Origin: Trebouxia sp. TZW2008
Lineage: Eukaryota > Chlorophyta > Trebouxiophyceae > Trebouxiales > Trebouxiaceae
DNA: 64,000 nucleotides
Assembly: GCA_002118135.1 (NCBI GenBank)
Contig: BDIU01000417.1
Location: 1-64,000 of the forward strand
Direction: 5' to 3'
Shown: positions 1 through 64,000 of the stretch, one piece after another
Layout: each line of letters starts with the position of its first letter
Position numbering within the stretch: position 1 is the stretch's first letter
Made by a program: the position numbers and the translations under genes
Notes under the pieces: model-generated
Seen by the model: only the letters and a program-made list of their open reading frames with translations
Databases searched by the model: none
What the model was told of the DNA's origin: nothing

Positions 1-827
1 GGGCGAAAGCTTTCGGCCCCTTTCGCTGCCGAAAGCTTTCGGCTACCTGCCCGCTCACTGGTCAGAGCGTTCGATTCACACAATTGCGACGTTTCAAGTT
101 CGGTAGCCTGCCCAATGTGACGAGCTCCAGAGCGCAAAGCCTTCGGAAGAGCCGTGAATTTGTCTGCCTTGCACCGCAGCAAATTTGTTGATAGTATGAC
201 CAGTGCGCTCCTGACATCAGCTGCTGCTAAGATGTTTCAGCTGATCACAGTGTCTGGCCAAATCACGATGAAAGCGGTCCCTGTAATCTCGAGTGCAGAA
301 CAGCCTGACTTGCACGGCACTCTAAGATGCTGAAATTCCAGCCTGCATTACACATTCAGCAATGAGTCAGCATGACTTGCGCTCCCGCTTCAATTATTGT
401 TACGTGGCCTGATCATATGATATCATGCATGATGGCGCCATAATGCTATAATAATTATGTTTGCAGACAGCATGCATGCAATCACCAACACGCCGCCACA
501 ACTTGACATAAGTTGAATGTGAAGCAAATTTAATCGACAAAAGCATACGAGCATTCTGCAAGCTAGAAACCCTATCACGGCCCTAGCCACCTTCCTGCCC
601 GAGTGATGCATGAAATGCGCCTTGCATGATTGATTGAAAGCACGAACCTTGAACAATTGTATCGGCTGTTGCGAGCAAGCGATCTCGTAAAAGTCTCGTT
701 TCACGTCAACGCCTGATCTGCTGAGCGGCTGTGAAGCGCCTTGCTATGTCCATTTACTGCGTGGCAAGTGCAAGTCACTGTTGAAGTCGTTGTGGCGAAC
801 GCTTCGCCTTCACTGCAAGGTTCCAAG
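1..827. other. intergenic left edge with short palindromes
   Basis: No supportable gene. The first 43 bases hold two versions of the same palindrome: GCCGAAAGCTTTCGGC at 28-43 is a perfect 16-bp inverted repeat, and a 12-bp core CGAAAGCTTTCG occurs at 4-15. The rest up to the zinc transporter start shows only short reading frames without family resemblance. The zinc transporter promoter and 5' leader should lie in the right-hand part, but I see no clear TATA element. Confidence 0.5.
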
Positions 828-3800
828 ATGCCAGACGAGGCGCGAGAACGTCTTCTGCCGCTCGGCCACAGTGCGCAACCCAACACATTGGCAGGTGTGC
901 TCCATACGAAAGCATTTGGCTCGTCAGGTGTTGCTCACCCGGGCTTTGACTGACCTGGTGATGTCCTGCAGCGCTGAAGGAAAGGACTTCCTGCATCCTA
1001 GCTGGTGGCCAAACAGCAGCCTCAGCTGGCAGCAAGGTATGCTACAGCTCATGTGTCTCTGTGGCTCATGTGCACATGACACTGTTTGCTTGTACCAAGT
1101 TTTCTCTGCTGTAAACAGGTGCAGAACAGATTCATACTAGCGCTATGCTTCTCTTTCTTGTTCATGATCATAGAGGTCATTGGAGGGTACTTCGCCAACA
1201 GGTAGATGAAATCTGGTTTTGCTCCAAGGTTGCGCGACCAGGCATCTAACAGTACACCAACTTTGCTTCTGCTGTGCAGTCTTGCAATCATGACAGATGC
1301 AGCGCATCTGCTTTCAGATGTGGGTGGCTTTGCTGTGGCAATCTTTGCTGCACACTATGCCTCCAAAGCAAGTCAGACATCCCATACATTTGGGTGAGGC
1401 TTTTTGCATCAAGCTTCACGCAATGGTGTCTTGCATAGTCTTTTGCCTTGTGGCCTGAACCTGAGATGTCCACAAGTCCTTCTGCATGCTGAGGTGATGG
1501 CTACAGCATTCATTGATGACTGCATTTACACGATGATGAAGGCCTCAGCACTCAGGCTTTGCTTTCAACATCTGCAACCATCCTCATTAGACCTGTGATT
1601 GAGATCTGTCACAGACTTGAGATTCTCAGCTTCCACTGCATTTGGCGAAATAGGACTTGTGCCACACGTACCTAGCAGTATATGCTGGAACATGTAATCA
1701 TTACTATTGTTGTTACTGCATTTGACATGGCACAATATTTCACCAAATAAAGTCATGCTTGCATCAGCCACACCAATCATCCATGAGCTCTGATGCACAT
1801 ATAGCCGATTGAGTGCCTTGGCAGCGCTACATCAACACAGTGTCAAAGTGCTTCACAGGCACCATGCACACATGGCCTGCGTGTTGTCTTGGCAGTGCTG
1901 CATCAACTGATAGATGGAGTGCAACACAGGTACCATAGGGTAGAGGTCCTAGCAGCGCTTGCCTCAGTGCTTTGCAGTTGGGCAGTGACAGGCATTCTAG
2001 TCGCTGAAGCAGTCCACCGTATCATGAACCCTACTCCAGTAGATGGCAAGCTCATGTTCTTTCTGGCTTTGGCTGGCATTGCCATCAACATTCTGAATCT
2101 GCTGATCCTTGGTGGCCACCACAATCACGGTGTGGGTGGGGATGATCATGGCCATGGCCACAGCCACGGTGAGGACGGTCATAGTCCTGGCCACAGCCAT
2201 GGAGCAGACGGCCACAGCCATGGCAGTGATGGCCACAGCCATGGGCATGGGGACAGTCATGATGGGCATGATCACAGCAACATGAATCTGAGAGGCGCTG
2301 TGATCCATGTGCTTGGTGACTTTGTGCAGTCCATTGGAGTTGCTGTTGCTGGCGCCCTGATATGGTGGAAACAGGTCAGATCTGTTGCATATGAGCCATT
2401 CTGTCCAAATAAAAGTTACGCGTGAGCCAAATGCTCAGGCATTCACCTGACAGTGCACCTGTCTACCAAGTACCATGTGTCTTTCTCTCCATTCATTGAT
2501 CAATCTTGATTTATACTGTTCTACAGCTCTGACTTGTGTCTGTGGTGCTTGTCCAGTCAGATGGGCTGTGAGCATTGTTGGGGTTGCAATGTATCCTTTT
2601 CAGCATTTGTGCAGACAAATGCTCATATGTGACAAGCAGAAGAAGAAGACTACTTTCACGAGCCCGCTGCCAAGGTTGACTGCACGTACCACATGCTGAC
2701 AAGTTTCCAGGAGGTTCAGGCAACTCATGACTTAGTGTCAGATTCACGGAACTCATGGTCATGTGCCTGTGAGATGCATGCAGCTCATGACAGATTTTGA
2801 GAGCTTCAAAATTCCTTCATCCATCCATCCATCCATTCATGGATTTATTCGCCCATTTATTCACTCATGTCTTCAGTTATTCCTTTTCTCTGCAGGATGA
2901 TGAGAGGTGGCAGCTGGCTGACCCCATTTGCACCTTCATCTTCGCCATCTTGGTGCTGTTCACCACTCAAGGCATTCTGCGTGACATCTCAGACATTCTG
3001 ATGGAGCGTGTGCCGCGCCAAATAGACATTGACAAACTGGAGCAGGGCATGCTACAGGTGAGACTCACAGCGTCAATAAGGACAAGTCGATCTTTGCAAA
3101 TGGAGAGGTCAAAATGGGCGTCCCTGCACTGCAGTCCAAAGGCCAGCAGCCCACAACGGTCATGTACTATCTATTCTGATCTGATTTTATTAGTCTTTGC
3201 TGTTTGGCCCTACTGAAGCAGGTCCTGTTGTTAGTGTTGTCCATTGTGACTGATTTCAGCATGCCAGGCATGTTTTGCCATGCTTTTGTCTGTTCTTCAA
3301 GATACACCATTTGCAGCTGTGCAACTGGGTCACTGTGCGCAGTGCTCGCCATTCATGTAACCTCTCAGCATCAGTATTCCCTTTTGCTGGAAAGCACAGG
3401 CCTAGAACTATGGGATCTTGCTCTTGTGCTACGCCGTTGCTATCTTGCAGCCACAGCGTTTGCAAATGCAGCCATCTTGTCACGCATGATTGGCAAGCGC
3501 CGACATCACAGTTCCTGTCTCGCTAACATTGGCCTCATTGCGCAAGGACACATCCAGTTGATCAGACAAGTGATTGCCCCAATCAATGAGGCAGTACACT
3601 GATCAGTCAATCAAGCAAGCAATCAGTCATTCATTGAACAACGAACTCCATCAGCTGTTGTGTATCTGCAGATTGAAGGCGTGGCTGAGGTCCATGACCT
3701 GCACGTCTGGTGCATCAAGCCAGGCATGCCAATCCTAGCTGCCCATGTTACATCAACAGAGGCAAGTGATGGCAACACAGTGCTGAGCAGTGTCACGCAG

Positions 3801-4088
3801 TATTGCCAGAGCTACGGCATTGATCACTCCACCATCCAGGTCTCAGATGCTGCCTGTCCGTGCAAGCCGTCTGAAGCTGGTTCACACGACCACAACGACC
3901 ATGGTCACTCTCATGACGACAGTCATGACCATGATCATGATAACGGTCATGAACAAACACACGGACATGATCACAGCCATGACCATGATCACAGTCATGC
4001 TGAAGGGCAACACAATCACAACGGCAAGCCTCATAAGAAGCATCAGCATGATCATGGGCAAGAGGAGTCTGGCAGTGATTTGGTCTGA
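828..4088 (+). CDS. MTP1: zinc transporter, cation diffusion facilitator (MTP1/ZnT group)
   Basis: Seven exons, 450 residues: 828-894, 972-1036, 1119-1201, 1280-1393, 1930-2374, 2896-3057, 3672-4088; all phases close. CDF proteins are Zn2+/H+ antiporters of the vacuole or other endomembranes. TM2 carries DAAHLLSD with the HxxxD pair H81/D85, and TM5 carries HVLGD with H236/D240, the intramembrane zinc site of the family. A cytosolic His-rich loop (about residues 173-226) sits between TM4 and TM5, as in plant MTP1 and ZnT. The cytosolic C-terminal domain begins LEQGMLQIEGVAEVHDLHVW across the last intron, which confirms that splice. A second His-rich tail (about 383-441) ends the protein; a double His-rich arrangement is unusual. 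The first two short exons rest on phase only. Convergent with eIF3d. Confidence 0.92.
1812..1912 (+). repeat. weak acceptor-edge echoes upstream of zinc transporter exon 5
   Basis: Two stretches, about 1818-1860 and 1888-1912, resemble the start of the following exon (gtcctagcagcgcttgcctc..., from 1944). Both share CTTGGCAG(C/T)GCT and CATCAAC. They are the faintest examples of the exon-edge pattern in this window and could be chance. Confidence 0.3.
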
Positions 4089-4881
4089 AGTGGGGTGCGA
4101 CTTGAAAGCATCCCCAGGCTCTGCAACTCGAAATCATGCCAGGGTGATGCAAATATGGACAGATTTGATGCGGGGTCCAAGGCTGGGAGTCGGGACTAGT
4201 ATTGGCAGCAGAGACTGATTACGCTCTCACTCCCAAGAGGCTGCTTCTACTGTCAGAGGTGCCTTGTATGGGCGCCTGATGGTGTAGGCTTTTCGGCTTT
4301 TCTTCTGTTCCTTGCACTGTTGCTGCTATTTTGGGCTCAAAGCTTGCTATCTGTACAATGCAAAGGCTGGATGTCTATTCGTGAATTCTTTCCTGCAAGC
4401 AGAAGTATCTCATGGCGCATGCATGCAGACATGGGCGGAGTTGCTTGAAAGGCCAGTACAGGATGTGAATCTGACATAGGCTTCAAAATGTGCCTTCATC
4501 ATGTACTACCAGCAAGCAGCTGTACAAGCTGCTGGTAAGCCAAAGCACTGTCTGATCATTTCCTCTGTGAACATGCCCAGTTTGTTGTATTGCAATCTGA
4601 CTTAGACAGCAAAAATGCTGCTGTCCTTAATGCATGCAATGTAATGAATTGACTTGTCGACTACTGCACAGGTTGCTAAACCCAAAGCATACCTTACAAA
4701 AGCGCTGACAGCAGTGACATATGATGCATGGCCTATAAAATCAAAGCACTCCACACAAAAACAGCAAATAGTCGTACATTGGACTGAAGCATGTCAATTA
4801 TGCAATAGCTTGCTTTCGCAGAACAGAGCAACAATTGGGGCTATGCCATCTGTACAGATAGCAACGTCTACTCTTCAACGT
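4089..4881. other. convergent intergenic spacer (3' ends of zinc transporter and eIF3d)
   Basis: Both flanking genes end here, so the stretch should hold two 3' untranslated regions. On the minus strand a TGTAA motif (the usual green-algal polyadenylation signal) lies at 4698-4694, about 185 nt past the eIF3d stop. On the plus strand the first TGTAA after the transporter is at 4640-4644. No gene seen. Confidence 0.5.
4694..4698 (-). terminator. candidate TGTAA polyadenylation signal of eIF3d
   Basis: TGTAA on the minus strand about 185 nt downstream of the eIF3d stop codon. TGTAA is the dominant signal in chlorophyte mRNAs; assignment here is by position only. Confidence 0.35.
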
Positions 4882-7800
4882 CTACTCTTCATCCTCGTCC
4901 TTGTCTTTGTCATCGTCCTTGTCTTCAGCCTTTTCAGGCACCTCATCTGCAGGAGCCTCCTCAGTCTCAGGCATCGCTTCATCTGTGTAATTCTGCAACC
5001 AGCAACACCCACCTGAGCATGTCCTCAGCGCAACAAAGCCACATGAAGCTTGAGATGCTGCCAGCCAAGAATGACCAGTTAATTTGTGTTGGAGCTGATG
5101 GCACAATTGCAAATGTGCGTTGCTGAACCTGACTGGCTGCGATGCTTTCATCTTGACATACGATGAGAAGGAAAGCTGCCTTACAGCTCACTTGCTCGAA
5201 CGCATTGTCTGGTACAGACTACAAGCGCATAATGGGCTTGTTCATTCATGCGTTCAACACGCATGCTGAACAGGCTCAGCAGGCCCAGCTAGGTACATGC
5301 TAGAGCAATCAAATGCCTCCAACCATTTTCAGTTTTGTGCTAATTTAAACCATCTATTCTGCACTCTAAGGGCCGAGAGATGTTAACAGCTCACCTGCTC
5401 AAAAGCATTGTCTGGTACAGAGTACAGCCGCATCACTGGCTTGTTGGGCTCCTTCACAATGATGAACTTGCCCTCATCAAGCTTGAGACACACGTCAATG
5501 ATGGCTCTTACAATGCCCCAGCAGTTCTCCATGTGCAGGTTGATTTGCATGGCAAAGTCCTTGGGCTTGCACACCTGCATCATCAATAACAAACTCAAAG
5601 ACAAGCTTTCTGTAACAGCAAACTGCAGGAAAAGGATTTTGCTGTTTCTGCTTGCACACCGCCATCATTCTTCTTTATGAGCGTACAGTCAACAAAACAA
5701 AAGTCAGCATTGCAAATTGGTTGTTTTGAGCAATTTCCAATGCGCTGTATCATGGACATACTGGCAGGACGCCCACAAATCAAGCAGTTGTCCATATGGC
5801 ACCGTAAGCATAGCCGACCATGTTTGGGCACTGAGGCTCTGCTCCTTCATGCTTTACCATGAATGGAGGGTCATCGACCACACTAGAAATCACAGAACAG
5901 ACACCAGACAAAAAACAAATGGTGATACTCTGCAGAGGAGAGAAAAGTCATACCTGTGTGCCAAGTATGACATGATGCCTGGAATCTCTCTGCTGTGCTC
6001 TGCTGACATGACTGTCAGTCATTACAGTATCTTGCATTCCAGAGCAGAAAAATTGCATACCTGTGTACCCAGGATCACATGATGCCTGGGATCTCTTTGC
6101 TGTACTCTGCTGACATAGCCCAGCTTGATAATCTCGACACCTGAGACTAGAGCTGCTGCTGTCCACTTGGCTAGCTTGTTTGCGTTGTTCTTCAACTCTG
6201 TAGCCAGCACTGCTCCTCTTTGCGTTTCTAGCTTATGCCGCCAGTCAACACCTGCAAGGTTGCACACCGTTGTCAATGAGGTGCTGTCCATACTGATTGC
6301 TTGTCTACTCTGTGGCCAGCAATGCTCCTCATTGTGTCTCTAGCCTATGCTGCCAATCATTATCAATTAGCAGTGAGCTGCTGTCCATTTTGGCAACTTA
6401 TGAGTTTTGTTTGGCAGCTCTGTGACTAGCACTGCTCCTCTCTGCATTTCTAGCTTACGCTGCCAGTCAACACCTGCAAGGTCCTGCGTCGTCATCAGTA
6501 TGTTGTGATGCAACTGGCAAGATTGACGGAGTTGTGCTTAAGGTCTGTGGCCAGCACAGCTCCTTTTTGTGTGTCTAGCTGATGCCACCAGTCAACACCT
6601 GCAAGATTGCGCAACACTACAGATGAGCTGCTAGGTGTTTGGCCAGCTACAACAAACAACAGATGAAAGCTTTGTCATGCATACTGATACATGCGTGATA
6701 TACGCAGCAGCCAGGCTGTCGCCTGCAGGCCTCCAAATTGAGCCTTCAGAAGGCTTTAGGGTGTCTCAGAAGTCTCCTGGTCACAACATTCAACGTGGGC
6801 TCATTCTCACTGAATGAAAAGAGTGCGATTGGGCACCAATCACCACCTTCAGACTGCAGTGATGCCTGTGAGCAAGGATAATAATTGTTCCAAAAACTCC
6901 CAACTGAGGAGTAAGAGGCTTAGGTGGTATGGACATGTCTGCAGGATGCTAGAGACTAGGTTGCCTAAGCAAGGATAATTTGATGTAAAAACAATCTTCT
7001 GCCAACAAATGCAGCCTTGTCAGCAAAAACACTTTTTGATTGCAGGAGCCTCTGCAGAGCTCACTCAATATACCGACACGTCTCAACAAGGAAGTCATTG
7101 AGCTTCACTGATACAGACCTGTTCTTGTACAGCAGTGAGCTTTGAAGAAAATGGCATAGCCAAATGGGTCGCTGCAAACCCTGCTTACTGCCTGATCACA
7201 TTTCTGCATTTAATCACATGGATTCTACTCGTAATTATACGATTCTTGAGTCCACAGAAGCTGGCATTGCTTCTTGAGAGCACTTCATTGACTGAGAACG
7301 CTCTGCAGCAAGTCAATCGATCAATCATTCAATAGAATTCACAGTCCAGGGTAGGGAGCCAGATGTGACTCATCAGACTTCCTGGCTTGAAAGCAGAGGT
7401 GAATGTGTCTGGCAACCAAAGGCAGCTGATCAGTGGCAAGTGGCCTGACCAAATGTCACTGAAGAGCTTACTCAAGACGTGATCACCTCTTGGATAATTT
7501 AGATGATGAGGTGTCTACTAGAGGGATTCAGTGACATTTTGACTTGAGAGAGCTTTGCAGCAACACGCATGCCAAGCATTACTAAAGATGCCCAGATGGG
7601 TGTCTACTAGAGGCATTCAGTGACATTTTTACTTGAGTGAGCTTTGCAGCAACATGCATTTGCCAAGCATTACTGAAGATGCCCAGATGGGTGTCTACTA
7701 GAGGCATTCAGTGACATTTTTGCTTGAGTGAGCTTTGCAGCAACATGCATTTGCCAAGCATTACTAAAGATGCCCAGATGGGTGTCTATTAGAGGCATTC

Positions 7801-10800
7801 AGTGACGGTTTCATTTGAGTGAGCTTTGCAGCAACTAGCATTTGCCAAGCTTTACTAAAGATGCCCAGTTTGTGAGCACACTTCAGCAAATGACTCAATA
7901 GCTTCGCTCATAGGAGTATGACCTTGACTGAGTGGGCTCTACAGAAGCTGGTATTCGCACAATTGCACTTCAGGGCTTACTCAGTACATGACTACCGGTC
8001 GACAGTCACAGCACTGGGTTTTGCTTGTCGAGAGGCAGTCATTGACTGAGTATGCTCTGCAGAAGCCAGGATTTGCAAAGAGTCGCTGCAGCGCAACATC
8101 TGAAGACCTCCTACAGCTAGGAGCTTTCACTTGTGGGGGTACAACTGTGTAGCAAGCAAACTCTGCAGGAGCTGGCATTGCCAAAATGTCAATATTGCAG
8201 GGAGCACAATTACAGATTCTCAATTGACTAAGGCTGTCAAAATTTGCTTGCCTGCTGGATGCTACGATGTCCAGGCAGTCTGGCAGACAGGCTGGCAGGT
8301 AGACAGCCCAATTCATCAATTGGCAACTTTGTTATGATGGCCCACCTGTGAGCTTTGGATCAAACTCATTGAGGGCTTTGACAGACAGCAGCTCATCCTG
8401 CCCCTTGTGCTTCAACACTCCGTCAATCTCACACCTCACCACTAGCTCAGTGTCTTGCGACACCTTGTACTTACGATACCTGCAGCAAGATTCACAGTAT
8501 GAGGGCAAGCGGCTTGCAGGCAACTTTGCTGCATCTGTCTGCACATAGCTAGGTCATGGCTCCTCAAAAGCAACCGTGCAGCTTGTGATGATATCAACAT
8601 CTGTGCTGTCAGACTGGCTTGTGAGTCCGGGAATGAAGCATGTGATTGATGCATGTTGAGACACTTGCAAGCAGATGAGATGACCTGTCCTGTTTTAAAA
8701 TCATGACAGCAGCAAATTTTGACACTGGCGGCTCTATATTACCGTCAACCACAAAGTCAGGTCAGGCTGTTGAAGCTACTTCCAACTGCTGCTTTCCATG
8801 CCGGCCAATGTTCAGTGTGATGTTCACTGTGATCACAGGTGGTATGGTTTGACAAGACTGGCTTTACCTGTATGCTGTAGAGGCTAGGTTCTCATTGCCC
8901 TCAGCAAATGGATTTTTGCTGCCACAATCATACCTCTCACCATCTCCCACTAGCACCTGCACTTGCCAGCACTTGTGTGAAGCAAAAGCTTGCAAGCGAT
9001 GCAGAAAGTCACATGCTAGTTCAAAATGAATGCCATGCAATTATAAGCAGCAAATGCATGCTGGGTGCAAGGGTGAATGTAAATATGGTAAAACTTATGA
9101 CAACAACAGAGCAGCAAGTACAGCGCAGGCAGCGCAGCACAGCACAGCACGGCACGGCACGGCCCAGCCCAGCACAGCACGGCACGGCACGGCCCAGCCC
9201 AGCCCAGCCCAGCCCAGCCCAGCCCAGCATGATCGCCGCCGAGTAGGCTAGGCATGGCACGGCACAGCACAGCACAGCACAGCACAGCACAGCACAGCAC
9301 AGCCCAGCCCAGCCCAGCCTGAACCCATCCAGCAGGCACAGCGCAGCAGGCACAGCGCAGCACAGCACAGCACACCTGCTGTGAGAAGGCTTGATTGACA
9401 GCAGTGGCCTCCTGAGAAAGCTGCTGCACTCCATTGATGTTGTCTTTCTCCTCCAACACAGACTCAGGCGCTGTTTCAGCCACAGTCAAGTAGTCTAGGT
9501 TGCTGCCATCTCGCTTGTCAAAGAAGAGCTTGTCTCCTGCTCTGGTAACCACAATATCCCAGGAGTAGACAGACCGAGGGGCGCACATGAGACTGGTCAA
9601 TAGGACGTCTGTCATGAAGACTGTAGCCTTGTCTTCGCTGGCTAGCTTCCTGCAAATCAGCATAGCAAACGTCGGATGATGTGCATTTGGCATGTAAGGG
9701 ATGAGTCAATCACAACACTGACGAAGACTGGTCAACAAGGAGTCTGTCGTGAACACTGTGGCCTAGCCTTTGCTGGCAAGCTTCCTGAAGATTGAAACAA
9801 AGGAGGCTGACAACATGCATATGTTGACCTAGGCACAAGGACAAACACACCAGCTGCATGAACATTGGGAGATCAGATTTGCATAGTGCAAAGATACTGC
9901 ATTGCAGTAGCCTAACTTGTACATGACACAGAACAATGGGCATTCAGCACCTGTCACGAAGACTGTGGCTCCCTTGGCTGACTAGCTTCCTGAATAACAA
10001 AAGAGGGACCAAAGTGACGACACAGATTGAACAGCTCAAACAGGAAAGTCCATCAAAGGGCTTAAGTCAGCTGTGTACCTGATGACAGGGTCATCTGACG
10101 TGGTGACGCTCTTGAAGACCTTATTAGTGCGCTTCAAGGGACGGTCAGCCGTGGGCGTAACACAGTAATACACCTTGTCACAGTAATCCAAGGCAGGCCA
10201 GATTCAGCTCTGTACCTGATGACAGGGTCATCTGATGTGGTGACGCTCTTGAACACTTTGTTGGTGCGCTTCAAGGGGCGATCAGCCTTGGGCGTAACAC
10301 GATCGTACACCTTGTCGTAATACTCCAAGGACCCACAGAAGGCAATGTCCTCTGGCTTGCCCACTTGGAAGTTGAGCTTGGCCAGAGAGGTGAAGGGAAT
10401 GGACTCCACGACTGGCCATTCTGGCCTGATATCCACAGAGCTGCTGTATGTGACTTGCTGCAACAAATCAGACGTGTCAGTTGGATGAGGATTAAGAGCA
10501 GGTGTCTGGGACCTGCCAGTCTGGTTGATGTCCACAGGGCTGCTGTGTGTCACTTGCTGCATGCAACAGCAAGAGTCAAATCAATGTATGGTTTGCAGGC
10601 ACTGCAAAGTCAACTCGACCAATAAGGTGAAGGCGATGGACTCCATCTTTGGCCATCTGGCCGGATATACACAGAGCTGGTGTATATGACTTGCTGCAAA
10701 CACCAGCAAATGTCAGCATCACAGAGCCAGACAGAGTGAGAGTGGGGAGGCATGAGTGCCAGACATGCCGGCAGCAGCTTGTTCCTGTGGCCTGATGTCC

Positions 10801-11921
10801 ACAGAGCTGCTGTATGTGACTTGCTGCAACCACCCAGCATCAAATTAAGCAATGTATCTGAGAGCTAGCTTCACACAGGGTCAGAGTCTCACAGTCAGAA
10901 AGATGTGTGAGTGCCAGGCAATGTACTCCGCAACAGGGCTGGAGTGACCTCACCAGCCAGCCTGATGTCCACAGAGCTGCTGCTGTGATTTGCTGCAGTC
11001 ATGAAGACATGTCAGAAGACATGTCAGATGGACAGGTGCCTTGAAATGGGTGCATGAGTGCCTGAAGATGGGCTCCACAAGCCATTGTTCCTGCTTGACG
11101 TTCACAGAGCTGCTGTATGTAACCATGCACTTGCACGATGTACAATATCCTCCTGATCCGCTGACAATGTTGATGACGGTGTAACATTCTGATGACACTC
11201 ATGTGCCACATTTCCTGGGCAACTTTGCTGGACACTGCTCAACTGCTCCAGCAGCTGCTGCAGCTATGTCATTTGGCTTGCATGTGACACAGATGGCTGC
11301 TCAACTTACCCGCTGGTTATCCCTGTGAAAATTCTGGAACTGCCGCTGCTTTTGCTGCTTTTGCCTCGCCTGATGCGGCTGCTCCGGCTGACCTCTGTTG
11401 AATTGTGTATTCCTGTGTGCAAATCTTTGTGGGTTGAAGCGCCGCTGCCCTTTGTTCTTGGTGGTTGGCTTGTTGTCTACAAGGTGGAATGAGTCCTCCT
11501 GTTGCAAAAACATCAAATCTTAACACTCAGTCCAGTGCTAATGGCAGGACAGCCTGCCCTTCGGACACAACGAGTGGGATATCTGCTGGAGGGGCACGAG
11601 CAACTGACCTCTTCGTTGTGGAAGAAGTTGAAAACAGCAACTCCCTGGCCTTGATCTCTGCCTCGGCCTGCAAGCTCAGCTATTTGAGAACAAAAGCCTG
11701 ATCAGCAGGCAACACCATTGCCTTTGGACAGATGTATTGGGCGCGTCACCTCCAAATCTGTTGAAGCCGGATCCAGTGAAATCTGAGATCTTGCTGACCT
11801 TCTCCCCTTTCGAGAAGGGGGCGTATGGGATGCCCTCTAGCTGCTGAGGAACTGTGGTTGGACCCCAACCGTCCTCATTGTCTTCGACCGTGGGCACCTG
11901 GAAGAACGGTTGCGCGGGCAT
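4882..11921 (-). CDS. EIF3D: eukaryotic translation initiation factor 3 subunit D
   Basis: Nine exons, 533 residues (human 548): 11921-11730, 11498-11310, 10457-10216, 9649-9376, 8956-8868, 8479-8346, 6251-6061, 5574-5395, 4992-4882. eIF3d sits at the periphery of the cytosolic eIF3 complex and can bind the mRNA cap. Family blocks appear in order: N-terminal [31 protein letters not shown] then an Arg/Gln-rich linker, the [11 protein letters not shown] and [11 protein letters not shown] block, SVYSWDIVV...[75 protein letters not shown]-type [20 protein letters not shown], and an acidic tail rich in Asp/Glu/Lys. The donor of exon 1 is uncertain (11730, phase 0, or 11750). An in-frame extension upstream of the chosen ATG is less like the family. 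Nearly every intron carries exon-edge echoes. Confidence 0.95.
5181..5250 (-). repeat. donor-edge echo of eIF3d exon 8
   Basis: About 70 bp matching the genuine exon-8 donor region at 5383-5452, including TTACAGCTCAC and GCATTGTCTGGTACAGA. It lies downstream of the exon (gene direction), same orientation, with many substitutions. Confidence 0.75.
5948..6012 (-). repeat. donor-edge echo of eIF3d exon 7
   Basis: About 65 bp copy of the genuine junction at 6055-6118. Shared blocks include CATACCTGTGT, CATGATGCCTGG and CTCTGCTGACAT. The copy keeps the donor dinucleotide in the correct place. Confidence 0.8.
6296..6612 (-). repeat. three acceptor-edge echoes of eIF3d exon 7
   Basis: Copies at about 6296-6345, 6416-6484 and 6540-6610 of the genuine exon-7 start (6196-6262). 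Each has the series CTGTGGCC/TAGCACTGCTCCT, TCTAGCT(T)A(C/T)GC, and the last two also retain CCAGTCAACACCTGCAAG, which is the exon start plus the splice acceptor. Confidence 0.85.
7505..7872. repeat. four-copy ~90-bp minisatellite in eIF3d intron 6
   Basis: Tandem units starting near 7511, 7599, 7690 and 7781 share GTGTCTA(C/T)TAGAGG, ATTCAGTGAC, GAGCTTTGCAGCAAC and GCCAAGC(A)TTTACT..AAGATGCCCAG. The two central copies are nearly identical, so the array is younger than the exon-edge echoes around it. It does not match any eIF3d exon. Confidence 0.85.
9120..9375. repeat. pentanucleotide satellite (GCACA/GCACG/GCCCA)n
   Basis: About 250 bp of near-uninterrupted 5-bp units in eIF3d intron 4, in blocks of three variants: GCACA, GCACG and GCCCA. 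Runs of the same variant alternate, as expected of repeated slippage. The array reaches the exon-4 donor at 9376, so it forms the 5' end of the intron. Long apparent reading frames over it are repeat translation. Confidence 0.95.
9715..9998 (-). repeat. two acceptor-edge echoes of eIF3d exon 4
   Basis: Copies at about 9718-9795 and 9951-9995 of the genuine region 9589-9660. Shared words: AGACTGGTCAA, GTCTGTC(A/G)TGAA, CACTGTGGC or GACTGTGGC, and GCTTCCTGAA against the genuine CTAGCTTCCTGCA. Confidence 0.8.
10070..10190 (-). repeat. donor-edge echo of eIF3d exon 3 (about 120 bp)
   Basis: A long and well preserved copy of the genuine 3' part of exon 3 (10207-10325), including GTACCTGATGACAGGGTCATCTG, GTGGTGACGCTCTTGAA, GTGCGCTTCAAGGG and GGGCGTAACAC. 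The reading frame is largely retained and the donor sequence is intact. Confidence 0.9.
10517..11127 (-). repeat. five acceptor-edge echoes of eIF3d exon 3
   Basis: Copies of the genuine exon-3 start (10390-10465) at about 10517-10562, 10626-10700, 10780-10833, 10950-10996 and 11067-11127. All share CCACAG(A/G)GCTG(C/G)TGT and most share GTGACTTGCTGCA, the acceptor region. The 10626-10700 copy also extends 35 bp deeper into the exon (GTGAAGGCGATGGACTCCA). Confidence 0.9.
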
Positions 11922-12947
11922 CGCTGTTTCTCGCAAACGGGCGTGCGATCTGCTTCCCCCGAGCGACACAACGCTTTCTCTCTGTACCTTGGTGCACCGT
12001 CGGCAGCTGTATCGAAACCCTAAGCTCATTTCGGAGACCCTGACTGGACGTGCTATGATGTAGGCCAGCACGCAGTCATGATGCAGTCAGAGTCTGCTGG
12101 AAGCAACGCATGCTTGCCAAATTTGCAGTGCGAGCCATTCGACTGCGTACTGACCAGACAACATCTTGTGCTGCCATAGTGCATCGACAGGGCACGTTTT
12201 GAAGCATCTGCTTACACAGACCAAAAGACTTTTGGCAGAAGCCTAAGATGCCAGCATAAAACTTGACGTCGAATCTGTTGCGAATCAAAACAGGGTCAAA
12301 CCTGGTGGGTACAGGCGTGAACGTTATGATTCTGCATGAGCCCAACAGGGAAAGTTGAGAGCGCATTGGACATATTGAAAATACATCACAGCAACGGCCG
12401 CAGCAAGATTAGATGTATACAGCAAAAAGGTATCACGCATTACAGCACGAGCAAGCAAGTGCAATGTGTGAGCCTAATATGCGGTACCATACACCTATGA
12501 GATTACTGCTAGTTGTTCAGCATACTCCTACTGGTGCAGATAGCGTACTGCTATCTGTACCACTTGAATTCAGCTTGACATCTGTTCCAAAATATAGCGG
12601 TCAATGGTCTGCCATCCAAGTGTCTACACCACACTGTTACTGTAAATACTAAAGAAGACAAGACTTTTGGTCAATGAGGCAGCATGCAGTCTCTATGCTG
12701 CTGAATATGAAATGCATAGAGTCAATTAAAACAAAATGTGTCATATAGTTTGCGGACGTCAAAGCTTTGCAATTTGCCATTATCCAAGGCAGCCATACAA
12801 CTGTTGACATGCTCTTCCCTGCCTGTAAACAATCAATTCTTCTTATTACGCCATGCCATTGTACATATGCAAAGGCTGCAGCAGTCAGCTTTGACTGAGT
12901 TGACTCTCTTCATTCATAGATACTTCTGTATCATATGTATTTCTGTC
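11922..12947. other. intergenic between eIF3d start and UGT end
   Basis: Should contain the eIF3d promoter and leader at the left and the glycosyltransferase 3' end at the right. Small frames on both strands have no recognisable content. No gene or repeat supported. Confidence 0.45.
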
Positions 12948-15900
12948 TCACAAATTCTTGAGATGCTTTTGCAGATGCTCTAAACCATTTCTGCACACCC
13001 AGCCAGCGACCACAACAAAAGCTGCAGCAGCCACCAAAACAAGGCCGAATACGTCCATCATCAGTTGCTGATACCATGGCGTGGTGTTGACAGGGTTGTC
13101 TAAATATGCATTGCCCTTGGTCCAAGCTGCTTGCTCTATCAAGCCTGCACACAAATGTAAGCCCTTTCATTGGTGAAGGTTGACTTGCTGTCTAGTAAAT
13201 GAGACAGTGCATTGCTGTGACCAGGCCAGCAGCAATGCATCTTGTACAATTTGAAAACTGCTCATTTAGTCTGGCCATTGGTGAACCTGCTGTCAAAAAT
13301 GAGGTCAATACTGGTTCAATGCTATGAACAGGCCAGTAGCAATGCATTATACGAATTTGAGAAGGGCAAAGATTCTGGTGCATCACTCATACCCCAAGCT
13401 GTGAGTAATGGTCTGTTGTGACTGCTACATGCACAGTTGGGCACACATGACAAATTTCACATAGTCTACTGCTGCAAATAATTCAGCGGCAATGCAACTT
13501 TGTGAATCTTACAAGATTGAGGAGCGGATGCAGATTCTGGTGCAGCACTCATACCCTCAGCTGTGAGTGATGTTCTGTTGTCACATGTGTCACAGCCATG
13601 TAGAAGGCTGAGTAGACAAGCTTGACATGTGCCTCACATGCACAACACACAATATAAAATGTATAGACATGGGATGCGTGGAGACTCATCAGCTGTGCAT
13701 GAGCTGTGCAACGAACCTTGAGACAATGGGATGCCTCAACATGAGCTGAGGAAGCGATTGCTGGTTATGACCAGCTGCGAAAGCAGTCGAGTTGTATGCT
13801 ATGGTGCACTTGAGTGGTTGATGCATTGATTGATTGTTTACGCAGTGACTTGAATGACTCACTTGCTGCCTGACTGGCAGGACTCCAGCGGGTAGCTCTT
13901 ATCAGGCGGGAAACTCTGCTGGCATTGCCAGCAAAGCTAGGGTTCTGCAACACCCGCTGCAGAGCACGCCTCAGGTTCTGTGAGAGTCCTGGGGCATCAT
14001 TCACATCCACGGACAGACCAAAGCCCTGCTCTGTTGCTCTGGCCATGTTGTCTGGCTGCTCAGCAAACAGCGGCAAGCCAACAATTGGCACTCCATGATA
14101 CGCTGCCTGAAAGTCAAGCAAGTCAAGCTAACGTCATCAGTGAATGAAGCCCCAATTCAACATGATTGATCTAAAGCATAACGATGGGGTTTCGACAGTC
14201 CTGGGGCACCGTCCACATCCACAGACAGACCAAAGCCCTGCTCTATTGCTCGGGCCAATTTCTCTGGCTGCTCAGCAAACAGCGGTAGACGGACAATTGG
14301 CTTTCCATGATCTGCTGCCTGACAGCCATTGTAGTGTTGTCAGCAGAATACGTACCTTTGAGTTCTGATGAATGGTCTCATGCATGACCAGCCAACAGCG
14401 GCAGGCCAACAATTGGCACTGCATGGTATGCTGCCTGCCAAATGCAAGTCAGTTTTTCTGTCAGCAACAGAGCAATTCACCATGATTGAGTTGATGCATG
14501 GCATTGATGACGCTGTTTATAGCAGCATCACTTGTGCTGATGACACTTGTGCGTGCACACACTGATGCCACGTCACTTGTGCATGCACACACTGATGGCA
14601 CGTCGCTTGTGCTGGTGCAGAGCCATGCCAGACTGCAGTGCATCACTCTACCGATTCTGCTCTTCACTCCTGATGCTTGCCTGGAAAGATGTGAACAGCT
14701 GCTGTCTGATTTCATCAAGGCGTGTTTGGTGCCAGGATTGCCTGAGTGTGTGGTGCTGATGGCATTGGATTTAACTCATTGAAGCTATTTGTGCCAGCTC
14801 ATGTCAGAAAGGCCGCTGCTTCTGTATCTACCAAAAGGATCATGTAACCCCACCAGCAAGCATGAAGCCCAAAGTGATGGTAGCATTGGCTGTATGTGAT
14901 TGAAGCTTGGTCAATGAAGGGAGCTTGCTAAATTTTTTGATTCAAAACCAAAAGTGTTTACCTCATTGAAGCTGTTTGTGCCAGCTTGAGTCAGGAAAGC
15001 TCGAGTGGCTGGATGCCCAAGCACGTCATTCTGCGGCGCCCACTCTATCAAGCGGATGTTGCTCGACAGTGTGATGTTTCCTACGCCTAACAGCTGCTGA
15101 TCAGCTGCTGTGAGCTTCCACAGGACAGGTACTGGCGCCACTGCTGCCAAGGCTTCTGCCACCGCTTGCAGCTCATGCTTCTCTGCATGGTATAGAAGCT
15201 ATGAGATTCCTCAGAGGAAAACAAGTGCTGGAGAAAGGTTGCCAAGGCGTCTGCCCCCGTTTGCAGCTCGCACTTCTCTGCATGCATAAAAGTTGTGATT
15301 TTTTGTTAGGACAACATCTGCTGGAGAAAAACTGCCAAGGAGTCTGCCACTGCTTGCAGCTCATGCTTCTCTGCATGTGTAGAAAATAATGATTTTGGTT
15401 TGGGAAAAAAACATGCTGGAGAAAAGCTACCATGGCGTCTGCCGCCGCTTGCAGCTGATGCTTCTCTGCAAGCATGAATTGCATCAGAAGTTCTCATTCT
15501 CAAGACAGGTCTTGAGCCTATTTCTGGGACCAGCTGAGCTTCTCGATTGCATGGCGTGGCAGGTTGTGGCATACAGAGAACCCTGTGCAGTCGGACTGGT
15601 CCAAGCGGACTAGTGTGGGCACAGACAGAAACAGCGTCAATATTTGTTGCATGTTGCTGGCTTGGTCCCTGCAGAATCTCGCCAATTTGTGTCATATTAG
15701 CGTGCAGCTTGAACTTTTTCGGACCAGGGATGGCAGAGAAACAGAGGGGGGCATACACCACCCCATTTGGGCTAGTCTACCATTGCACCTAGAGTCAAAG
15801 TTGCTGCGACACTGCATGCACAGTGCTTACTGGGAGCATCGGAATATCCCAAGAATGCATACACAACCCTTTTTGGGCTGCTTTGAAGCCAGCCATGGAA

Positions 15901-18797
15901 CTGAGATTGTGTTAACACACTGCACGTGCATTTGGATATGCAAACAGTAATGCACACAGAACAATCCTGGTCAAAGTAACTCTTGCCCCAAACAACATGC
16001 TTACCAGGAATGGCAGAATAGCCCAGGGATGCATATACAACCCCACGTGAGCCAGCTGACTGCATGAAGGCTTCCAACTCTGCCGGCAAGGGCTGTGGGG
16101 CCTTTGCGGTCAAGGGCCCTACGACATGTACCTTGGGTCCTAGGGCCCTTGGTGGCGCCAGGGCAAAGTGACTGTTGATGATGACCACACGTGACTGCCG
16201 GCCTGACTCCCTGTATGAGTGGGGCGAAATGTTGTGCTTCCACCTGCAAAATGTCAGTGTACAGGGAATCATCATAGCAGTATGCTACACTTTCTAGCAT
16301 ATGTTGCTAGGTGTGTGTGGCACAAGTTCTGTCTTGCCAGGTGGGCTTGTCTTGAGCGTCACAAACAGGACAATAAGTGTACAGATGATTGTCTTCAACA
16401 AAGTGTTTGTGCAGTCAAAGCGTCCTGAGCTGCATGTACATTGCTGATAATGTTTTGCAAAGACGAATGCAGTCAGTCATGCATCTGCATGCGTGGTTGC
16501 TGCAAAAGCAGAGTAACCATCAGCATTTGGGGGTAACAGATTGGATAAAGCGCAAGTTTGCAATGAGTAAGTGGCACCAGAATGTAACCTAAATCCCCAA
16601 TGGATACAACCGGTTTCCCCAATCAGCCTGTGCTTGGGCAGATGTGCATGCAGTCTTTTTGCGCAATGCAAGCTGCAGCAAGCTCTCAAGCTTCATGCGA
16701 CCAGGATGATGACTAGTCTCAACAGCTGCAGATGAAGTTCCAGTCCATGTTCCATCTGCCAGTAGCTGCCATCAGCACTATGCACAACTCAGGAAAAAGC
16801 GCATATAGCAAGCAAGCAGGCATAAGGACAGGGTTTAATGAGCTAGAACGTCAGCGCACCATATATGGTATGATGCAAACCAGTTGATGAAGCCTCGCCA
16901 TATGACCATGACCATGGCCCAGGTGCCCACGTTCTGACAACGCTCCGCAAGGGTCTGCAAAGCATAGTAACATTCAGAGAAGCAACGTGGATCCTTGTTG
17001 ACATGGGCCCTTACTTGCTGCATGCGCCATGTTTGGTGAAGACCTGTCTAGCATGATCATCTTGATCAGCAACTCTTGCCAACTGTAGCCCTGGTGATTG
17101 GGTAACCAAGCAACCATGCTATTTAATATTCAGACACCACAAATGCTGTGGCACTTTCATGCAGTATTGCAGTTGGCACTCACCAACTTGGCTGGCATGA
17201 CAGTTGCGCTGTATTGAAGATCAAAAGCAGACACGCGACATGACAGTTGCATGCAGCATATCAGTGGAGACTCACCATTTCGGTTGGCAAGACAGAGCCA
17301 AAGGTGGGCACAAAGGCTGGCGAGTGTCCACCATGCCCATACAAGTCTGCATCCTGCAAAGCAAAGTCGCAAACGCTGGGTTAGGCTTGCAACACAAAGT
17401 CACAGCTGGCTGCACAGCAGATGTTGTCACTGCACAAACGCATTAAAACTGTCCAGAAGACAAGGTGGCTGCATTGAGAAACATGTCTGCATTGGATGCA
17501 GAGCTTTGCTGCACATTTGACGTGTGTGTGAACAGCATCCGTTGGGCAGATGTATCATGCATTGCATCTGATGATTGTTATAATTGTCAATATACGTGAG
17601 GTCAGTACCAGTGGCGGTGTGAAGCCAGGCACTTGCACCATTGCCTTGGGTATGCTGAGGGCGTCAGCCAAAGCCCAGCCCCCAAGATTACCAGGGTCAG
17701 CAACCAGCAAATCAGCACCAAATGCCTGCAATGATACAAAACCAATGCTTTTGACTACCAGCATGATGACTGCCACTTGGTTGCGGTGAAAAACTGCCAA
17801 TGCTGCTGATGAGAGATTGACAGCTGTCTTGTGTTTACCAGCAGCAACTCGGCATTGAAAGACATGCAGGACAGCCATCTCATTGCTGAGCATTCATGCT
17901 GTCAGGGCAATGCATGGCTGATTGCTTGCAGCTGAAACAAGCTTAGCAATGCGATCATGTAATGCCGGACAGGGCACCAGGCTGTATCCTAGCTTCAGTG
18001 ACTTGCAGGGCATTTGCATGTCACACGTACCATCTGTCAAAAGATTGATGACAGAGCAGCATGGTGCACGTCCTCGCAGTGTCATGCAATAAAAAATCGA
18101 CGCCAGACAGCTTGAGCCAGATGGCCTACAAAAGCAGCGCGATATACAGCACAGCCTGTGCTGCAACACTGTATGCTGAAGCTGTCATCTTGACTTGGCA
18201 GTGGCGCTGAATCCACCTGAACTTGACGTGACAGGCGCCTGTCTGTCAGCATTGCGTCACTAAAGTCCCTGATGTTGAAGAAAGTCTCGAGAACAGCATG
18301 CAGAGGAGCTCCTCGGTAGCCATTGATGGTACGTCTCAAGCGAGCCTCTGAATATGGCGCCTGATATGTCGCCACACTCACATTGGCGTGATAAGCAAGG
18401 CCAAAAGCTCTTAGGCTGCGCCAGTCTTCAGTAGATGCCACAAACTGCAAGACAGTATTGAAGTGTTTGTCAGATGCGTTCAACTCGAGATGAAAGTTGT
18501 GTTCCTCAGGCAAGGCAACAACGCTAACAAGCTTTCAGAGTCCTCAATAAAGGGCTCCGAAACCATGTGTCTGCCAGTCGCGCTTACCAATACTTTGTGC
18601 CCGCGCTGCAGCAGTTCCTGCGCGATCGGCGCAGAGACTGCCCAATGAGACAGGAAAGGGTGCGGTGCAAACGCAATTTGGAGAGGTTCGACACAACCGT
18701 CGGTGGCTGATCCCCAAGTGCCGTTGGTGACGAAGGCTGGCACGGCTAGCGCAAGCTGGAGCTGTAGCAGCACCGACAGGGCCCGCCAGCTCCGCAT
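12948..18797 (-). CDS. membrane-anchored UDP-glycosyltransferase (GT1/UGT family)
   Basis: Ten exons, about 592 residues: 18797-18588, 18531-18217, 18001-17939 (tentative), 17725-17609, 17353-17276, 16954-16860, 16243-16005, 15182-14962, 14106-13863, 13144-12948. UGTs transfer sugar from UDP-sugar to small hydrophobic acceptors. An N-terminal signal peptide is followed by IAFAPHPFLSHW, where a catalytic His is expected. The donor-binding half has VVYASLGYSAIPG, VLWKLTAADQQL, IEWAPQNDVLGHPATRAFL and AAYHGVPIVGLPLFAEQPDN, the animal/microbial UGT signature. The last exon gives a membrane helix (VFGLVLVAAAAFVVVAGWV) and a Lys-containing cytosolic tail, so a lumenal ER topology is expected. Odd points: the usual THGG/HCGxNS segment reads TQAGTNS, and the frame near 18531-18588 needs either a 56-nt GTAAGC...AG intron or a frameshift. 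Divergent from STT7. Confidence 0.87.
13196..13575. repeat. imperfect tandem duplications in last UGT intron
   Basis: CCAGCAGCAATGCAT and CCAGTAGCAATGCATTATACGAATTTGA occur about 90 bp apart, and GATTCTGGTGCA(T/G)CACTCATACCC(C/T)(A/C)AGCTGTGAGT(A/G)ATG occurs at about 13372 and 13531. They do not match a UGT exon that I could identify. Confidence 0.6.
14195..14442 (-). repeat. two acceptor-edge echoes of UGT exon 9
   Basis: A 134-bp copy (14196-14329) spans from GACAGTCCTGGGGCA to CTGCTGCCTGACAG and matches the genuine exon start at 13978-14112. A shorter copy lies at 14388-14442 (CCAACAGCGGCAGGCCAACAATTGGCACT). Both retain the acceptor region. Confidence 0.9.
14550..14610. repeat. short tandem repeat (CACTTGTGC..GCACACACTGATG)
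   Basis: Two to three units of about 33 bp, CACTTGTGC(G/A)TGCACACACTGATG(C/G)CACGTC, in UGT intron 8. Confidence 0.7.
14772..14815 (-). repeat. donor-edge echo of UGT exon 8
   Basis: Copy of the genuine donor region 14961-15002: CTCATTGAAGCT(A)TTTGTGCCAGCT then TCAGGAAAG or TCAGAAAGG. It lies downstream of the exon in gene direction. Confidence 0.75.
15222..15478 (-). repeat. three acceptor-edge echoes of UGT exon 8
   Basis: Copies at about 15222-15280, 15320-15378 and 15415-15478 of the genuine junction 15140-15190. Each has GGAGAAA(G/A), GCCAAGG or CCATGG, CGTCTGCC or AGTCTGCC, then (G/C)TTGCAGCT(C/G)(A/G)(C/T)(A/G)CTTCTCTGCA, which is the exon start plus acceptor. Spacing is about 98 bp. 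Confidence 0.9.
15725..15875 (-). repeat. two donor-edge echoes of UGT exon 7
   Basis: Copies at about 15725-15768 and 15828-15875 of the genuine exon end at 16000-16045. Translated, they read VYAPLCFSAIPG and VVYAFLGYSDAP beside the genuine VVYASLGYSAIPG, so frame is preserved. The second has an intact GTAAG donor. Confidence 0.9.
17166..17205 (-). repeat. donor-edge echo of UGT exon 5
   Basis: GCACTCACCAACTTGGCTGGCATGACAG resembles the genuine GAGACTCACCATTTCGGTTGGCAAGACAG at 17267-17295, with the GTGAGT donor kept. Confidence 0.6.
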
Positions 18798-19816
18798 CTA
18801 ATCTTGTCAATCGAGAACAGTCAAGTCGTCAAGTCAGTGACCACGCATCTTCGTTACGTACAACCGGCAGAGCTGCGTTGACTGCAACTAGTTCAAATCT
18901 GTAGCAACTTGCACGCAAACGACTGAGCTGCTGACACTGTAACAAATGCGCAAGTGGCTTTGGAGAGCTTTGCAAGCTAATTGGCTGACTTGACTCAAAT
19001 GCGGGTCGGATGCTGCCCGTTTCTGTGCTCGGTCAACGTGGGCCAAGTTTGCAGACTGCATCGCACACACGGTGTACGTACACCCCTCGTACTCCATGCC
19101 CTCACCCCCTCACAGCACATGACTAATTCTGTACCTGGTCCTGCAACTCCTCCAAGCAGCGGCAATCTGCATGCCTTCAGGGCACGCATAGCATAAATCG
19201 CGCATTCTATGCGTAAGCCTCACCGCCTTGGGCTAGTGCTGCAGATAGGCAATGTGTAGCATGAAAATGCAACAGGAAATCACAACCTGCTAGGGCCTAG
19301 CGCTGGTATTGCCTTGAATGGGTGGCTGGGTGAAGCTGTTTACGTCAACATGTGCTCTTGCCACCTCAATATGCACGACTGTTTGCGCATACAGTACTGC
19401 ATGCAGTATGAGTGCAGAGGTATAAAGTCCACTCAGTGACTGCAGTACCATTCAGTGCCACAGAGTTCTAATGTGCATGACATTGTGCGTCTCAGCCTGG
19501 AATGATGCACATTGCAATGCTAGCAATTCAATCACAAGGACGGCTCCCAATATTATTTGTGGCCTGCCACTACGCCACATAAATGTCTGCTCAAGGCTGT
19601 ACAGCAAATTTAATACATGCAAAAGAAAAAGAGGAGGAGGAATGCCGCAACGCAAGATCTAGCGTGCGAGTAGAGGCGTGTCTGTGCTTTATCCAGCATT
19701 CGCAGAGCGTTATAGCGACAGGCCCGCAGCTTTTACTAGCACTATCTCGGACCAGCGGCAATGCGGACCCTGCTGTGACTCAGGACTCGTAAAGAGCAGA
19801 ACTTGCTGACTACACC
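18798..19816. other. divergent intergenic region between UGT and STT7
   Basis: A 1019-bp region that must serve both promoters. It contains a 14-bp palindrome GGTGTACGTACACC at 19071-19084 with a GTAC core, and TATAAAGT at 19421 about 396 nt before the STT7 start codon. GTAC cores are bound by SBP-domain regulators such as CRR1 in Chlamydomonas, but function here is speculation. No gene supported. Confidence 0.4.
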
Positions 19817-22800
19817 ATGCAGTCCAGTGCTGCAGTGTGTAGTTGCTCATATGCCGCGGCCTCGACAGCAAAGCGCCTAACCGGTAGACAAGCCCAATCT
19901 GTGCTGAATGCGTCCAGACGGTTGTGTCGAGGTCAAGGGCGAAGGCGTGCGGTATTACGTAGCGTCGCGGCCCTCTCCCCTGATCAGCTGCACGACCTTC
20001 TGCCACAAGTCTTGGATCATGTGACCCTGGCGTATGAGCGCGTCACATTGCCCTGTTCGGCTATGAACTGCGGCGACATGATCCACAAAAGGTCAGCAAG
20101 CCAAGCGACCTGTATGGTCCTTTCTAGCCTGGTTATCGAGCTATGCTGACTGTGACTCAGGTGTAGCAACGAAATATGACTTCCTTTTGCATTTGCAGCA
20201 CACTTGACCCTGTATTGCGAATGGAACAAAGGGGCATCAACCCTGAAGGTGTAGGCTTGTTGGCGCTAGTCTTGGCGTACCTGACTGCAACTCCAGGTGA
20301 CAACCGCTTGCCTTTTCAGCACAAGCTTTTCCCAACCACTGTGAGTGGAATGCACAGCACAGTGATTGCACTGGAAAAACGGCTCACATGAAGTACGTGC
20401 AGAGTAGATTGGCATGGAATGCAAGTACCCATGTCCGCTTGATTGTGTTGACATGATCTTGACATTGGCTTGTTGCATGGTCCATTTGGTGAATGCATTG
20501 TTGCTTGCAGGGGTGCTGGCGGGCGCAATTGATTATTACATAGTCGCCAAGTTTCAGAATTTGCGGAATGATGCGCTGTATGTAAAGGTGACTGCCATAA
20601 ACTGGCTGTGTCAATGTCTGCACTTCCAGCATGCTGTCGTTGATGCACGCAATGCTTTGCTTCAGTTTCAAGGAGCTATTGCACAGCCAAGAGACACATG
20701 TTGCTGTTCATTGCTGCGCATGCCCATATCGGCTTTCAGGTACAAAGCTGCTGTGAAGGCATAACACAGCCTCTGCAGCCACTATATTGTATCCTGATTA
20801 CACCAGCTTTGTCAGCTTGTTCCTGTGGTTTGATGAGTCTTGTGGCTCAACAGGATGATTTCAAGATCACCAAAAAGCTTGCCACGGGTGGATTTGGCAC
20901 TGTGTATAGAGCTGAGCTTGATGATGGTGAGACTCCTGGGGGCAGGCCAGTCATCATCAAGAAGGTGATGCGCTCACGTGCAAAAGTCATGCACCTGGCC
21001 TGCACTGGCTGCTTGCATGTGCATGCAGAGCAAATGTCTCACTGCTTTTCATCAGAAGGTTGTCCGTGCAACAATCATGAGCTTGTCAAACCAGGCGGAG
21101 ATGGCATGCATCATTTCTGATCAAGGACTGTCTGAGGTTTATCAGTCAGCAGGTCATAAGTGTGCAGCTGCTGATGTAAGCAATTTTTGTACAAGCTCTT
21201 TCAGCAATGCCAAACAAGTTGACCACCCTGCTGTTGAAAGTGCAAAGCCTCAGCCGCACAATGAGCTACATGATATTCAATGAGCTTATTTTTGCCTGCA
21301 GGCAAAAGAGTTTGGCGAGGCTGAGGTGTGGATGAATGAGCGCTTGATGCGCGCAGCTCCCAGCCACTTTGCCGAGTTCATCACAGCCTTTGAGGCAGAG
21401 GAGAAAACAGCCAAGAACAAGGGTCCAGAGCCCCTGTGGCTGATTTGGCAGTATGAGGGTGATTTCACCCTGTGGGACCTCATGCAGAAGAAGGATTTCC
21501 CTTACAATCTGGAGCAGCAGCTGTTTGGGCAGGAATTGGATATGCCTAAGGGACCTCAGAGGAAGGCTGTGACGCTTTCTTTGGTCATGCAGCAGGTGAG
21601 TGCTGGCATGCCCAGAGTACCCACAACAACATAATAGAAGCCCAGCCCTTTGTTTGTCGGGAAGCCCCAGCATGCGGCTATCACTTTCGAAAGGCAGTCC
21701 GTTTAGCGCCGAGCTCACCACTGTGATGCAGAAGCTTGTTATGCACACCTACCCAGGCACTTTGTCATGATTTGGTGTGCATGGCTATGATGTTTGCATA
21801 AATCTGCTGGTCTCTGCACACTGCTGCTGTCTTTGGAGAGCTATAGTTGCTGCATACTATGCAGTGCCTGCAGTACATATTGCTTCAGGACACCGCATCA
21901 CGTGCGCCAAATGCTGCAGTGCTTTTGTGTGGTGATCCAAAGGAAAATGGTCTCAAGGTTGCAGCATTCATGCTCCCTGTTGTTGCCAATCTAGGCTAGC
22001 CTGCAGGCGTTTCAGGCTGAATGCTCAGCAAGCCAGCCACGTTTCCACAGCATCCTGAATGGTCCATCAAAGTCACGTGACAGCAGCTTGTCATTGCTAC
22101 TGCACACGCTGCCTGCATGCACTGCCTGCAGACAGACTTTACTCACCATCTCTTATGTTTGCTTGGAAAGGCCTAACAAATCAAGAGACAGTTTGCTTCC
22201 ACCAAGGAGGCAGAGTAGTTGTTCTTGCTGCAACATGCTTCATGCTGTCATGTCAAATGATTATAGCTCAGCATGCTCACCTCTGCATGCGGTACAGCAG
22301 CATCAGTCGTGCCCTCTTCAAAATTCTGTCCTGACTTGTACTTGGTGTGCAACTATACAAGTTTTGTAAGCCTCTCACAGGATCGGCCCATTCATGGAGG
22401 CTTCTTGTGCATGCTGCACATCTGTATATTGCAGTGCTTCTGTAAACTCTGACTGCCCCATTGAGTGCAGATTCTGCAAGCCCTGAAAGCCTCTTACAGG
22501 ACTGGCATAGTTCGAGACATCAAGCCTCAAACTGTCATCATAAGTCTCAATATTGTTTTGTTCAATCTCCTGCATCAGTTGCCACCTTGTGTGCAGATTC
22601 TGGAAGCTCTGGAAAGCCTCTCACAGGACTGGCATAGCCACAAGCCTCAAATTGTCATCATCATCTGTAGTGGTCTCTTGAAGTTCCTAGAAAGGATTGC
22701 CACCTTCAGTGCAGATTCTGGAAGCCAAGTGCAGGTTCTGGAAGCTCTCAAAGCCTCTCACAGGACTGGCATAGTCGGCGGAGACATCAAGCTCGATTGT

Positions 22801-25444
22801 GTGGTCATTATCTTTGATGATTTCTGCAAGCTTCTGCACTGAATGCTATGTGTTGTATGCAGATTCTGGAAGCTCTGAAAGCCTCTCACAGAACTGGCAT
22901 AGTCCACAGAGACGTGAAGCCCCAGAATGTTATCATCAGCGAGACAGACAACAAGGTCAAGTTCATAGACCTTGGGGCGGCTGCTGACCTGCGTGTGGGC
23001 ATCAACTACGTGCCCAATGAGTTCCTGCTGGACCCACGCTATGCACCACCCCAGCAATACATCATGAGCACACAGGTGAGCAATGACTTTTTCTTGGTGT
23101 TGAATTGTTTTGCGCCTATTGTCAGAAAGCTGATTCAGCTCCCTTGACTGCATCCTTTTACGTATGATTATGCAGCTGCGTCCTTCATTGTCCCAGCAAC
23201 CCATGTACGCATTGCGCTGAATGAAGGCAGACATATTGACAGGACTGTCTGAAGGTGATTGATTGTGCATGCATGCACTCAAATGTGGTCGTGAAGCAAA
23301 TAGCAAGCAGCACTGAACCCTTGTCTTGATTTTTGCTGACCACAATTTCAATGATGCAATGCTACATTCACTGGTGTGTGCATGACTGAATGTGACTGTG
23401 CGTGTATGCAGACACCTAGAGCGCCACCTCTACCCGTGGCAGCCTTCCTCTCACCCATTCTATGGCGCCTAAACAACCCAGACAAGTTTGACATGTACAG
23501 CGTGGGCATCCTGTTTCTGCAGATGGTCTTCCCCAACCTGCGCAGGTAAGCATCTGTCTCTTCAGCCAAGCCTTTTTCACTTTATCTGCCAGTTGATCTG
23601 TATCTGCAACAGCAAGAGCTTGTGACCCCTCAAGCTAGATGGATCCTGAAGAAAGTCTGGTTGTGAGCAAGCTAAAGGCTCCATGTTGGCTCTGAGCTTT
23701 GTTGTCTTAACAACAGGACTTGTGACTGTGAGAAACCGCTAGCAAGTATAGCCCAGCTTGACAGGGCACATGATTATGCTCCCAGTCCTGCTGTTATCCC
23801 AGATCACTGAGTGTACAAAACAGGAGGCCAAACAGCAGTGCCTGTTGAAGACAGGATCTGGCACTTGCTTGCGCTGCAGTGATCTGCTAATGGCCTGTGC
23901 GTGCAAGATCTGACAACACTGCGTTCTGTGTATGCTGGCCATCCGATACTGTTGTTGCTGCAGTGACAACAACTTGGTCAACTTCAACCGCAAGCTGGAG
24001 ATCCTGAAGTGGGACATGAACGCCTGGCGGCAGGCTCAGGAACGCAGGAGCAGCAAAGAGAACACGGAAGCCTTCGAATTGCTGGACATGAATGGCGGCG
24101 GTGGCTGGGACCTGTTGACAAACCTGATGCAGTACCAGCCGAACAAGCGGCTCTCGGCCGTTAACGCGCTGCGGCATCGATGGTTCGGAACGTCGCTGCC
24201 GGCCGCTTTGGGGGCGGCCCTCGACAGAGTTGCCACCTCTGTAGGCCAGGTGTGCTGCTTACACCTGACTTGCCAGTGTCCAGTTGACATAGTCATAGAC
24301 ACCACAAGTCAGCAGAATCGCAACAAACGTTGAAGAACTGTGTTTACCAATGTAGAAATGACAAAGATCAGCATGTATGTGCAGGCAGGGGGGGCGTGGC
24401 AGGGTGACAGCTGGGGTAGCCAGAGGGGTGGTGGCCTGACAGAAGCCCAGATCAGGGAGGAGCTTCAGAACAATGGGCCTGACGAAATCCCCATGTCCGT
24501 CAGAAATGCCTCAAACACTGTTGCCTGGTGGCGCTCCAGACAAAATGTCCTCAACTCAAGGGTGGGCTTTCTTTCTCTCTTTTTGTATATTGGTCTCTTT
24601 TCGGGTTTTGGGGTGGAACAGCCGTTCAAGACATAAATGCAATCAAAGAGCAAAGGGTGGGCCTTCTGCATTACACCTGCTCACACACAGCTGGCAAGCA
24701 AGCCTTGCTTGTTCAGAGAACAGTCCTCTCTCACATTGTCGGGTAGAAAGCTACAGATTTAGCGCTGAGCTATTGTGAGGTGAGCGCTTGCACCCCTGGC
24801 AAGCAAGCTTTGCTTGTTTCAAACATCGTCTGCCACGCAGCAGGACAGATTCTCAATCTGTCAGCCATGGTGCTGTCTGGGTGAGGAACAGCTTGCTGCA
24901 TCGGCTGAAAGGTGTTTGAACTTTTTGTCCCTTTTGTTGCTGCATGGCTGCAGGGCATAGACAATGTCAGCTGCAGGCGCTTGCTTACGTGGATTCTTCG
25001 AGCTGTTGCTCCTCAAAGCAAGCTGAGCAGCATCTCAACAAGACTCTGCACGCTGACATCTGCAGTTGACGCAGTCTAAATTTTGCAGCAGACTAGCCAA
25101 CAATGCAGATTGACAAATGGTCATCAGGCTCTCATCGCGATGTTGCTGCAGAATATGCTTTCTGTACTGCTCTTGCTTTATAATGTCTGTACTGCTGTTC
25201 TGCCTGACAGTTGTGACTTTTCTGGCAAGCTTTGTAGGCTGACCTGTCATGTTTTTGTGTGGATCGTGTCTGTAAAGCTGTGTTCTGCTTGCAGGTGCGT
25301 AACAAGCAAGCAAAGATCCAGAAGAGCTTGAGCAAAAGCTTGAACAAGATATCAACAAGTGCTGAGGACACTGTGACAGAAAATAGGCCCAGCAGAAAGT
25401 TCAAGCTGCCCAGCCTTTTGAGTGGCAGCCGCACAACAGGTTGA
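19817..25444 (+). CDS. STT7: thylakoid state-transition protein kinase STT7/STN7
   Basis: Ten exons, 604 residues: 19817-20091, 20199-20296, 20511-20587, 20854-20964, 21302-21595, 22863-23075, 23412-23545, 23964-24249, 24385-24561, 25295-25444; all phases agree. STT7/STN7 phosphorylates light-harvesting complex II when the plastoquinone pool is reduced. A basic Ser/Ala-rich transit peptide precedes [10 protein letters not shown], where C80 and C85 form the lumenal CX4C pair needed for activity in STT7/STN7. One membrane segment (about 108-130) follows. Kinase parts: [10 protein letters not shown] glycine loop, VIIKK lysine, [21 protein letters not shown] at 300-307, [10 protein letters not shown] (DLG variant typical of this family), [20 protein letters not shown]. 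The tail is Ser/Lys/Arg-rich. The CX4C pair favours STT7/STN7 over STN8. Exon 6 is preceded by decayed copies of itself. Confidence 0.95.
22376..22812 (+). repeat. three to four echoes of STT7 catalytic-loop exon
   Basis: Copies of the start of exon 6 (genuine 22861-22935) at about 22468-22545, 22595-22660 and 22730-22812, with fragments at 22376-22390 and 22712-22726. Each begins with a GCAG-type acceptor and continues as TTCTG(C/G)AAGC(C/T)CT(G/C)(A)AAAGCCTCT.ACAGGACTGGCATAG. The copies stay open in one continuous reading frame of about 125 codons. They read [10 protein letters not shown] and [10 protein letters not shown] in place of [11 protein letters not shown], so the catalytic HRD is damaged in all. 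Confidence 0.93.
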
Positions 25445-26384
25445 TGTCGTTGTTCTCATGTTGCTCATGAGGCCAAGCTTGTCATGATAGCAGGCAAGAT
25501 TGATGTGAGTGATTTTGGTTTTGATTTCGATACTGATTTGTGCAAAGACCTCTTCAGAGACATCTGCTGCCACAATGAGCTGAAAACTTGTCTGTATCTT
25601 GAGCGCACCACAGATACCTGCTGCAGCCTTTGAGCCTTTTACAGAAGTGCAGGGCTGTATCTCTGCCCTCTCATGGTGATGCAAGCCTTGCATTGCAAGC
25701 ATCCTCTGTTATCAATGCCTGCTGCAGTCAGGTGCCGGCTAGGGTGTTCCCAAGTTTTGATGTGTCAATCAAGTCTGTACATTGAGTCTTGTTCTGCATT
25801 CGAGCAAGTGGTTCACGGCTTGTGTCGGAGGTTATTGCTGTTACATACCATAAGCATGTGCTGTTATAAAGTGTTCAACCCTGATTGCGTTTGCGGTATG
25901 ACGATACAGCTCTTGTGAAGTGTATTGCATCTTCCCTCTAAATTCGGGGGGATCTAGAAACAAGAACAACATCATCAACAAGCAAGAGATGATGAACTTC
26001 AAAAAGTCAGCACGCTCAAGTTCTTTATGTTCGAGCCATCAGGGCATGCTCACACAACAGCTGTGTGTCAAGCACGTCGTCTGAAGCCATAGCCTGAAGT
26101 GCCCTGGTCAGCTCCGAAGCCACAGGGGATACTGAATCGGGCAAAAGCAGTGAAAGCTGCAGTTGTCGCACAACCCAAGGTGCGAGTCTGGCGCGGCCAT
26201 TGCGTTTCCCGCAGTGTCAGCACTCAACTTGTCTTCAGTCTTGGTTGCCAGCTGAGGCGCGCTGTTCCTAGAGCATGTGCGCTTCATGTGACCGCTGACG
26301 CTTGAACACCTTCAACGGACCAGGGTGTAAAATGCGACCCGCGTCCGGTATCTCAGCGTATCAGCCTTCACGTTTGCGAGCGGT
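25445..26384. other. intergenic between STT7 and USP
   Basis: Tandem genes on the plus strand. I see no exon with family resemblance, although the USP 5' leader may extend leftwards from 26385. Nothing else supported. Confidence 0.45.
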
Positions 26385-28355
26385 ATGGGAAGAAGGAAGC
26401 GTGGCAAGGCCACTCAGCAACTCGACGCACCGTGGCTACACCGCCATGAGGTCAGCATATATGACCTGTTGATATTGCACAAAGACAAGTGACTCAGCGA
26501 CTGCCGCGGTGAGACCTTCACATTGTGCCAAAGCTAACCCTTCAGTTCTCGTGCAGGTGCTTCTTGAACGCTGGGTGCCAGCTCATCGCCGGCATACCTT
26601 ACTTCAGAGAGGCACTGCAATCTGGCTACCGCCTTGCCGGGCTGCACAGCAATCCCAGCGTTCATGCGATGTGGCAAAAGTCTCTTGCTCGTGCTGTGCA
26701 TGATGCTGTGAGACATGTCACTGCTGACCCACTCAGCGTGGGTGACCTGGCTGGCTTCACGTCAGCTTGTGTCAACCACCCTGACCTTGCAGTCAAGTGG
26801 GATCCGCAACAGGCCCGCTCATGCTTCGGGTAACGTCTGCGTCAGCTTTTGTCAGTACATTGATGGCGTGCTCTGCTTGCCCATCTAGAGTCGGTTGATC
26901 TGTCTTTCTGTTGCAGGGACGTGGTTCTTCAGGAGGATATCGAGGAATTCCTGAGGAAGCTGCTTGACGTTATCCAAATAGAAGCCAAGCAGCTGCTCAG
27001 GGGAGCCTTTCCTGGAAAAGAGACGGTCGAGGTGCGTCACAAGCAGCCCCAAATGCTGTCGTCACAACTTGCAGTTTACAACACCAGGTTCTGCTTGCAG
27101 TATCCTGCGCCAACGACTTGCGCTGTTTAGACTTAATGTCTGACCGAATGAAGCTGCTGCAGGGTCTTGGGTATTGGGAGACTGTCGGCACTCTCATTGA
27201 GCAGACCGTCAGTGTCTGCCCCAAAGCACATGTGTGCAAGACCGGGATCCCACCCCGCCTGCCCATGCTGAGCACCCAGCCAGTGCTGAAGCTGTGCCTA
27301 CATGCTCACCTGGGTCCAGTGCAAAGCTTGGAGGCTATGCTCCAGCAGCGTGCATTTGAGCAGGAGACTTTCGCATGTGGCGCATGCGAAAATCTGAAGG
27401 AGCCATTGACGCCTTTGAAGTCAATGCTGAAGCAGACTTCGTGCTGGCTCCAGGCCCCACAGATTCTCATTCCCATGCTCATCAGGGAGCGAGTAAGTTT
27501 CTTCAGCCCTCAGCTCTAGTTCTTGCATGCAGTATTCGGCAAACAGGCTTTCTGCAGTACGTCTAAACATGTAATACAAAGTGCATGATACGCGATGTGT
27601 GACATATGTAGCACAAACAGCATTCAATGCGATGTGTACGAATTTACAGCATGCCTTGTTCAACATACCTAATGCTGTTGTGTTGCCAGTGTCGTTTCTC
27701 AAGCAATGCGCAGCATTCATTTTCTGTTTTGCGCCAAAGCAAGGGAGCTGCAACACGTCTTGTGCCTCCCATTCGGAGCCTTCCTTCATTGCAATTTGTG
27801 CTGTTGTCAAGGCATTCGCAAAGCACAGTTGCAGCGCTCAGGTGCATGCATCAGCAGGCATTTTGTATGAGTGACCACATGCTGAATAGCTTCTTTTGTT
27901 GCAAGAATCTTCAGCCCTTGATGCTTACTTGACATGATGCTTACGTCACAACATCTAACCAGCGGTTCTTTGCTTTGCTGCAGTGGGATCATGAGCAGCA
28001 GGGAGGTGTGGTCGCCCAGGTTCTGGTGCCATTGCAAGCCAACATTACGCTGCGCTATGGTCTTCACCAAGAGCACCAGCGTGAGTACATTGTGACCAAA
28101 TTCATTTTGCACAATGGGCAGACCACCAACTGCGGGCACTACTCCTTATTGGAGAGGAGACAGGCTCAGCCTGGCGTCTACGGTGCAGCTGACTATTATG
28201 TGCACCTTGACAGTGGCCGCTCTACTAGCTACAGCAGTTTGGAGGCAACTCCTCAAGAGATGGCCGCTCAGATGTGTGGAGCCCTGCTGGTAGCAAAGGA
28301 GGCGCCAAGAGATGAGGACCACCTGCCGTTGTCTTTGGCTGACCCAGCAGAGTAG
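26385..28355 (+). CDS. divergent ubiquitin-specific protease (USP/UBP, peptidase C19)
   Basis: Five exons, 388 residues: 26385-26450, 26546-26829, 26917-27031, 27163-27492, 27984-28355; phases agree throughout. USPs are cysteine proteases that remove ubiquitin from substrates in cytosol or nucleus. The Cys box reads SCRCFLNAGCQL with catalytic C27 (canonical NTCFLNSxLQ); the QQD-like box reads QEDIEEFLRKLLDVI; a half zinc knuckle CGACENLKE is followed by QILIPMLIRER, matching the P-LI-L-RF strand. The His box is TTNCGHYSLLER with H317, and D341 in YVHLDSGRSTSYS is the likely third residue. The basic start MGRRKRGKATQQ could be a nuclear signal. At under 400 residues it is a minimal catalytic domain, and the Cys box departs from consensus. 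It is the one long gene here without clear echoes. Confidence 0.72.
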
Positions 28356-28890
28356 GCCCCTCTGGTTGCCAGTAATCTGTACTCTGCTTTCTGTGAGTCT
28401 CTGGCACGAATCATGTGTGTTCGACACAAGATTGCAACGTTTGCACAGCAGTGCAATGTAGTTAGTATAAGTGTCTTGGTATGTGCCTTTTCTGATCGTA
28501 CAATGCTTAGGCATCAGCTGATCATGACGTATGCTTGACCTTTTGGCATGGCTGGCTGCAAGCAGCTTTCTCAGCAGCTTTCTGCTTGCATTCAGGCCTG
28601 ATTCTCAGCAGCTTTCTGCTTGCATACAGGCCTGATTCTCAGCAGCTTTCTGCTTGCATACAGGCCTGATTCTCAGCAGCTTTCTGCTCTCATCAGCTGG
28701 CCATGATGCATGCTTGACCTTTTTGCATGGCTGGCTGCAAGCAGCTTTCTCAACAGCTTTCCGCTTGTACAGGGCTGATTCTCAGCAGCTTTCTGCATGC
28801 ATGCAGGGCTGGTTCTCAGCAGCTTCCTGCTTGCATACAGGGCTTGTCCTTAGCAGCTTCCTGCTTGCATACAGGGCTGAGGGCGTGTTT
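28356..28890 (+). repeat. intergenic holding minisatellite built from exon-start echoes
   Basis: From about 28545 to 28874 a unit of roughly 42 bp, (T/G)(C)TCAGCAGCTT(T/C)CTGCTTGCATACAGG(C/G)CTGATTC, repeats at least seven times, in two blocks separated by a second copy of GATGCATGCTTGACCTTTTTGCATGGCTGGCTGCAAG. The last unit ends exactly at the acceptor ATACAG|G (28874) of the first coding exon of the next gene. This is therefore also an acceptor-edge array. No separate gene seen. Confidence 0.85.
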
Positions 28891-31800
28891 ATGGTACCAG
28901 AATTGAAGCCATTGCCTCCAACTTCAGTGAAGAAGGACATCACCACAGCTCAGCAGTTGAAGCCTGTAAACAAGCCTACTGCACATGCGTCTGATGCTAT
29001 CAAGGCAGTGGGGCCAGCTGTCAACTTCAGGGTGCCTATGGTCACCAGGAGGGCAGCGTCTCGCCTGCAGCAGCAGAATGAAGTCAGCCAAAGGTGAGCA
29101 GTTGATAGCTGAACGTATCATTTTGCAATTTTCCAACTCCAGGGCACCTGGCATGTCTTCAAGGGCCACATCCCGCCTGCAACAGCAGAGTAGCACTGAC
29201 AAAAGATAAGTCTTCGTCACCTGTTGATGCACAAAACAGTGTTCAATGATTGATTACATGCTTGTGTTGTTGTTTGCGCATGTGTGTCCCAGCGGCAGCA
29301 GAGCAACCTTGACCAAAGATAAGTGCTACCTAGCCTGGCGTCGATGACTTGGACCTACAGTGATTGTTTCATGCTTGATTGTATGCTTGCCTTGCTGTTT
29401 CTGCATGGGTGTCCCAGCAGCAGCAAAGCAAAGTTGGTCAGAGGTAATCAGATTGGTGTACCTGCTTTTGATGCGTAGCACAATTTCCAGTGCTTGATTG
29501 CATGCTTGTGCGGTTGTTTGCGTCAGCACTGCTAACACCCATGCGTACTGCTCGCCTTTGGTTTACCTAATTCTGCAGCCGATTCAGCAGCAGAAGCTGG
29601 GAGCCAAAGGTGTGCAGTATGCAACTTGGTTCAAAAGCTCTGCTGCTGTACAAGTCTGTGATGCTCAACAGGAGTGTCTATTTCATTACATCCTGATGCT
29701 CTGGTACACAAGCTGTTGAGACTGTATCAGCCGCAGTTGCAAATGCAACTGTAAAGCCGCGTGATTGTTCTGCAAACAGATTGGAATCCATCAGACAGCA
29801 ATGAATTTCTAACAGACTTTATCAGCAAGCACAGCTCTGCATAGAAGGTTTGACGTTTTTCTGTAAATCTACATTGTCTCATCATGAAATGCTCCTTCTG
29901 AAGCCCCTAGAAGAAGCTAGCCTCATCATTGATTTTGACTTGTTCTTTGTCTTCTTGCTGTTTTACCACCAGAAAGACATGGAGCATGACGTTATCCATC
30001 ATCAAGCAGAACAGTCTGGTACTGTCTCTGGGGTCAAGGGTCATCTGAGCCAGGATTCTGCAAAATAAATTTCCTCTTCATTGTATCGGCTTTCAGGAAA
30101 CCTGTTGGTCGCCAAAGTAGAGCAAAGCGCAAACTGAAACTTTGTGGGTGCACTCAGCCACCACCTAGAAAGTAACTTAGCACGCTTCTACCTTGCAGGT
30201 CTGCTGCTAGTCTCGCTCGTGCTCAGGCTGAAGCCAGGATCAAAACAGAGGCAGAGCAGAAGGTGCATGATGCTCTCAAGCAGAAAGCCTCAGCAGCAGC
30301 CAGGGCTAAGCAAGCCAGGCAGGCTGCCTACACCACACCTGCCAGCAGCACTGCCAAAGTTGGCAAGGGCGATGAAGCAGACAGCACCACCACTGGTAGA
30401 AGTGGTGGCAGAGCCCAAGGCAAAGAAGAACAGGTGTCAGCAGCAGCAGCAGCAGCAGCAACAGCGGCAGCAGCAGCTGATGGCCCCTTAATTGCTGCTA
30501 AGGTTGTCACCCACAACCACGCCGCCCCTCCTTCATCTTCTTCTTCAGCCCTTGATGCTGCTGCTAGCAATCCTGCCACTATGCCCCTTGCTACAGCTGG
30601 TGCAGCAGTGAAGCAGGGTAAGGCTGCACAGAGGAAGGCTGAAAAGGCAAAGAATAAAGCTCAGAAGAAAGCAGCTCTGCAGCTTGGCAGTGGCGTCAAC
30701 ATCACCACAGCCTCAGTGGCTCAGACGGCAGCCCACATGGTGAAGGCAAATGACAGTCCTGTCACTAGCCCTACTGCTGCTGTTGCTGCTGTCCAAGTGC
30801 GGAGTCCTTCAGCTCCTGTTGTTGACAAGGCTCTTGCAGCTGTTGAGGCAGCCAAGGGTGCAGTTGTCATGGATGAGCCAGGTGCAGCATGCAGGTGCAC
30901 TGCTGATGCAGACTTGAGCAACAGCACCTCAGGAGCGCTGACAGATGCAATCGTGGCTAATTCAACTGCAGCAGGCAGATGCACTGCTGATGCAGACATG
31001 GGCAACAGCACTGCAGGCGTGCTGCCAGACGCAGGCTCCACTGCCTCACTCAAAGTTGACATCAATACGACAGAAACTGCCCCCGTTGTTGCTCAAGCCG
31101 CTGCAGCTGCACCTGAGTCAGTCCTGGATGCAACAGCACTGACACCCTGCGCCTCTGTCAGCAGTGCCTCTGCTGCTCAGACCAGCTCTGCAGACTTCCT
31201 GCCAGCTGTAAACTCTCTGAAGAGTGAGGCAGACGCTGACTTGGTCCCAGTACCAGCACAGTCTGCTGCACCACGGCCAGTGGCTGCCAATGGCAATGGC
31301 CAGTCATCAGTCATTGTGAGCACTCTTTCACATGACAATCGCCCATCAGATATGGAGGGATCCATTCCTGCCAACAGCGGATCCTCCAATGACAGTGGTG
31401 AGCCCCCGTGTTTGTGCAACATTGATGCTACAACACTTGCAGAAGTTTGAGCTCTATTGTCTGTGTGCAAGTTGTTGTTACACTTTGTGCGATACTACAC
31501 ATATGCATGCATTCAGCACCACATCATTCTCACAAAACAGAGGCGTCACATACATGTACTTTGGTCAGCGTACACATAATGGTATGGCATTAGGTGACTT
31601 GACTGTATAATCACCTCATTTACCTTTTCCAAGATCATGTAAAGCTTGTGCAATCATTTGGCATGCAATTGATTTTCAAGGGTTCACTGATGACAAGTTG
31701 GCTGCGCGTATTGCGTACTGCAGCTTGCGTAAGCCAGCCTCAATGGCATCTCTGCTAGCAAAACCAGTTAATCGTAGCGCTCTGCCTCAAGGCAAAGCAG

Positions 31801-34593
31801 AGCTGTCAAATGTTGCGTGGGGCCAAAAGCATAATGCACATTTGATGCTTTTGCAGGAATCAAAGCTGCACTTGCCAAGCAGCCCACGCCATCAACTGAG
31901 TACAGCACCTCAGGCAAGGGCATTTCAGCTGGGGCTATTCCTGCCAAGAGCCCCTCCCCTTCTACACATGAACCCACTGACAATTTGACAGCTGACAAGA
32001 TCAGCAAAGACTTGACTGAGCCCATCTGTGTGGCAGAGAGCACAGAAGTTGCACCCTTGTTTCCAGCTCAGCCAGCATCAGCGGCCTCTGCAGCACCTAC
32101 AGGTATATTGCGCTGCTTGCTGTTTGCAAATGCTTGACTGCGTTTCCCTTGTTTATGACAAAAGGGAGTGCGGGTCTGATGACCAAACAACGCCAGTCAG
32201 ATTACATTTCATCCTATTAGGCATGCTTTGAAAGTGGATGCAATTTCCTGCCTGCCAATTTACTGAGTCTCAGCGCTGTGGATTCTCTAGAAGCACCAAA
32301 GTTCATGACCACTAAAAATTCAGAAGGGCGTTATAGGGTTGTTAGGGCAGCTTGCTGACCTGACTGACAAGTTTTTGAGATCCAGCATGGAAAGATGCAT
32401 AAAATTTGTGCTAGTCACAGACGTAGACATTGTCAAATTCAAACAACTATGGTGTCTTAACATCCTTTCCAGCATCAGCACTGTCAGCATGCCCAAGATG
32501 CAATGTGCGATTGCTTGCAAATCCTGTGACTGCTCACAAATGCAACTACATGTGCTTGCAGGTCGCACCACTTGGACAGCCCCTGCTGCAGCTGGGACTG
32601 AGACTGGAGGTCTTTGCACCACAGCCAGCGTGCCTGCCTCAGCTGTGGCCACACCCATTGCTGTACAGGCTGTTGAGAGTGTAGCAGAGCTCTCATACAG
32701 GAGTGTGTCAGCAGCCTGTCAGGTCTCAGAGGTCACCACCCATGAGTCAGCTGCAGCTATGACCCCACCATCAGACTCAGCACAGGCTGCTGAGTGTGGC
32801 CCTGAGATCTCACTCTCAACCCAACTCAGCCCCTCACAGACCACTCACAACATCCTCCCAGCCCCGATAGGAGCCATGCCTCCTGCCTTGAGTGACACAG
32901 AGGGTACAGCAGCCCACTCACAGCCTCTGAGCAGGGCAGAGTATGCAGCTGCATGTGAATCAGTACACCTTGACACTCAAGTTGACACAGCTCAGACTGG
33001 AGAGGTGGCACCTGTCCTATCAGCACAGGCTGCTGATGACATGCTCAGATCCCCGCGCCTGGCCATGCCTGCTGTGGCACATGTAGCAGACATTGCACCT
33101 GATCTATCCTCATCCTGTGCTGACATTGCAGATGTGTCTGCCCATGCATCAGCACAGGCCTCAGATCTGGCTAGCTTGGACGCTTCACAAGGCACTGACA
33201 ATGTGTCTGGAGTCTTGAGCATGATAGCCCCACAGACTCAAACGGTCACAGTCAACGCTACAGACTACTCAACAGAGGGTGAGGGATTCACAGTGTCTCA
33301 GACCCTGGAGTCAGTGACAGGCTCCCCGTGTGCTGACAGCTCAGTGGCACCAGACACAGTGGAGGCTTTGGATGCTGTCTCCATGCCCTCAGAGGACGCA
33401 CTACCTTCCTCAGGCCTTGCTGCTGACAGTGCAGCGCCTCAAGAGGCGCCGCCAATGACCGCCCAGCGCAAGACAAGCAGGAGTAAGCCTTGACTCACCC
33501 ACATGCAGCATCTGCTTGCTGCCACCACATGCGCTTGCAGTTTGCTCAGGTCAGGTTGCCCAATGCATGCAGCTAAGCTTGAAAATCATCATGCAGCATT
33601 TCCATGCCTGCACGTTGCAATGGCACACAGTAGCATCAAACACAGCACAAAGCAGCTTGATCGTGATGTACACAGCTTTCCTTGCTTGGGCAATACCGCA
33701 ACATCTCAAAAGGTCATCAAATTTGCATCACTGCCCAAATCAGCGCTCAGCATATATAGCCATCTCATGTGCTCAACAGTACAAAGCTGTTCTGTGTTCA
33801 TGTGGCACAGCACTGGGTGCTTCGCATAAAGCAGTCTTCTTTCTATCCTAATATCTGACTGGGCTGTGTTTCGCTGCAGGTGTTGTGACCATCAATGTCA
33901 CCGCAGGCATAGCCACTCCTGCAGGTGCTGCTGCAGCCACAGCCACTGATTTGGCTTCTTCCAACTCAACACCTGCTCCAAACGCACACGGTGACGGCAG
34001 TAGTAGCCATAGCACACAGGCGGCTGACTACCTGGCTGAGCCAGCTGAGCCCAAGCTTCAGCCGAGGGCAGCCCCAATGAGTGATCCCTCAAAGCCCCAA
34101 GAGCCTGAGCTGAAGGGCCACCACACTGACAGGTCCGGCCTCAATCTGTGATTGCCATCAATCCTACATGTCAAGTCAAACTGCACTGCTGGTGCAAAGC
34201 GCTGATGTTGTTTGATAGCTCTGATTTCTGCATGCCGTCGCCACTTTCTCAAAGGATTGCTGATAGTTTGTTCTAGCAAACAGCAGGTCCAAGACAGCGT
34301 CTGGCACATGTCAAGCTTGCAAGCGATGATGCTATTCTTGACTGTGTCACTCAGCCACCTGAGGTGCATTGATGCCCACCTTGTACAATGAATCAAGACC
34401 TGTCTCCGCCAAAGCAGCAAGGTGATGCACGTGTTGAAACTTTGCTGTGCGTTTGTACAGGCCAGTCCAGGAGCTGGTCCACCCACAAGGCATTCTTGGC
34501 TGGCTCTACTATGCAGCAGGCGCTGGAGCTGGCATCACTGTGGGCTTGTACCGGCAGTGGAAACCAAGGGAAGGAGCAACAGGCTCAGCGTAG
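28891..34593 (+). CDS. large Ala/Ser/Thr-rich protein with C-terminal membrane segment
   Basis: Six coding exons, about 984 residues: 28891-29093, 30199-31397, 31857-32102, 32562-33482, 33880-34132, 34461-34593; phases agree. I do not recognise a family. The N-terminal exon is basic; exon 2 begins with a Lys/Arg/Glu/Ala helix-forming stretch (EARIKTEAEQKVHDALKQKA), then poly-Ala from a CAG-type run. The middle is low-complexity, acidic and hydroxylated, as in a disordered linker. The last exon gives HPQGILGWLYYAAGAGAGITVGLY, a single hydrophobic, glycine-rich segment just before a short basic end, so a tail-anchored membrane protein is the natural reading. Exon 2 holds an internal 81-bp duplication. 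The start codon is inferred: the first acceptor at 28874 implies a 5' leader exon upstream. Codon phases and open length (1.2 kb exon) make it a real gene. Confidence 0.72.
29140..30128 (+). repeat. about five donor-edge echoes in first intron of 28891-34593 gene
   Basis: Copies of the exon-1 end (genuine 29040-29100) at about 29140-29212 (GGGCCACATCCCGCCTGCAACAGCAG), 29290-29327, 29407-29450, 29583-29618 and 30098-30125. Donor positions read AAAGATAAGT, AAAGATAAGT, GAGGTAATC, AAAGGTGTGC and AAAGTAGAGC against genuine AAAGGTGAGC. The first keeps an open frame to its own stop. Confidence 0.85.
30884..31040 (+). repeat. 81-bp coding tandem duplication
   Basis: Two adjacent in-frame units inside the large exon, starting near 30891 and 30972, encode RCTADADLSNSTSGALTDA and RCTADADMGNSTAGVLPDA. 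This shows the same short tandem duplication activity acting inside an exon without breaking the frame. Confidence 0.9.
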
Positions 34594-34774
34594 CTGCGTG
34601 CACATGTATATGTGTGACTGACAGATATCTTTTTCAGCTTTGTCGAGAATCTCATTTTTGGAGAAATGCTTTCCCTCCCCAATTCGAAGTAATACTGTGC
34701 TGGTACCAGTGCAAGATAACATTATGACCGAGCGATTGCCAGTTTGCCTTAAGCTGCACATGCGGCATGACTTC

Positions 34775-34779
34775 TGTAA
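34775..34779 (+). terminator. candidate TGTAA polyadenylation signal
   Basis: TGTAA about 182 nt after the stop codon of the gene at 28891-34593, a typical distance. Position-based assignment. Confidence 0.35.
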
Positions 34780-35245
34780 CACAGTAGGTTTGTGTGATGC
34801 AAAAGCAAGTCTGAGCCTAATGCAGGAGATCCGCTGGACTCAAGCAACTGTTTCATGTGATGCACAACGTGCTCACTCTCGACACATATGCGGTTACAGT
34901 ACCTGCTGGCGCCCTGTGCGGGCATAGAATTGCAGCACCATGAACACACGTTGCCAATCAAGCAGGACTTCCATCAATGAAAAGCTTGAAGGGTGGGTGC
35001 TTTATCACTTGACTGCCAGTTACAGCAGAATGCTGCACTCAATGCCTGTCAAGCAATGGCAAAGAAGGAATCTGAAAACAGATATCTGAGCTGTCAGGCT
35101 TTCTGACAGGAGCCTCTGCGAGTGGAAGCAACCCAAAATGAATGGCAATTTAAATGCATCACCACAAATCTGTGCAGCATTGGCATCAGCTTAGGTGTGA
35201 GTTGCTTCACAGATGCTCTCTTGCCCAAGTGACCGTATGACTCTC

Positions 35246-35296
35246 GCTTATCACCATGTCAATGGTATCATGCGGCTTGTGTCAACAACAGGAGCC
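35246..35296 (-). repeat. duplicate of SirB1-like gene 3' end including stop codon
   Basis: The sequence TATCACCATGTCAATGGTATCAT(G/A)CG occurs at 35258 and 35301, with GTGTCAAC(A/C)ACAGGAGC following each. On the minus strand both copies encode VVDT(S/D)RMIPLTW followed by stop, so the duplication left a spare C-terminus in the 3' untranslated region. Confidence 0.8.
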
Positions 35297-35301
35297 ATTC
35301 A

Positions 35302-38300
35302 TCACCATGTCAATGGTATCATACGATCTGTGTCAACCACAGGAGCATCAGCAGCCAAAGCACTTTCGACTGTCAAGGGCTCTACTGGTGGTTGAGACGT
35401 AGCATCACTTTGCACAAGACTGAGCAGACGTCTCACAAGCTCTTTCTCTTTGGCATCAGCCTTTTGGGCTGCGTCTGTCATTGAATATGCTCGCAGCTCT
35501 GCATATGCCTGCGCAGACAATCATTTTGGTTTATGTAAACATGGGCAACTTTGATGCGGTGCTTTCAGGCTGCCATACACTTGCATTGGTACAACATGGC
35601 TTCAAACAGAATCATCTAGAAACGTTCTTTTTTGTATCAGGCTTCTGAGCTGTGTCTGTTGTTGAGTATGCTCGCAGCTCTGCATATGCCTGCGCATACA
35701 ATTGTTTTTAGTTACGTAAATATCAGCAACTTTGATGCAATGAATTCAAACTGCTATGCACTTGCATGGTACAACATGGCTCTGAACAGAATCATCTAGA
35801 AACGTTCTTTTCTGTATCAGGCTTCTGAGCTGTGTCTGTTGTTGAGTATGCTCGCAGCTCTGCATATGCCTGCAGATGCGATCAGCCTGGGTCACACAAA
35901 CACAAAACAATTGCAATGCAATGTAATGCGACGAAAGTAGACTAATGGACTTGCATTATCGGTCAGACATGTGACACCAAAGTTGTCACTTAGACAATGC
36001 AATGCAAGGCAATGCAATGAAATTAGACCAACACACTTGCACTGTCACAACAGGGCTTTGAACAAAATCATTTGAGGATAGATCACTGCCACTGTCTGCA
36101 CCCAGCAGGGTCATGAGTCTTCACTAGCAAGCATGTAAATGTTGATGTCGCTAGTGATTGCACAATAGGAGAAGCAGATGCTGTCCTGATTAGGGTTTGA
36201 GGACTAGGGTCAGGTCAGCCATATGCATGCTTTCTGTGTTGGGCGGGTGGAAGCTTTGCCTTCTGACTAAACTGTACAGACCGTGCATCTTCTTCACACC
36301 ACAGTCAGAAGGCAAAGCTGCCATCCAGCACAGCAGAGGTAGGAGCACAGGCCTGTCAAGCAAATGTCAGGATTTATGCTTTGCTGGAGTCACGACCTAC
36401 TCTGATGCCAAATGAGTTGTCTGCCATGCATTCAGACACTTTGCCGAATGAACTATGTGCTGACTTTCAGTACTTTTCAGAGACATTGACTCATTCTGCA
36501 TAAGGGCGCTGTACAGCTCCAGAAGCAACGCAGCGAAAAGGACTGATGAAAAGTGAGTTGTGCCAGCATACAGCGTAGTAAAGTGCAGTTCATGCTGCAT
36601 GCTGGTCTTGCATGCCTTGACGATGTCAAGGCAACATCCTGTTTGTGCGGACTGTGGTGGTGACGGCCCAGCTGGCCTGGCGAGACAAGACACAGGCCAC
36701 TCACACCTACCACTTGAGCCAACACTTGTTATGACTGTTTATCGTGATAATCACACCTAGTGGTGTACCGTGTATAGTCTGTAAATGGCAAGAGTTTGAC
36801 AGTATGGACCACTGAGATGTGGTGAACAGCAATACATCGGCATCAATACGTAGCGTGCAATATGTGAGTATTTCACAGTGTCAGTTGTGGAACTGGTGAG
36901 TACGGTGATTGACTTATTGTACCTGAGGCAAAAACCCGCTATGCAGCGAGATGACTCCCAGATCCCTTCGCTCTGCAGGACAGGTGTCACCAGCAATCAG
37001 CACTAGCCTCTCGCACGCGGCCTTGGCTCTTCTCAAGTCACCTGCATACTTAGCCGCATGACACAGCAGACAAGCATCTTGAGCTGTATAGACATGCTCT
37101 GCTTATGAAGCATGCAAAGACACAGGATTACAGCAGTGATGACACTCTTTCTAAGCAATGCAGTCATGTCTTGGACAAGCCACTGGAAACAACACCAGCG
37201 TCAGGGCAGGACAAGAGCAGGAACAAAGAAGGGCAGGGCAGGGCAGGGTAGCAACACAGGGCAGGGCAGGGCAAAAGAATGGGGCAGCGAAGGGCTCGGC
37301 AGGGCAATACCTGCGCCAGGGCTCGTCCAGATGCCCCTTTCCAGGCGGTGCTTGGCGGTGCGCGCGATGGCTTGCATTGTTGCATCAGCCTCCCCTTCCA
37401 AAGCCACCTGCATTTGCCGCTCTTCAATACAATGTGATGCAAACTCAGTGACCGTCTTGGCAACAAACGTGCAATGTGCTTGAAAGCATCAGCAGGATAC
37501 CAAATGAGCAAATATACAAAAGTCACATGCCACTGAGTCTCTGTTATGTCTGCTATGCACCATAAGCGCTTCCAGATGAGGGAAAGCTCTTGCAGGTAAA
37601 GGGAAAGTTCTTTTGACAGAGCTGTGATGCTGCAGAGCACCTTACCTGAGCAGCGCCTGCGAAGCCGCCACCAATGCCCAGGCCTCGACTGTCAGCCGCC
37701 AGTCCTTGTGAAGAGTCCCAAGCAAAGGGCCAGAAGGCTCGTTTCAGGAAGCGCAGGATCTGAATGACTGCATCGCTGGTGCAGGTGTTCAGCAGAGATC
37801 CGTCTGGACGTGTGATCATGCGGCGTGTCATGCCTGGCAGAATGGCAAATGTGGGTACCCTACACTGCAGAATACTCACAATTTTGGCTTGCTGTTCGTT
37901 ACACATGGTCTGTTAGATCCTGCGCTGCAGAACAGCCATGGTGTGGGTCTGTTGTTTGTGTCAACATGCCTGACAGGGTCTGAATGACTGCATCGCTGGT
38001 GCAGGTGCTCAGCAGGGATCTATCTGGGCATGTCATCATACGGCGCGTCATGCCTGGCAGAATGGCAAATGTCGGAACCCTGCACTGCAGAACATTCATT
38101 GTGTGATACTGATCTCTAGGTAGCGCAATAATTTTTGAGAACTGTGCTGTTTGTGTAGTCCTGTGGCATGTCATGCCGAGCAGAATGACAAAAGAGGGAA
38201 CCCTTCACTGCAGAACAGTCCATGTGTGGGTCTGCTGCTTGAGTGATCCTGTGTTGCGTCATGCTTGGCACAAGCAGCAGTAGCACTCACCACATCACAG

Positions 38301-38523
38301 CAGCAGCAGCAGCACCTTGGCAGGTCCCAATTGTGCACCTGGTGACATCGGGATAGTCCTGACCCCAAATTTTCAGGCATCAAGGCCAGCTGCTGGCTTT
38401 GTTTTTGAGCAACAGCAAAAAGCATTCAGTGAAGTCAGAAAAGTCTGTTCTGATCACAAGCTTTACACCGACAGGTCACCAGCAGTGTCGATGCACAACA
38501 GCAACCACAACAGAAACAGCAAA

Positions 38524-38554
<31 letters not shown>

Positions 38555-40710
38555 AATGCATCAGATCACAATCAGATATACACCTGGTGAAATCAGAGCA
38601 GTCTATTCTGACAACAAACTGCACTGCGCCAAGCTGCATCAGCTGCTGCAACACATCTGCTTGCAACACTGTCAACACATCAGTAATCTTAGCAGCATGA
38701 GTTTGCCTACCTGGTCAAGTCAGAGCAATCTGTTCTGACCAGAGACTCCACATAGCCCAGTTGGAACTGCTCCCTGTGTCACAAACGCAACAGCACAGAA
38801 ACATCATCAATTTGCACATCTGGTGAATTCAAAGGTTTGCAAACCTGGTGAAATCGGAACAGTGAGTCCGGACCACAAACTCGACAGCGCCAAGCTGCAT
38901 CAGCCGCTGCAACACATCCGCTTGCAACACTGCCAACACAGCAGCAATGCCCTTCTTGCTGATCAGGGTCTCATGCAGATAAGCATGTTTGGCGTTCTCC
39001 CATACCCCGGGATGGTCCACTCTTGTGTGTTCTGGAACCCCTGAGAGGTTGTTCAAGGGTAGCTGGAATCCCTGTTCCTTGTACAAGTACCTCTGGACAA
39101 TCTGCAGCAGAAGACAGTATATAAGTCATGCGCTGTTGAGATGCGGCCAGTTGCCCTTACTGATATGGGTCACATGCAGATGTGCATGTTTGGCATTTCC
39201 CGGACACCGGGATGTTCCACTGTTGTGTGCTCTGGGACCCCTGAGAGGTTGTTGAGGGGTAGCTGGAATCCCTGTTCCTTGTACAAGTAACTCTTGACAA
39301 TCTGCAGCAGCAGATGGTGTTTACGTTGTGCCCTTTTGTGACGTTGAGCAATGCCCTTGTTGCTGAAGAGCGTCTAATGCAAGTCATTGTGGTTGGTGTC
39401 CTGTTAGATTCCAGTTGATCCACTATTCTGTGCTCTGGAACCCCTGAGAGGTTGTTGAAAGGTAGCTGGGATACACGTTCCTTGTACAAGTACCTTTGAA
39501 CTATCTGCAGCAGCAGATGATATGTGACATGTGCCCTTTTGTGACTTTGAGCAATGCCGGTCTTGCTGAAGAGCGTCCAGTGCAAGTAAGTATGGTTGGT
39601 GTCCTCCTTAATTCCAGATGATCCACAATCGTGTGCTCTGGAACCCCTGAGAGGTTGGTGAAAAGTAGCTGGGACACGTGTTCCTTGTACAAGTACCTTT
39701 GAAGTATCTGCAGCAGCAGATGGTATGTGACATGTGCCCTTTTATGATGTTGAGCAATGCCCTGCTTGCTGGTGAGTATCTTGTGCAGGTAAGCGTCGTT
39801 CTGGCATTTTGGATGGTCCACTGCTGTCTGTTCAAGGGTAGCTGGAACCCCTATACCGTGTACATATGAACAATCTGCAGCAGCAGATGGTATGTAAGAT
39901 GTGCCCTTTTACGACGTTGAGCAATTTTGCAGCCTGCATGGTGTCTTTGGCAAGGATGCAAACTATACCTATCCTCAGCTGCACACGCCTTACACAACAC
40001 GAACTGTACCCTTCCATGCAGCAATCCTCAGCAACTTTGATGGGTGACCATTCAGCGTGACTGTGCAGCTTGAATCAACATGCAACTGTCACTGAACATC
40101 CTCTCATGCTGTGCTGTGCTTATCTGAGCTATCATTGCCAGTGCTGTCAGGGAGATGTTGCATCAGACCTGAAGGACTTCCTCTGGGTTCCTGTCACTTC
40201 CCACAGATGGCAGGTGGCTCAGTTTGTTCCTGGCAATGTCCTCAGCCATCCGCTGAATGCGCTTTGCATAAGAGGCAACTGGAAGCTTGACTGATGAGTG
40301 TGACACCAGCGCATCATCCTCAGCAGCAATTTGAAAGGCTGCATCTGCCAGGTTGATTGCTGCCTCCCCGTGAGCAATATTTTGTACGAAAGCCTTTCGA
40401 GCTTCGAAAGCATGAACCTCGGAGAAGTCAGCCCTGGTGATCAGGTTTTACACCATCAGGCCAGATGCTTCGGTGCAGATGCAGGCAAGTGAGCGAAAAG
40501 TAGACCTATGCTTTGAGACACTGACCTCCGGTAGCGCGGGTCTGCTTCAGCGGGGACCCGGTCATCTGCTAGAGCGCACGGGCTATGTCGATTGCAGTGT
40601 CGATGTCTCTGTGTAGGCACACCAACTACGCGCCCGGGCCGCAGCATGCGAGACGCTGTCTGGTGCTGAGGCTGCAGCAGACCCTGGATCCCGCTGCTTT
40701 GCAACAGCAT
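35302..40710 (-). CDS. SirB1/transglutaminase-like protein, probably chloroplast
   Basis: Exons: 40710-40526, 40433-40169, 39101-38845, 37859-37646, 37407-37311, 37041-36923, 36651-36474, 35508-35302; about 505 residues. The first exon is Arg/Gln/Ser-rich and lacks acids early, like a transit peptide. Exon 2 (AINLADAAFQIAAEDDALV...LPVASYAKRIQRMAEDIA) matches the pattern of the SirB1 N-terminal/Transglut_core2 family seen in plants. Exon 3 (YLYKEQGFQLPLNNLSG...AYLHETLISKKGIAAVLAVL) continues it, with the family's rrG.pi.La.ly motif. Exon 4 contains MITRPDGSLLNTCTSDAVIQ and RFLKRAFWPF. Function of plant members is poorly known. The join between exons 7 and 8 is unresolved: phases 1 and 0 do not match, so a small exon is missing or the donor near 36447 is used. 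Introns carry some of the largest echo arrays here. Confidence 0.62.
35637..35882 (-). repeat. two acceptor-edge echoes of SirB1-like last exon
   Basis: Copies at 35637-35700 and 35817-35880 share CAGGCTTCTGAGCTGTGTCTGTTGTTGAGTATGCTCGCAGCTCTGCATATGCCTGC with each other almost perfectly. They match the genuine exon start at 35455-35512 (GCCTTTTGGGCTGCGTCTGTCATTGAATATGCTCGCAGC). Translation AYAELRAYSTTDTAQKPDT against genuine AYAELRAYSMTDAAQKADA shows frame retention. Confidence 0.93.
37205..37312. repeat. GGGCA-rich pentanucleotide run
   Basis: Interrupted units of GGGCA at 37220-37305, ending at the donor (37310) of SirB1-like exon 5. As in the eIF3d intron 4 satellite, the array abuts the 5' splice site. 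Confidence 0.8.
37925..38228 (-). repeat. acceptor-edge echoes of SirB1-like exon 4
   Basis: A 120-bp copy at 37972-38096 matches genuine 37752-37872: TGAATGACTGCATCGCTGGTGCAGGTG(T/C)TCAGCAG(A/G)GATC, then GG(C)GTCATGCCTGGCAGAATGGCAAATGT. A fragment at 38165-38228 repeats GTCATGCC and CCCT(T/G)CACTGCAGAAC. Translated copy reads VPTFAILPGMTRRMMTCPDRSLLSTCTSDAV. Confidence 0.93.
38326..38752 (-). repeat. four donor-edge echoes of SirB1-like exon 3
   Basis: Copies at about 38326-38370, 38425-38470, 38583-38692 and 38703-38752 of the genuine 38840-38950. The third is 110 bp long, with CACTGCGCCAAGCTGCATCAGCTGCTGCAACACATC against genuine CGACAGCGCCAAGCTGCATCAGCCGCTGCAACACATC. Donor-side sequence ACCTGGTGAAATC is kept. 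A CAG-type run lies between copies at 38525-38560. Confidence 0.9.
39150..39930 (-). repeat. four-copy ~200-bp array of exon-3 acceptor edge
   Basis: Units at about 39150-39316, 39351-39521, 39555-39721 and 39758-39891 copy the genuine exon-3 start (38935-39112). All share GAACCCCTGAGAGGTTG (GACCCCTGAGAGG in one; the fourth lacks this part), GTAGCTGG(A/G)A, TTCCTTGTACAAGTA and ATCTGCAGCAGCAGATG, i.e. exon sequence through the acceptor and into the intron. Units differ by 10-20 percent, so duplication was serial. Confidence 0.95.
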
Positions 40711-41101
40711 AGGGCAGTCGCGTCAAGAGGGCACCATCGCTTGCTTCTCAAACGAGCATCGCCTCGTGCCGTTATGAATGTTCGCTACTTGGGCGTCTTT
40801 GCGCCTGCGTGAACGCTTGCCACGTTTATGCAGCAGCGCAAGCGACGCGCCCGGACGCCTACTGACGACACTCACGATTGTGCTGCGACCTGACGCAGCA
40901 TGGCGACGATCAGTCACAAATAGCACAGCAATCAGTAATGCTAGCGTTTCATCAACTTTGGCGAGACGTGCCGCAGGTGCGCTGCAAGCAGCCAGAGCAC
41001 GCTTGTTACCTATTGCGATCGCATCTGACTAGTGCGACACGCGACAGCAGCACGGTCATTGTTTTTACTGCTCATACTGGGAGTGATCTAGATCTGCATA
41101 C
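40711..41101. promoter_or_regulatory. 391-bp divergent promoter region
   Basis: Lies between the start codons of the SirB1-like gene (minus) and the Mpv17-like gene (plus). It is CpG-richer than the flanking introns (CGTGAACGCTTGCC, CAGCGCAAGCGACGCGCC). No TATA box seen. A shared bidirectional promoter is inferred from the spacing alone. Confidence 0.45.
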
Positions 41102-42825
41102 ATGTCGAACGTGGTCACAGTAGCGTGGGCACGGTACTTGAGACAGCTGGAGAGGGAGCCCTTGAAAACAAAGGTGACTTCGCCAATGCACCTTGCGAGT
41201 TTCGCTTACGTCGCATTGAGCTGACAAGCTGTTTGCATGCCGTGCAGGCTATCACTTCAGGGTCACTTGCTGCTCTGAGTGACATTACAGCTCAAAAGCT
41301 TGTGTCAAATGCTCCCCTCAACTGGCGACGCACCTTGGCCATGGCTCTGTTTGGTTTGGTTTGGAGCGGCCCCAGCAATCACTACTGGCAGAAGTTCACA
41401 AACCAGCTCTTCAAGGGAAAGAAGGATGCAGCAAGTGTCGCTCAGAAGGTATGCTATCCCTGTCTTGTTCAGGACTCAGCCCTGCGCTGTCAGTATGCTT
41501 CTCCAAGCTCCTTGTCAATGGAAGTTCAGACAGCCTATTTTGTGTCCCTGCAGGTATTGATAGACAACCTTGTGTACAGTCCAGTTTTCAACTTGCTGGT
41601 CATGGTGTACATTGCTACAGTAGTTGAAGGTATGCCCTGACCATGTCATGATGACTTTGCCGTGAATCTGTGACGCCCACAGTTGTTCCTTGATCAATCA
41701 GCTCAACGCTCACATATACACACAAGCATGCACTGCAATTGAGGTTGCTGATTATAGCTAAAGATGAAATGAATTGGATAGGCATACTTGACCAGCATTG
41801 AGCAGAGGCTATTACTGTGCAGCACAAACTTTCTCGACACAGCTTCAGTGTGCCTTGTTGTGCAGTTCTGCAACTGCTCAGCTCACGCCACTGCCTTAGC
41901 AATTCAGAGTCTGAGTCTTTAGCACATGTCTGTGATGCCCTGGGATGACAAATTGAACATCGGGAATATTGCTGCAGGTCGCTCCACAAGCTTTGTGCAG
42001 ACAAAGCTGCAGCGAGATTTTCCAACTCTTCAGCTCAACAGTTGGAAGGTATGTTCCTCTGTCAAGGTCATGCAGCACTGATGGTCATTGTATCATGTCG
42101 CTTTGCATCAGAGGTCCTGCTGTAATGAAACAGCATGTCGTGGTTGCCAGCGTACTGCTGTGTCAGTAAAATGTACAGCAAGGCAAATTTCTCCATATGA
42201 TGTCAATGCAATGTGTGTCATCGCATCTCATGCATCACGGCACAAAATGACTTCTTAGCAACAGCACTGGCAACAGCAGGGCATGTTTGACATTGTGTGT
42301 CAGACATTGAGCTTAAGACAGCTTTCTGGCCGCGCAGTTGTGGCCGCTTGTGTCGCTGATCAACTACAAGTATGTGCCCTTGAAGCTGCGGGTGCTGGTC
42401 ATGCAGGCTATTGCTTTCTTCTGGTAGGCTTATGCTTCTGTATTCTTTTGGCTGCTACATGTCTGCCTTGTTGCAATTCTTTGTATGTAAACAAGCGATG
42501 TTGCTCACTGCTATCCAGTGCACAGCTTGGCTGGACTATACGGCAGATGCTTGAGTGTTGTTGTGTGCATTAATTATACTGTGCAGACAATTTTGTATCA
42601 AAGGAACGTCAGTCAGCCAAAGCATGTGTGCCATGACTCCGTCTTGAATGCAGTAGGTTGCACTGGTCTGCAGCATGCAAAGACGTGCAACGCATCCACA
42701 GCCTATAGTTCCATGACCTCAACATCATCAGTCACAGAGCTCTGTTGTTATTGTGCAGGCAAACATTCCTGATATTGCAAGCCAAGTCGACCATTGTGCA
42801 GAGGGTGCCTCTCAAGGCAGCTTGA
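41102..42825 (+). CDS. Mpv17/PMP22 family membrane protein
   Basis: Six exons, 190 residues, the usual family size: 41102-41173, 41248-41448, 41554-41629, 41978-42048, 42338-42423, 42759-42825. The family comprises four-helix proteins of the inner mitochondrial or peroxisomal membrane, thought to form channels or to support metabolite and ROS balance. Conserved blocks: N-terminal WARYLRQLEREPLKTK, SGSLAALSDITAQKL, WRRTLAMALFGLVWSGPSNHYWQ (family GP.xHxWY), VLIDNLVYSPVFNLLV (DQ.v..P), and the C-terminal signature LWPLVSLINYKYVPLKLRVL with F-W following. Phases 0,0,1,0,2 agree at every join. The family's usual final WN.YLS is replaced by WQTFLILQAKS, so the extreme end is less typical. Confidence 0.9.
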
Positions 42826-43591
42826 ACAGGACTGAGTCAAGAAGCTTACGGCCTGCTGCTTTTGGTCTCAGCTGAGCCCAGCGGTAACGCGCACAGCTGT
42901 ACAAGCGACACGGAAACTCCATTGATGTACATTGACACTTAGAGTTGTTTGCGCGTCAGTTGTTGAGACTACTCTATATTGTCTGCACTGTGTACCATTT
43001 AGGCTTTTGCATAACAGCCTCTTCTCCTGCTTTTGATGCTGGCCACATGTACGATTAAGAAAGCCATCAGTGACAGTCCATGAACTTCGACATTGTGAAC
43101 CTCCTGACTGGTTGGTCACTTTGTATGCCTTGACACATTCTGTCTGCTAGTATGTGGTCGTGATGCTTATGCATTTTCATGTATTTCCATGTGCCCACCG
43201 AAAGAGACTTCTGGATGTGCAGTGCATGCTCACGCCAAGCAAGCGTGTAATCGAAAGAAATGCCTTGGTCAGCCAACAAATCTTATCGCATGTACATGTG
43301 TAAAAGTTAAACTCTCGTCAAATATTGAGATCATCAAGAACCAACTGGGAAACCTGCATATGAGCCCTTGAACCAAAGCATCTCATGGTGTCGGTTTCAG
43401 ATGTGAAGAGAGAAGCATACTGCTGCCTTGTTTTGTGCAAATTCCTTGTGTGACTTTTAGAACTGGTTTCGGAGCGACAATCAAGCAGCGATCAGTGCAT
43501 GTCTGCATTAGACCGGTCAGGTCGCTGAAACATTCACTCTCAAATACCTAGCCAGCCCCGCTGCGACTGTTGGGAAAGTCCGTGGAACACC
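42826..43591. other. intergenic
   Basis: Between the Mpv17-like gene and small gene A, both on the plus strand. No gene, repeat or echo recognised. Confidence 0.4.
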
Positions 43592-44083
43592 GTGTCAAGA
43601 AATCTCGCATCTCAGATAAAGTTGCAAGCTGCTCGTCTTCACAACACAGAGCAAAAGTGACGGGCTGTAGAGAACGCGGCCAAGGAGAACGAGCGAATAC
43701 GGTCGACATCTGCGTTGCTACGTCTGGAATGTTACAACGACGGCCCTCATGGCTTCAGCGACGCCTTTACAGAGGACTGGAAGGTGCACAAGAACTTGAA
43801 GAATGTTGCACACGTTACGTTGAACGCCGGAGCCAAGTTGTACGAAGTCACCTATAGCTCGGTCATCGCCACCTACATTGCACAGAACTATAAGAGCAGG
43901 CGACTTGTCTTCATCAGAGAAAATCCGGAGATTGTGTACGAGTCTGAAGCGGTCGACGTTTCGATCAATTTCGACCGACGGGGAACTGTCAAGCTTGATC
44001 TGGAAAGCAACATAGAGCAGCTTGCAAGCAGTATTGACGCCCTCATGCAAGTGTATCTGTCTGGAGACTTGCAGCAAGCTTGA
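43592..44083 (+). CDS. small protein A, unknown family, 5' end disrupted
   Basis: The clear coding part (about 43672-44083) has no intron and encodes about 135 residues. I do not recognise it. It resembles gene B at 54137-54645: YEVTYSSVIATYIAQNYKSR aligns with YDVPYTPVVAEYVAGNYLTM, TSALLRLE with TSAELKLE, and EQLASSIDALMQVY with QQLATSINSIMHMY. Homology to B extends upstream to 43592 (SRNLAS...LQAARLHNTE against SRDLAR...VEAARLQNAE). In A, however, GTG stands at the position of B's ATG and an in-frame TGA lies at 43658-43660. Either a short upstream intron joins another start, or the 5' end is decayed while the rest is conserved. Aspartate, glutamate and beta-strand-like segments suggest a small soluble domain. 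Confidence 0.5.
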
Positions 44084-44721
44084 GCTGGCTCAAGGCAGGA
44101 GCATTGTGCTTATTCCCTTGCCTTACTCTGCTCTTCACTGTGCAAATTCTGCACTGTATATGTACATACAACATTGATCAGCCCTCAACAGTAAATTGGA
44201 CATCAGGACCTGCATGCACAGCTGAGGGCACGTTTGGAGCAGAGATGTTTGAAACCTTACAATGTGTAAATTGGCAACAACACTGTTGCTGAGGTGATGG
44301 TATGACCTGTTACACAATCATTAGGTAGTGCAGAATGATCAGCTTAAAAGTAGAGGCTGCTACTAGGACCCTTCAATCATAGTAGGTAGGTAGTACACGA
44401 AAGTTTTACTGCAGTGGCCGTTGGGAATGTATGCTTTGATAGACGCAATGCACATGCCACAGTGTAAGTTTGTGGCTCATGATCTCATTTGGCCAAGTGA
44501 TCTCGTTTGTACAATTGACTGACTAGAGTAGGACATGTCCATACATCCTGTGGCAATAGCTTGAAAATAGCCATCTCGAGTTTGCAGAATCAACACGTTT
44601 TGAAGCTGCGTTGTCAAGTTTCATCATCGTTCATTGTGTCCTCAAAACATTTGTGAAACGTGTTGGTTCATCTCATCTTCACTTTGTCGAGAAGTATATG
44701 CAAGTTGTTATGATGAAATGA
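44084..44721. other. convergent spacer with TGTAA
   Basis: Between gene A and the desiccation protein 3' end. TGTAA at 44265-44269 is about 182 nt after the stop of A. Nothing else supported. Confidence 0.45.
44265..44269 (+). terminator. candidate TGTAA polyadenylation signal of gene A
   Basis: TGTAA at a typical distance after the stop. Its presence argues mildly that gene A is transcribed. Confidence 0.3.
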
Positions 44722-47700
44722 TTACTTCAAGCCTCGGGTCTCTGCCTTCTCATTGACAAGTGGCCCAGAGTTGAGCTGCTGCGTGAGAGACTTCTGTCCT
44801 GGCACCTCTTTGGGTCCATCAGGGGTGATGGGGCCCGGGATCTTCTTAATCTCACTGACAGGCAGCTGCAAACACACGTCCCATGCTTCAGCGCTGCAGA
44901 TCTCTGATGTTCTGTGCATTGTGGTCAGTGCAGTACCACTGTAGGCTCAAGGTAATGAGCAACAGATCAAAAAGATGCTGAACCCTCAACAAGCGTTTTT
45001 GCAGAGGATGATTGCACTGAACCAAAAAGTAGACTCAGATGATTCATAGCATATAGTGTATACATACATCAAGCTCATGTGACACATCAACATTAAGCGC
45101 TGTTGCTTTTCTGATGCCAGAGTAAAAGCGTATGTGGTAGCGAGGACTAGCCCAATCAAATTGATCAAATTGGCCATCATTTGACATTTCATGGGCATCA
45201 AGGTGTCGGGGGTGTCAGCACAAAGCTGCCTAAGCAGACAGGCAGCTTGAACAAGACATTTTGTGGTTGTGATCCTGAGTGCAGTGCAAAACTGAATACC
45301 CTCTGGCTTGCCATCCTCGATTCCTTCTGCCAACTTGTCAATGTGTAGCAGTACAGCAAGTGTCAGCCAAACAGAGCCTACTCACACCAATCACCACGTG
45401 ACAATACATGTACATCAAAACAACCACACTGCAGTCACCCCAATGGTCTTTGGCTTGCCATTGGAACCTTCTGTGCGGTCCTTACACAGTAATAGTGCAT
45501 GCAGTGTTTGATTGCTCAATCAATTGAAAGAACTGACTGACTGACCAACCGACTGATTGATCGCATGTCTAAGGCTCACCTGAATGGCCTGCTCCTTGCC
45601 GTCCCAGTCCTCAACACCTTCAGCCAACTTGTCAAAGCCCTCGGGTGTGTTGATGCGGCCAGCAATGCCCTCTGGGAAAAAGCCGCCCTTGCCATCTTTT
45701 GCTCCCAACATCAGGATGTTAAGATTCTGCAGGCACATTGTACCATGAGCTGGTGTCACAAGGACACTCAGTACAAAGACAGTTGCATTCTTGTGGTCAT
45801 TGACAGTGCCCTCTGGGGAGAAAACGCCCTTGCTGTCTTTTGCTCCTATTGTCAAGATGTTCAGGTTGCAATCAAAGGCATCAGCAGTTCATAGATGCAT
45901 TGAGTTCATTGCACAGGCTTGCTAAGCGTGTTTTGAGATCCAGGAGCTAGGCACGTATAGACGGAATCAACTGCCTCCATGCAAGCCTGTCAAAAGCTGC
46001 CTGCTTGCGCTGCATGGCAGGGCCTTCTTGCAAGGTATATGCTAGGTGCATGCTAGCTGTATACGCTTGAATTCCTTGGCACGTGCTTATTGGAAGGTAT
46101 ATGCTAGGGTGCATGCTTGCACTGCATGCTGGGGCTACATGCTGACGTGCTAGATTGCACGCCAGTGTGAATGCCTAGCATTGAGGCAAGTTGCCAACAG
46201 CACAACAGGGCTTCAATGCAGTCCTGCTGTGTAATTGGCAAGTAGCCTCAGTGCCAAGCCCCAGCAAGGCAGGGGATGATACTCGATTTGCCATTTGCAA
46301 TGTTTCATTGTCGACGGTGCAGACCAAATTTCACAATGGGCATAGATCTATGTCAATGCATCAAAGCGCTGTCATACTGCAGTGCAATGATTTGTGTGTG
46401 TTGTCAACTTGCTGTGAAATGATGTTGCCTGTTGAAACCATTGCTGAAGCCAAGTTGGATCTGCTTACCATGAGAGGAGTCCGAGAGAAGGACAGGCCGC
46501 GGATGTCAGTGGGAATGTTGTTCACAAAGGACCTGCAAGAACATCACACTTGCACTCAAATATAATGTGTCAGGTGACCACATGCCGGTATGCACATCAC
46601 CAGGACATAATCAGCACAGATATGCATATGCAGAAGCTGACATGACCACAAATTTGCATTCCATGCAGGACAAAGTGTACCTGGCTTCGTAAAGAACACG
46701 CAGTGGCATGCATGATCAAAATGAGCGTACAGACTCAGCAGCTTCACATATTTGCATGTTGTAAGGCGTCATTGTGTTCTGCCCACTTCCACCTGAAATG
46801 CAAAAGCTGACTTTGTGGAAAGCTTTTGCATCAGAGGAAAGCAGGATCTCACCCTGGCACTGTTATAAATCTGGGGTCCTTGTTCAACAGGCCTTGGTCA
46901 TCAATCTGCACAGTCAACACTTTGTCCTTGCCAAGAATTTACAGTTGAGCAATCAGTGCAAATATGCTGTTGCCAGGAATGCAAGCTGGCGCAAATGAGC
47001 TACTGCCAAAAGCATAGGTTGTGGCAAGCAATTCGAGTGTGCGACGCTGTTGCTGTCAGTCAATACACATTGCATGATCAAAGGCAACAATCCAGGCTGT
47101 TGCAAACAGTACAAGTATGCGACGCTGCTGCTGCCAGTCAGGCAGTGCATGCAGTAAGGACACTACGATGCAAGTCATTGCTGATAGCGACCTGACATTC
47201 AAGGGACAATGCTGTCATAGGCTTTGGCGCTGTTGTGACAAGGACTGATGCATTCAGGCACTGATCTGGAAAATGTGGCAGGCACATGCTGTGCTTAGCT
47301 TGTGCACTCAACTGTGCCAGAACAGTGTCGATGTGCACCAGCTTGCCAACAGCAAAGCACTATTAGGCAAGTTGTGACAAGTCTGCAATGGTGAAGGCAC
47401 CATAGTTCCAGAAATGGCAGAACCACTAAGTCACGCCAAAATAACATGCATGATGAAGTGTGACAGCACTTAATGAGTGTCATGCTAGTATAGCATGTGT
47501 ACGTTGATATACATGTTATAGATGCGCAGTCCACCAGAGCCGATATGTCGATGACAGAGGACCAAGGAAGCTTCAGTGGTGTCTTAAGCATGATAGTATT
47601 TGCAACACAATTTGAAACCAAGCTGATGCATATGCAGCACAATGAATCACAGTTGGGGGGTTACCTGAGGTCCGTCCATTGCGTCTCTATAGGCAGACAG

Positions 47701-50700
47701 CCTGGCAAACACTTGAGCCACTGTCTCATTGGTAGGAGGCACAATCTCATCTTTCAGGTCGTACAAGATTGATCTCTGCATAGCAGCAGCTTCTGTCATA
47801 TCAACAGTCAAGTTACTAGTCGAGTCAGGGCAAAGGGACCTTAAGCATGTGCTATTACTGTGCTGATGTGTTCTTGCAATGCACGTGCAAGGATTGGCTG
47901 ATTTGCAAAGACAATGATGTCATGCTTTGAAGAGCTGCAGCTGCATTTTATATCCTGGGCACAGGAGTGTCTGCAGACAGTGATCAATGCCAATGTCAAC
48001 GCATATGGATAGGGCCGTAGCAATTTGTTACTGCAGCTGCATTGCTCACAGCACAGAAGTCACAGATTGACGCTAGACCAACGCTGAATCAGGGCTGTGA
48101 TCCTGAAAACCGATACTAGGATGCGGACATACACTTGTTGTGACAGACGCACAATGACAAAAGGTAGCTGGCTCACCTCAATAGCAGCAAAAGCCGTGGC
48201 GGTGGTGGCAAGACCAGCTGTGGAATCTGCCAGGATGGGGTTGGTGTGCAACAGAGCTAGCCCCTGCAGCACATGCACTTTCTGTGTAGATTTCATAAAA
48301 GACCTCAATCAAGCAAGGATTTTCTCACTGAAAGCTGTGGCAATGGTGGCAAGACCAGCTGTGGAGTGTGCTTGGGTATGTATGCAGAGGATTAAGCCCT
48401 GCAGCACAGGCATATTGTAACAGAGTTGCACTGAATTTTGCACCAACTAGGTGAGCCATAACCTGTCCAGACGCGCCAGTCTGCAATGTGCTGTGCGCAG
48501 GCGCGTGTAAGCCCGCAGTTGTCAGCATGCTCAAGCAGTGCAATGTCTCCTGTGTGTACAACTGGATGAAATATAGACTCATTAGCGTCAAGAGGCTTGA
48601 GCAATGCTACAAGGGCATGATAACGCATGACAGTAGGTTTTGACACCCTGCATCAACAAAGCAAGCACTCCAAGTCTGCATGCACTCAACACATGTTTGC
48701 TGTGGAAGCTCAAACAGCTGTTGTTGCCTGGGCTTGCTCGTTTCACATGTTGGCTGGCACATGTTGTGTCAATCATGTCAAATAATTCCACAATGCAAGT
48801 ATGTTACATGCTTACACACTGCAGGAATATGATATAATGAGTGCTTAAACACATGCGACAGCAGGAATTAGACCTTGTTGCCGGTGGCGCCTAGCTCCTC
48901 CAGGAACACCATGGACAGCGCGAAGGTGGCATCATTCACATATGGATCTGCATAAAACAGAAGAGGTAAGTTATATTGGCTTGATGCTAAAGCTTGCGGA
49001 TGAATGTGTATCATGATGATGATTGCTGACAGTATATCACATGCATGTGCACACATGCTGTGGGTGTGGCAATCAGATCTGCATTCAATGCTGGTCGTCA
49101 GGAGGGTTGTCATGACATTCAGCAGTTGATCATCATGAATTGTGTGTATACTCACCATCAGCTCTAATCTGCCAGTGCAGCTGAATTGATGTTGCACTTG
49201 ACGTTATCAGATGCCAAAAGACTGCCTGCACCTGCTGCGATCTGACTGGACAAAACTTGATTTGCTGTTGCCAAAACTTGATTTACAGACCCAGCGCAAG
49301 TCATTCAATGATAAGGCGCATCTGTTGTCAAGGACTAATCCAAAAGTCATAACATGGTGCATGTCACTTGCCAAGAAGCATAATCAACTTAAAACAGAAT
49401 TGATTATGCTTCTTGGCATAAGAAGCCAAGAAGCATCCCACTGGGATGCCAATGGCAAAGCTCGAGTTCACTATATTTTGGGGCAAGTAATATGCATGTA
49501 ATGGATCTTCTGGATCAGTACACTCCACAAAGACACACTTTGATGCAGCAAACCACCATACGTAACTCAACCCACAACACATAAGGCGCAATATCATGTA
49601 TCACTGAGGTGCAGCACAAGCTGTGGAAGACGCAATATGTCGGCGCCAACACGTAATAAGTAAGGTTTTTGAAGTTTCGCTCCCTGAAAACACAAGTATG
49701 ATGATCCACTGCTTTGATACACTGCATGTCTACACAAGGAAAGGCAAACTCACCCCAGTCCTTGCCAAACAGCTTGGAGATGGTCTCTCCATCTTTCAAG
49801 CCGTATGCGCGTGCAAACACGGCGTTGAAGCCCTTGTCGTAGTCCACGTAGGGGCAAGGCACTGTAGCTCCTGCCTGCCTTGTGTACAGTGCATGACCCT
49901 GCAAAGACACACAGAACGTGAGGAATGTTCGCTGCATTAACAATCTCTGGATCTGTATGCATGCAAAGCCAAGACTGTGGCAGAAAATGCCCAAATCATA
50001 AAGATTCAAATTAGCCTGACAAATCACGCCTTGTCTCTTATTCACATGGGACATATGTCAGATTCTTGCAAGATACTTGATGAAAGAGGTTGCAAAAGCA
50101 GCCTGCACCTGGTCACACAAGACCACTTCTAACAATCAAGTCGCCACGCAGTCAAGGGCAATACCTGCTCACTCACAGCGCACTCCTCAAGCAGCCTTGC
50201 GCATCATTGTAACAGGTCTATAAGCATCAAAAGGGCTTGAAAAACAAGGCAGACCCTGCTAAATCAAGGCAACCCCTAACAATACTGTAATCAAGCAGTG
50301 CAAGGGCTTGCAAAGAAAGGTATTGCCCGCTCACCCATGACCACTTTCAAAATCCTGCTTAAGCATCAAACAGGCCCCTGAGAGCCTTGACTTTCATTTC
50401 AATTCAATTAAATTTCAAGCAGACGCCTGTGTTTTTGTAATCATCAACAAAAGCTGCAGATCAGGCAGAGCCACAAACTGACATGCAATAAAGTTGTCAA
50501 CAAAAAGTCAGAAAGCCTGGCAAATGAGGGCGGCAACTACTCACTCAAGGCAGCTTCTTCAGACTTGTGGCACATTGTGATGGATTATGACGGACTTGTC
50601 ACCAAGCAGTGAAAGGGCTTGCAAAGGAAGACACTACCTGCTCACTCAAAACAACCTCTGCAGGCAGGCTTATGCATTGTCATAAATAAAAGTGGCAGGG

Positions 50701-53623
50701 TTTGCAATGAAAAGCTTTACCTGCTCGCTCAAAGCAACCTCTTCAAGCAAAGCCTTGGTGCGGGGGGACAGGTTGGCTTTCCTGAGACCCTTGGAAGGCT
50801 TGGAGTTGGGGCCTAGCAGGTCTGCTTTGAAGTCCTGTCCTTGTACACCCATTGTGTCAAACCTGCATGCACAGATTGACAACCTCGTTTGATACATGGT
50901 CCGTGCTTTTCAGATTGTATCATACAGAGAGAAGCAAATGTCTTTCCAGAACTGCACGCAGTGCATCACATGCGCCAATCACGACCTACATCATATGATA
51001 CAAGTGCCTACTGTGGCTGATACAGACAGAGGTCAGCTTTGTGTTAACTTGCATGCAGTGCAGGACATGCAGCCGTCACAAGTACTTCCATGCATCAGCT
51101 ATGCATGAGATGGGCATGAGGACAATTGGCAGCAGCAGCTACAGCCGTGCCGCAAAGCTCCTTCTCAAATCACCAAACCCAAGTGGCAACAGTAGCGGAG
51201 CACACAGCTTCAATGGTCTCACCTGCCCTCAATGCATTCTGTGTTGCACAGGAAGTCAATGATATCTGCATCAGCACCACAGCAGATTAGCAGCCACCTC
51301 AAACAAAGTCAGCATGATTCAGCAGGGCCACTGTTGCAGAAGGCAACAAATTGCATGAGACAACATGAAAACTGCAATCACAGGGCAACAGCAGCAGCGA
51401 CAGCAGCAGCAGCAGCAGAACAGAAACAAACCCACCTTTGTCTGTGTAGTCCTTGCGTGCAGCGGCGCCAGCTGCAGGGGCCAAACACACAGTCAGAAAG
51501 CCAGCATGTGACAGCAACAGGCTGCAAGCAGAGTGCCGATTGACACAAGCTCAACAGTGAACAGGTTACACAATGCATCACAGAGGCCAAGAATGGGCTA
51601 ACGATAGCTGCCAGCAGTTATCAGAGAATCCTGACTGGGCCTGTGTCAAGCATCATTCGCCCATGAACTGTCAGACCTTCAGTAATTGCTGTCATTGCCA
51701 ATTCACCACCAATACCAACTTGCATGCATGCACAGCAGCCATTGATTCAAGCAGGCAACAAGTGTACAGAAGCTGTCATTGTCGTCTCAACTCTCTCATG
51801 GAGTTTGTGGGTGCTACTGCTACAATGCATCACAATGCTGCAGAGTATGACAGGTAAGTGACGAGTTTGGCACTGCGACTAGCTTGCATGTATGCACAAC
51901 AGCCATTGATTCAAGCAGGTAACAAGAGTGCGGACGCCATCATTCTCACATCAAATGGAGTTTTGTGGGTGCCATCGCTACAATGCATCACAGTGCTGCA
52001 GAGATTCGAGCAAGGGTTTAAAGTGTAGTCAACTACAAGAGTAATGAGAACAAGTAAACATGAGAGCTGACTGCACCTCTGATGTGAGCAGCGCTTGTGT
52101 TCAAATCATCAAGCCTGTACTGCTTGTCCTTGCCAGCAGTTCTCAGGTTGCCTGTAATCACACAAACACAATCAGCGCGACAGACCATTTGACTCTCACT
52201 GGACATTTGCCACTTGCAGCGGATGGAAACTGCCATATGGTGTTAAACACGCACTGCTTGCTACAAATGTCAGCTGTGTGATACTACAAGCATTTTTAAC
52301 AGTACTGCTGTCAGCTTGTCTGCCTCTGATTGCATGACACCACAATGATTGCTATGACGCACAGAACAACATGACATGCAGGCAGATGCAAGACTTCTGT
52401 CATATTGTGCATGAAATTGAGTCATTCAATCTTTTGTTTGTTTGTTCAAGCACTCATCCATGTACTCATTCATCTTTCATTTGTTCAGTCACTGAGTTGA
52501 AACACATGCCAGACAGGTACAGTAGGCCTGCTAAAAGGCAGCAGGATTTGGCTCAATACAGGAAAGAGAAAGAGGATGAGCTTACCGGCAGGTGCAAGGC
52601 CTGTGCCAGTTTCAAAGGGGGCGGCATACGCCATGGGTGCTGTCATAGCCATGGTCGCTGCAAGCATGACGCCAACGCCTGCCTGCATTGCCAAACATGC
52701 CTGATTAGTTGCTTGATCAAGCATACACTTTTCAAACTGGTCATGCTGTAACAAAAGGGTGGCCGCAAGATCACTGCATAGCCCATTATATGACCAATTG
52801 CTACACATGCAACTAAAAGCTGATAGCTGCCGTTGGCAGATCTTGTATTAATGCTTTCCATGATGTGTGGCAACTATGACTGTGCAAGGCAGGTTTTGGG
52901 TGCAAGTATGATCCAAAAAACAAAAACAAAAAAAAACAAAGGTCTGCATCAGCAAGCAAGCTCCGCGTTTTGATACAGTCATGCGTGCAACGTCAGCTGC
53001 TGTCAGTAGACATTCAACCATGTAATCTCAACACGCAGGCAGAGTTTTGGCAGGCTGGTGTATTACATGAAACAAATGGTGCCGCACCCATATGGCTTAT
53101 GTTGTTGCCGATGCAAACCTGCCCAGCTTTGCCTGCTCAGTCACAGCATATCTGGATAGCAGGCAAAGCAGGGTGTCTTGCTTACCTGGGCAGCATGCCG
53201 CAAGTGGTCAAATGGAGTCTTGTGGGTTTCAGGCTGTTGCCTGTCTGATGCCTTGGCCACAGGCTTGGCAGGAGAGCGCCTTGCATTCTTTGCAGCACAC
53301 CCTGCAATACCAACGAGGCTTGGTGATGGGTTCAGCTGAGGAAGTGGAATTGCAAAGGCAAGACGGTTGAAGAAGTCGCTTGGCTGAAGCTACTGCTTGC
53401 TGACGGCCAAGAGCTGATCAGACGCTTAGCAGCGCAATTGCGTTCGTTCACGTGTAAAATCACGACATTGTCGGAATTTCCAAGGACAGAAGCCACATCC
53501 ACAACTCACCGGCCAAAGGGCGACTGACGGCTTGCCTGAACGGCCTGCAACGATGCATGATTCGCTAAGATCAGGCAACACTGAGGTCGTGACTTGTCGT
53601 GCACTGAGTCGGTCTCGATGCAT
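44722..53623 (-). CDS. ferritin-like desiccation-related protein (PCC13-62 type)
   Basis: Fifteen exons, 477 residues: 53623-53510, 53287-53186, 52682-52586, 52151-52077, 51471-51436, 51265-51223, 50862-50721, 49898-49754, 48947-48874, 48263-48177, 47775-47665, 46905-46853, 46532-46469, 45726-45580, 44865-44722. The family (Ferritin_2) was named from a Craterostigma dehydration protein; metal binding is not established. Recognisable blocks: DIIDFLCNTECIEG, GLRKANLSPRTKALLEEVAL, DPYVNDATFALSMVFLEELG, NPILADSTAGLATTATAFAAIE, VPPTNETVAQVFARLSAYRD, IDDQGLLNKDPRFITVPGSF, NNIPTDIRGLSFSRTP, GGFFPEGIAGRINTPEGFD. Exon 3 encodes a hydrophobic stretch ending MAYA|APF, a signal-peptidase-like site. If the first two exons are coding this fits a bipartite thylakoid-lumen signal; if translation starts at the exon-3 ATG (52667) it is a plain ER signal. 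The first two exons are the weakest part of the model. Confidence 0.88.
45285..45482 (-). repeat. donor-edge echoes of desiccation-gene exon 14
   Basis: About 45285-45330 (CTGGCTTGCCATCCTCGATTCCTTCTGCCAACTTGTCAATG) copies the genuine 45586-45630 (CTGCTCCTTGCCGTCCCAGTCCTCAACACCTTCAGCCAACTTGTCAAAG). A weaker one lies at 45435-45480. Confidence 0.75.
45775..45872 (-). repeat. acceptor-edge echo of desiccation-gene exon 14
   Basis: About 95 bp matching genuine 45640-45735: TGCCCTCTGGG(A/G)(A)AAA(A)..GCCCTTGC(C/T)(A/G)TCTTTTGCTCC and TCA(G/A)GATGTT(A/C)AG. Translation LGAKDSKGVFSPEGTV against genuine LGAKDGKGGFFPEGIA. Confidence 0.88.
47028..47155. repeat. tandem duplication in desiccation-gene intron 11
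   Basis: Two units of about 76 bp: GCGACGCTGTTGCTGTCAGTCA(A)...GCATG at 47041 and GCGACGCTGCTGCTGCCAGTCAGGCAGTGCATG at 47118. Each follows AATTCGAGTGT or AGTACAAGTAT. No match to an exon found. Confidence 0.65.
48318..48412 (-). repeat. whole-exon echo of desiccation-gene exon 10
   Basis: About 95 bp upstream of exon 10 copy it from end to end: TGGCAA(T)GGTGGCAAGACCAGCTGTGGA and GCCCTGCAGCACA match genuine 48198-48272. Codons are interrupted, so this copy is dead as an exon, yet both flanking splice-like sequences remain. Confidence 0.8.
49370..49437. repeat. perfect 18-bp inverted repeat (hairpin) in desiccation-gene intron 8
   Basis: GCCAAGAAGCATAATCAA at 49370-49387 and its exact reverse complement at 49400-49417 are separated by 12 nt. 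A third partial arm, GCCAAGAAGCATCCCACTGGGATGC, starts at 49424 and contains its own palindrome. Either strand could fold into a stable stem. Confidence 0.93.
50098..50672 (-). repeat. about five donor-edge echoes of desiccation-gene exon 7
   Basis: Copies near 50105, 50162, 50328, 50536 and 50633 of the genuine exon end at 50716-50760. Each shows ACCTG(C/G)TCACTCA or CCGCTCACCCA, then (A)GC(A)(A/G)C.TCT(T/G)CAAGCA-like sequence. The copy at 50633-50672 reads ACCTGCTCACTCAAAACAACCTCTGCAGGCA against genuine ACCTGCTCGCTCAAAGCAACCTCTTCAAGCA. Confidence 0.85.
51385..51425. repeat. CAG/GCA trinucleotide run
   Basis: (CAG)n with interruptions in a desiccation-gene intron, close to the donor of exon 5 (51436). 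Similar runs occur at 38290-38315, 38525-38560, 58780-58840 and 59039-59085. Confidence 0.85.
51718..52012. repeat. tandem duplication of about 165 bp
   Basis: Two units, about 51718-51850 and 51883-52012, share CTTGCATG..TGCACA(A)CAGCCATTGATTCAAGCAGG(C/T)AACAAG, GTC(A)TT(G/C)TC, TCATGGAGTTT or AAATGGAGTTTTGTGGGTGC and GCTACAATGCATCACA(A/G)TGCTGCAGAG. No coding match identified. Confidence 0.85.
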
Positions 53624-54136
53624 TGGCAAAGCCGAGTGTGAAGATGCGAGATCTGCTGGTGCAAGTCAGAATCCGCCCACGCTGATGTGACGCTGACGTC
53701 GATGGTCGGCATGGCATGATGCTCACCTATGATGGGTGCTCACATTACCCTGAAGCATGCTATGCGCCTGCATTTCTTACAGCAGTAACACCCTGTTCCA
53801 CCTTAAGCCGGACAATCAGATCGAGTCTCCGTTGAGCTCAGATGCTTGGATTTGCTTATGGGTTGAAGGCTTGAGGACCAAGTGAGTTCGGAACACGTGG
53901 TGAATGCTTTCATACATGACTAATCACTATTATCACTAACATCCTGATTACTAAGGCAATGTGACTTGCAAGCCTTGCAACGGAAGCGATAGTCAGCGCA
54001 AAAGCGCAAAGAAGTGGACAGGCCTAGCGACGGAGCACGCACAGGTGCACATATTTGCGACAGATGTACACGTCACACCTCTAGTCCATACGCATGGTCA
54101 GCGTTTAGCTTGTGCCATATCGCCTTCTTGAGAAGC
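53624..54136. other. divergent region between desiccation gene and gene B
   Basis: About 513 bp between start positions on opposite strands. No clear promoter element recognised. A possible alternative start of the desiccation gene (ATG at 53712, different frame) lies inside it. Confidence 0.4.
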
Positions 54137-54645
54137 ATGTCGAGAGACCTCGCTCGTGGAATTGTGGTGGAAGCAGCTCGGCTGCAGAACGCAGAAGAAA
54201 ATATCAGCTTGAAGTCACAAGTGCTGAGCTCAAGCTTGAGACCAGCACTGAGAAGCGTTGGCCAGACGGCGTCATTCACAACCCCGATTTGGACAAGGGA
54301 GAGGTTGTTTACCGCCTGAGGAAGGACTTGAAGGGAAACACGATCATTAGATTCCCGACCAACTTCGGGTCTGCGCCAGACGCCTATGATGTTCCATACA
54401 CACCCGTTGTCGCCGAGTATGTCGCCGGCAACTACCTGACGATGCGAGCCTGGGCTGAGGACAACATGCTTGAGTACGGTTACACTTTGAATGTTGGCAC
54501 TGGCAGAGTCAAGATCTCAATCATATACGCCGGTGCCAAGCATTTTCTAGGCCGATTTACCTTGTTGACTGAGCCTCAGCAGCTTGCTACGAGCATTAAT
54601 AGCATCATGCACATGTATGCACATAGCGTCAAGGTAGAAACCTGA
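54137..54645 (+). CDS. small protein B, paralogue of A, apparent 5' frameshift
   Basis: The coding core from about 54196 to 54645 encodes TSAELKLETSTEKRW, GEVVYRLRKDLKGNTIIRFP, YDVPYTPVVAEYVAGNYLTM, LEYGYTLNVGTGRVKISI and LATSINSIMHMYAHS. I do not recognise the family. The ATG at 54137 opens MSRDLARGIVVEAARLQNAE, which matches the region upstream of gene A. That frame, however, differs from the core frame, so a shift is needed near 54205-54225. An intron small enough to explain it is not visible. Options are a sequencing or assembly indel, a real frameshift, or an unrecognised splice using the GCTGCAG at 54182-54188 as acceptor. Intronless cores at both A and B contrast with the intron-dense neighbours. 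Confidence 0.5.
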
Positions 54646-55521
54646 CATTTCCCAGTGAGCAAACATCTGATCCTCATTGCCAAGATGGTGGAGTCAGCTT
54701 CCCAGACCATTGAGTGACGCCTCAATCTCTTCTGCATATTTATCTGCTGGTCTTGTGTTCTTGCATCCTCCATTTTTTAGGTCATTGGAGGCCATGATCT
54801 TCACTGCCAAGCATTTCATTATGCGCCTTGCACAGGGTTGCCATGTTTCAAAGTAGCTAACACAGTCAAAACATTGCAGACCAGTGCAGAAAAGTAAAAG
54901 TCCAGCCTGTTAGGCGTGTTTGAGAGGCCTTGAATAGACCGTGGCGTTCCTTCATTGCAGACCAGTGTATTGTCGGCTAGTGGTGTTAGTCAAGAACCAG
55001 TAACACCGTTCTGTTCATGCATAGATGAACTTTCGCAAAGTGCAAAGCTAGGACTGTACACAAGTCATATTCATCCCACAATGATGTCATACTCTGTTCT
55101 AGATGTATTTTATTACGTTTCCATCATGACTTGAAATATGCATGATTCATGGACACAAAGACTGTTGAGGTGGCCCTGAGCAATATGTGTTTTACTGCAT
55201 GCTGTCATCCTCAATAAAAGGACATCAACTCAGTCACTGTGACTGGTCAAGCTGAACATGCCTACATGCTGCTGAACGGAATATGGGCGCAACAATTGTT
55301 GAAAGCTAACCCTCACATATGCAACACAGCTGAACACCAAACGATCGACCAGAGCCAACTTTGCATGCAGCGACCACAATGAAACACAGTCCATACCAAA
55401 TGCTGCCCACCAAGTACAGGTGAGCAGAAATACTGCTGCAACACGGCCAAATGGTGCATGACATTTGTCAACAGATGTACTCATATGTCAGCAAGCTGTG
55501 CGCCTTCATGACACGCATTTG
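54646..55521. other. convergent spacer
   Basis: Between gene B and the stop of the FAD enzyme. GACCAGTGCAGA and GACCAGTGTATTG, each preceded by CATTGCA, recur at 54873 and 54953. No gene supported. Confidence 0.4.
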
Positions 55522-58500
55522 CTACTTGCTTGTGGCCTGTGTTGGCGTTTTCAAAGATCCACCAAGTCGTTCTTTGAGCTGGTGCCACAGGACTCGCATC
55601 ACCACATCAGCCTTAGTCAGGCTGTCAGGTGAAGCCACCACGTGCATGACTGATAGCGACTTGCTCATGACATATGGGTCATCAAACTGTGCCAGCTGCA
55701 GCGCCATGAAGTACTTGCCCATCAGCTGTGTCATGTAAGTACTTTCCTGTTTGGGCATCTGCACCTTGGCACCTGACTTCCTGCACCATAGCATACCAAG
55801 TGATACACATTTCTGCACAATCACATGCCATGCCAAGTGCATGTGCTGCTACCCTGACCCATAAGGTGTGTCATGCAAGGGCTTTCCTGTTTGGGCATCT
55901 GCCCCTCAGTACCCGACTTCCTGCAGCACGACCATGATAGTAATTCAAATGCGTTACACTTTCTCGCAAACATTGCTATGTCTGTGTGGCACAAACCCTG
56001 CCTTGCCAGATAGGCCAGTCTCAAGTGTCATGACGCCTGCTGTAGCACAGCACGCCTAATGACACAAACAGAAAGGCTGTGCACATCTGGATGCCACGCC
56101 AGCTGCATCTCTGCTTCCCTGACCCAGCAGTGTATGTGACAACATACAGCAGCCATGACGGAAGCAGCAACGCATCTCAAACTGTAGACACTTAGACTGA
56201 CTTTACGAGGCTCACGAGCTTGACCAAGTCAGCTTGCGTGCGTCTCTGTACACTTCATCAAATGATGCTGATTTTTGCAACGATGCAGTGACCACCAGCA
56301 CTGATGTAGCAGATGCGCCTCCTGCACAACACATTGAATGTACACCTTCTTCTCAACTGCAAGATGCTGTTTGCACATTGGCTACCCAAAATCACATTGC
56401 TACCGCAACTCACACAGTCTGGAAGCACTACATCTTGATCACAGATCATGATCAAGACCATCAGTAACAGGAACCCACATGGCATCTGTTCCTGCAGCCA
56501 AGGATAGTTCAACAGTCCACCCAGCTAGTTTGTAGTTTTCTGAAACAGCACTATGACTGCATGTGATCAAAACAAGCAGCAACAGAAACGCACATGTCCT
56601 CCGTTCCAGCAGCTAGATTCCAAGGGTAGTCCGAAAGGTTGTCTAGCTATTTGTGAAAGTACACTGCTCTATGTTTTGCAGATGATCAAATCGCCAAGCT
56701 TCAGGAAGCTACATTGCCTCTGTGCCGGCTCCCAGATCACTATTGCAACACACAGTGAGCACGCTATGCATCTTGACCATATGCAATGAATCAAACAAGC
56801 AGCAGCAGAAACCCACATGGTATCTGTTCCAGCAGCTAGATTCCAGGGGTAGTTTAACAGGCTGCCTAGCTGTTTGTGAAAATATGACATGACACCGTGC
56901 AATAAGAGTGACCAACGACAGAAACTTACATGGCATCTGTGCCTGCAGCCAAATTCCAGGGGTAGTCCAGCAGGCTGCCTAGCTGTTTGTGGAAGTCTGC
57001 AGGCAGCCCATCCAGAGCTGCCAATTGGTGCTGCCTATCGCTCCCTTCAGTGCCTTTCAGCTGCCTGTCAATGCATTGGCACAGTAACTCACTGCCCATC
57101 ATCCCAACAGTCATACCTTGCCCCTGCAGCATAAGACCCCACATCCTAGCAGCAAATGCAAATGTGCATGCCAGCATTAATGTGCTGAAGTTTTAGGACA
57201 GAAGTGACTAGGCAAGACATTTTCACAGACACTGTACAATCAAACAACACAAGTCTTTGAATAAGCAGCTTATGCTGATAGGTCATGTTGCACAGGGGAA
57301 GTCTTTGACCAAGCTGACATTGTCTGTGCTAAGCAGACATTGAGAGCTTGGGTGATGCTTACATTGACTGGGATGAAGTAGCATACTGCGTCTCCGTTGA
57401 CACAAAGGCCATTGGGTGGCAGGGCAGTCCCAAACTGCCTTCTGAAAATGTCAGTGCCACTGTGTGATGAAATGGAACAGACTAGATTAGCATGTTGCAG
57501 CAATTCATAGATCACAATGTGGACACAACTGCAAGCATGAGAAGACTTGTCCATCATGCTGACTACAACAGTACTAAGGAAACATGCAAGACTGGGGGAT
57601 GCTTACATTGACTGGGTTCAAGTAAAGGCCGCATTGCCAAGGACTCAAAAGCCAGTTGGTGGCAGGGCAGCTCCAAACTGCCTTCTGAAGTTGTCAGTGC
57701 CACTGTTTGATGAAATGGAATAGACTAGCTTAGCATGTTGCAGCGCTTCATAGATCACAACGTGGACACAAATGCAAGCATGAGAAGGCTTGTCCATCAT
57801 GCTGACTACTGCTGCACTAAGCAAACACTCAAGACTTGGGGGCTGCTTACATTGACTGGGTTGAAGTAGCAGACAGCATCTCCAATCACACAAAGGCCGC
57901 TTGGTGGCGGGGCAGTCTCAAACAGCCTTCTGAAGTTGTCAGTGCCACTATATGATGATATAGAAGAAACTGGCTTGGCATGTTGCAGCGCTTCATAGAT
58001 CACAGGGCTCGGGAGGTTGCGCGCAAACTCCGTGAAGCCGTCCTCATCCAAGGGACAGTGATGCCCGGTATAGCCACACAAATTCACCTGAACATCGACA
58101 CAGTTGCTGTCACTCCCCTTAGAGACCTATGTGTTGAGACCAGAGCTGCAGCAATTCACGAACTACAAGACTTGGGAGATTGCGTGCAAACTCCATGACA
58201 CCGTCCTCATCCTATGGGCAGTGATGACCAGCATAGCCGCACAAGTTCACCTGAACATCAGTACATTCTTGACTTTGATGTCTGTGACTTTCTGGTCCAG
58301 AATGGCAATGTTGCAAATGTGCTGTTGCCTGGCATAGCCAACACAACTTGACCTGAAATCCAACAAAGTTGCTGTCGTGCTCTGAAGACAGACATACATC
58401 AGACCAGAGCTGCCCAGCTTCATGCATCACAGGGCTGGGCAGGTTATGTGCAAACTGCATGAGGCCAATTACTGTGATTGTCTGCTGGCTATGAGCATTG

Positions 58501-61160
58501 ATGAAGCTCAGACAATTACAGCAAGAACATGCAGCTTGGCAACCTCACACTCTCACTCAGCAATGTGACTGCGCGCTGTCAATTGGTCATGCTTGTTGAT
58601 TGCATGCTGATAGATAGCCCCACCTGCCATTTGTTTGGGTGCCATCATGCCCGCTCGAGTGTCCTGTGGGTTGTCGACGCTCACAGCCAGCAGCCAATCC
58701 CAACCAAAATCCTCAGTCAGTGCAGACGCAGGTGAGTACTGCCATGAAAAAGGGCTGCTACCTGAGGACAAAGGTGACTGCCGCTGCTGCTGCTACTGCT
58801 GCTGCTGCCGCTGTTGCTGCTGTTGCTGCTGCTGCGGCATGCATTGAAGATATGTGTATCTAGAACTCAATGGCAGGGAACCCTACCTGCCATTTGTTGG
58901 TCTCAATAGGGACCATCGTGCCAACCCGGGTGCCCTGGGAATTACCCACACTCATGGCCAGTAGCCAGTCTCTTTCAGGATCTTCGGTCAATGCAGATAC
59001 AGGTGAGCACAGCCAAGAAACAGGGCTAACTAAGATACATGCTGCTGCTGCTGCTGCTGCAGTCGCTGCTGTTGTTGCATGCACCAGGGGAACATGGAAA
59101 AACAGCAAGGGTCTCAGGTGACCCTACCTGCCATTTGTTGGTCTCAATAGGGACCATCATACCCACCCGGGTGCCCTGTGGGTTGTCCACACTCATAGCC
59201 AATAGCCAATCTCTTTCAGGATCTTCAGTCATCTCATACATGCGGTAGGCGTACTTCAAGCCAGCGTTCACTGATAGCTCCTCAGGTGTTTTGTGGCCAA
59301 TCTGTTTGAGCCATGTTGTGATCTCTGAAGCCTTGCCAGATGCATCGATGACTAAGTCAGCATCAAGAAGTTGACCATTTCTCAGCTCAACTCCTGCAAG
59401 CAGAACTCAGATGTCATGCGAAGGTCATACTAGATGATGTTGTGCCATGCATCGTGTCTCCATGTCCAATCTGATTAAGTCAGGTTGCAATTTATGACGC
59501 CTTGCCAAATGCGTCAGTGACCAAGTCAGCGTCAAGGATTTGGCCGTTTCTGAGCTGAACTTCTGCAAGCAGAACAGGAACTGCATGCATTCTTCAACTT
59601 GACCACAGTGCTACACATCTTGCAAAGCAATGGGTTGATAACAGCGACCCTCTGAGGTGATTCCGGAAGCAAATTTTGACCCCAGAGCAGCTACTGCACT
59701 GCATGTGCACAGGTGTCTGCCTGCAAAGGAGACTGACTCAACTGCTCTTCACATGCTCTGCCATCCTGAAAAGCTCAACTGTATGCCAATCATTGCACTT
59801 TTCAATGATGGCGCTAAGCTGGCATGCTGACTGTATCCAAGACAGGTCAGCCATGCGCCAAACAGGCACTTTGAATCCCACACTGAGTACCTGTCACACG
59901 CTGCTGGTCAGCATCATACTTCAGCTTCTTCACAGCTGCATCTGTCCTGACTTGTAGGCTGCCCACGCCCAGCACAAACTTGCGCAGCACAGTCTCATAC
60001 AGGTGACGGGAAGCTGCCAAGGAAGGAAGGCCATAAGCTCGTCCAGGCTGCCACTCTTTACCCCAGTTGCTCTGCAGTCAACAGCAGCTGGGCTGATTGC
60101 TTTCATACATGCATTTAGAGAAGAATGCAGCACCCAGCTCAATACCAATTGGATAGTAGCACACTTGATGTGCATGGTGGGTGAATGCAGCAAGCATCAT
60201 GTGTTGGCAGATTGTACATTCAAGCAGTTGTTGGCAGATGGCAAATGGCAGATCTAGCTCCATACACTACTAAGTCACTGCACATGCTCAGCACAGGTAT
60301 AAGTGAAAGAGTACATCTGTACATGACTAGCTGACAACTGTTTCAAGATGGTGTGCTGCAATGCTAGTGCCTGGCTTGTGTTAATACAAGCTTACAAAGT
60401 AGATGTCACCAATTTGGTCTATGTCCAGAGCGCCCGCATCTGACAGGGCCTGCTTGTATCCAGGGAACAGGCCCTCCATCAATTCCAGCCCCTTTTTGAA
60501 CATGATGTGAGGCTGCTTGTATTGTGACACATTGCGCCGTTTTTGCACTGCCCCCTGCAGTGGTCAGCTCTGCAATCTGCTCTGTGATTAACCACCGGAG
60601 GTTTAAAAACTCCCGCGGGTGGATTTGCCTCATTTGCCAGTGCAGGTCAATAAGCCAGCAGGTCGATTAACCACCATCAAAATAACACAAGGTTACTGAA
60701 CCAACACTGCTGGGCTCACTACCTCGTACTGCTCCCTCCATCGCTCTGTGCTATGCTCAGAGCTGCTGTCTGTGTGAGGCAAAGCACCACTGAAGTCGTC
60801 TTTGTCCAGTAAGGTCTGCGTCACATGCAGCTGCTCGGAAAATGGTTGCGATGCATGCAAGCCCAAAAGTAAGTCGTCCCCCTTGTGTAGTTTGGCAAAG
60901 AAGGTTGCTGCAGTAATAGGTCATCTGCTTGAGCTTACCACTTGGTTGAAGCGCTTGGAGAGCCCAGCTGCAGCGTACAGCCCAGCAAAACCTGAGCCGA
61001 CCACCACCGCATTAAGCTGACACTTTCTGCCAACTTGGGCGACGACGTGAACAAGAACGCGTCGAGAGCTCGGCAGTGATCGACTTCCCCTGATCGGCTG
61101 CTGCGCGGTGGGCAGCCTGAGCTGCCAACACGGGCACTGGTGCGGGAGCTTCATCTGCAT
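55522..61160 (-). CDS. FAD-dependent monooxygenase-like oxidoreductase
   Basis: Eight exons, 536 residues: 61160-60939, 60815-60723, 60554-60396, 60071-59891, 59393-59128, 58087-57851, 57123-56930, 55780-55522; all phases agree. A basic N-terminal leader (about 48 residues, possible transit peptide) precedes the dinucleotide-binding fold NAVVVGSGFAGLYAAAGL with G55, G57, G60. QPHIMFKKGLELMEGLFPGY, DADLVIDASGKASEITTWL and the FAD ribityl motif CVIGDAVCYFNPVN (G376-D377) joined to GQGMTVGMMGSELL follow in the order of the p-hydroxybenzoate hydroxylase-type fold. The closest pattern is the group of plant and bacterial FAD-binding proteins with weak similarity to halogenases and monooxygenases; the substrate is unknown. 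Nearly every intron carries echoes. Divergent from the coiled-coil gene by 392 bp. Confidence 0.85.
55855..55932 (-). repeat. acceptor-edge echo of FAD-enzyme exon 8
   Basis: GTGTCATG(C/T)AAG...CTTTCCTGTTTGGGCATCTGC(C)CC and CCCGACTTCCTGCA match genuine 55725-55787. Translation KSGTEGQMPKQESPCMTHLMG against genuine KSGAKVQMPKQESTYMTQLMG. Confidence 0.92.
56463..56882 (-). repeat. three donor-edge echoes of FAD-enzyme exon 7
   Basis: Copies at about 56463-56535, 56588-56655 and 56803-56882 of the genuine exon end 56920-56998. All show ACATGG(C/T)(A/T)TCTGT(T)CC.GCAGC(C/T)A, and the third continues TTCCAGGGGTAGTTTAACAGGCTGCCTAGCTGTTTGTG against genuine TTCCAGGGGTAGTCCAGCAGGCTGCCTAGCTGTTTGTG. 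Decay increases with distance from the exon. Confidence 0.95.
57358..57812 (-). repeat. two near-complete downstream copies of FAD-enzyme exon 6
   Basis: Copies at about 57358-57565 and 57600-57815 reproduce most of exon 6 (genuine 57851-58087) plus its donor and following intron, ending in CTTGTCCATCATGCTGACTAC each time. The distal one still reads GTALPPNGLCVNGDAVCYFIPVN with the GD motif and GTAAGC donor intact; the nearer one has frame breaks after ALPPTGFCVLGN. The unit length is about 240 bp. Confidence 0.95.
58145..58466 (-). repeat. two acceptor-edge echoes of FAD-enzyme exon 6
   Basis: Copies at about 58145-58262 and 58316-58466 of genuine 58000-58100. The first has GGGAGATTGCGTGCAAACTCCATGACACCGTCCTCATCC...GGGCAGTGATG against genuine GGGAGGTTGCGCGCAAACTCCGTGAAGCCGTCCTCATCCAAGGGACAGTGATG. 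Exon 6 therefore has echoes on both sides. Confidence 0.93.
58622..58998 (-). repeat. two donor-edge echoes of FAD-enzyme exon 5
   Basis: Copies at 58622-58738 and 58882-58998 of genuine 59122-59240. The nearer copy translates as TEDPERDWLLAMSVGNSQGT and continues with an intact donor (CTACCTGCCATTTGTTGG). The farther copy reads TEDFGWDWLLAVSVDNPQDT with more damage. CTG runs separate the copies. Confidence 0.96.
59485..59578 (-). repeat. acceptor-edge echo of FAD-enzyme exon 5
   Basis: GACGCCTTGCCAAATGCGTCAGTGACCAAGTCAGCGTCAAGGATTTGGCCGTTTCTGAGCTGAACTTCTGCAAGCAGAAC matches genuine 59326-59408 over its full length, including the acceptor CTTGCAG. Confidence 0.95.
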
Positions 61161-61552
61161 GTTTCATCGAATGTTGCTATGTTGCCACTGCGATCAGCAT
61201 TGTTCACGGCGTTATCGTCGCTCTACGTGATGCAGAAGTCAATTGAAGTCGCGGTGGTTGTCTTAGTCAGTCTGCGTTCCGATGAGTCACTGCGGCTAGA
61301 TTCCGTCCAGATTCCTGCCGCAATGCTTTCGCAGCACATCAGTTCGAAGTTCAAGCTCAGCTTGCTCATTGTTGTTTGCTTGTTGCTCTTTGCAGTTGGC
61401 ATCAGCAATTCTGCCCGAGACAGCCTTGCAGCTTCAAAAAGCTTGCAGCTTGCCAATTGGTCCAGCTCTGCCGTGATGCTGTTTTGGCGTGGCCTCGGGT
61501 AAAGGTCGATCTTTGAGCTGTTGTTGAGAGCCGGTTCTGGTTCTTGGGATCG
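61161..61552. promoter_or_regulatory. 392-bp divergent promoter region
   Basis: Lies between the start codon of the FAD enzyme (minus) and that of the coiled-coil gene (plus). Long frames cross it on both strands but have no family resemblance. A shared promoter is inferred from spacing only. Confidence 0.4.
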
Positions 61553-64000
61553 ATGGCGAAGTTCATAAAGAAAGGCCTTTTCATGAGTGGTGTGGTGTTG
61601 GGCAATGAAGTCCGCAAAGCGGTGACCAAAGGTACACACTCTTGCACTGATCAAGCAGTCTAGATCGATATATATTTGAACGCTTTGCCAGGTGTTGAGC
61701 TAGCACGGTGATTTGGTGTCTTCAGCTCCTGCCTGTCGTTGACGCCTCATAGCCTATAACTCCTCCTGTCATTAGCTCCTCATTGTCCTACAGTCCGACG
61801 TGAGCAAGAAGATGAGGGATTTGAAGCAGTGAAGGTTCAGGAGAGGGTGCTGAAAGCAACCCAGACCGACCTGGCGACGCAGAGTCGATGCGTCGAGCGA
61901 AGTGAGTCCCTTGACTGAGCTGCAAATCTTTCAGATGTCAAGTTCATATGTCCATGTCACACCTTGGTCGCACTGACATACTGCAAATCAGACTTGTCAT
62001 TTGCAGCTTTGCCGCACCCATCACAAGGATCTGCAGCTGTTGCATCTTTGGTTTTGAGAATGGTATGCTACACATGCTTTGGCTCAAGTAAGGCAGGCAC
62101 CTGCACGATTTCTTCCACAAGAGGCTGGCACTCATGTCCTGATTACTTCAGCCCTTTGCATCATTCTCTGTGTGACAAAACATGTATTGAAGCAAAGTCT
62201 TGTTGCTGCCACGCTGCAGGGATCATGCGCTTGGAACGCCAGGAACAAGCCCGGCTGGCAAGGTTCCAAGCCCTGGAAGAAGATGTACAGGCCCAAGGCC
62301 TTGTAGCGCGTGTAGTGGCTGGCATCTTCTCTAGAGTACAGCAGCAACTGCTGCAGGAAGACTTAGGCGCCATACGACATCAGCAGGCTGCTGTAGCACA
62401 AGGTGAATATAGATGCAAAACACAAGTCTTGCCTTTGTACGGCGTGCTGTCAACATATCATCAGAATGCATTCAGCAAGCTCTCATCAATTGAACACATG
62501 TAAAATCGTGAGCTTTTGCCAGCGTTCAGATACATTTGCGCTGTGCCATTGCAACAGCCTGATGCATGTCTTGCTCACACAAGAACACAGCAGGCAACAC
62601 ATCTGCATTGAGGCCTTCAGCATCTCAGCTTTGCCACATTATCACAACATCGCCCACTCACTCACTCAATAACTCATTACCATGCTGCTGCAGAGTCTGA
62701 GCAACTGCATGAGGCAGCAGTTGTTGAGCGAGAGACTGTGGTCAGTAGGCGAGAGGCATTTGCAGTGGACGCAGAGGTGCACAGTCTGACTGTGTCACTG
62801 TTTGCCAACGTCAAGACTGCAATGCTTGAGGAGGATCGTGCTGATCTGGCAGCCCAGCAGGCAGCAAATGCTGAGCGTGCAGAGAGGCTAGTGGATGCTC
62901 AGGTGGACTCTGTCCTGTCCTCGTTGGTGCTGGATCTGGAGCGCAGTTTGTTGGCAGATGAAGCTGATGCCCTGACTGCACAGAAAGTGAAGACAGCTCA
63001 AGGTGAGCTGCAAAGCTGGTGCTGCATATGTGTTGACTTGTCTCAAATTCGTTGCATAGCATGCATTCTGCATTGTGTGTACAGTGCAGATATTGCAAGG
63101 TGCATCAGCAGGCAATCATGAGCATTCCTCATGACTGGCAACTTGAAGTAATGCAATTCTGCTCATGATGCACAATATCAAGTTGAGGCCTATGCTGTAA
63201 TTCCCTTAATGTTGCAGCAGTCACTGGGTGATCTTGCCAGCAATACTCATTACAAGCACGTGATCACCACTTGCAGATTGGGAAGAGCTGGACCAAGAGC
63301 AAGCTGTGCTTCAGACGCAGAAGGCAGCACAAGAGGCTGACTTGGCCCAGCAGCACACAGCCTTGGAGCACAGAGTGCAGGAATGTGCTGCAGCAGAGGC
63401 TCACGTGCTTGAAGGTCAGGATTTTGCTGCATGCTGCAAACACACACACTCACGCAGCGCTTGTCGCGGTTTGAGCAAATGCCGCAGATATAAGCTCTGA
63501 CCGTGCACTGATCAAGTCGTCGACTGTGCCGGTAAGTCTAGCGGACCCGCAGCCTTGAGTTGGAAAACCGCGTAAGACGTGCTGGCTAAGTGATCAGATC
63601 AGTAGGTGTGCATCTTTTCCAATACAGCTCTCGCGAGCTTGCGATGCGTCCGCGCTGAACACCTTTCGATTTGGTGCACATTGCTTTCTTCAGATTGCTT
63701 GCTGCTTTCCACAGTGCACTCAAGTTTGAAGGAGATCTACGACGACGCTCATCTACGCGCAGTGACTTCCCATCAAGCACTCTTGAAGCTCATGCTAGAC
63801 TCAACCAGGTAGCCAAAGGAGCAAACTATACGTTTAAAGATGGTAGCAACCATGTTCTTGGCCAGCGTGATGACCATGTTGGGGTCCTGCTGCAGAATCT
63901 GCAAGTCTGACTGTGCATGTGCTCAACCTTGAGTTTCATCTTCAGGTGGAGCCAGGCTTGAGCAGGTGCAAGAGCAGCAGCAGGCTCTCGAGGAAGAGAT
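61553..64000 (+). CDS. coiled-coil protein, unknown function, cut by right edge
   Basis: Exons 61553-61631, 61794-61901, 62220-62402, 62694-63002, 63277-63414, 63694-63808 and 63956 to the edge; at least 330 residues. It starts MAKFIKKGLFMSGVVLGNEV, a basic amphipathic segment that could be a short membrane or targeting element. From exon 2 on it is rich in Glu, Gln, Ala, Arg and Leu with heptad-like spacing (RLERQEQARLARFQALEEDV, LAAQQAANAERAERLVDAQV, EADLAQQHTALEHRVQECAA), so a long coiled coil is expected. No family recognised. Exons 2-5 each begin and end in phase 1, so any of them could be lost or duplicated without breaking the frame. The sixth exon and the last junction (acceptor GGAGCCAG|G) are the least certain. 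Confidence 0.65.

Follow-up and report, generated by a model that had tools for sequence, protein, structure and literature searches.

A stretch of DNA from the green alga Trebouxia sp. TZW2008, whose genus commonly serves as the algal partner in lichens, raised the question of whether its introns lengthen by taking up copies of the exon ends that flank them. An initial annotation had claimed that in most genes the splice junctions and adjoining exon sequence were repeated as diverged direct copies inside the introns. The window, i.e. the whole stretch analysed here, comprised 64,000 nt (contig BDIU01000417.1, positions 1-64,000) of an assembly of 68.5 Mb in 527 contigs, and its GC content was 0.46-0.53 for the most part. 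A sample of 18 stretches, 172.3 kb in all, was added from other contigs, and window and sample together covered ~236 kb of the 68.5 Mb at 19 places. According to the accessible text of PMC11523091, Trebouxia genomes measured 63-74 Mb with a GC content of ~50% and 9-16% repeats. The STT7-like gene of the window was 87% identical to a protein of Trebouxia sp. C0005 and 85% identical to one of Trebouxia sp. C0009. For the eIF3d and SirB1-like genes, the closest relatives were 90% and 84% identical, respectively, followed by Myrmecia bisecta (66% and 58%).

Gene models were produced by a small gene finder trained on the 236 kb of window and sample. It returned 87 confident models, which comprised 383 introns with a median length of 232 nt as well as 299 internal exons with a median of 110 nt, and it learned a (C/A)AG-GTRAG-like donor and a TGCAG-G acceptor (the second hyphenated part begins at the splice site). 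In these models genes were split, some copies were mislabelled as exons and cases were missed; 5 of the 87 contained internal stops, presumably at splice joins, where the finder made no check, and were retained. Pfam supported the cation efflux, UDPGT, ferritin-like and Trp_halogenase genes in hand-joined model proteins (the last of which we take to be the FAD-type gene), as well as eIF3d and UDPGT in raw frames. Rfam and tRNA scans of the sequence gave no matches. L012 (169 nt) was left out everywhere, as were models whose net score did not exceed 12, exons shorter than 15 nt in the edge test, and low-complexity segments in the spacing scan.

The initial annotation had proposed aligning introns with their own exon edges, and we ran this comparison on window and sample, using at most 150 nt from each exon end and counting a score of at least 34 as a match. 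An own flanking exon edge was matched in 22 of the 127 window introns and in 42 of the 256 sample introns, so the echoes also existed outside the window. In total, 64 of 383 modelled introns (about one in six) carried such a copy, and there were no antisense and no non-adjacent matches in window and sample with one random intron per edge as the control. A whole-exon version of the count gave 66/383. Introns with a copy had a median length of 305.5 nt (n=66) vs 214 nt for those without (n=317), with the proviso that longer introns offer more room for a match. At least one copy was present in 12/26 multi-exon models of the window and 26/58 of the sample, thus the wording "most genes" was slightly too strong. 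The models miss cases, however: STT7 scored zero in this count because its copies had been called as exons.

Exons of three genes were placed independently with homologous proteins, P0001 (eIF3d), P0121 (SirB1-like) and P0146 (STT7; a protein deposited from the genome of Trebouxia sp. C0005), and their junctions were checked. These genes contained 24 copies in 8 of 21 introns, with no antisense matches and no match among 462 non-adjacent pairs. The copy started at the exact exon edge in 17/24 cases and covered only part of the exon in all 24. The repeated segments were single in the homologous proteins (nine tested in P0001 and P0121, one in P0146), which supported the view that duplication ran across splice junctions while the outer copy remained functional. 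The features of these three genes were as follows, with exons mapped by homology.

10216..10457, minus strand: eIF3d exon (homolog P0001, 90% identical) with five copies of its acceptor edge upstream and one of its donor edge downstream
10515-10556, 10625-10693, 10788-10823 (97%), 10960-10992, 11068-11123, minus strand: the five acceptor-side copies of that exon; the segment occurs once in P0001
10079..10193, minus strand: donor-side copy of the same exon, 86% over 115 nt
9725-9784, 9951-9989, minus strand: two acceptor-side copies of eIF3d exon 9376-9649
6304-6359, 6377-6473, 6515-6598, minus strand: three acceptor-side copies of eIF3d exon 6061-6251
5954..6009, minus strand: donor-side copy of eIF3d exon 6061-6251, 88%
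5193..5242, minus strand: donor-side copy of eIF3d exon 5395-5574, 84%, with a stop codon
22471-22544, 22597-22642, 22736-22792, plus strand: three acceptor-side copies of STT7 exon 22863-23075 (one copy in homolog P0146), an exon that includes the HRD catalytic-loop segment
37974-38079 (89%), 38153-38202 (78%), minus strand: two acceptor-side copies of SirB1-like exon 37646-37859
38584..38687, minus strand: donor-side copy of SirB1-like exon 38845-39101, 85% over 104 nt
39156-39301, 39347-39504, 39550-39701, 39753-39794, 39829-39864, minus strand: acceptor-side copies of SirB1-like exon 38845-39101 with a period of ~203 bp; the segment occurs once in P0121

The claimed range of one to five copies was therefore borne out, with five acceptor-side copies at eIF3d exon 10216-10457 and five matching pieces at SirB1 exon 38845-39101. 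A low-complexity array of CAGCA-like pentamers was also present in the eIF3d gene (9107-9374), and the gene finder read part of it (9151-9318) as an exon.

The echoes reported in the UGT, desiccation (ferritin-like) and FAD enzyme genes were recovered on our own gene models with Pfam support. The gene at 28.9-34.6 kb was a weaker case, since its strongest match lay inside a minisatellite, beside non-coding pairs. The corresponding features, together with one from a further gene model, were located by self-blastn unless stated otherwise.

13982-14116 / 14194-14328, minus strand: UGT pair (PF00201), 84% across the acceptor edge of exon model 13863-14106, with an extra copy at 14389-14437
14770..15000, minus strand: UGT donor-side copy 14770-14813 of 14957-15000, 84% (with gene models)
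28568..28880, plus strand: 34/68-bp minisatellite that lies upstream of the 28.9 kb gene and is the source of its strongest echo (repeat scan)
30883..31033, plus strand: within-exon duplication with a spacing of 84 bp (in frame)
45663..45867, minus strand: acceptor-side copy 45804-45867 of 45663-45726 in gene model 44722-46664 (with gene models)
48190..48412, minus strand: ferritin-like (desiccation-type) gene, copy 48331-48412 of 48190-48277 (PF13668)
50608-50666 / 50691-50749, minus strand: donor-side pair of the ferritin-like gene (with gene models)
59294..59575, minus strand: FAD-type gene (PF04820), segment 59294-59406 with an acceptor-side copy at 59463-59575 that contains two stop codons
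58618-58990 / 58881-59231, minus strand: duplicated segment of the FAD-type gene, donor side of exon model 59039-59393

Several gene regions also contained CAG/CTG triplet-like runs (30438-30477, 51385-51418 and 58778-58835).

The polarity that had been described, with acceptor copies upstream of the exon and donor copies downstream, held but was forced by geometry, because the intron adjoining an acceptor edge lies upstream and the intron adjoining a donor edge lies downstream. The informative part of this pattern is that the functional splice sites are the outermost ones.

The sequence of the copies indicated their fate. In 78 matches, the mismatch between exon and copy at codon positions 1, 2 and 3 was 0.122, 0.123 and 0.235, which was the 1:1:2 ratio expected for a neutral copy compared with an exon in which only third positions can vary. 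Frame was shifted by 28 of the 31 indels in copies, and stops were found in 12 of the 59 copies without a frameshift. When eIF3d, SirB1-like and STT7 were taken alone, the mismatch was 0.130/0.099/0.252, 9 of 12 indels shifted the frame and 4 of 16 copies had stops. Thus, the copies decay neutrally, like junk, beside a constrained exon. Spacing was a multiple of three for 9/36 junction-spanning pairs, so an in-frame preference among them was rejected; for same-exon pairs it was 4/5, although two of the four came from one array, the fifth pair lay in a mis-modelled stretch, and later indels blur the comparison of the two classes. Since junction-spanning spacing ignored frame, indels shifted it and stops occurred, the copies were likely spliced out rather than tolerated in the protein.

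Decoy splice sites, which the initial annotation had anticipated, did exist: GT or AG was retained in 25 of 36 copies (acceptors 15/19, donors 10/17). Neutral decay predicted a survival of ~0.77 for these dinucleotides, from which the observed value did not clearly differ (p=0.32 overall, p=0.085 for donors alone), and there was accordingly no clear signal of either purging or preservation of the decoys.

Exon edges were not the only places where such copies occurred. Self-blastn of the window returned 66 pairs in direct orientation, 65 of which were separated by less than 1 kb, vs 5 inverted ones, 4 of which were self-palindromes; the direct copies seen in the initial annotation were thus real. 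After exclusion of palindromic self-hits (4 in the window, 8 in the sample), direct and inverted pairs within 1 kb stood at 65:0 in the window and 176:1 in the 18 other stretches, and Markov-1 simulations gave no such pairs. Local direct pairs contained 15% of the bases in the window and 15% in the sample, their identity was 70-92% (5th-95th percentile), and at least one was present at 16 of the 19 places sampled. Coverage was uneven, ranging from 0 to 38% per stretch (~38% in L008 and L018, none in L014, L019 and L020). Among the 241 local pairs, 43 touched no coding sequence (30 in introns and 13 intergenic). One array in a predicted eIF3d intron is the same kind of event away from any exon:

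7505..7868, no strand assigned: pure-intron tandem array of 4 x 91 bp, ~93% matching, including no exon (repeat scan)

The copies at exon edges thus seem to be the most conspicuous portion of a broader phenomenon, local direct duplication.

BLAST suppresses near-diagonal hits, and spacing was therefore re-measured by our own ungapped scan over offsets of 15-800. It yielded 185 distinct adjacent pairs with a median spacing of 161 bp, of which 127 fell at 80-199 bp with a steep drop at 200, while no adjacent pairs came out of a Markov-3 null that covered one third of the offsets. In window and sample together, the 185 spacings peaked at 140-180 bp, the lower flank of this peak being less certain because very short units were under-detected. 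The sizes of nucleosomes and Okazaki fragments lie close to these values. Minisatellites were rejected as the general class, since only 14/185 spacings were below 80 bp (with exceptions such as 28568-28880). Introners and transposable elements were rejected as well, within the window and sample: neither the edge test, with one random intron per edge, nor the 462 pairs of the three mapped genes gave a non-adjacent match, and the window pairs more than 1 kb apart amounted to one direct and one inverted. Self-blastn of the window showed a single clearly dispersed repeat (16286-16361, 55955-56030 and 1643-1696), whose two partners, one direct and the other inverted, are more than 14 kb away.

As for the way in which the copies were made, likeness extended past the junction into the intron, above the 95% level of a null of random intron pairs, in 27 of the 41 junction-reaching copies, and therefore the intron was already present when these were copied. 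Only 17/41 copies filled at least 85% of their spacing, where pure tandem decay predicted from ~32 (low indel rate) to ~21 (high indel rate). There were also short near-identical copies, such as 10788-10823 in eIF3d (97%, with unrelated or diverged flanks) and 22597-22642 in STT7 (98% over 45 nt). Both observations made some events look partial or non-tandem, and the data agree best with a combination of tandem insertions, partial ones and local non-tandem ones.

We propose, with a probability of roughly 70%, that repair makes local direct copies, mostly 80-200 bp apart, and that exon ends caught in introns in this way are spliced out and decay as junk. Staggered DNA breaks would likely be filled in and rejoined, leaving a local direct copy at that distance. 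Where the duplicated stretch crosses an exon edge, a spare exon end would come to lie inside the intron, where splicing would remove it from the outset and it would so decay. Exon definition favours outermost splice sites, and the splicing machinery would pick the outermost sites here in the same manner. Selection would meanwhile hold the exon copy still, so that old events would remain recognisable at exon edges after non-coding pairs had faded.

The initial annotation treated splice junctions as the special target, and one rival explanation makes them genuine hot spots, with splicing- or transcription-linked copying of exon edges into the adjoining intron. The distribution of the copies gave this reading some footing and spoke against purely random placement. 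A predicted exon edge was included in 85 of 103 clusters, compared with 71 +/- 3.9 under circular shift (none of 500 shifts reached 85) and with a share of 0.42-0.57 when uniform placement and decay were simulated; this edge share is, however, inflated by copies that the gene models mislabelled as exons. Repeat coverage was 0.209 in coding sequence, 0.151 in introns and 0.080 in unassigned DNA, and it was highest at exon edges, with intron coverage of 0.233 near the edge, 0.098 at 200-300 nt and 0.169 beyond 300 nt. The excess depended on the age of the duplications. Age was approximated as u, the divergence per lineage, from identity taken as 1 - 1.33u with an exon copy and 1 - 2u without. 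Coding and non-coding loci numbered 3:4, 17:8, 32:17 and 48:22 for u below 0.05, 0.08, 0.10 and 0.12 (cumulative, the youngest class being small), and all local pairs 198:43. From the second age class onward the ratio was near two, which favoured hot spots given a simulated birth ratio of ~1:1, whereas the exon share was lowest among the youngest duplications, probably because selection freezes the exon copy. Exon-copy pairs stay visible for longer, since they diverge more slowly and only one partner can be lost. We infer that this longer visibility of selection-held exon copies accounts for most of the exon-edge excess, and a true but mild preference of about two-fold is possible. Together with the 3:4 ratio of the youngest class, the pure non-coding duplications of the same kind (30/241 pairs in introns and 13/241 in intergenic DNA) left the special-target claim unsupported, and we regard the hot-spot explanation as rather unlikely.

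The other alternatives fared worse. Tandemly duplicated exons could have been kept as alternative or mutually exclusive exons, and an open frame or splice-site consensus was indeed kept in some copies (e.g., STT7 22736-22792 and eIF3d 6377-6473). The neutral codon-position pattern, the frameshifts and the stops pointed the other way, as did the fact that each of the 24 copies in the homology-mapped genes covers its exon only in part, and the single segment in their homologous proteins, which made this explanation very improbable. Equally hard to credit was the Rogers model, in which introns are born when an exonic AGGT segment is duplicated in tandem and the echoes would be birth marks. That mechanism is known, with 188 catalogued events in the accessible text of PMC3443670, and 14 of the 41 copies lacked intron-side likeness above the null; the 27 with such likeness beyond the junction argued that the unit was not purely exonic. 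Collapsed or duplicated reads would be conceivable in a draft assembly of 527 contigs, but assembly errors would be near-identical, and pairs of 70-92% identity with frameshifts and stops made an artefact exceedingly improbable. Overall, the interpretation given in the initial annotation was partly supported, and we retained repair-made local copying as the preferred explanation.

Tandem exon duplication with mutually exclusive exons produces adjacent exon copies with splice sites; unlike these, the alga copies were partial, neutral and absent from the homologous proteins. Both small tandem duplications and the gain of introns by duplication are already known. In rice, the insertions described by Vaughn and Bennetzen in 2014 are reportedly recent polymorphisms. 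A review (PMC7407515) reports, in its accessible part, that rice has local insertions of 10-1000 bp, some tandem, some partly tandem and some non-tandem, and ascribes them to patch-mediated repair of double-strand breaks (Vaughn & Bennetzen 2014, as cited there). Like the alga copies, these are direct and local, either tandem in whole or in part or derived from sequence within ~200 bp of the break; in contrast, the alga copies were old and decayed, made up 15% of the sampled sequence and were read against splice junctions. According to the accessible text of PMC8355091, small tandem duplications have been demonstrated to form when CST/Pol-alpha-primase fills in 3' overhangs and the ends are joined. 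They are likewise small, direct and homology-independent, although they arose at induced breaks in mammalian cells, and the link to the alga would go by analogy. Intron gain by tandem duplication is described in the accessible parts of PMC2891723, PMC3443670 and PMC4974935. In the first of these a local copy of exon material is also absorbed by splicing, but a new intron arises there, whereas an existing intron was lengthened in the alga; the last mentions one 83-bp duplication within an existing potato intron, which was set aside. Introners are widespread intron-related copies dispersed across genes, as far as the accessible text of PMC9860276 goes, unlike the alga copies, which had no match to the non-adjacent introns tested. 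We found no description of duplications across splice junctions as a common means by which introns lengthen, in literature that was mostly outside subscription journals and partly accessible, and this is therefore weak evidence of novelty. Among the Trebouxia genome papers, the accessible text of PMC11523091 did not contain the words "intron" or "tandem", and that of PMC12712428 had them only in one reference title.

These results carry a warning for annotation, since an ab initio gene finder called several copies exons (STT7 and SirB1-like). To our knowledge, intron lengthening without transposons is poorly documented. In this alga, the source of the added intron DNA was readable in about one-sixth of the modelled introns because coding selection pins one of the two copies. 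Junction-spanning copies provide events that can be dated, as well as a unit size, and could serve to test exon definition in an alga, since each duplication leaves the cell with an identical acceptor upstream or donor downstream that it has to pass over. We tentatively suggest, as a possibility that we hold to be somewhat doubtful, that introns of the whole lineage may grow mainly by one local copying process with a preferred size of ~160 bp, i.e. nucleosome- or Okazaki-sized. A caught exon edge would then be a built-in clock with one side frozen and the other neutral, and each junction-spanning event may be a natural test of two identical competing splice sites.
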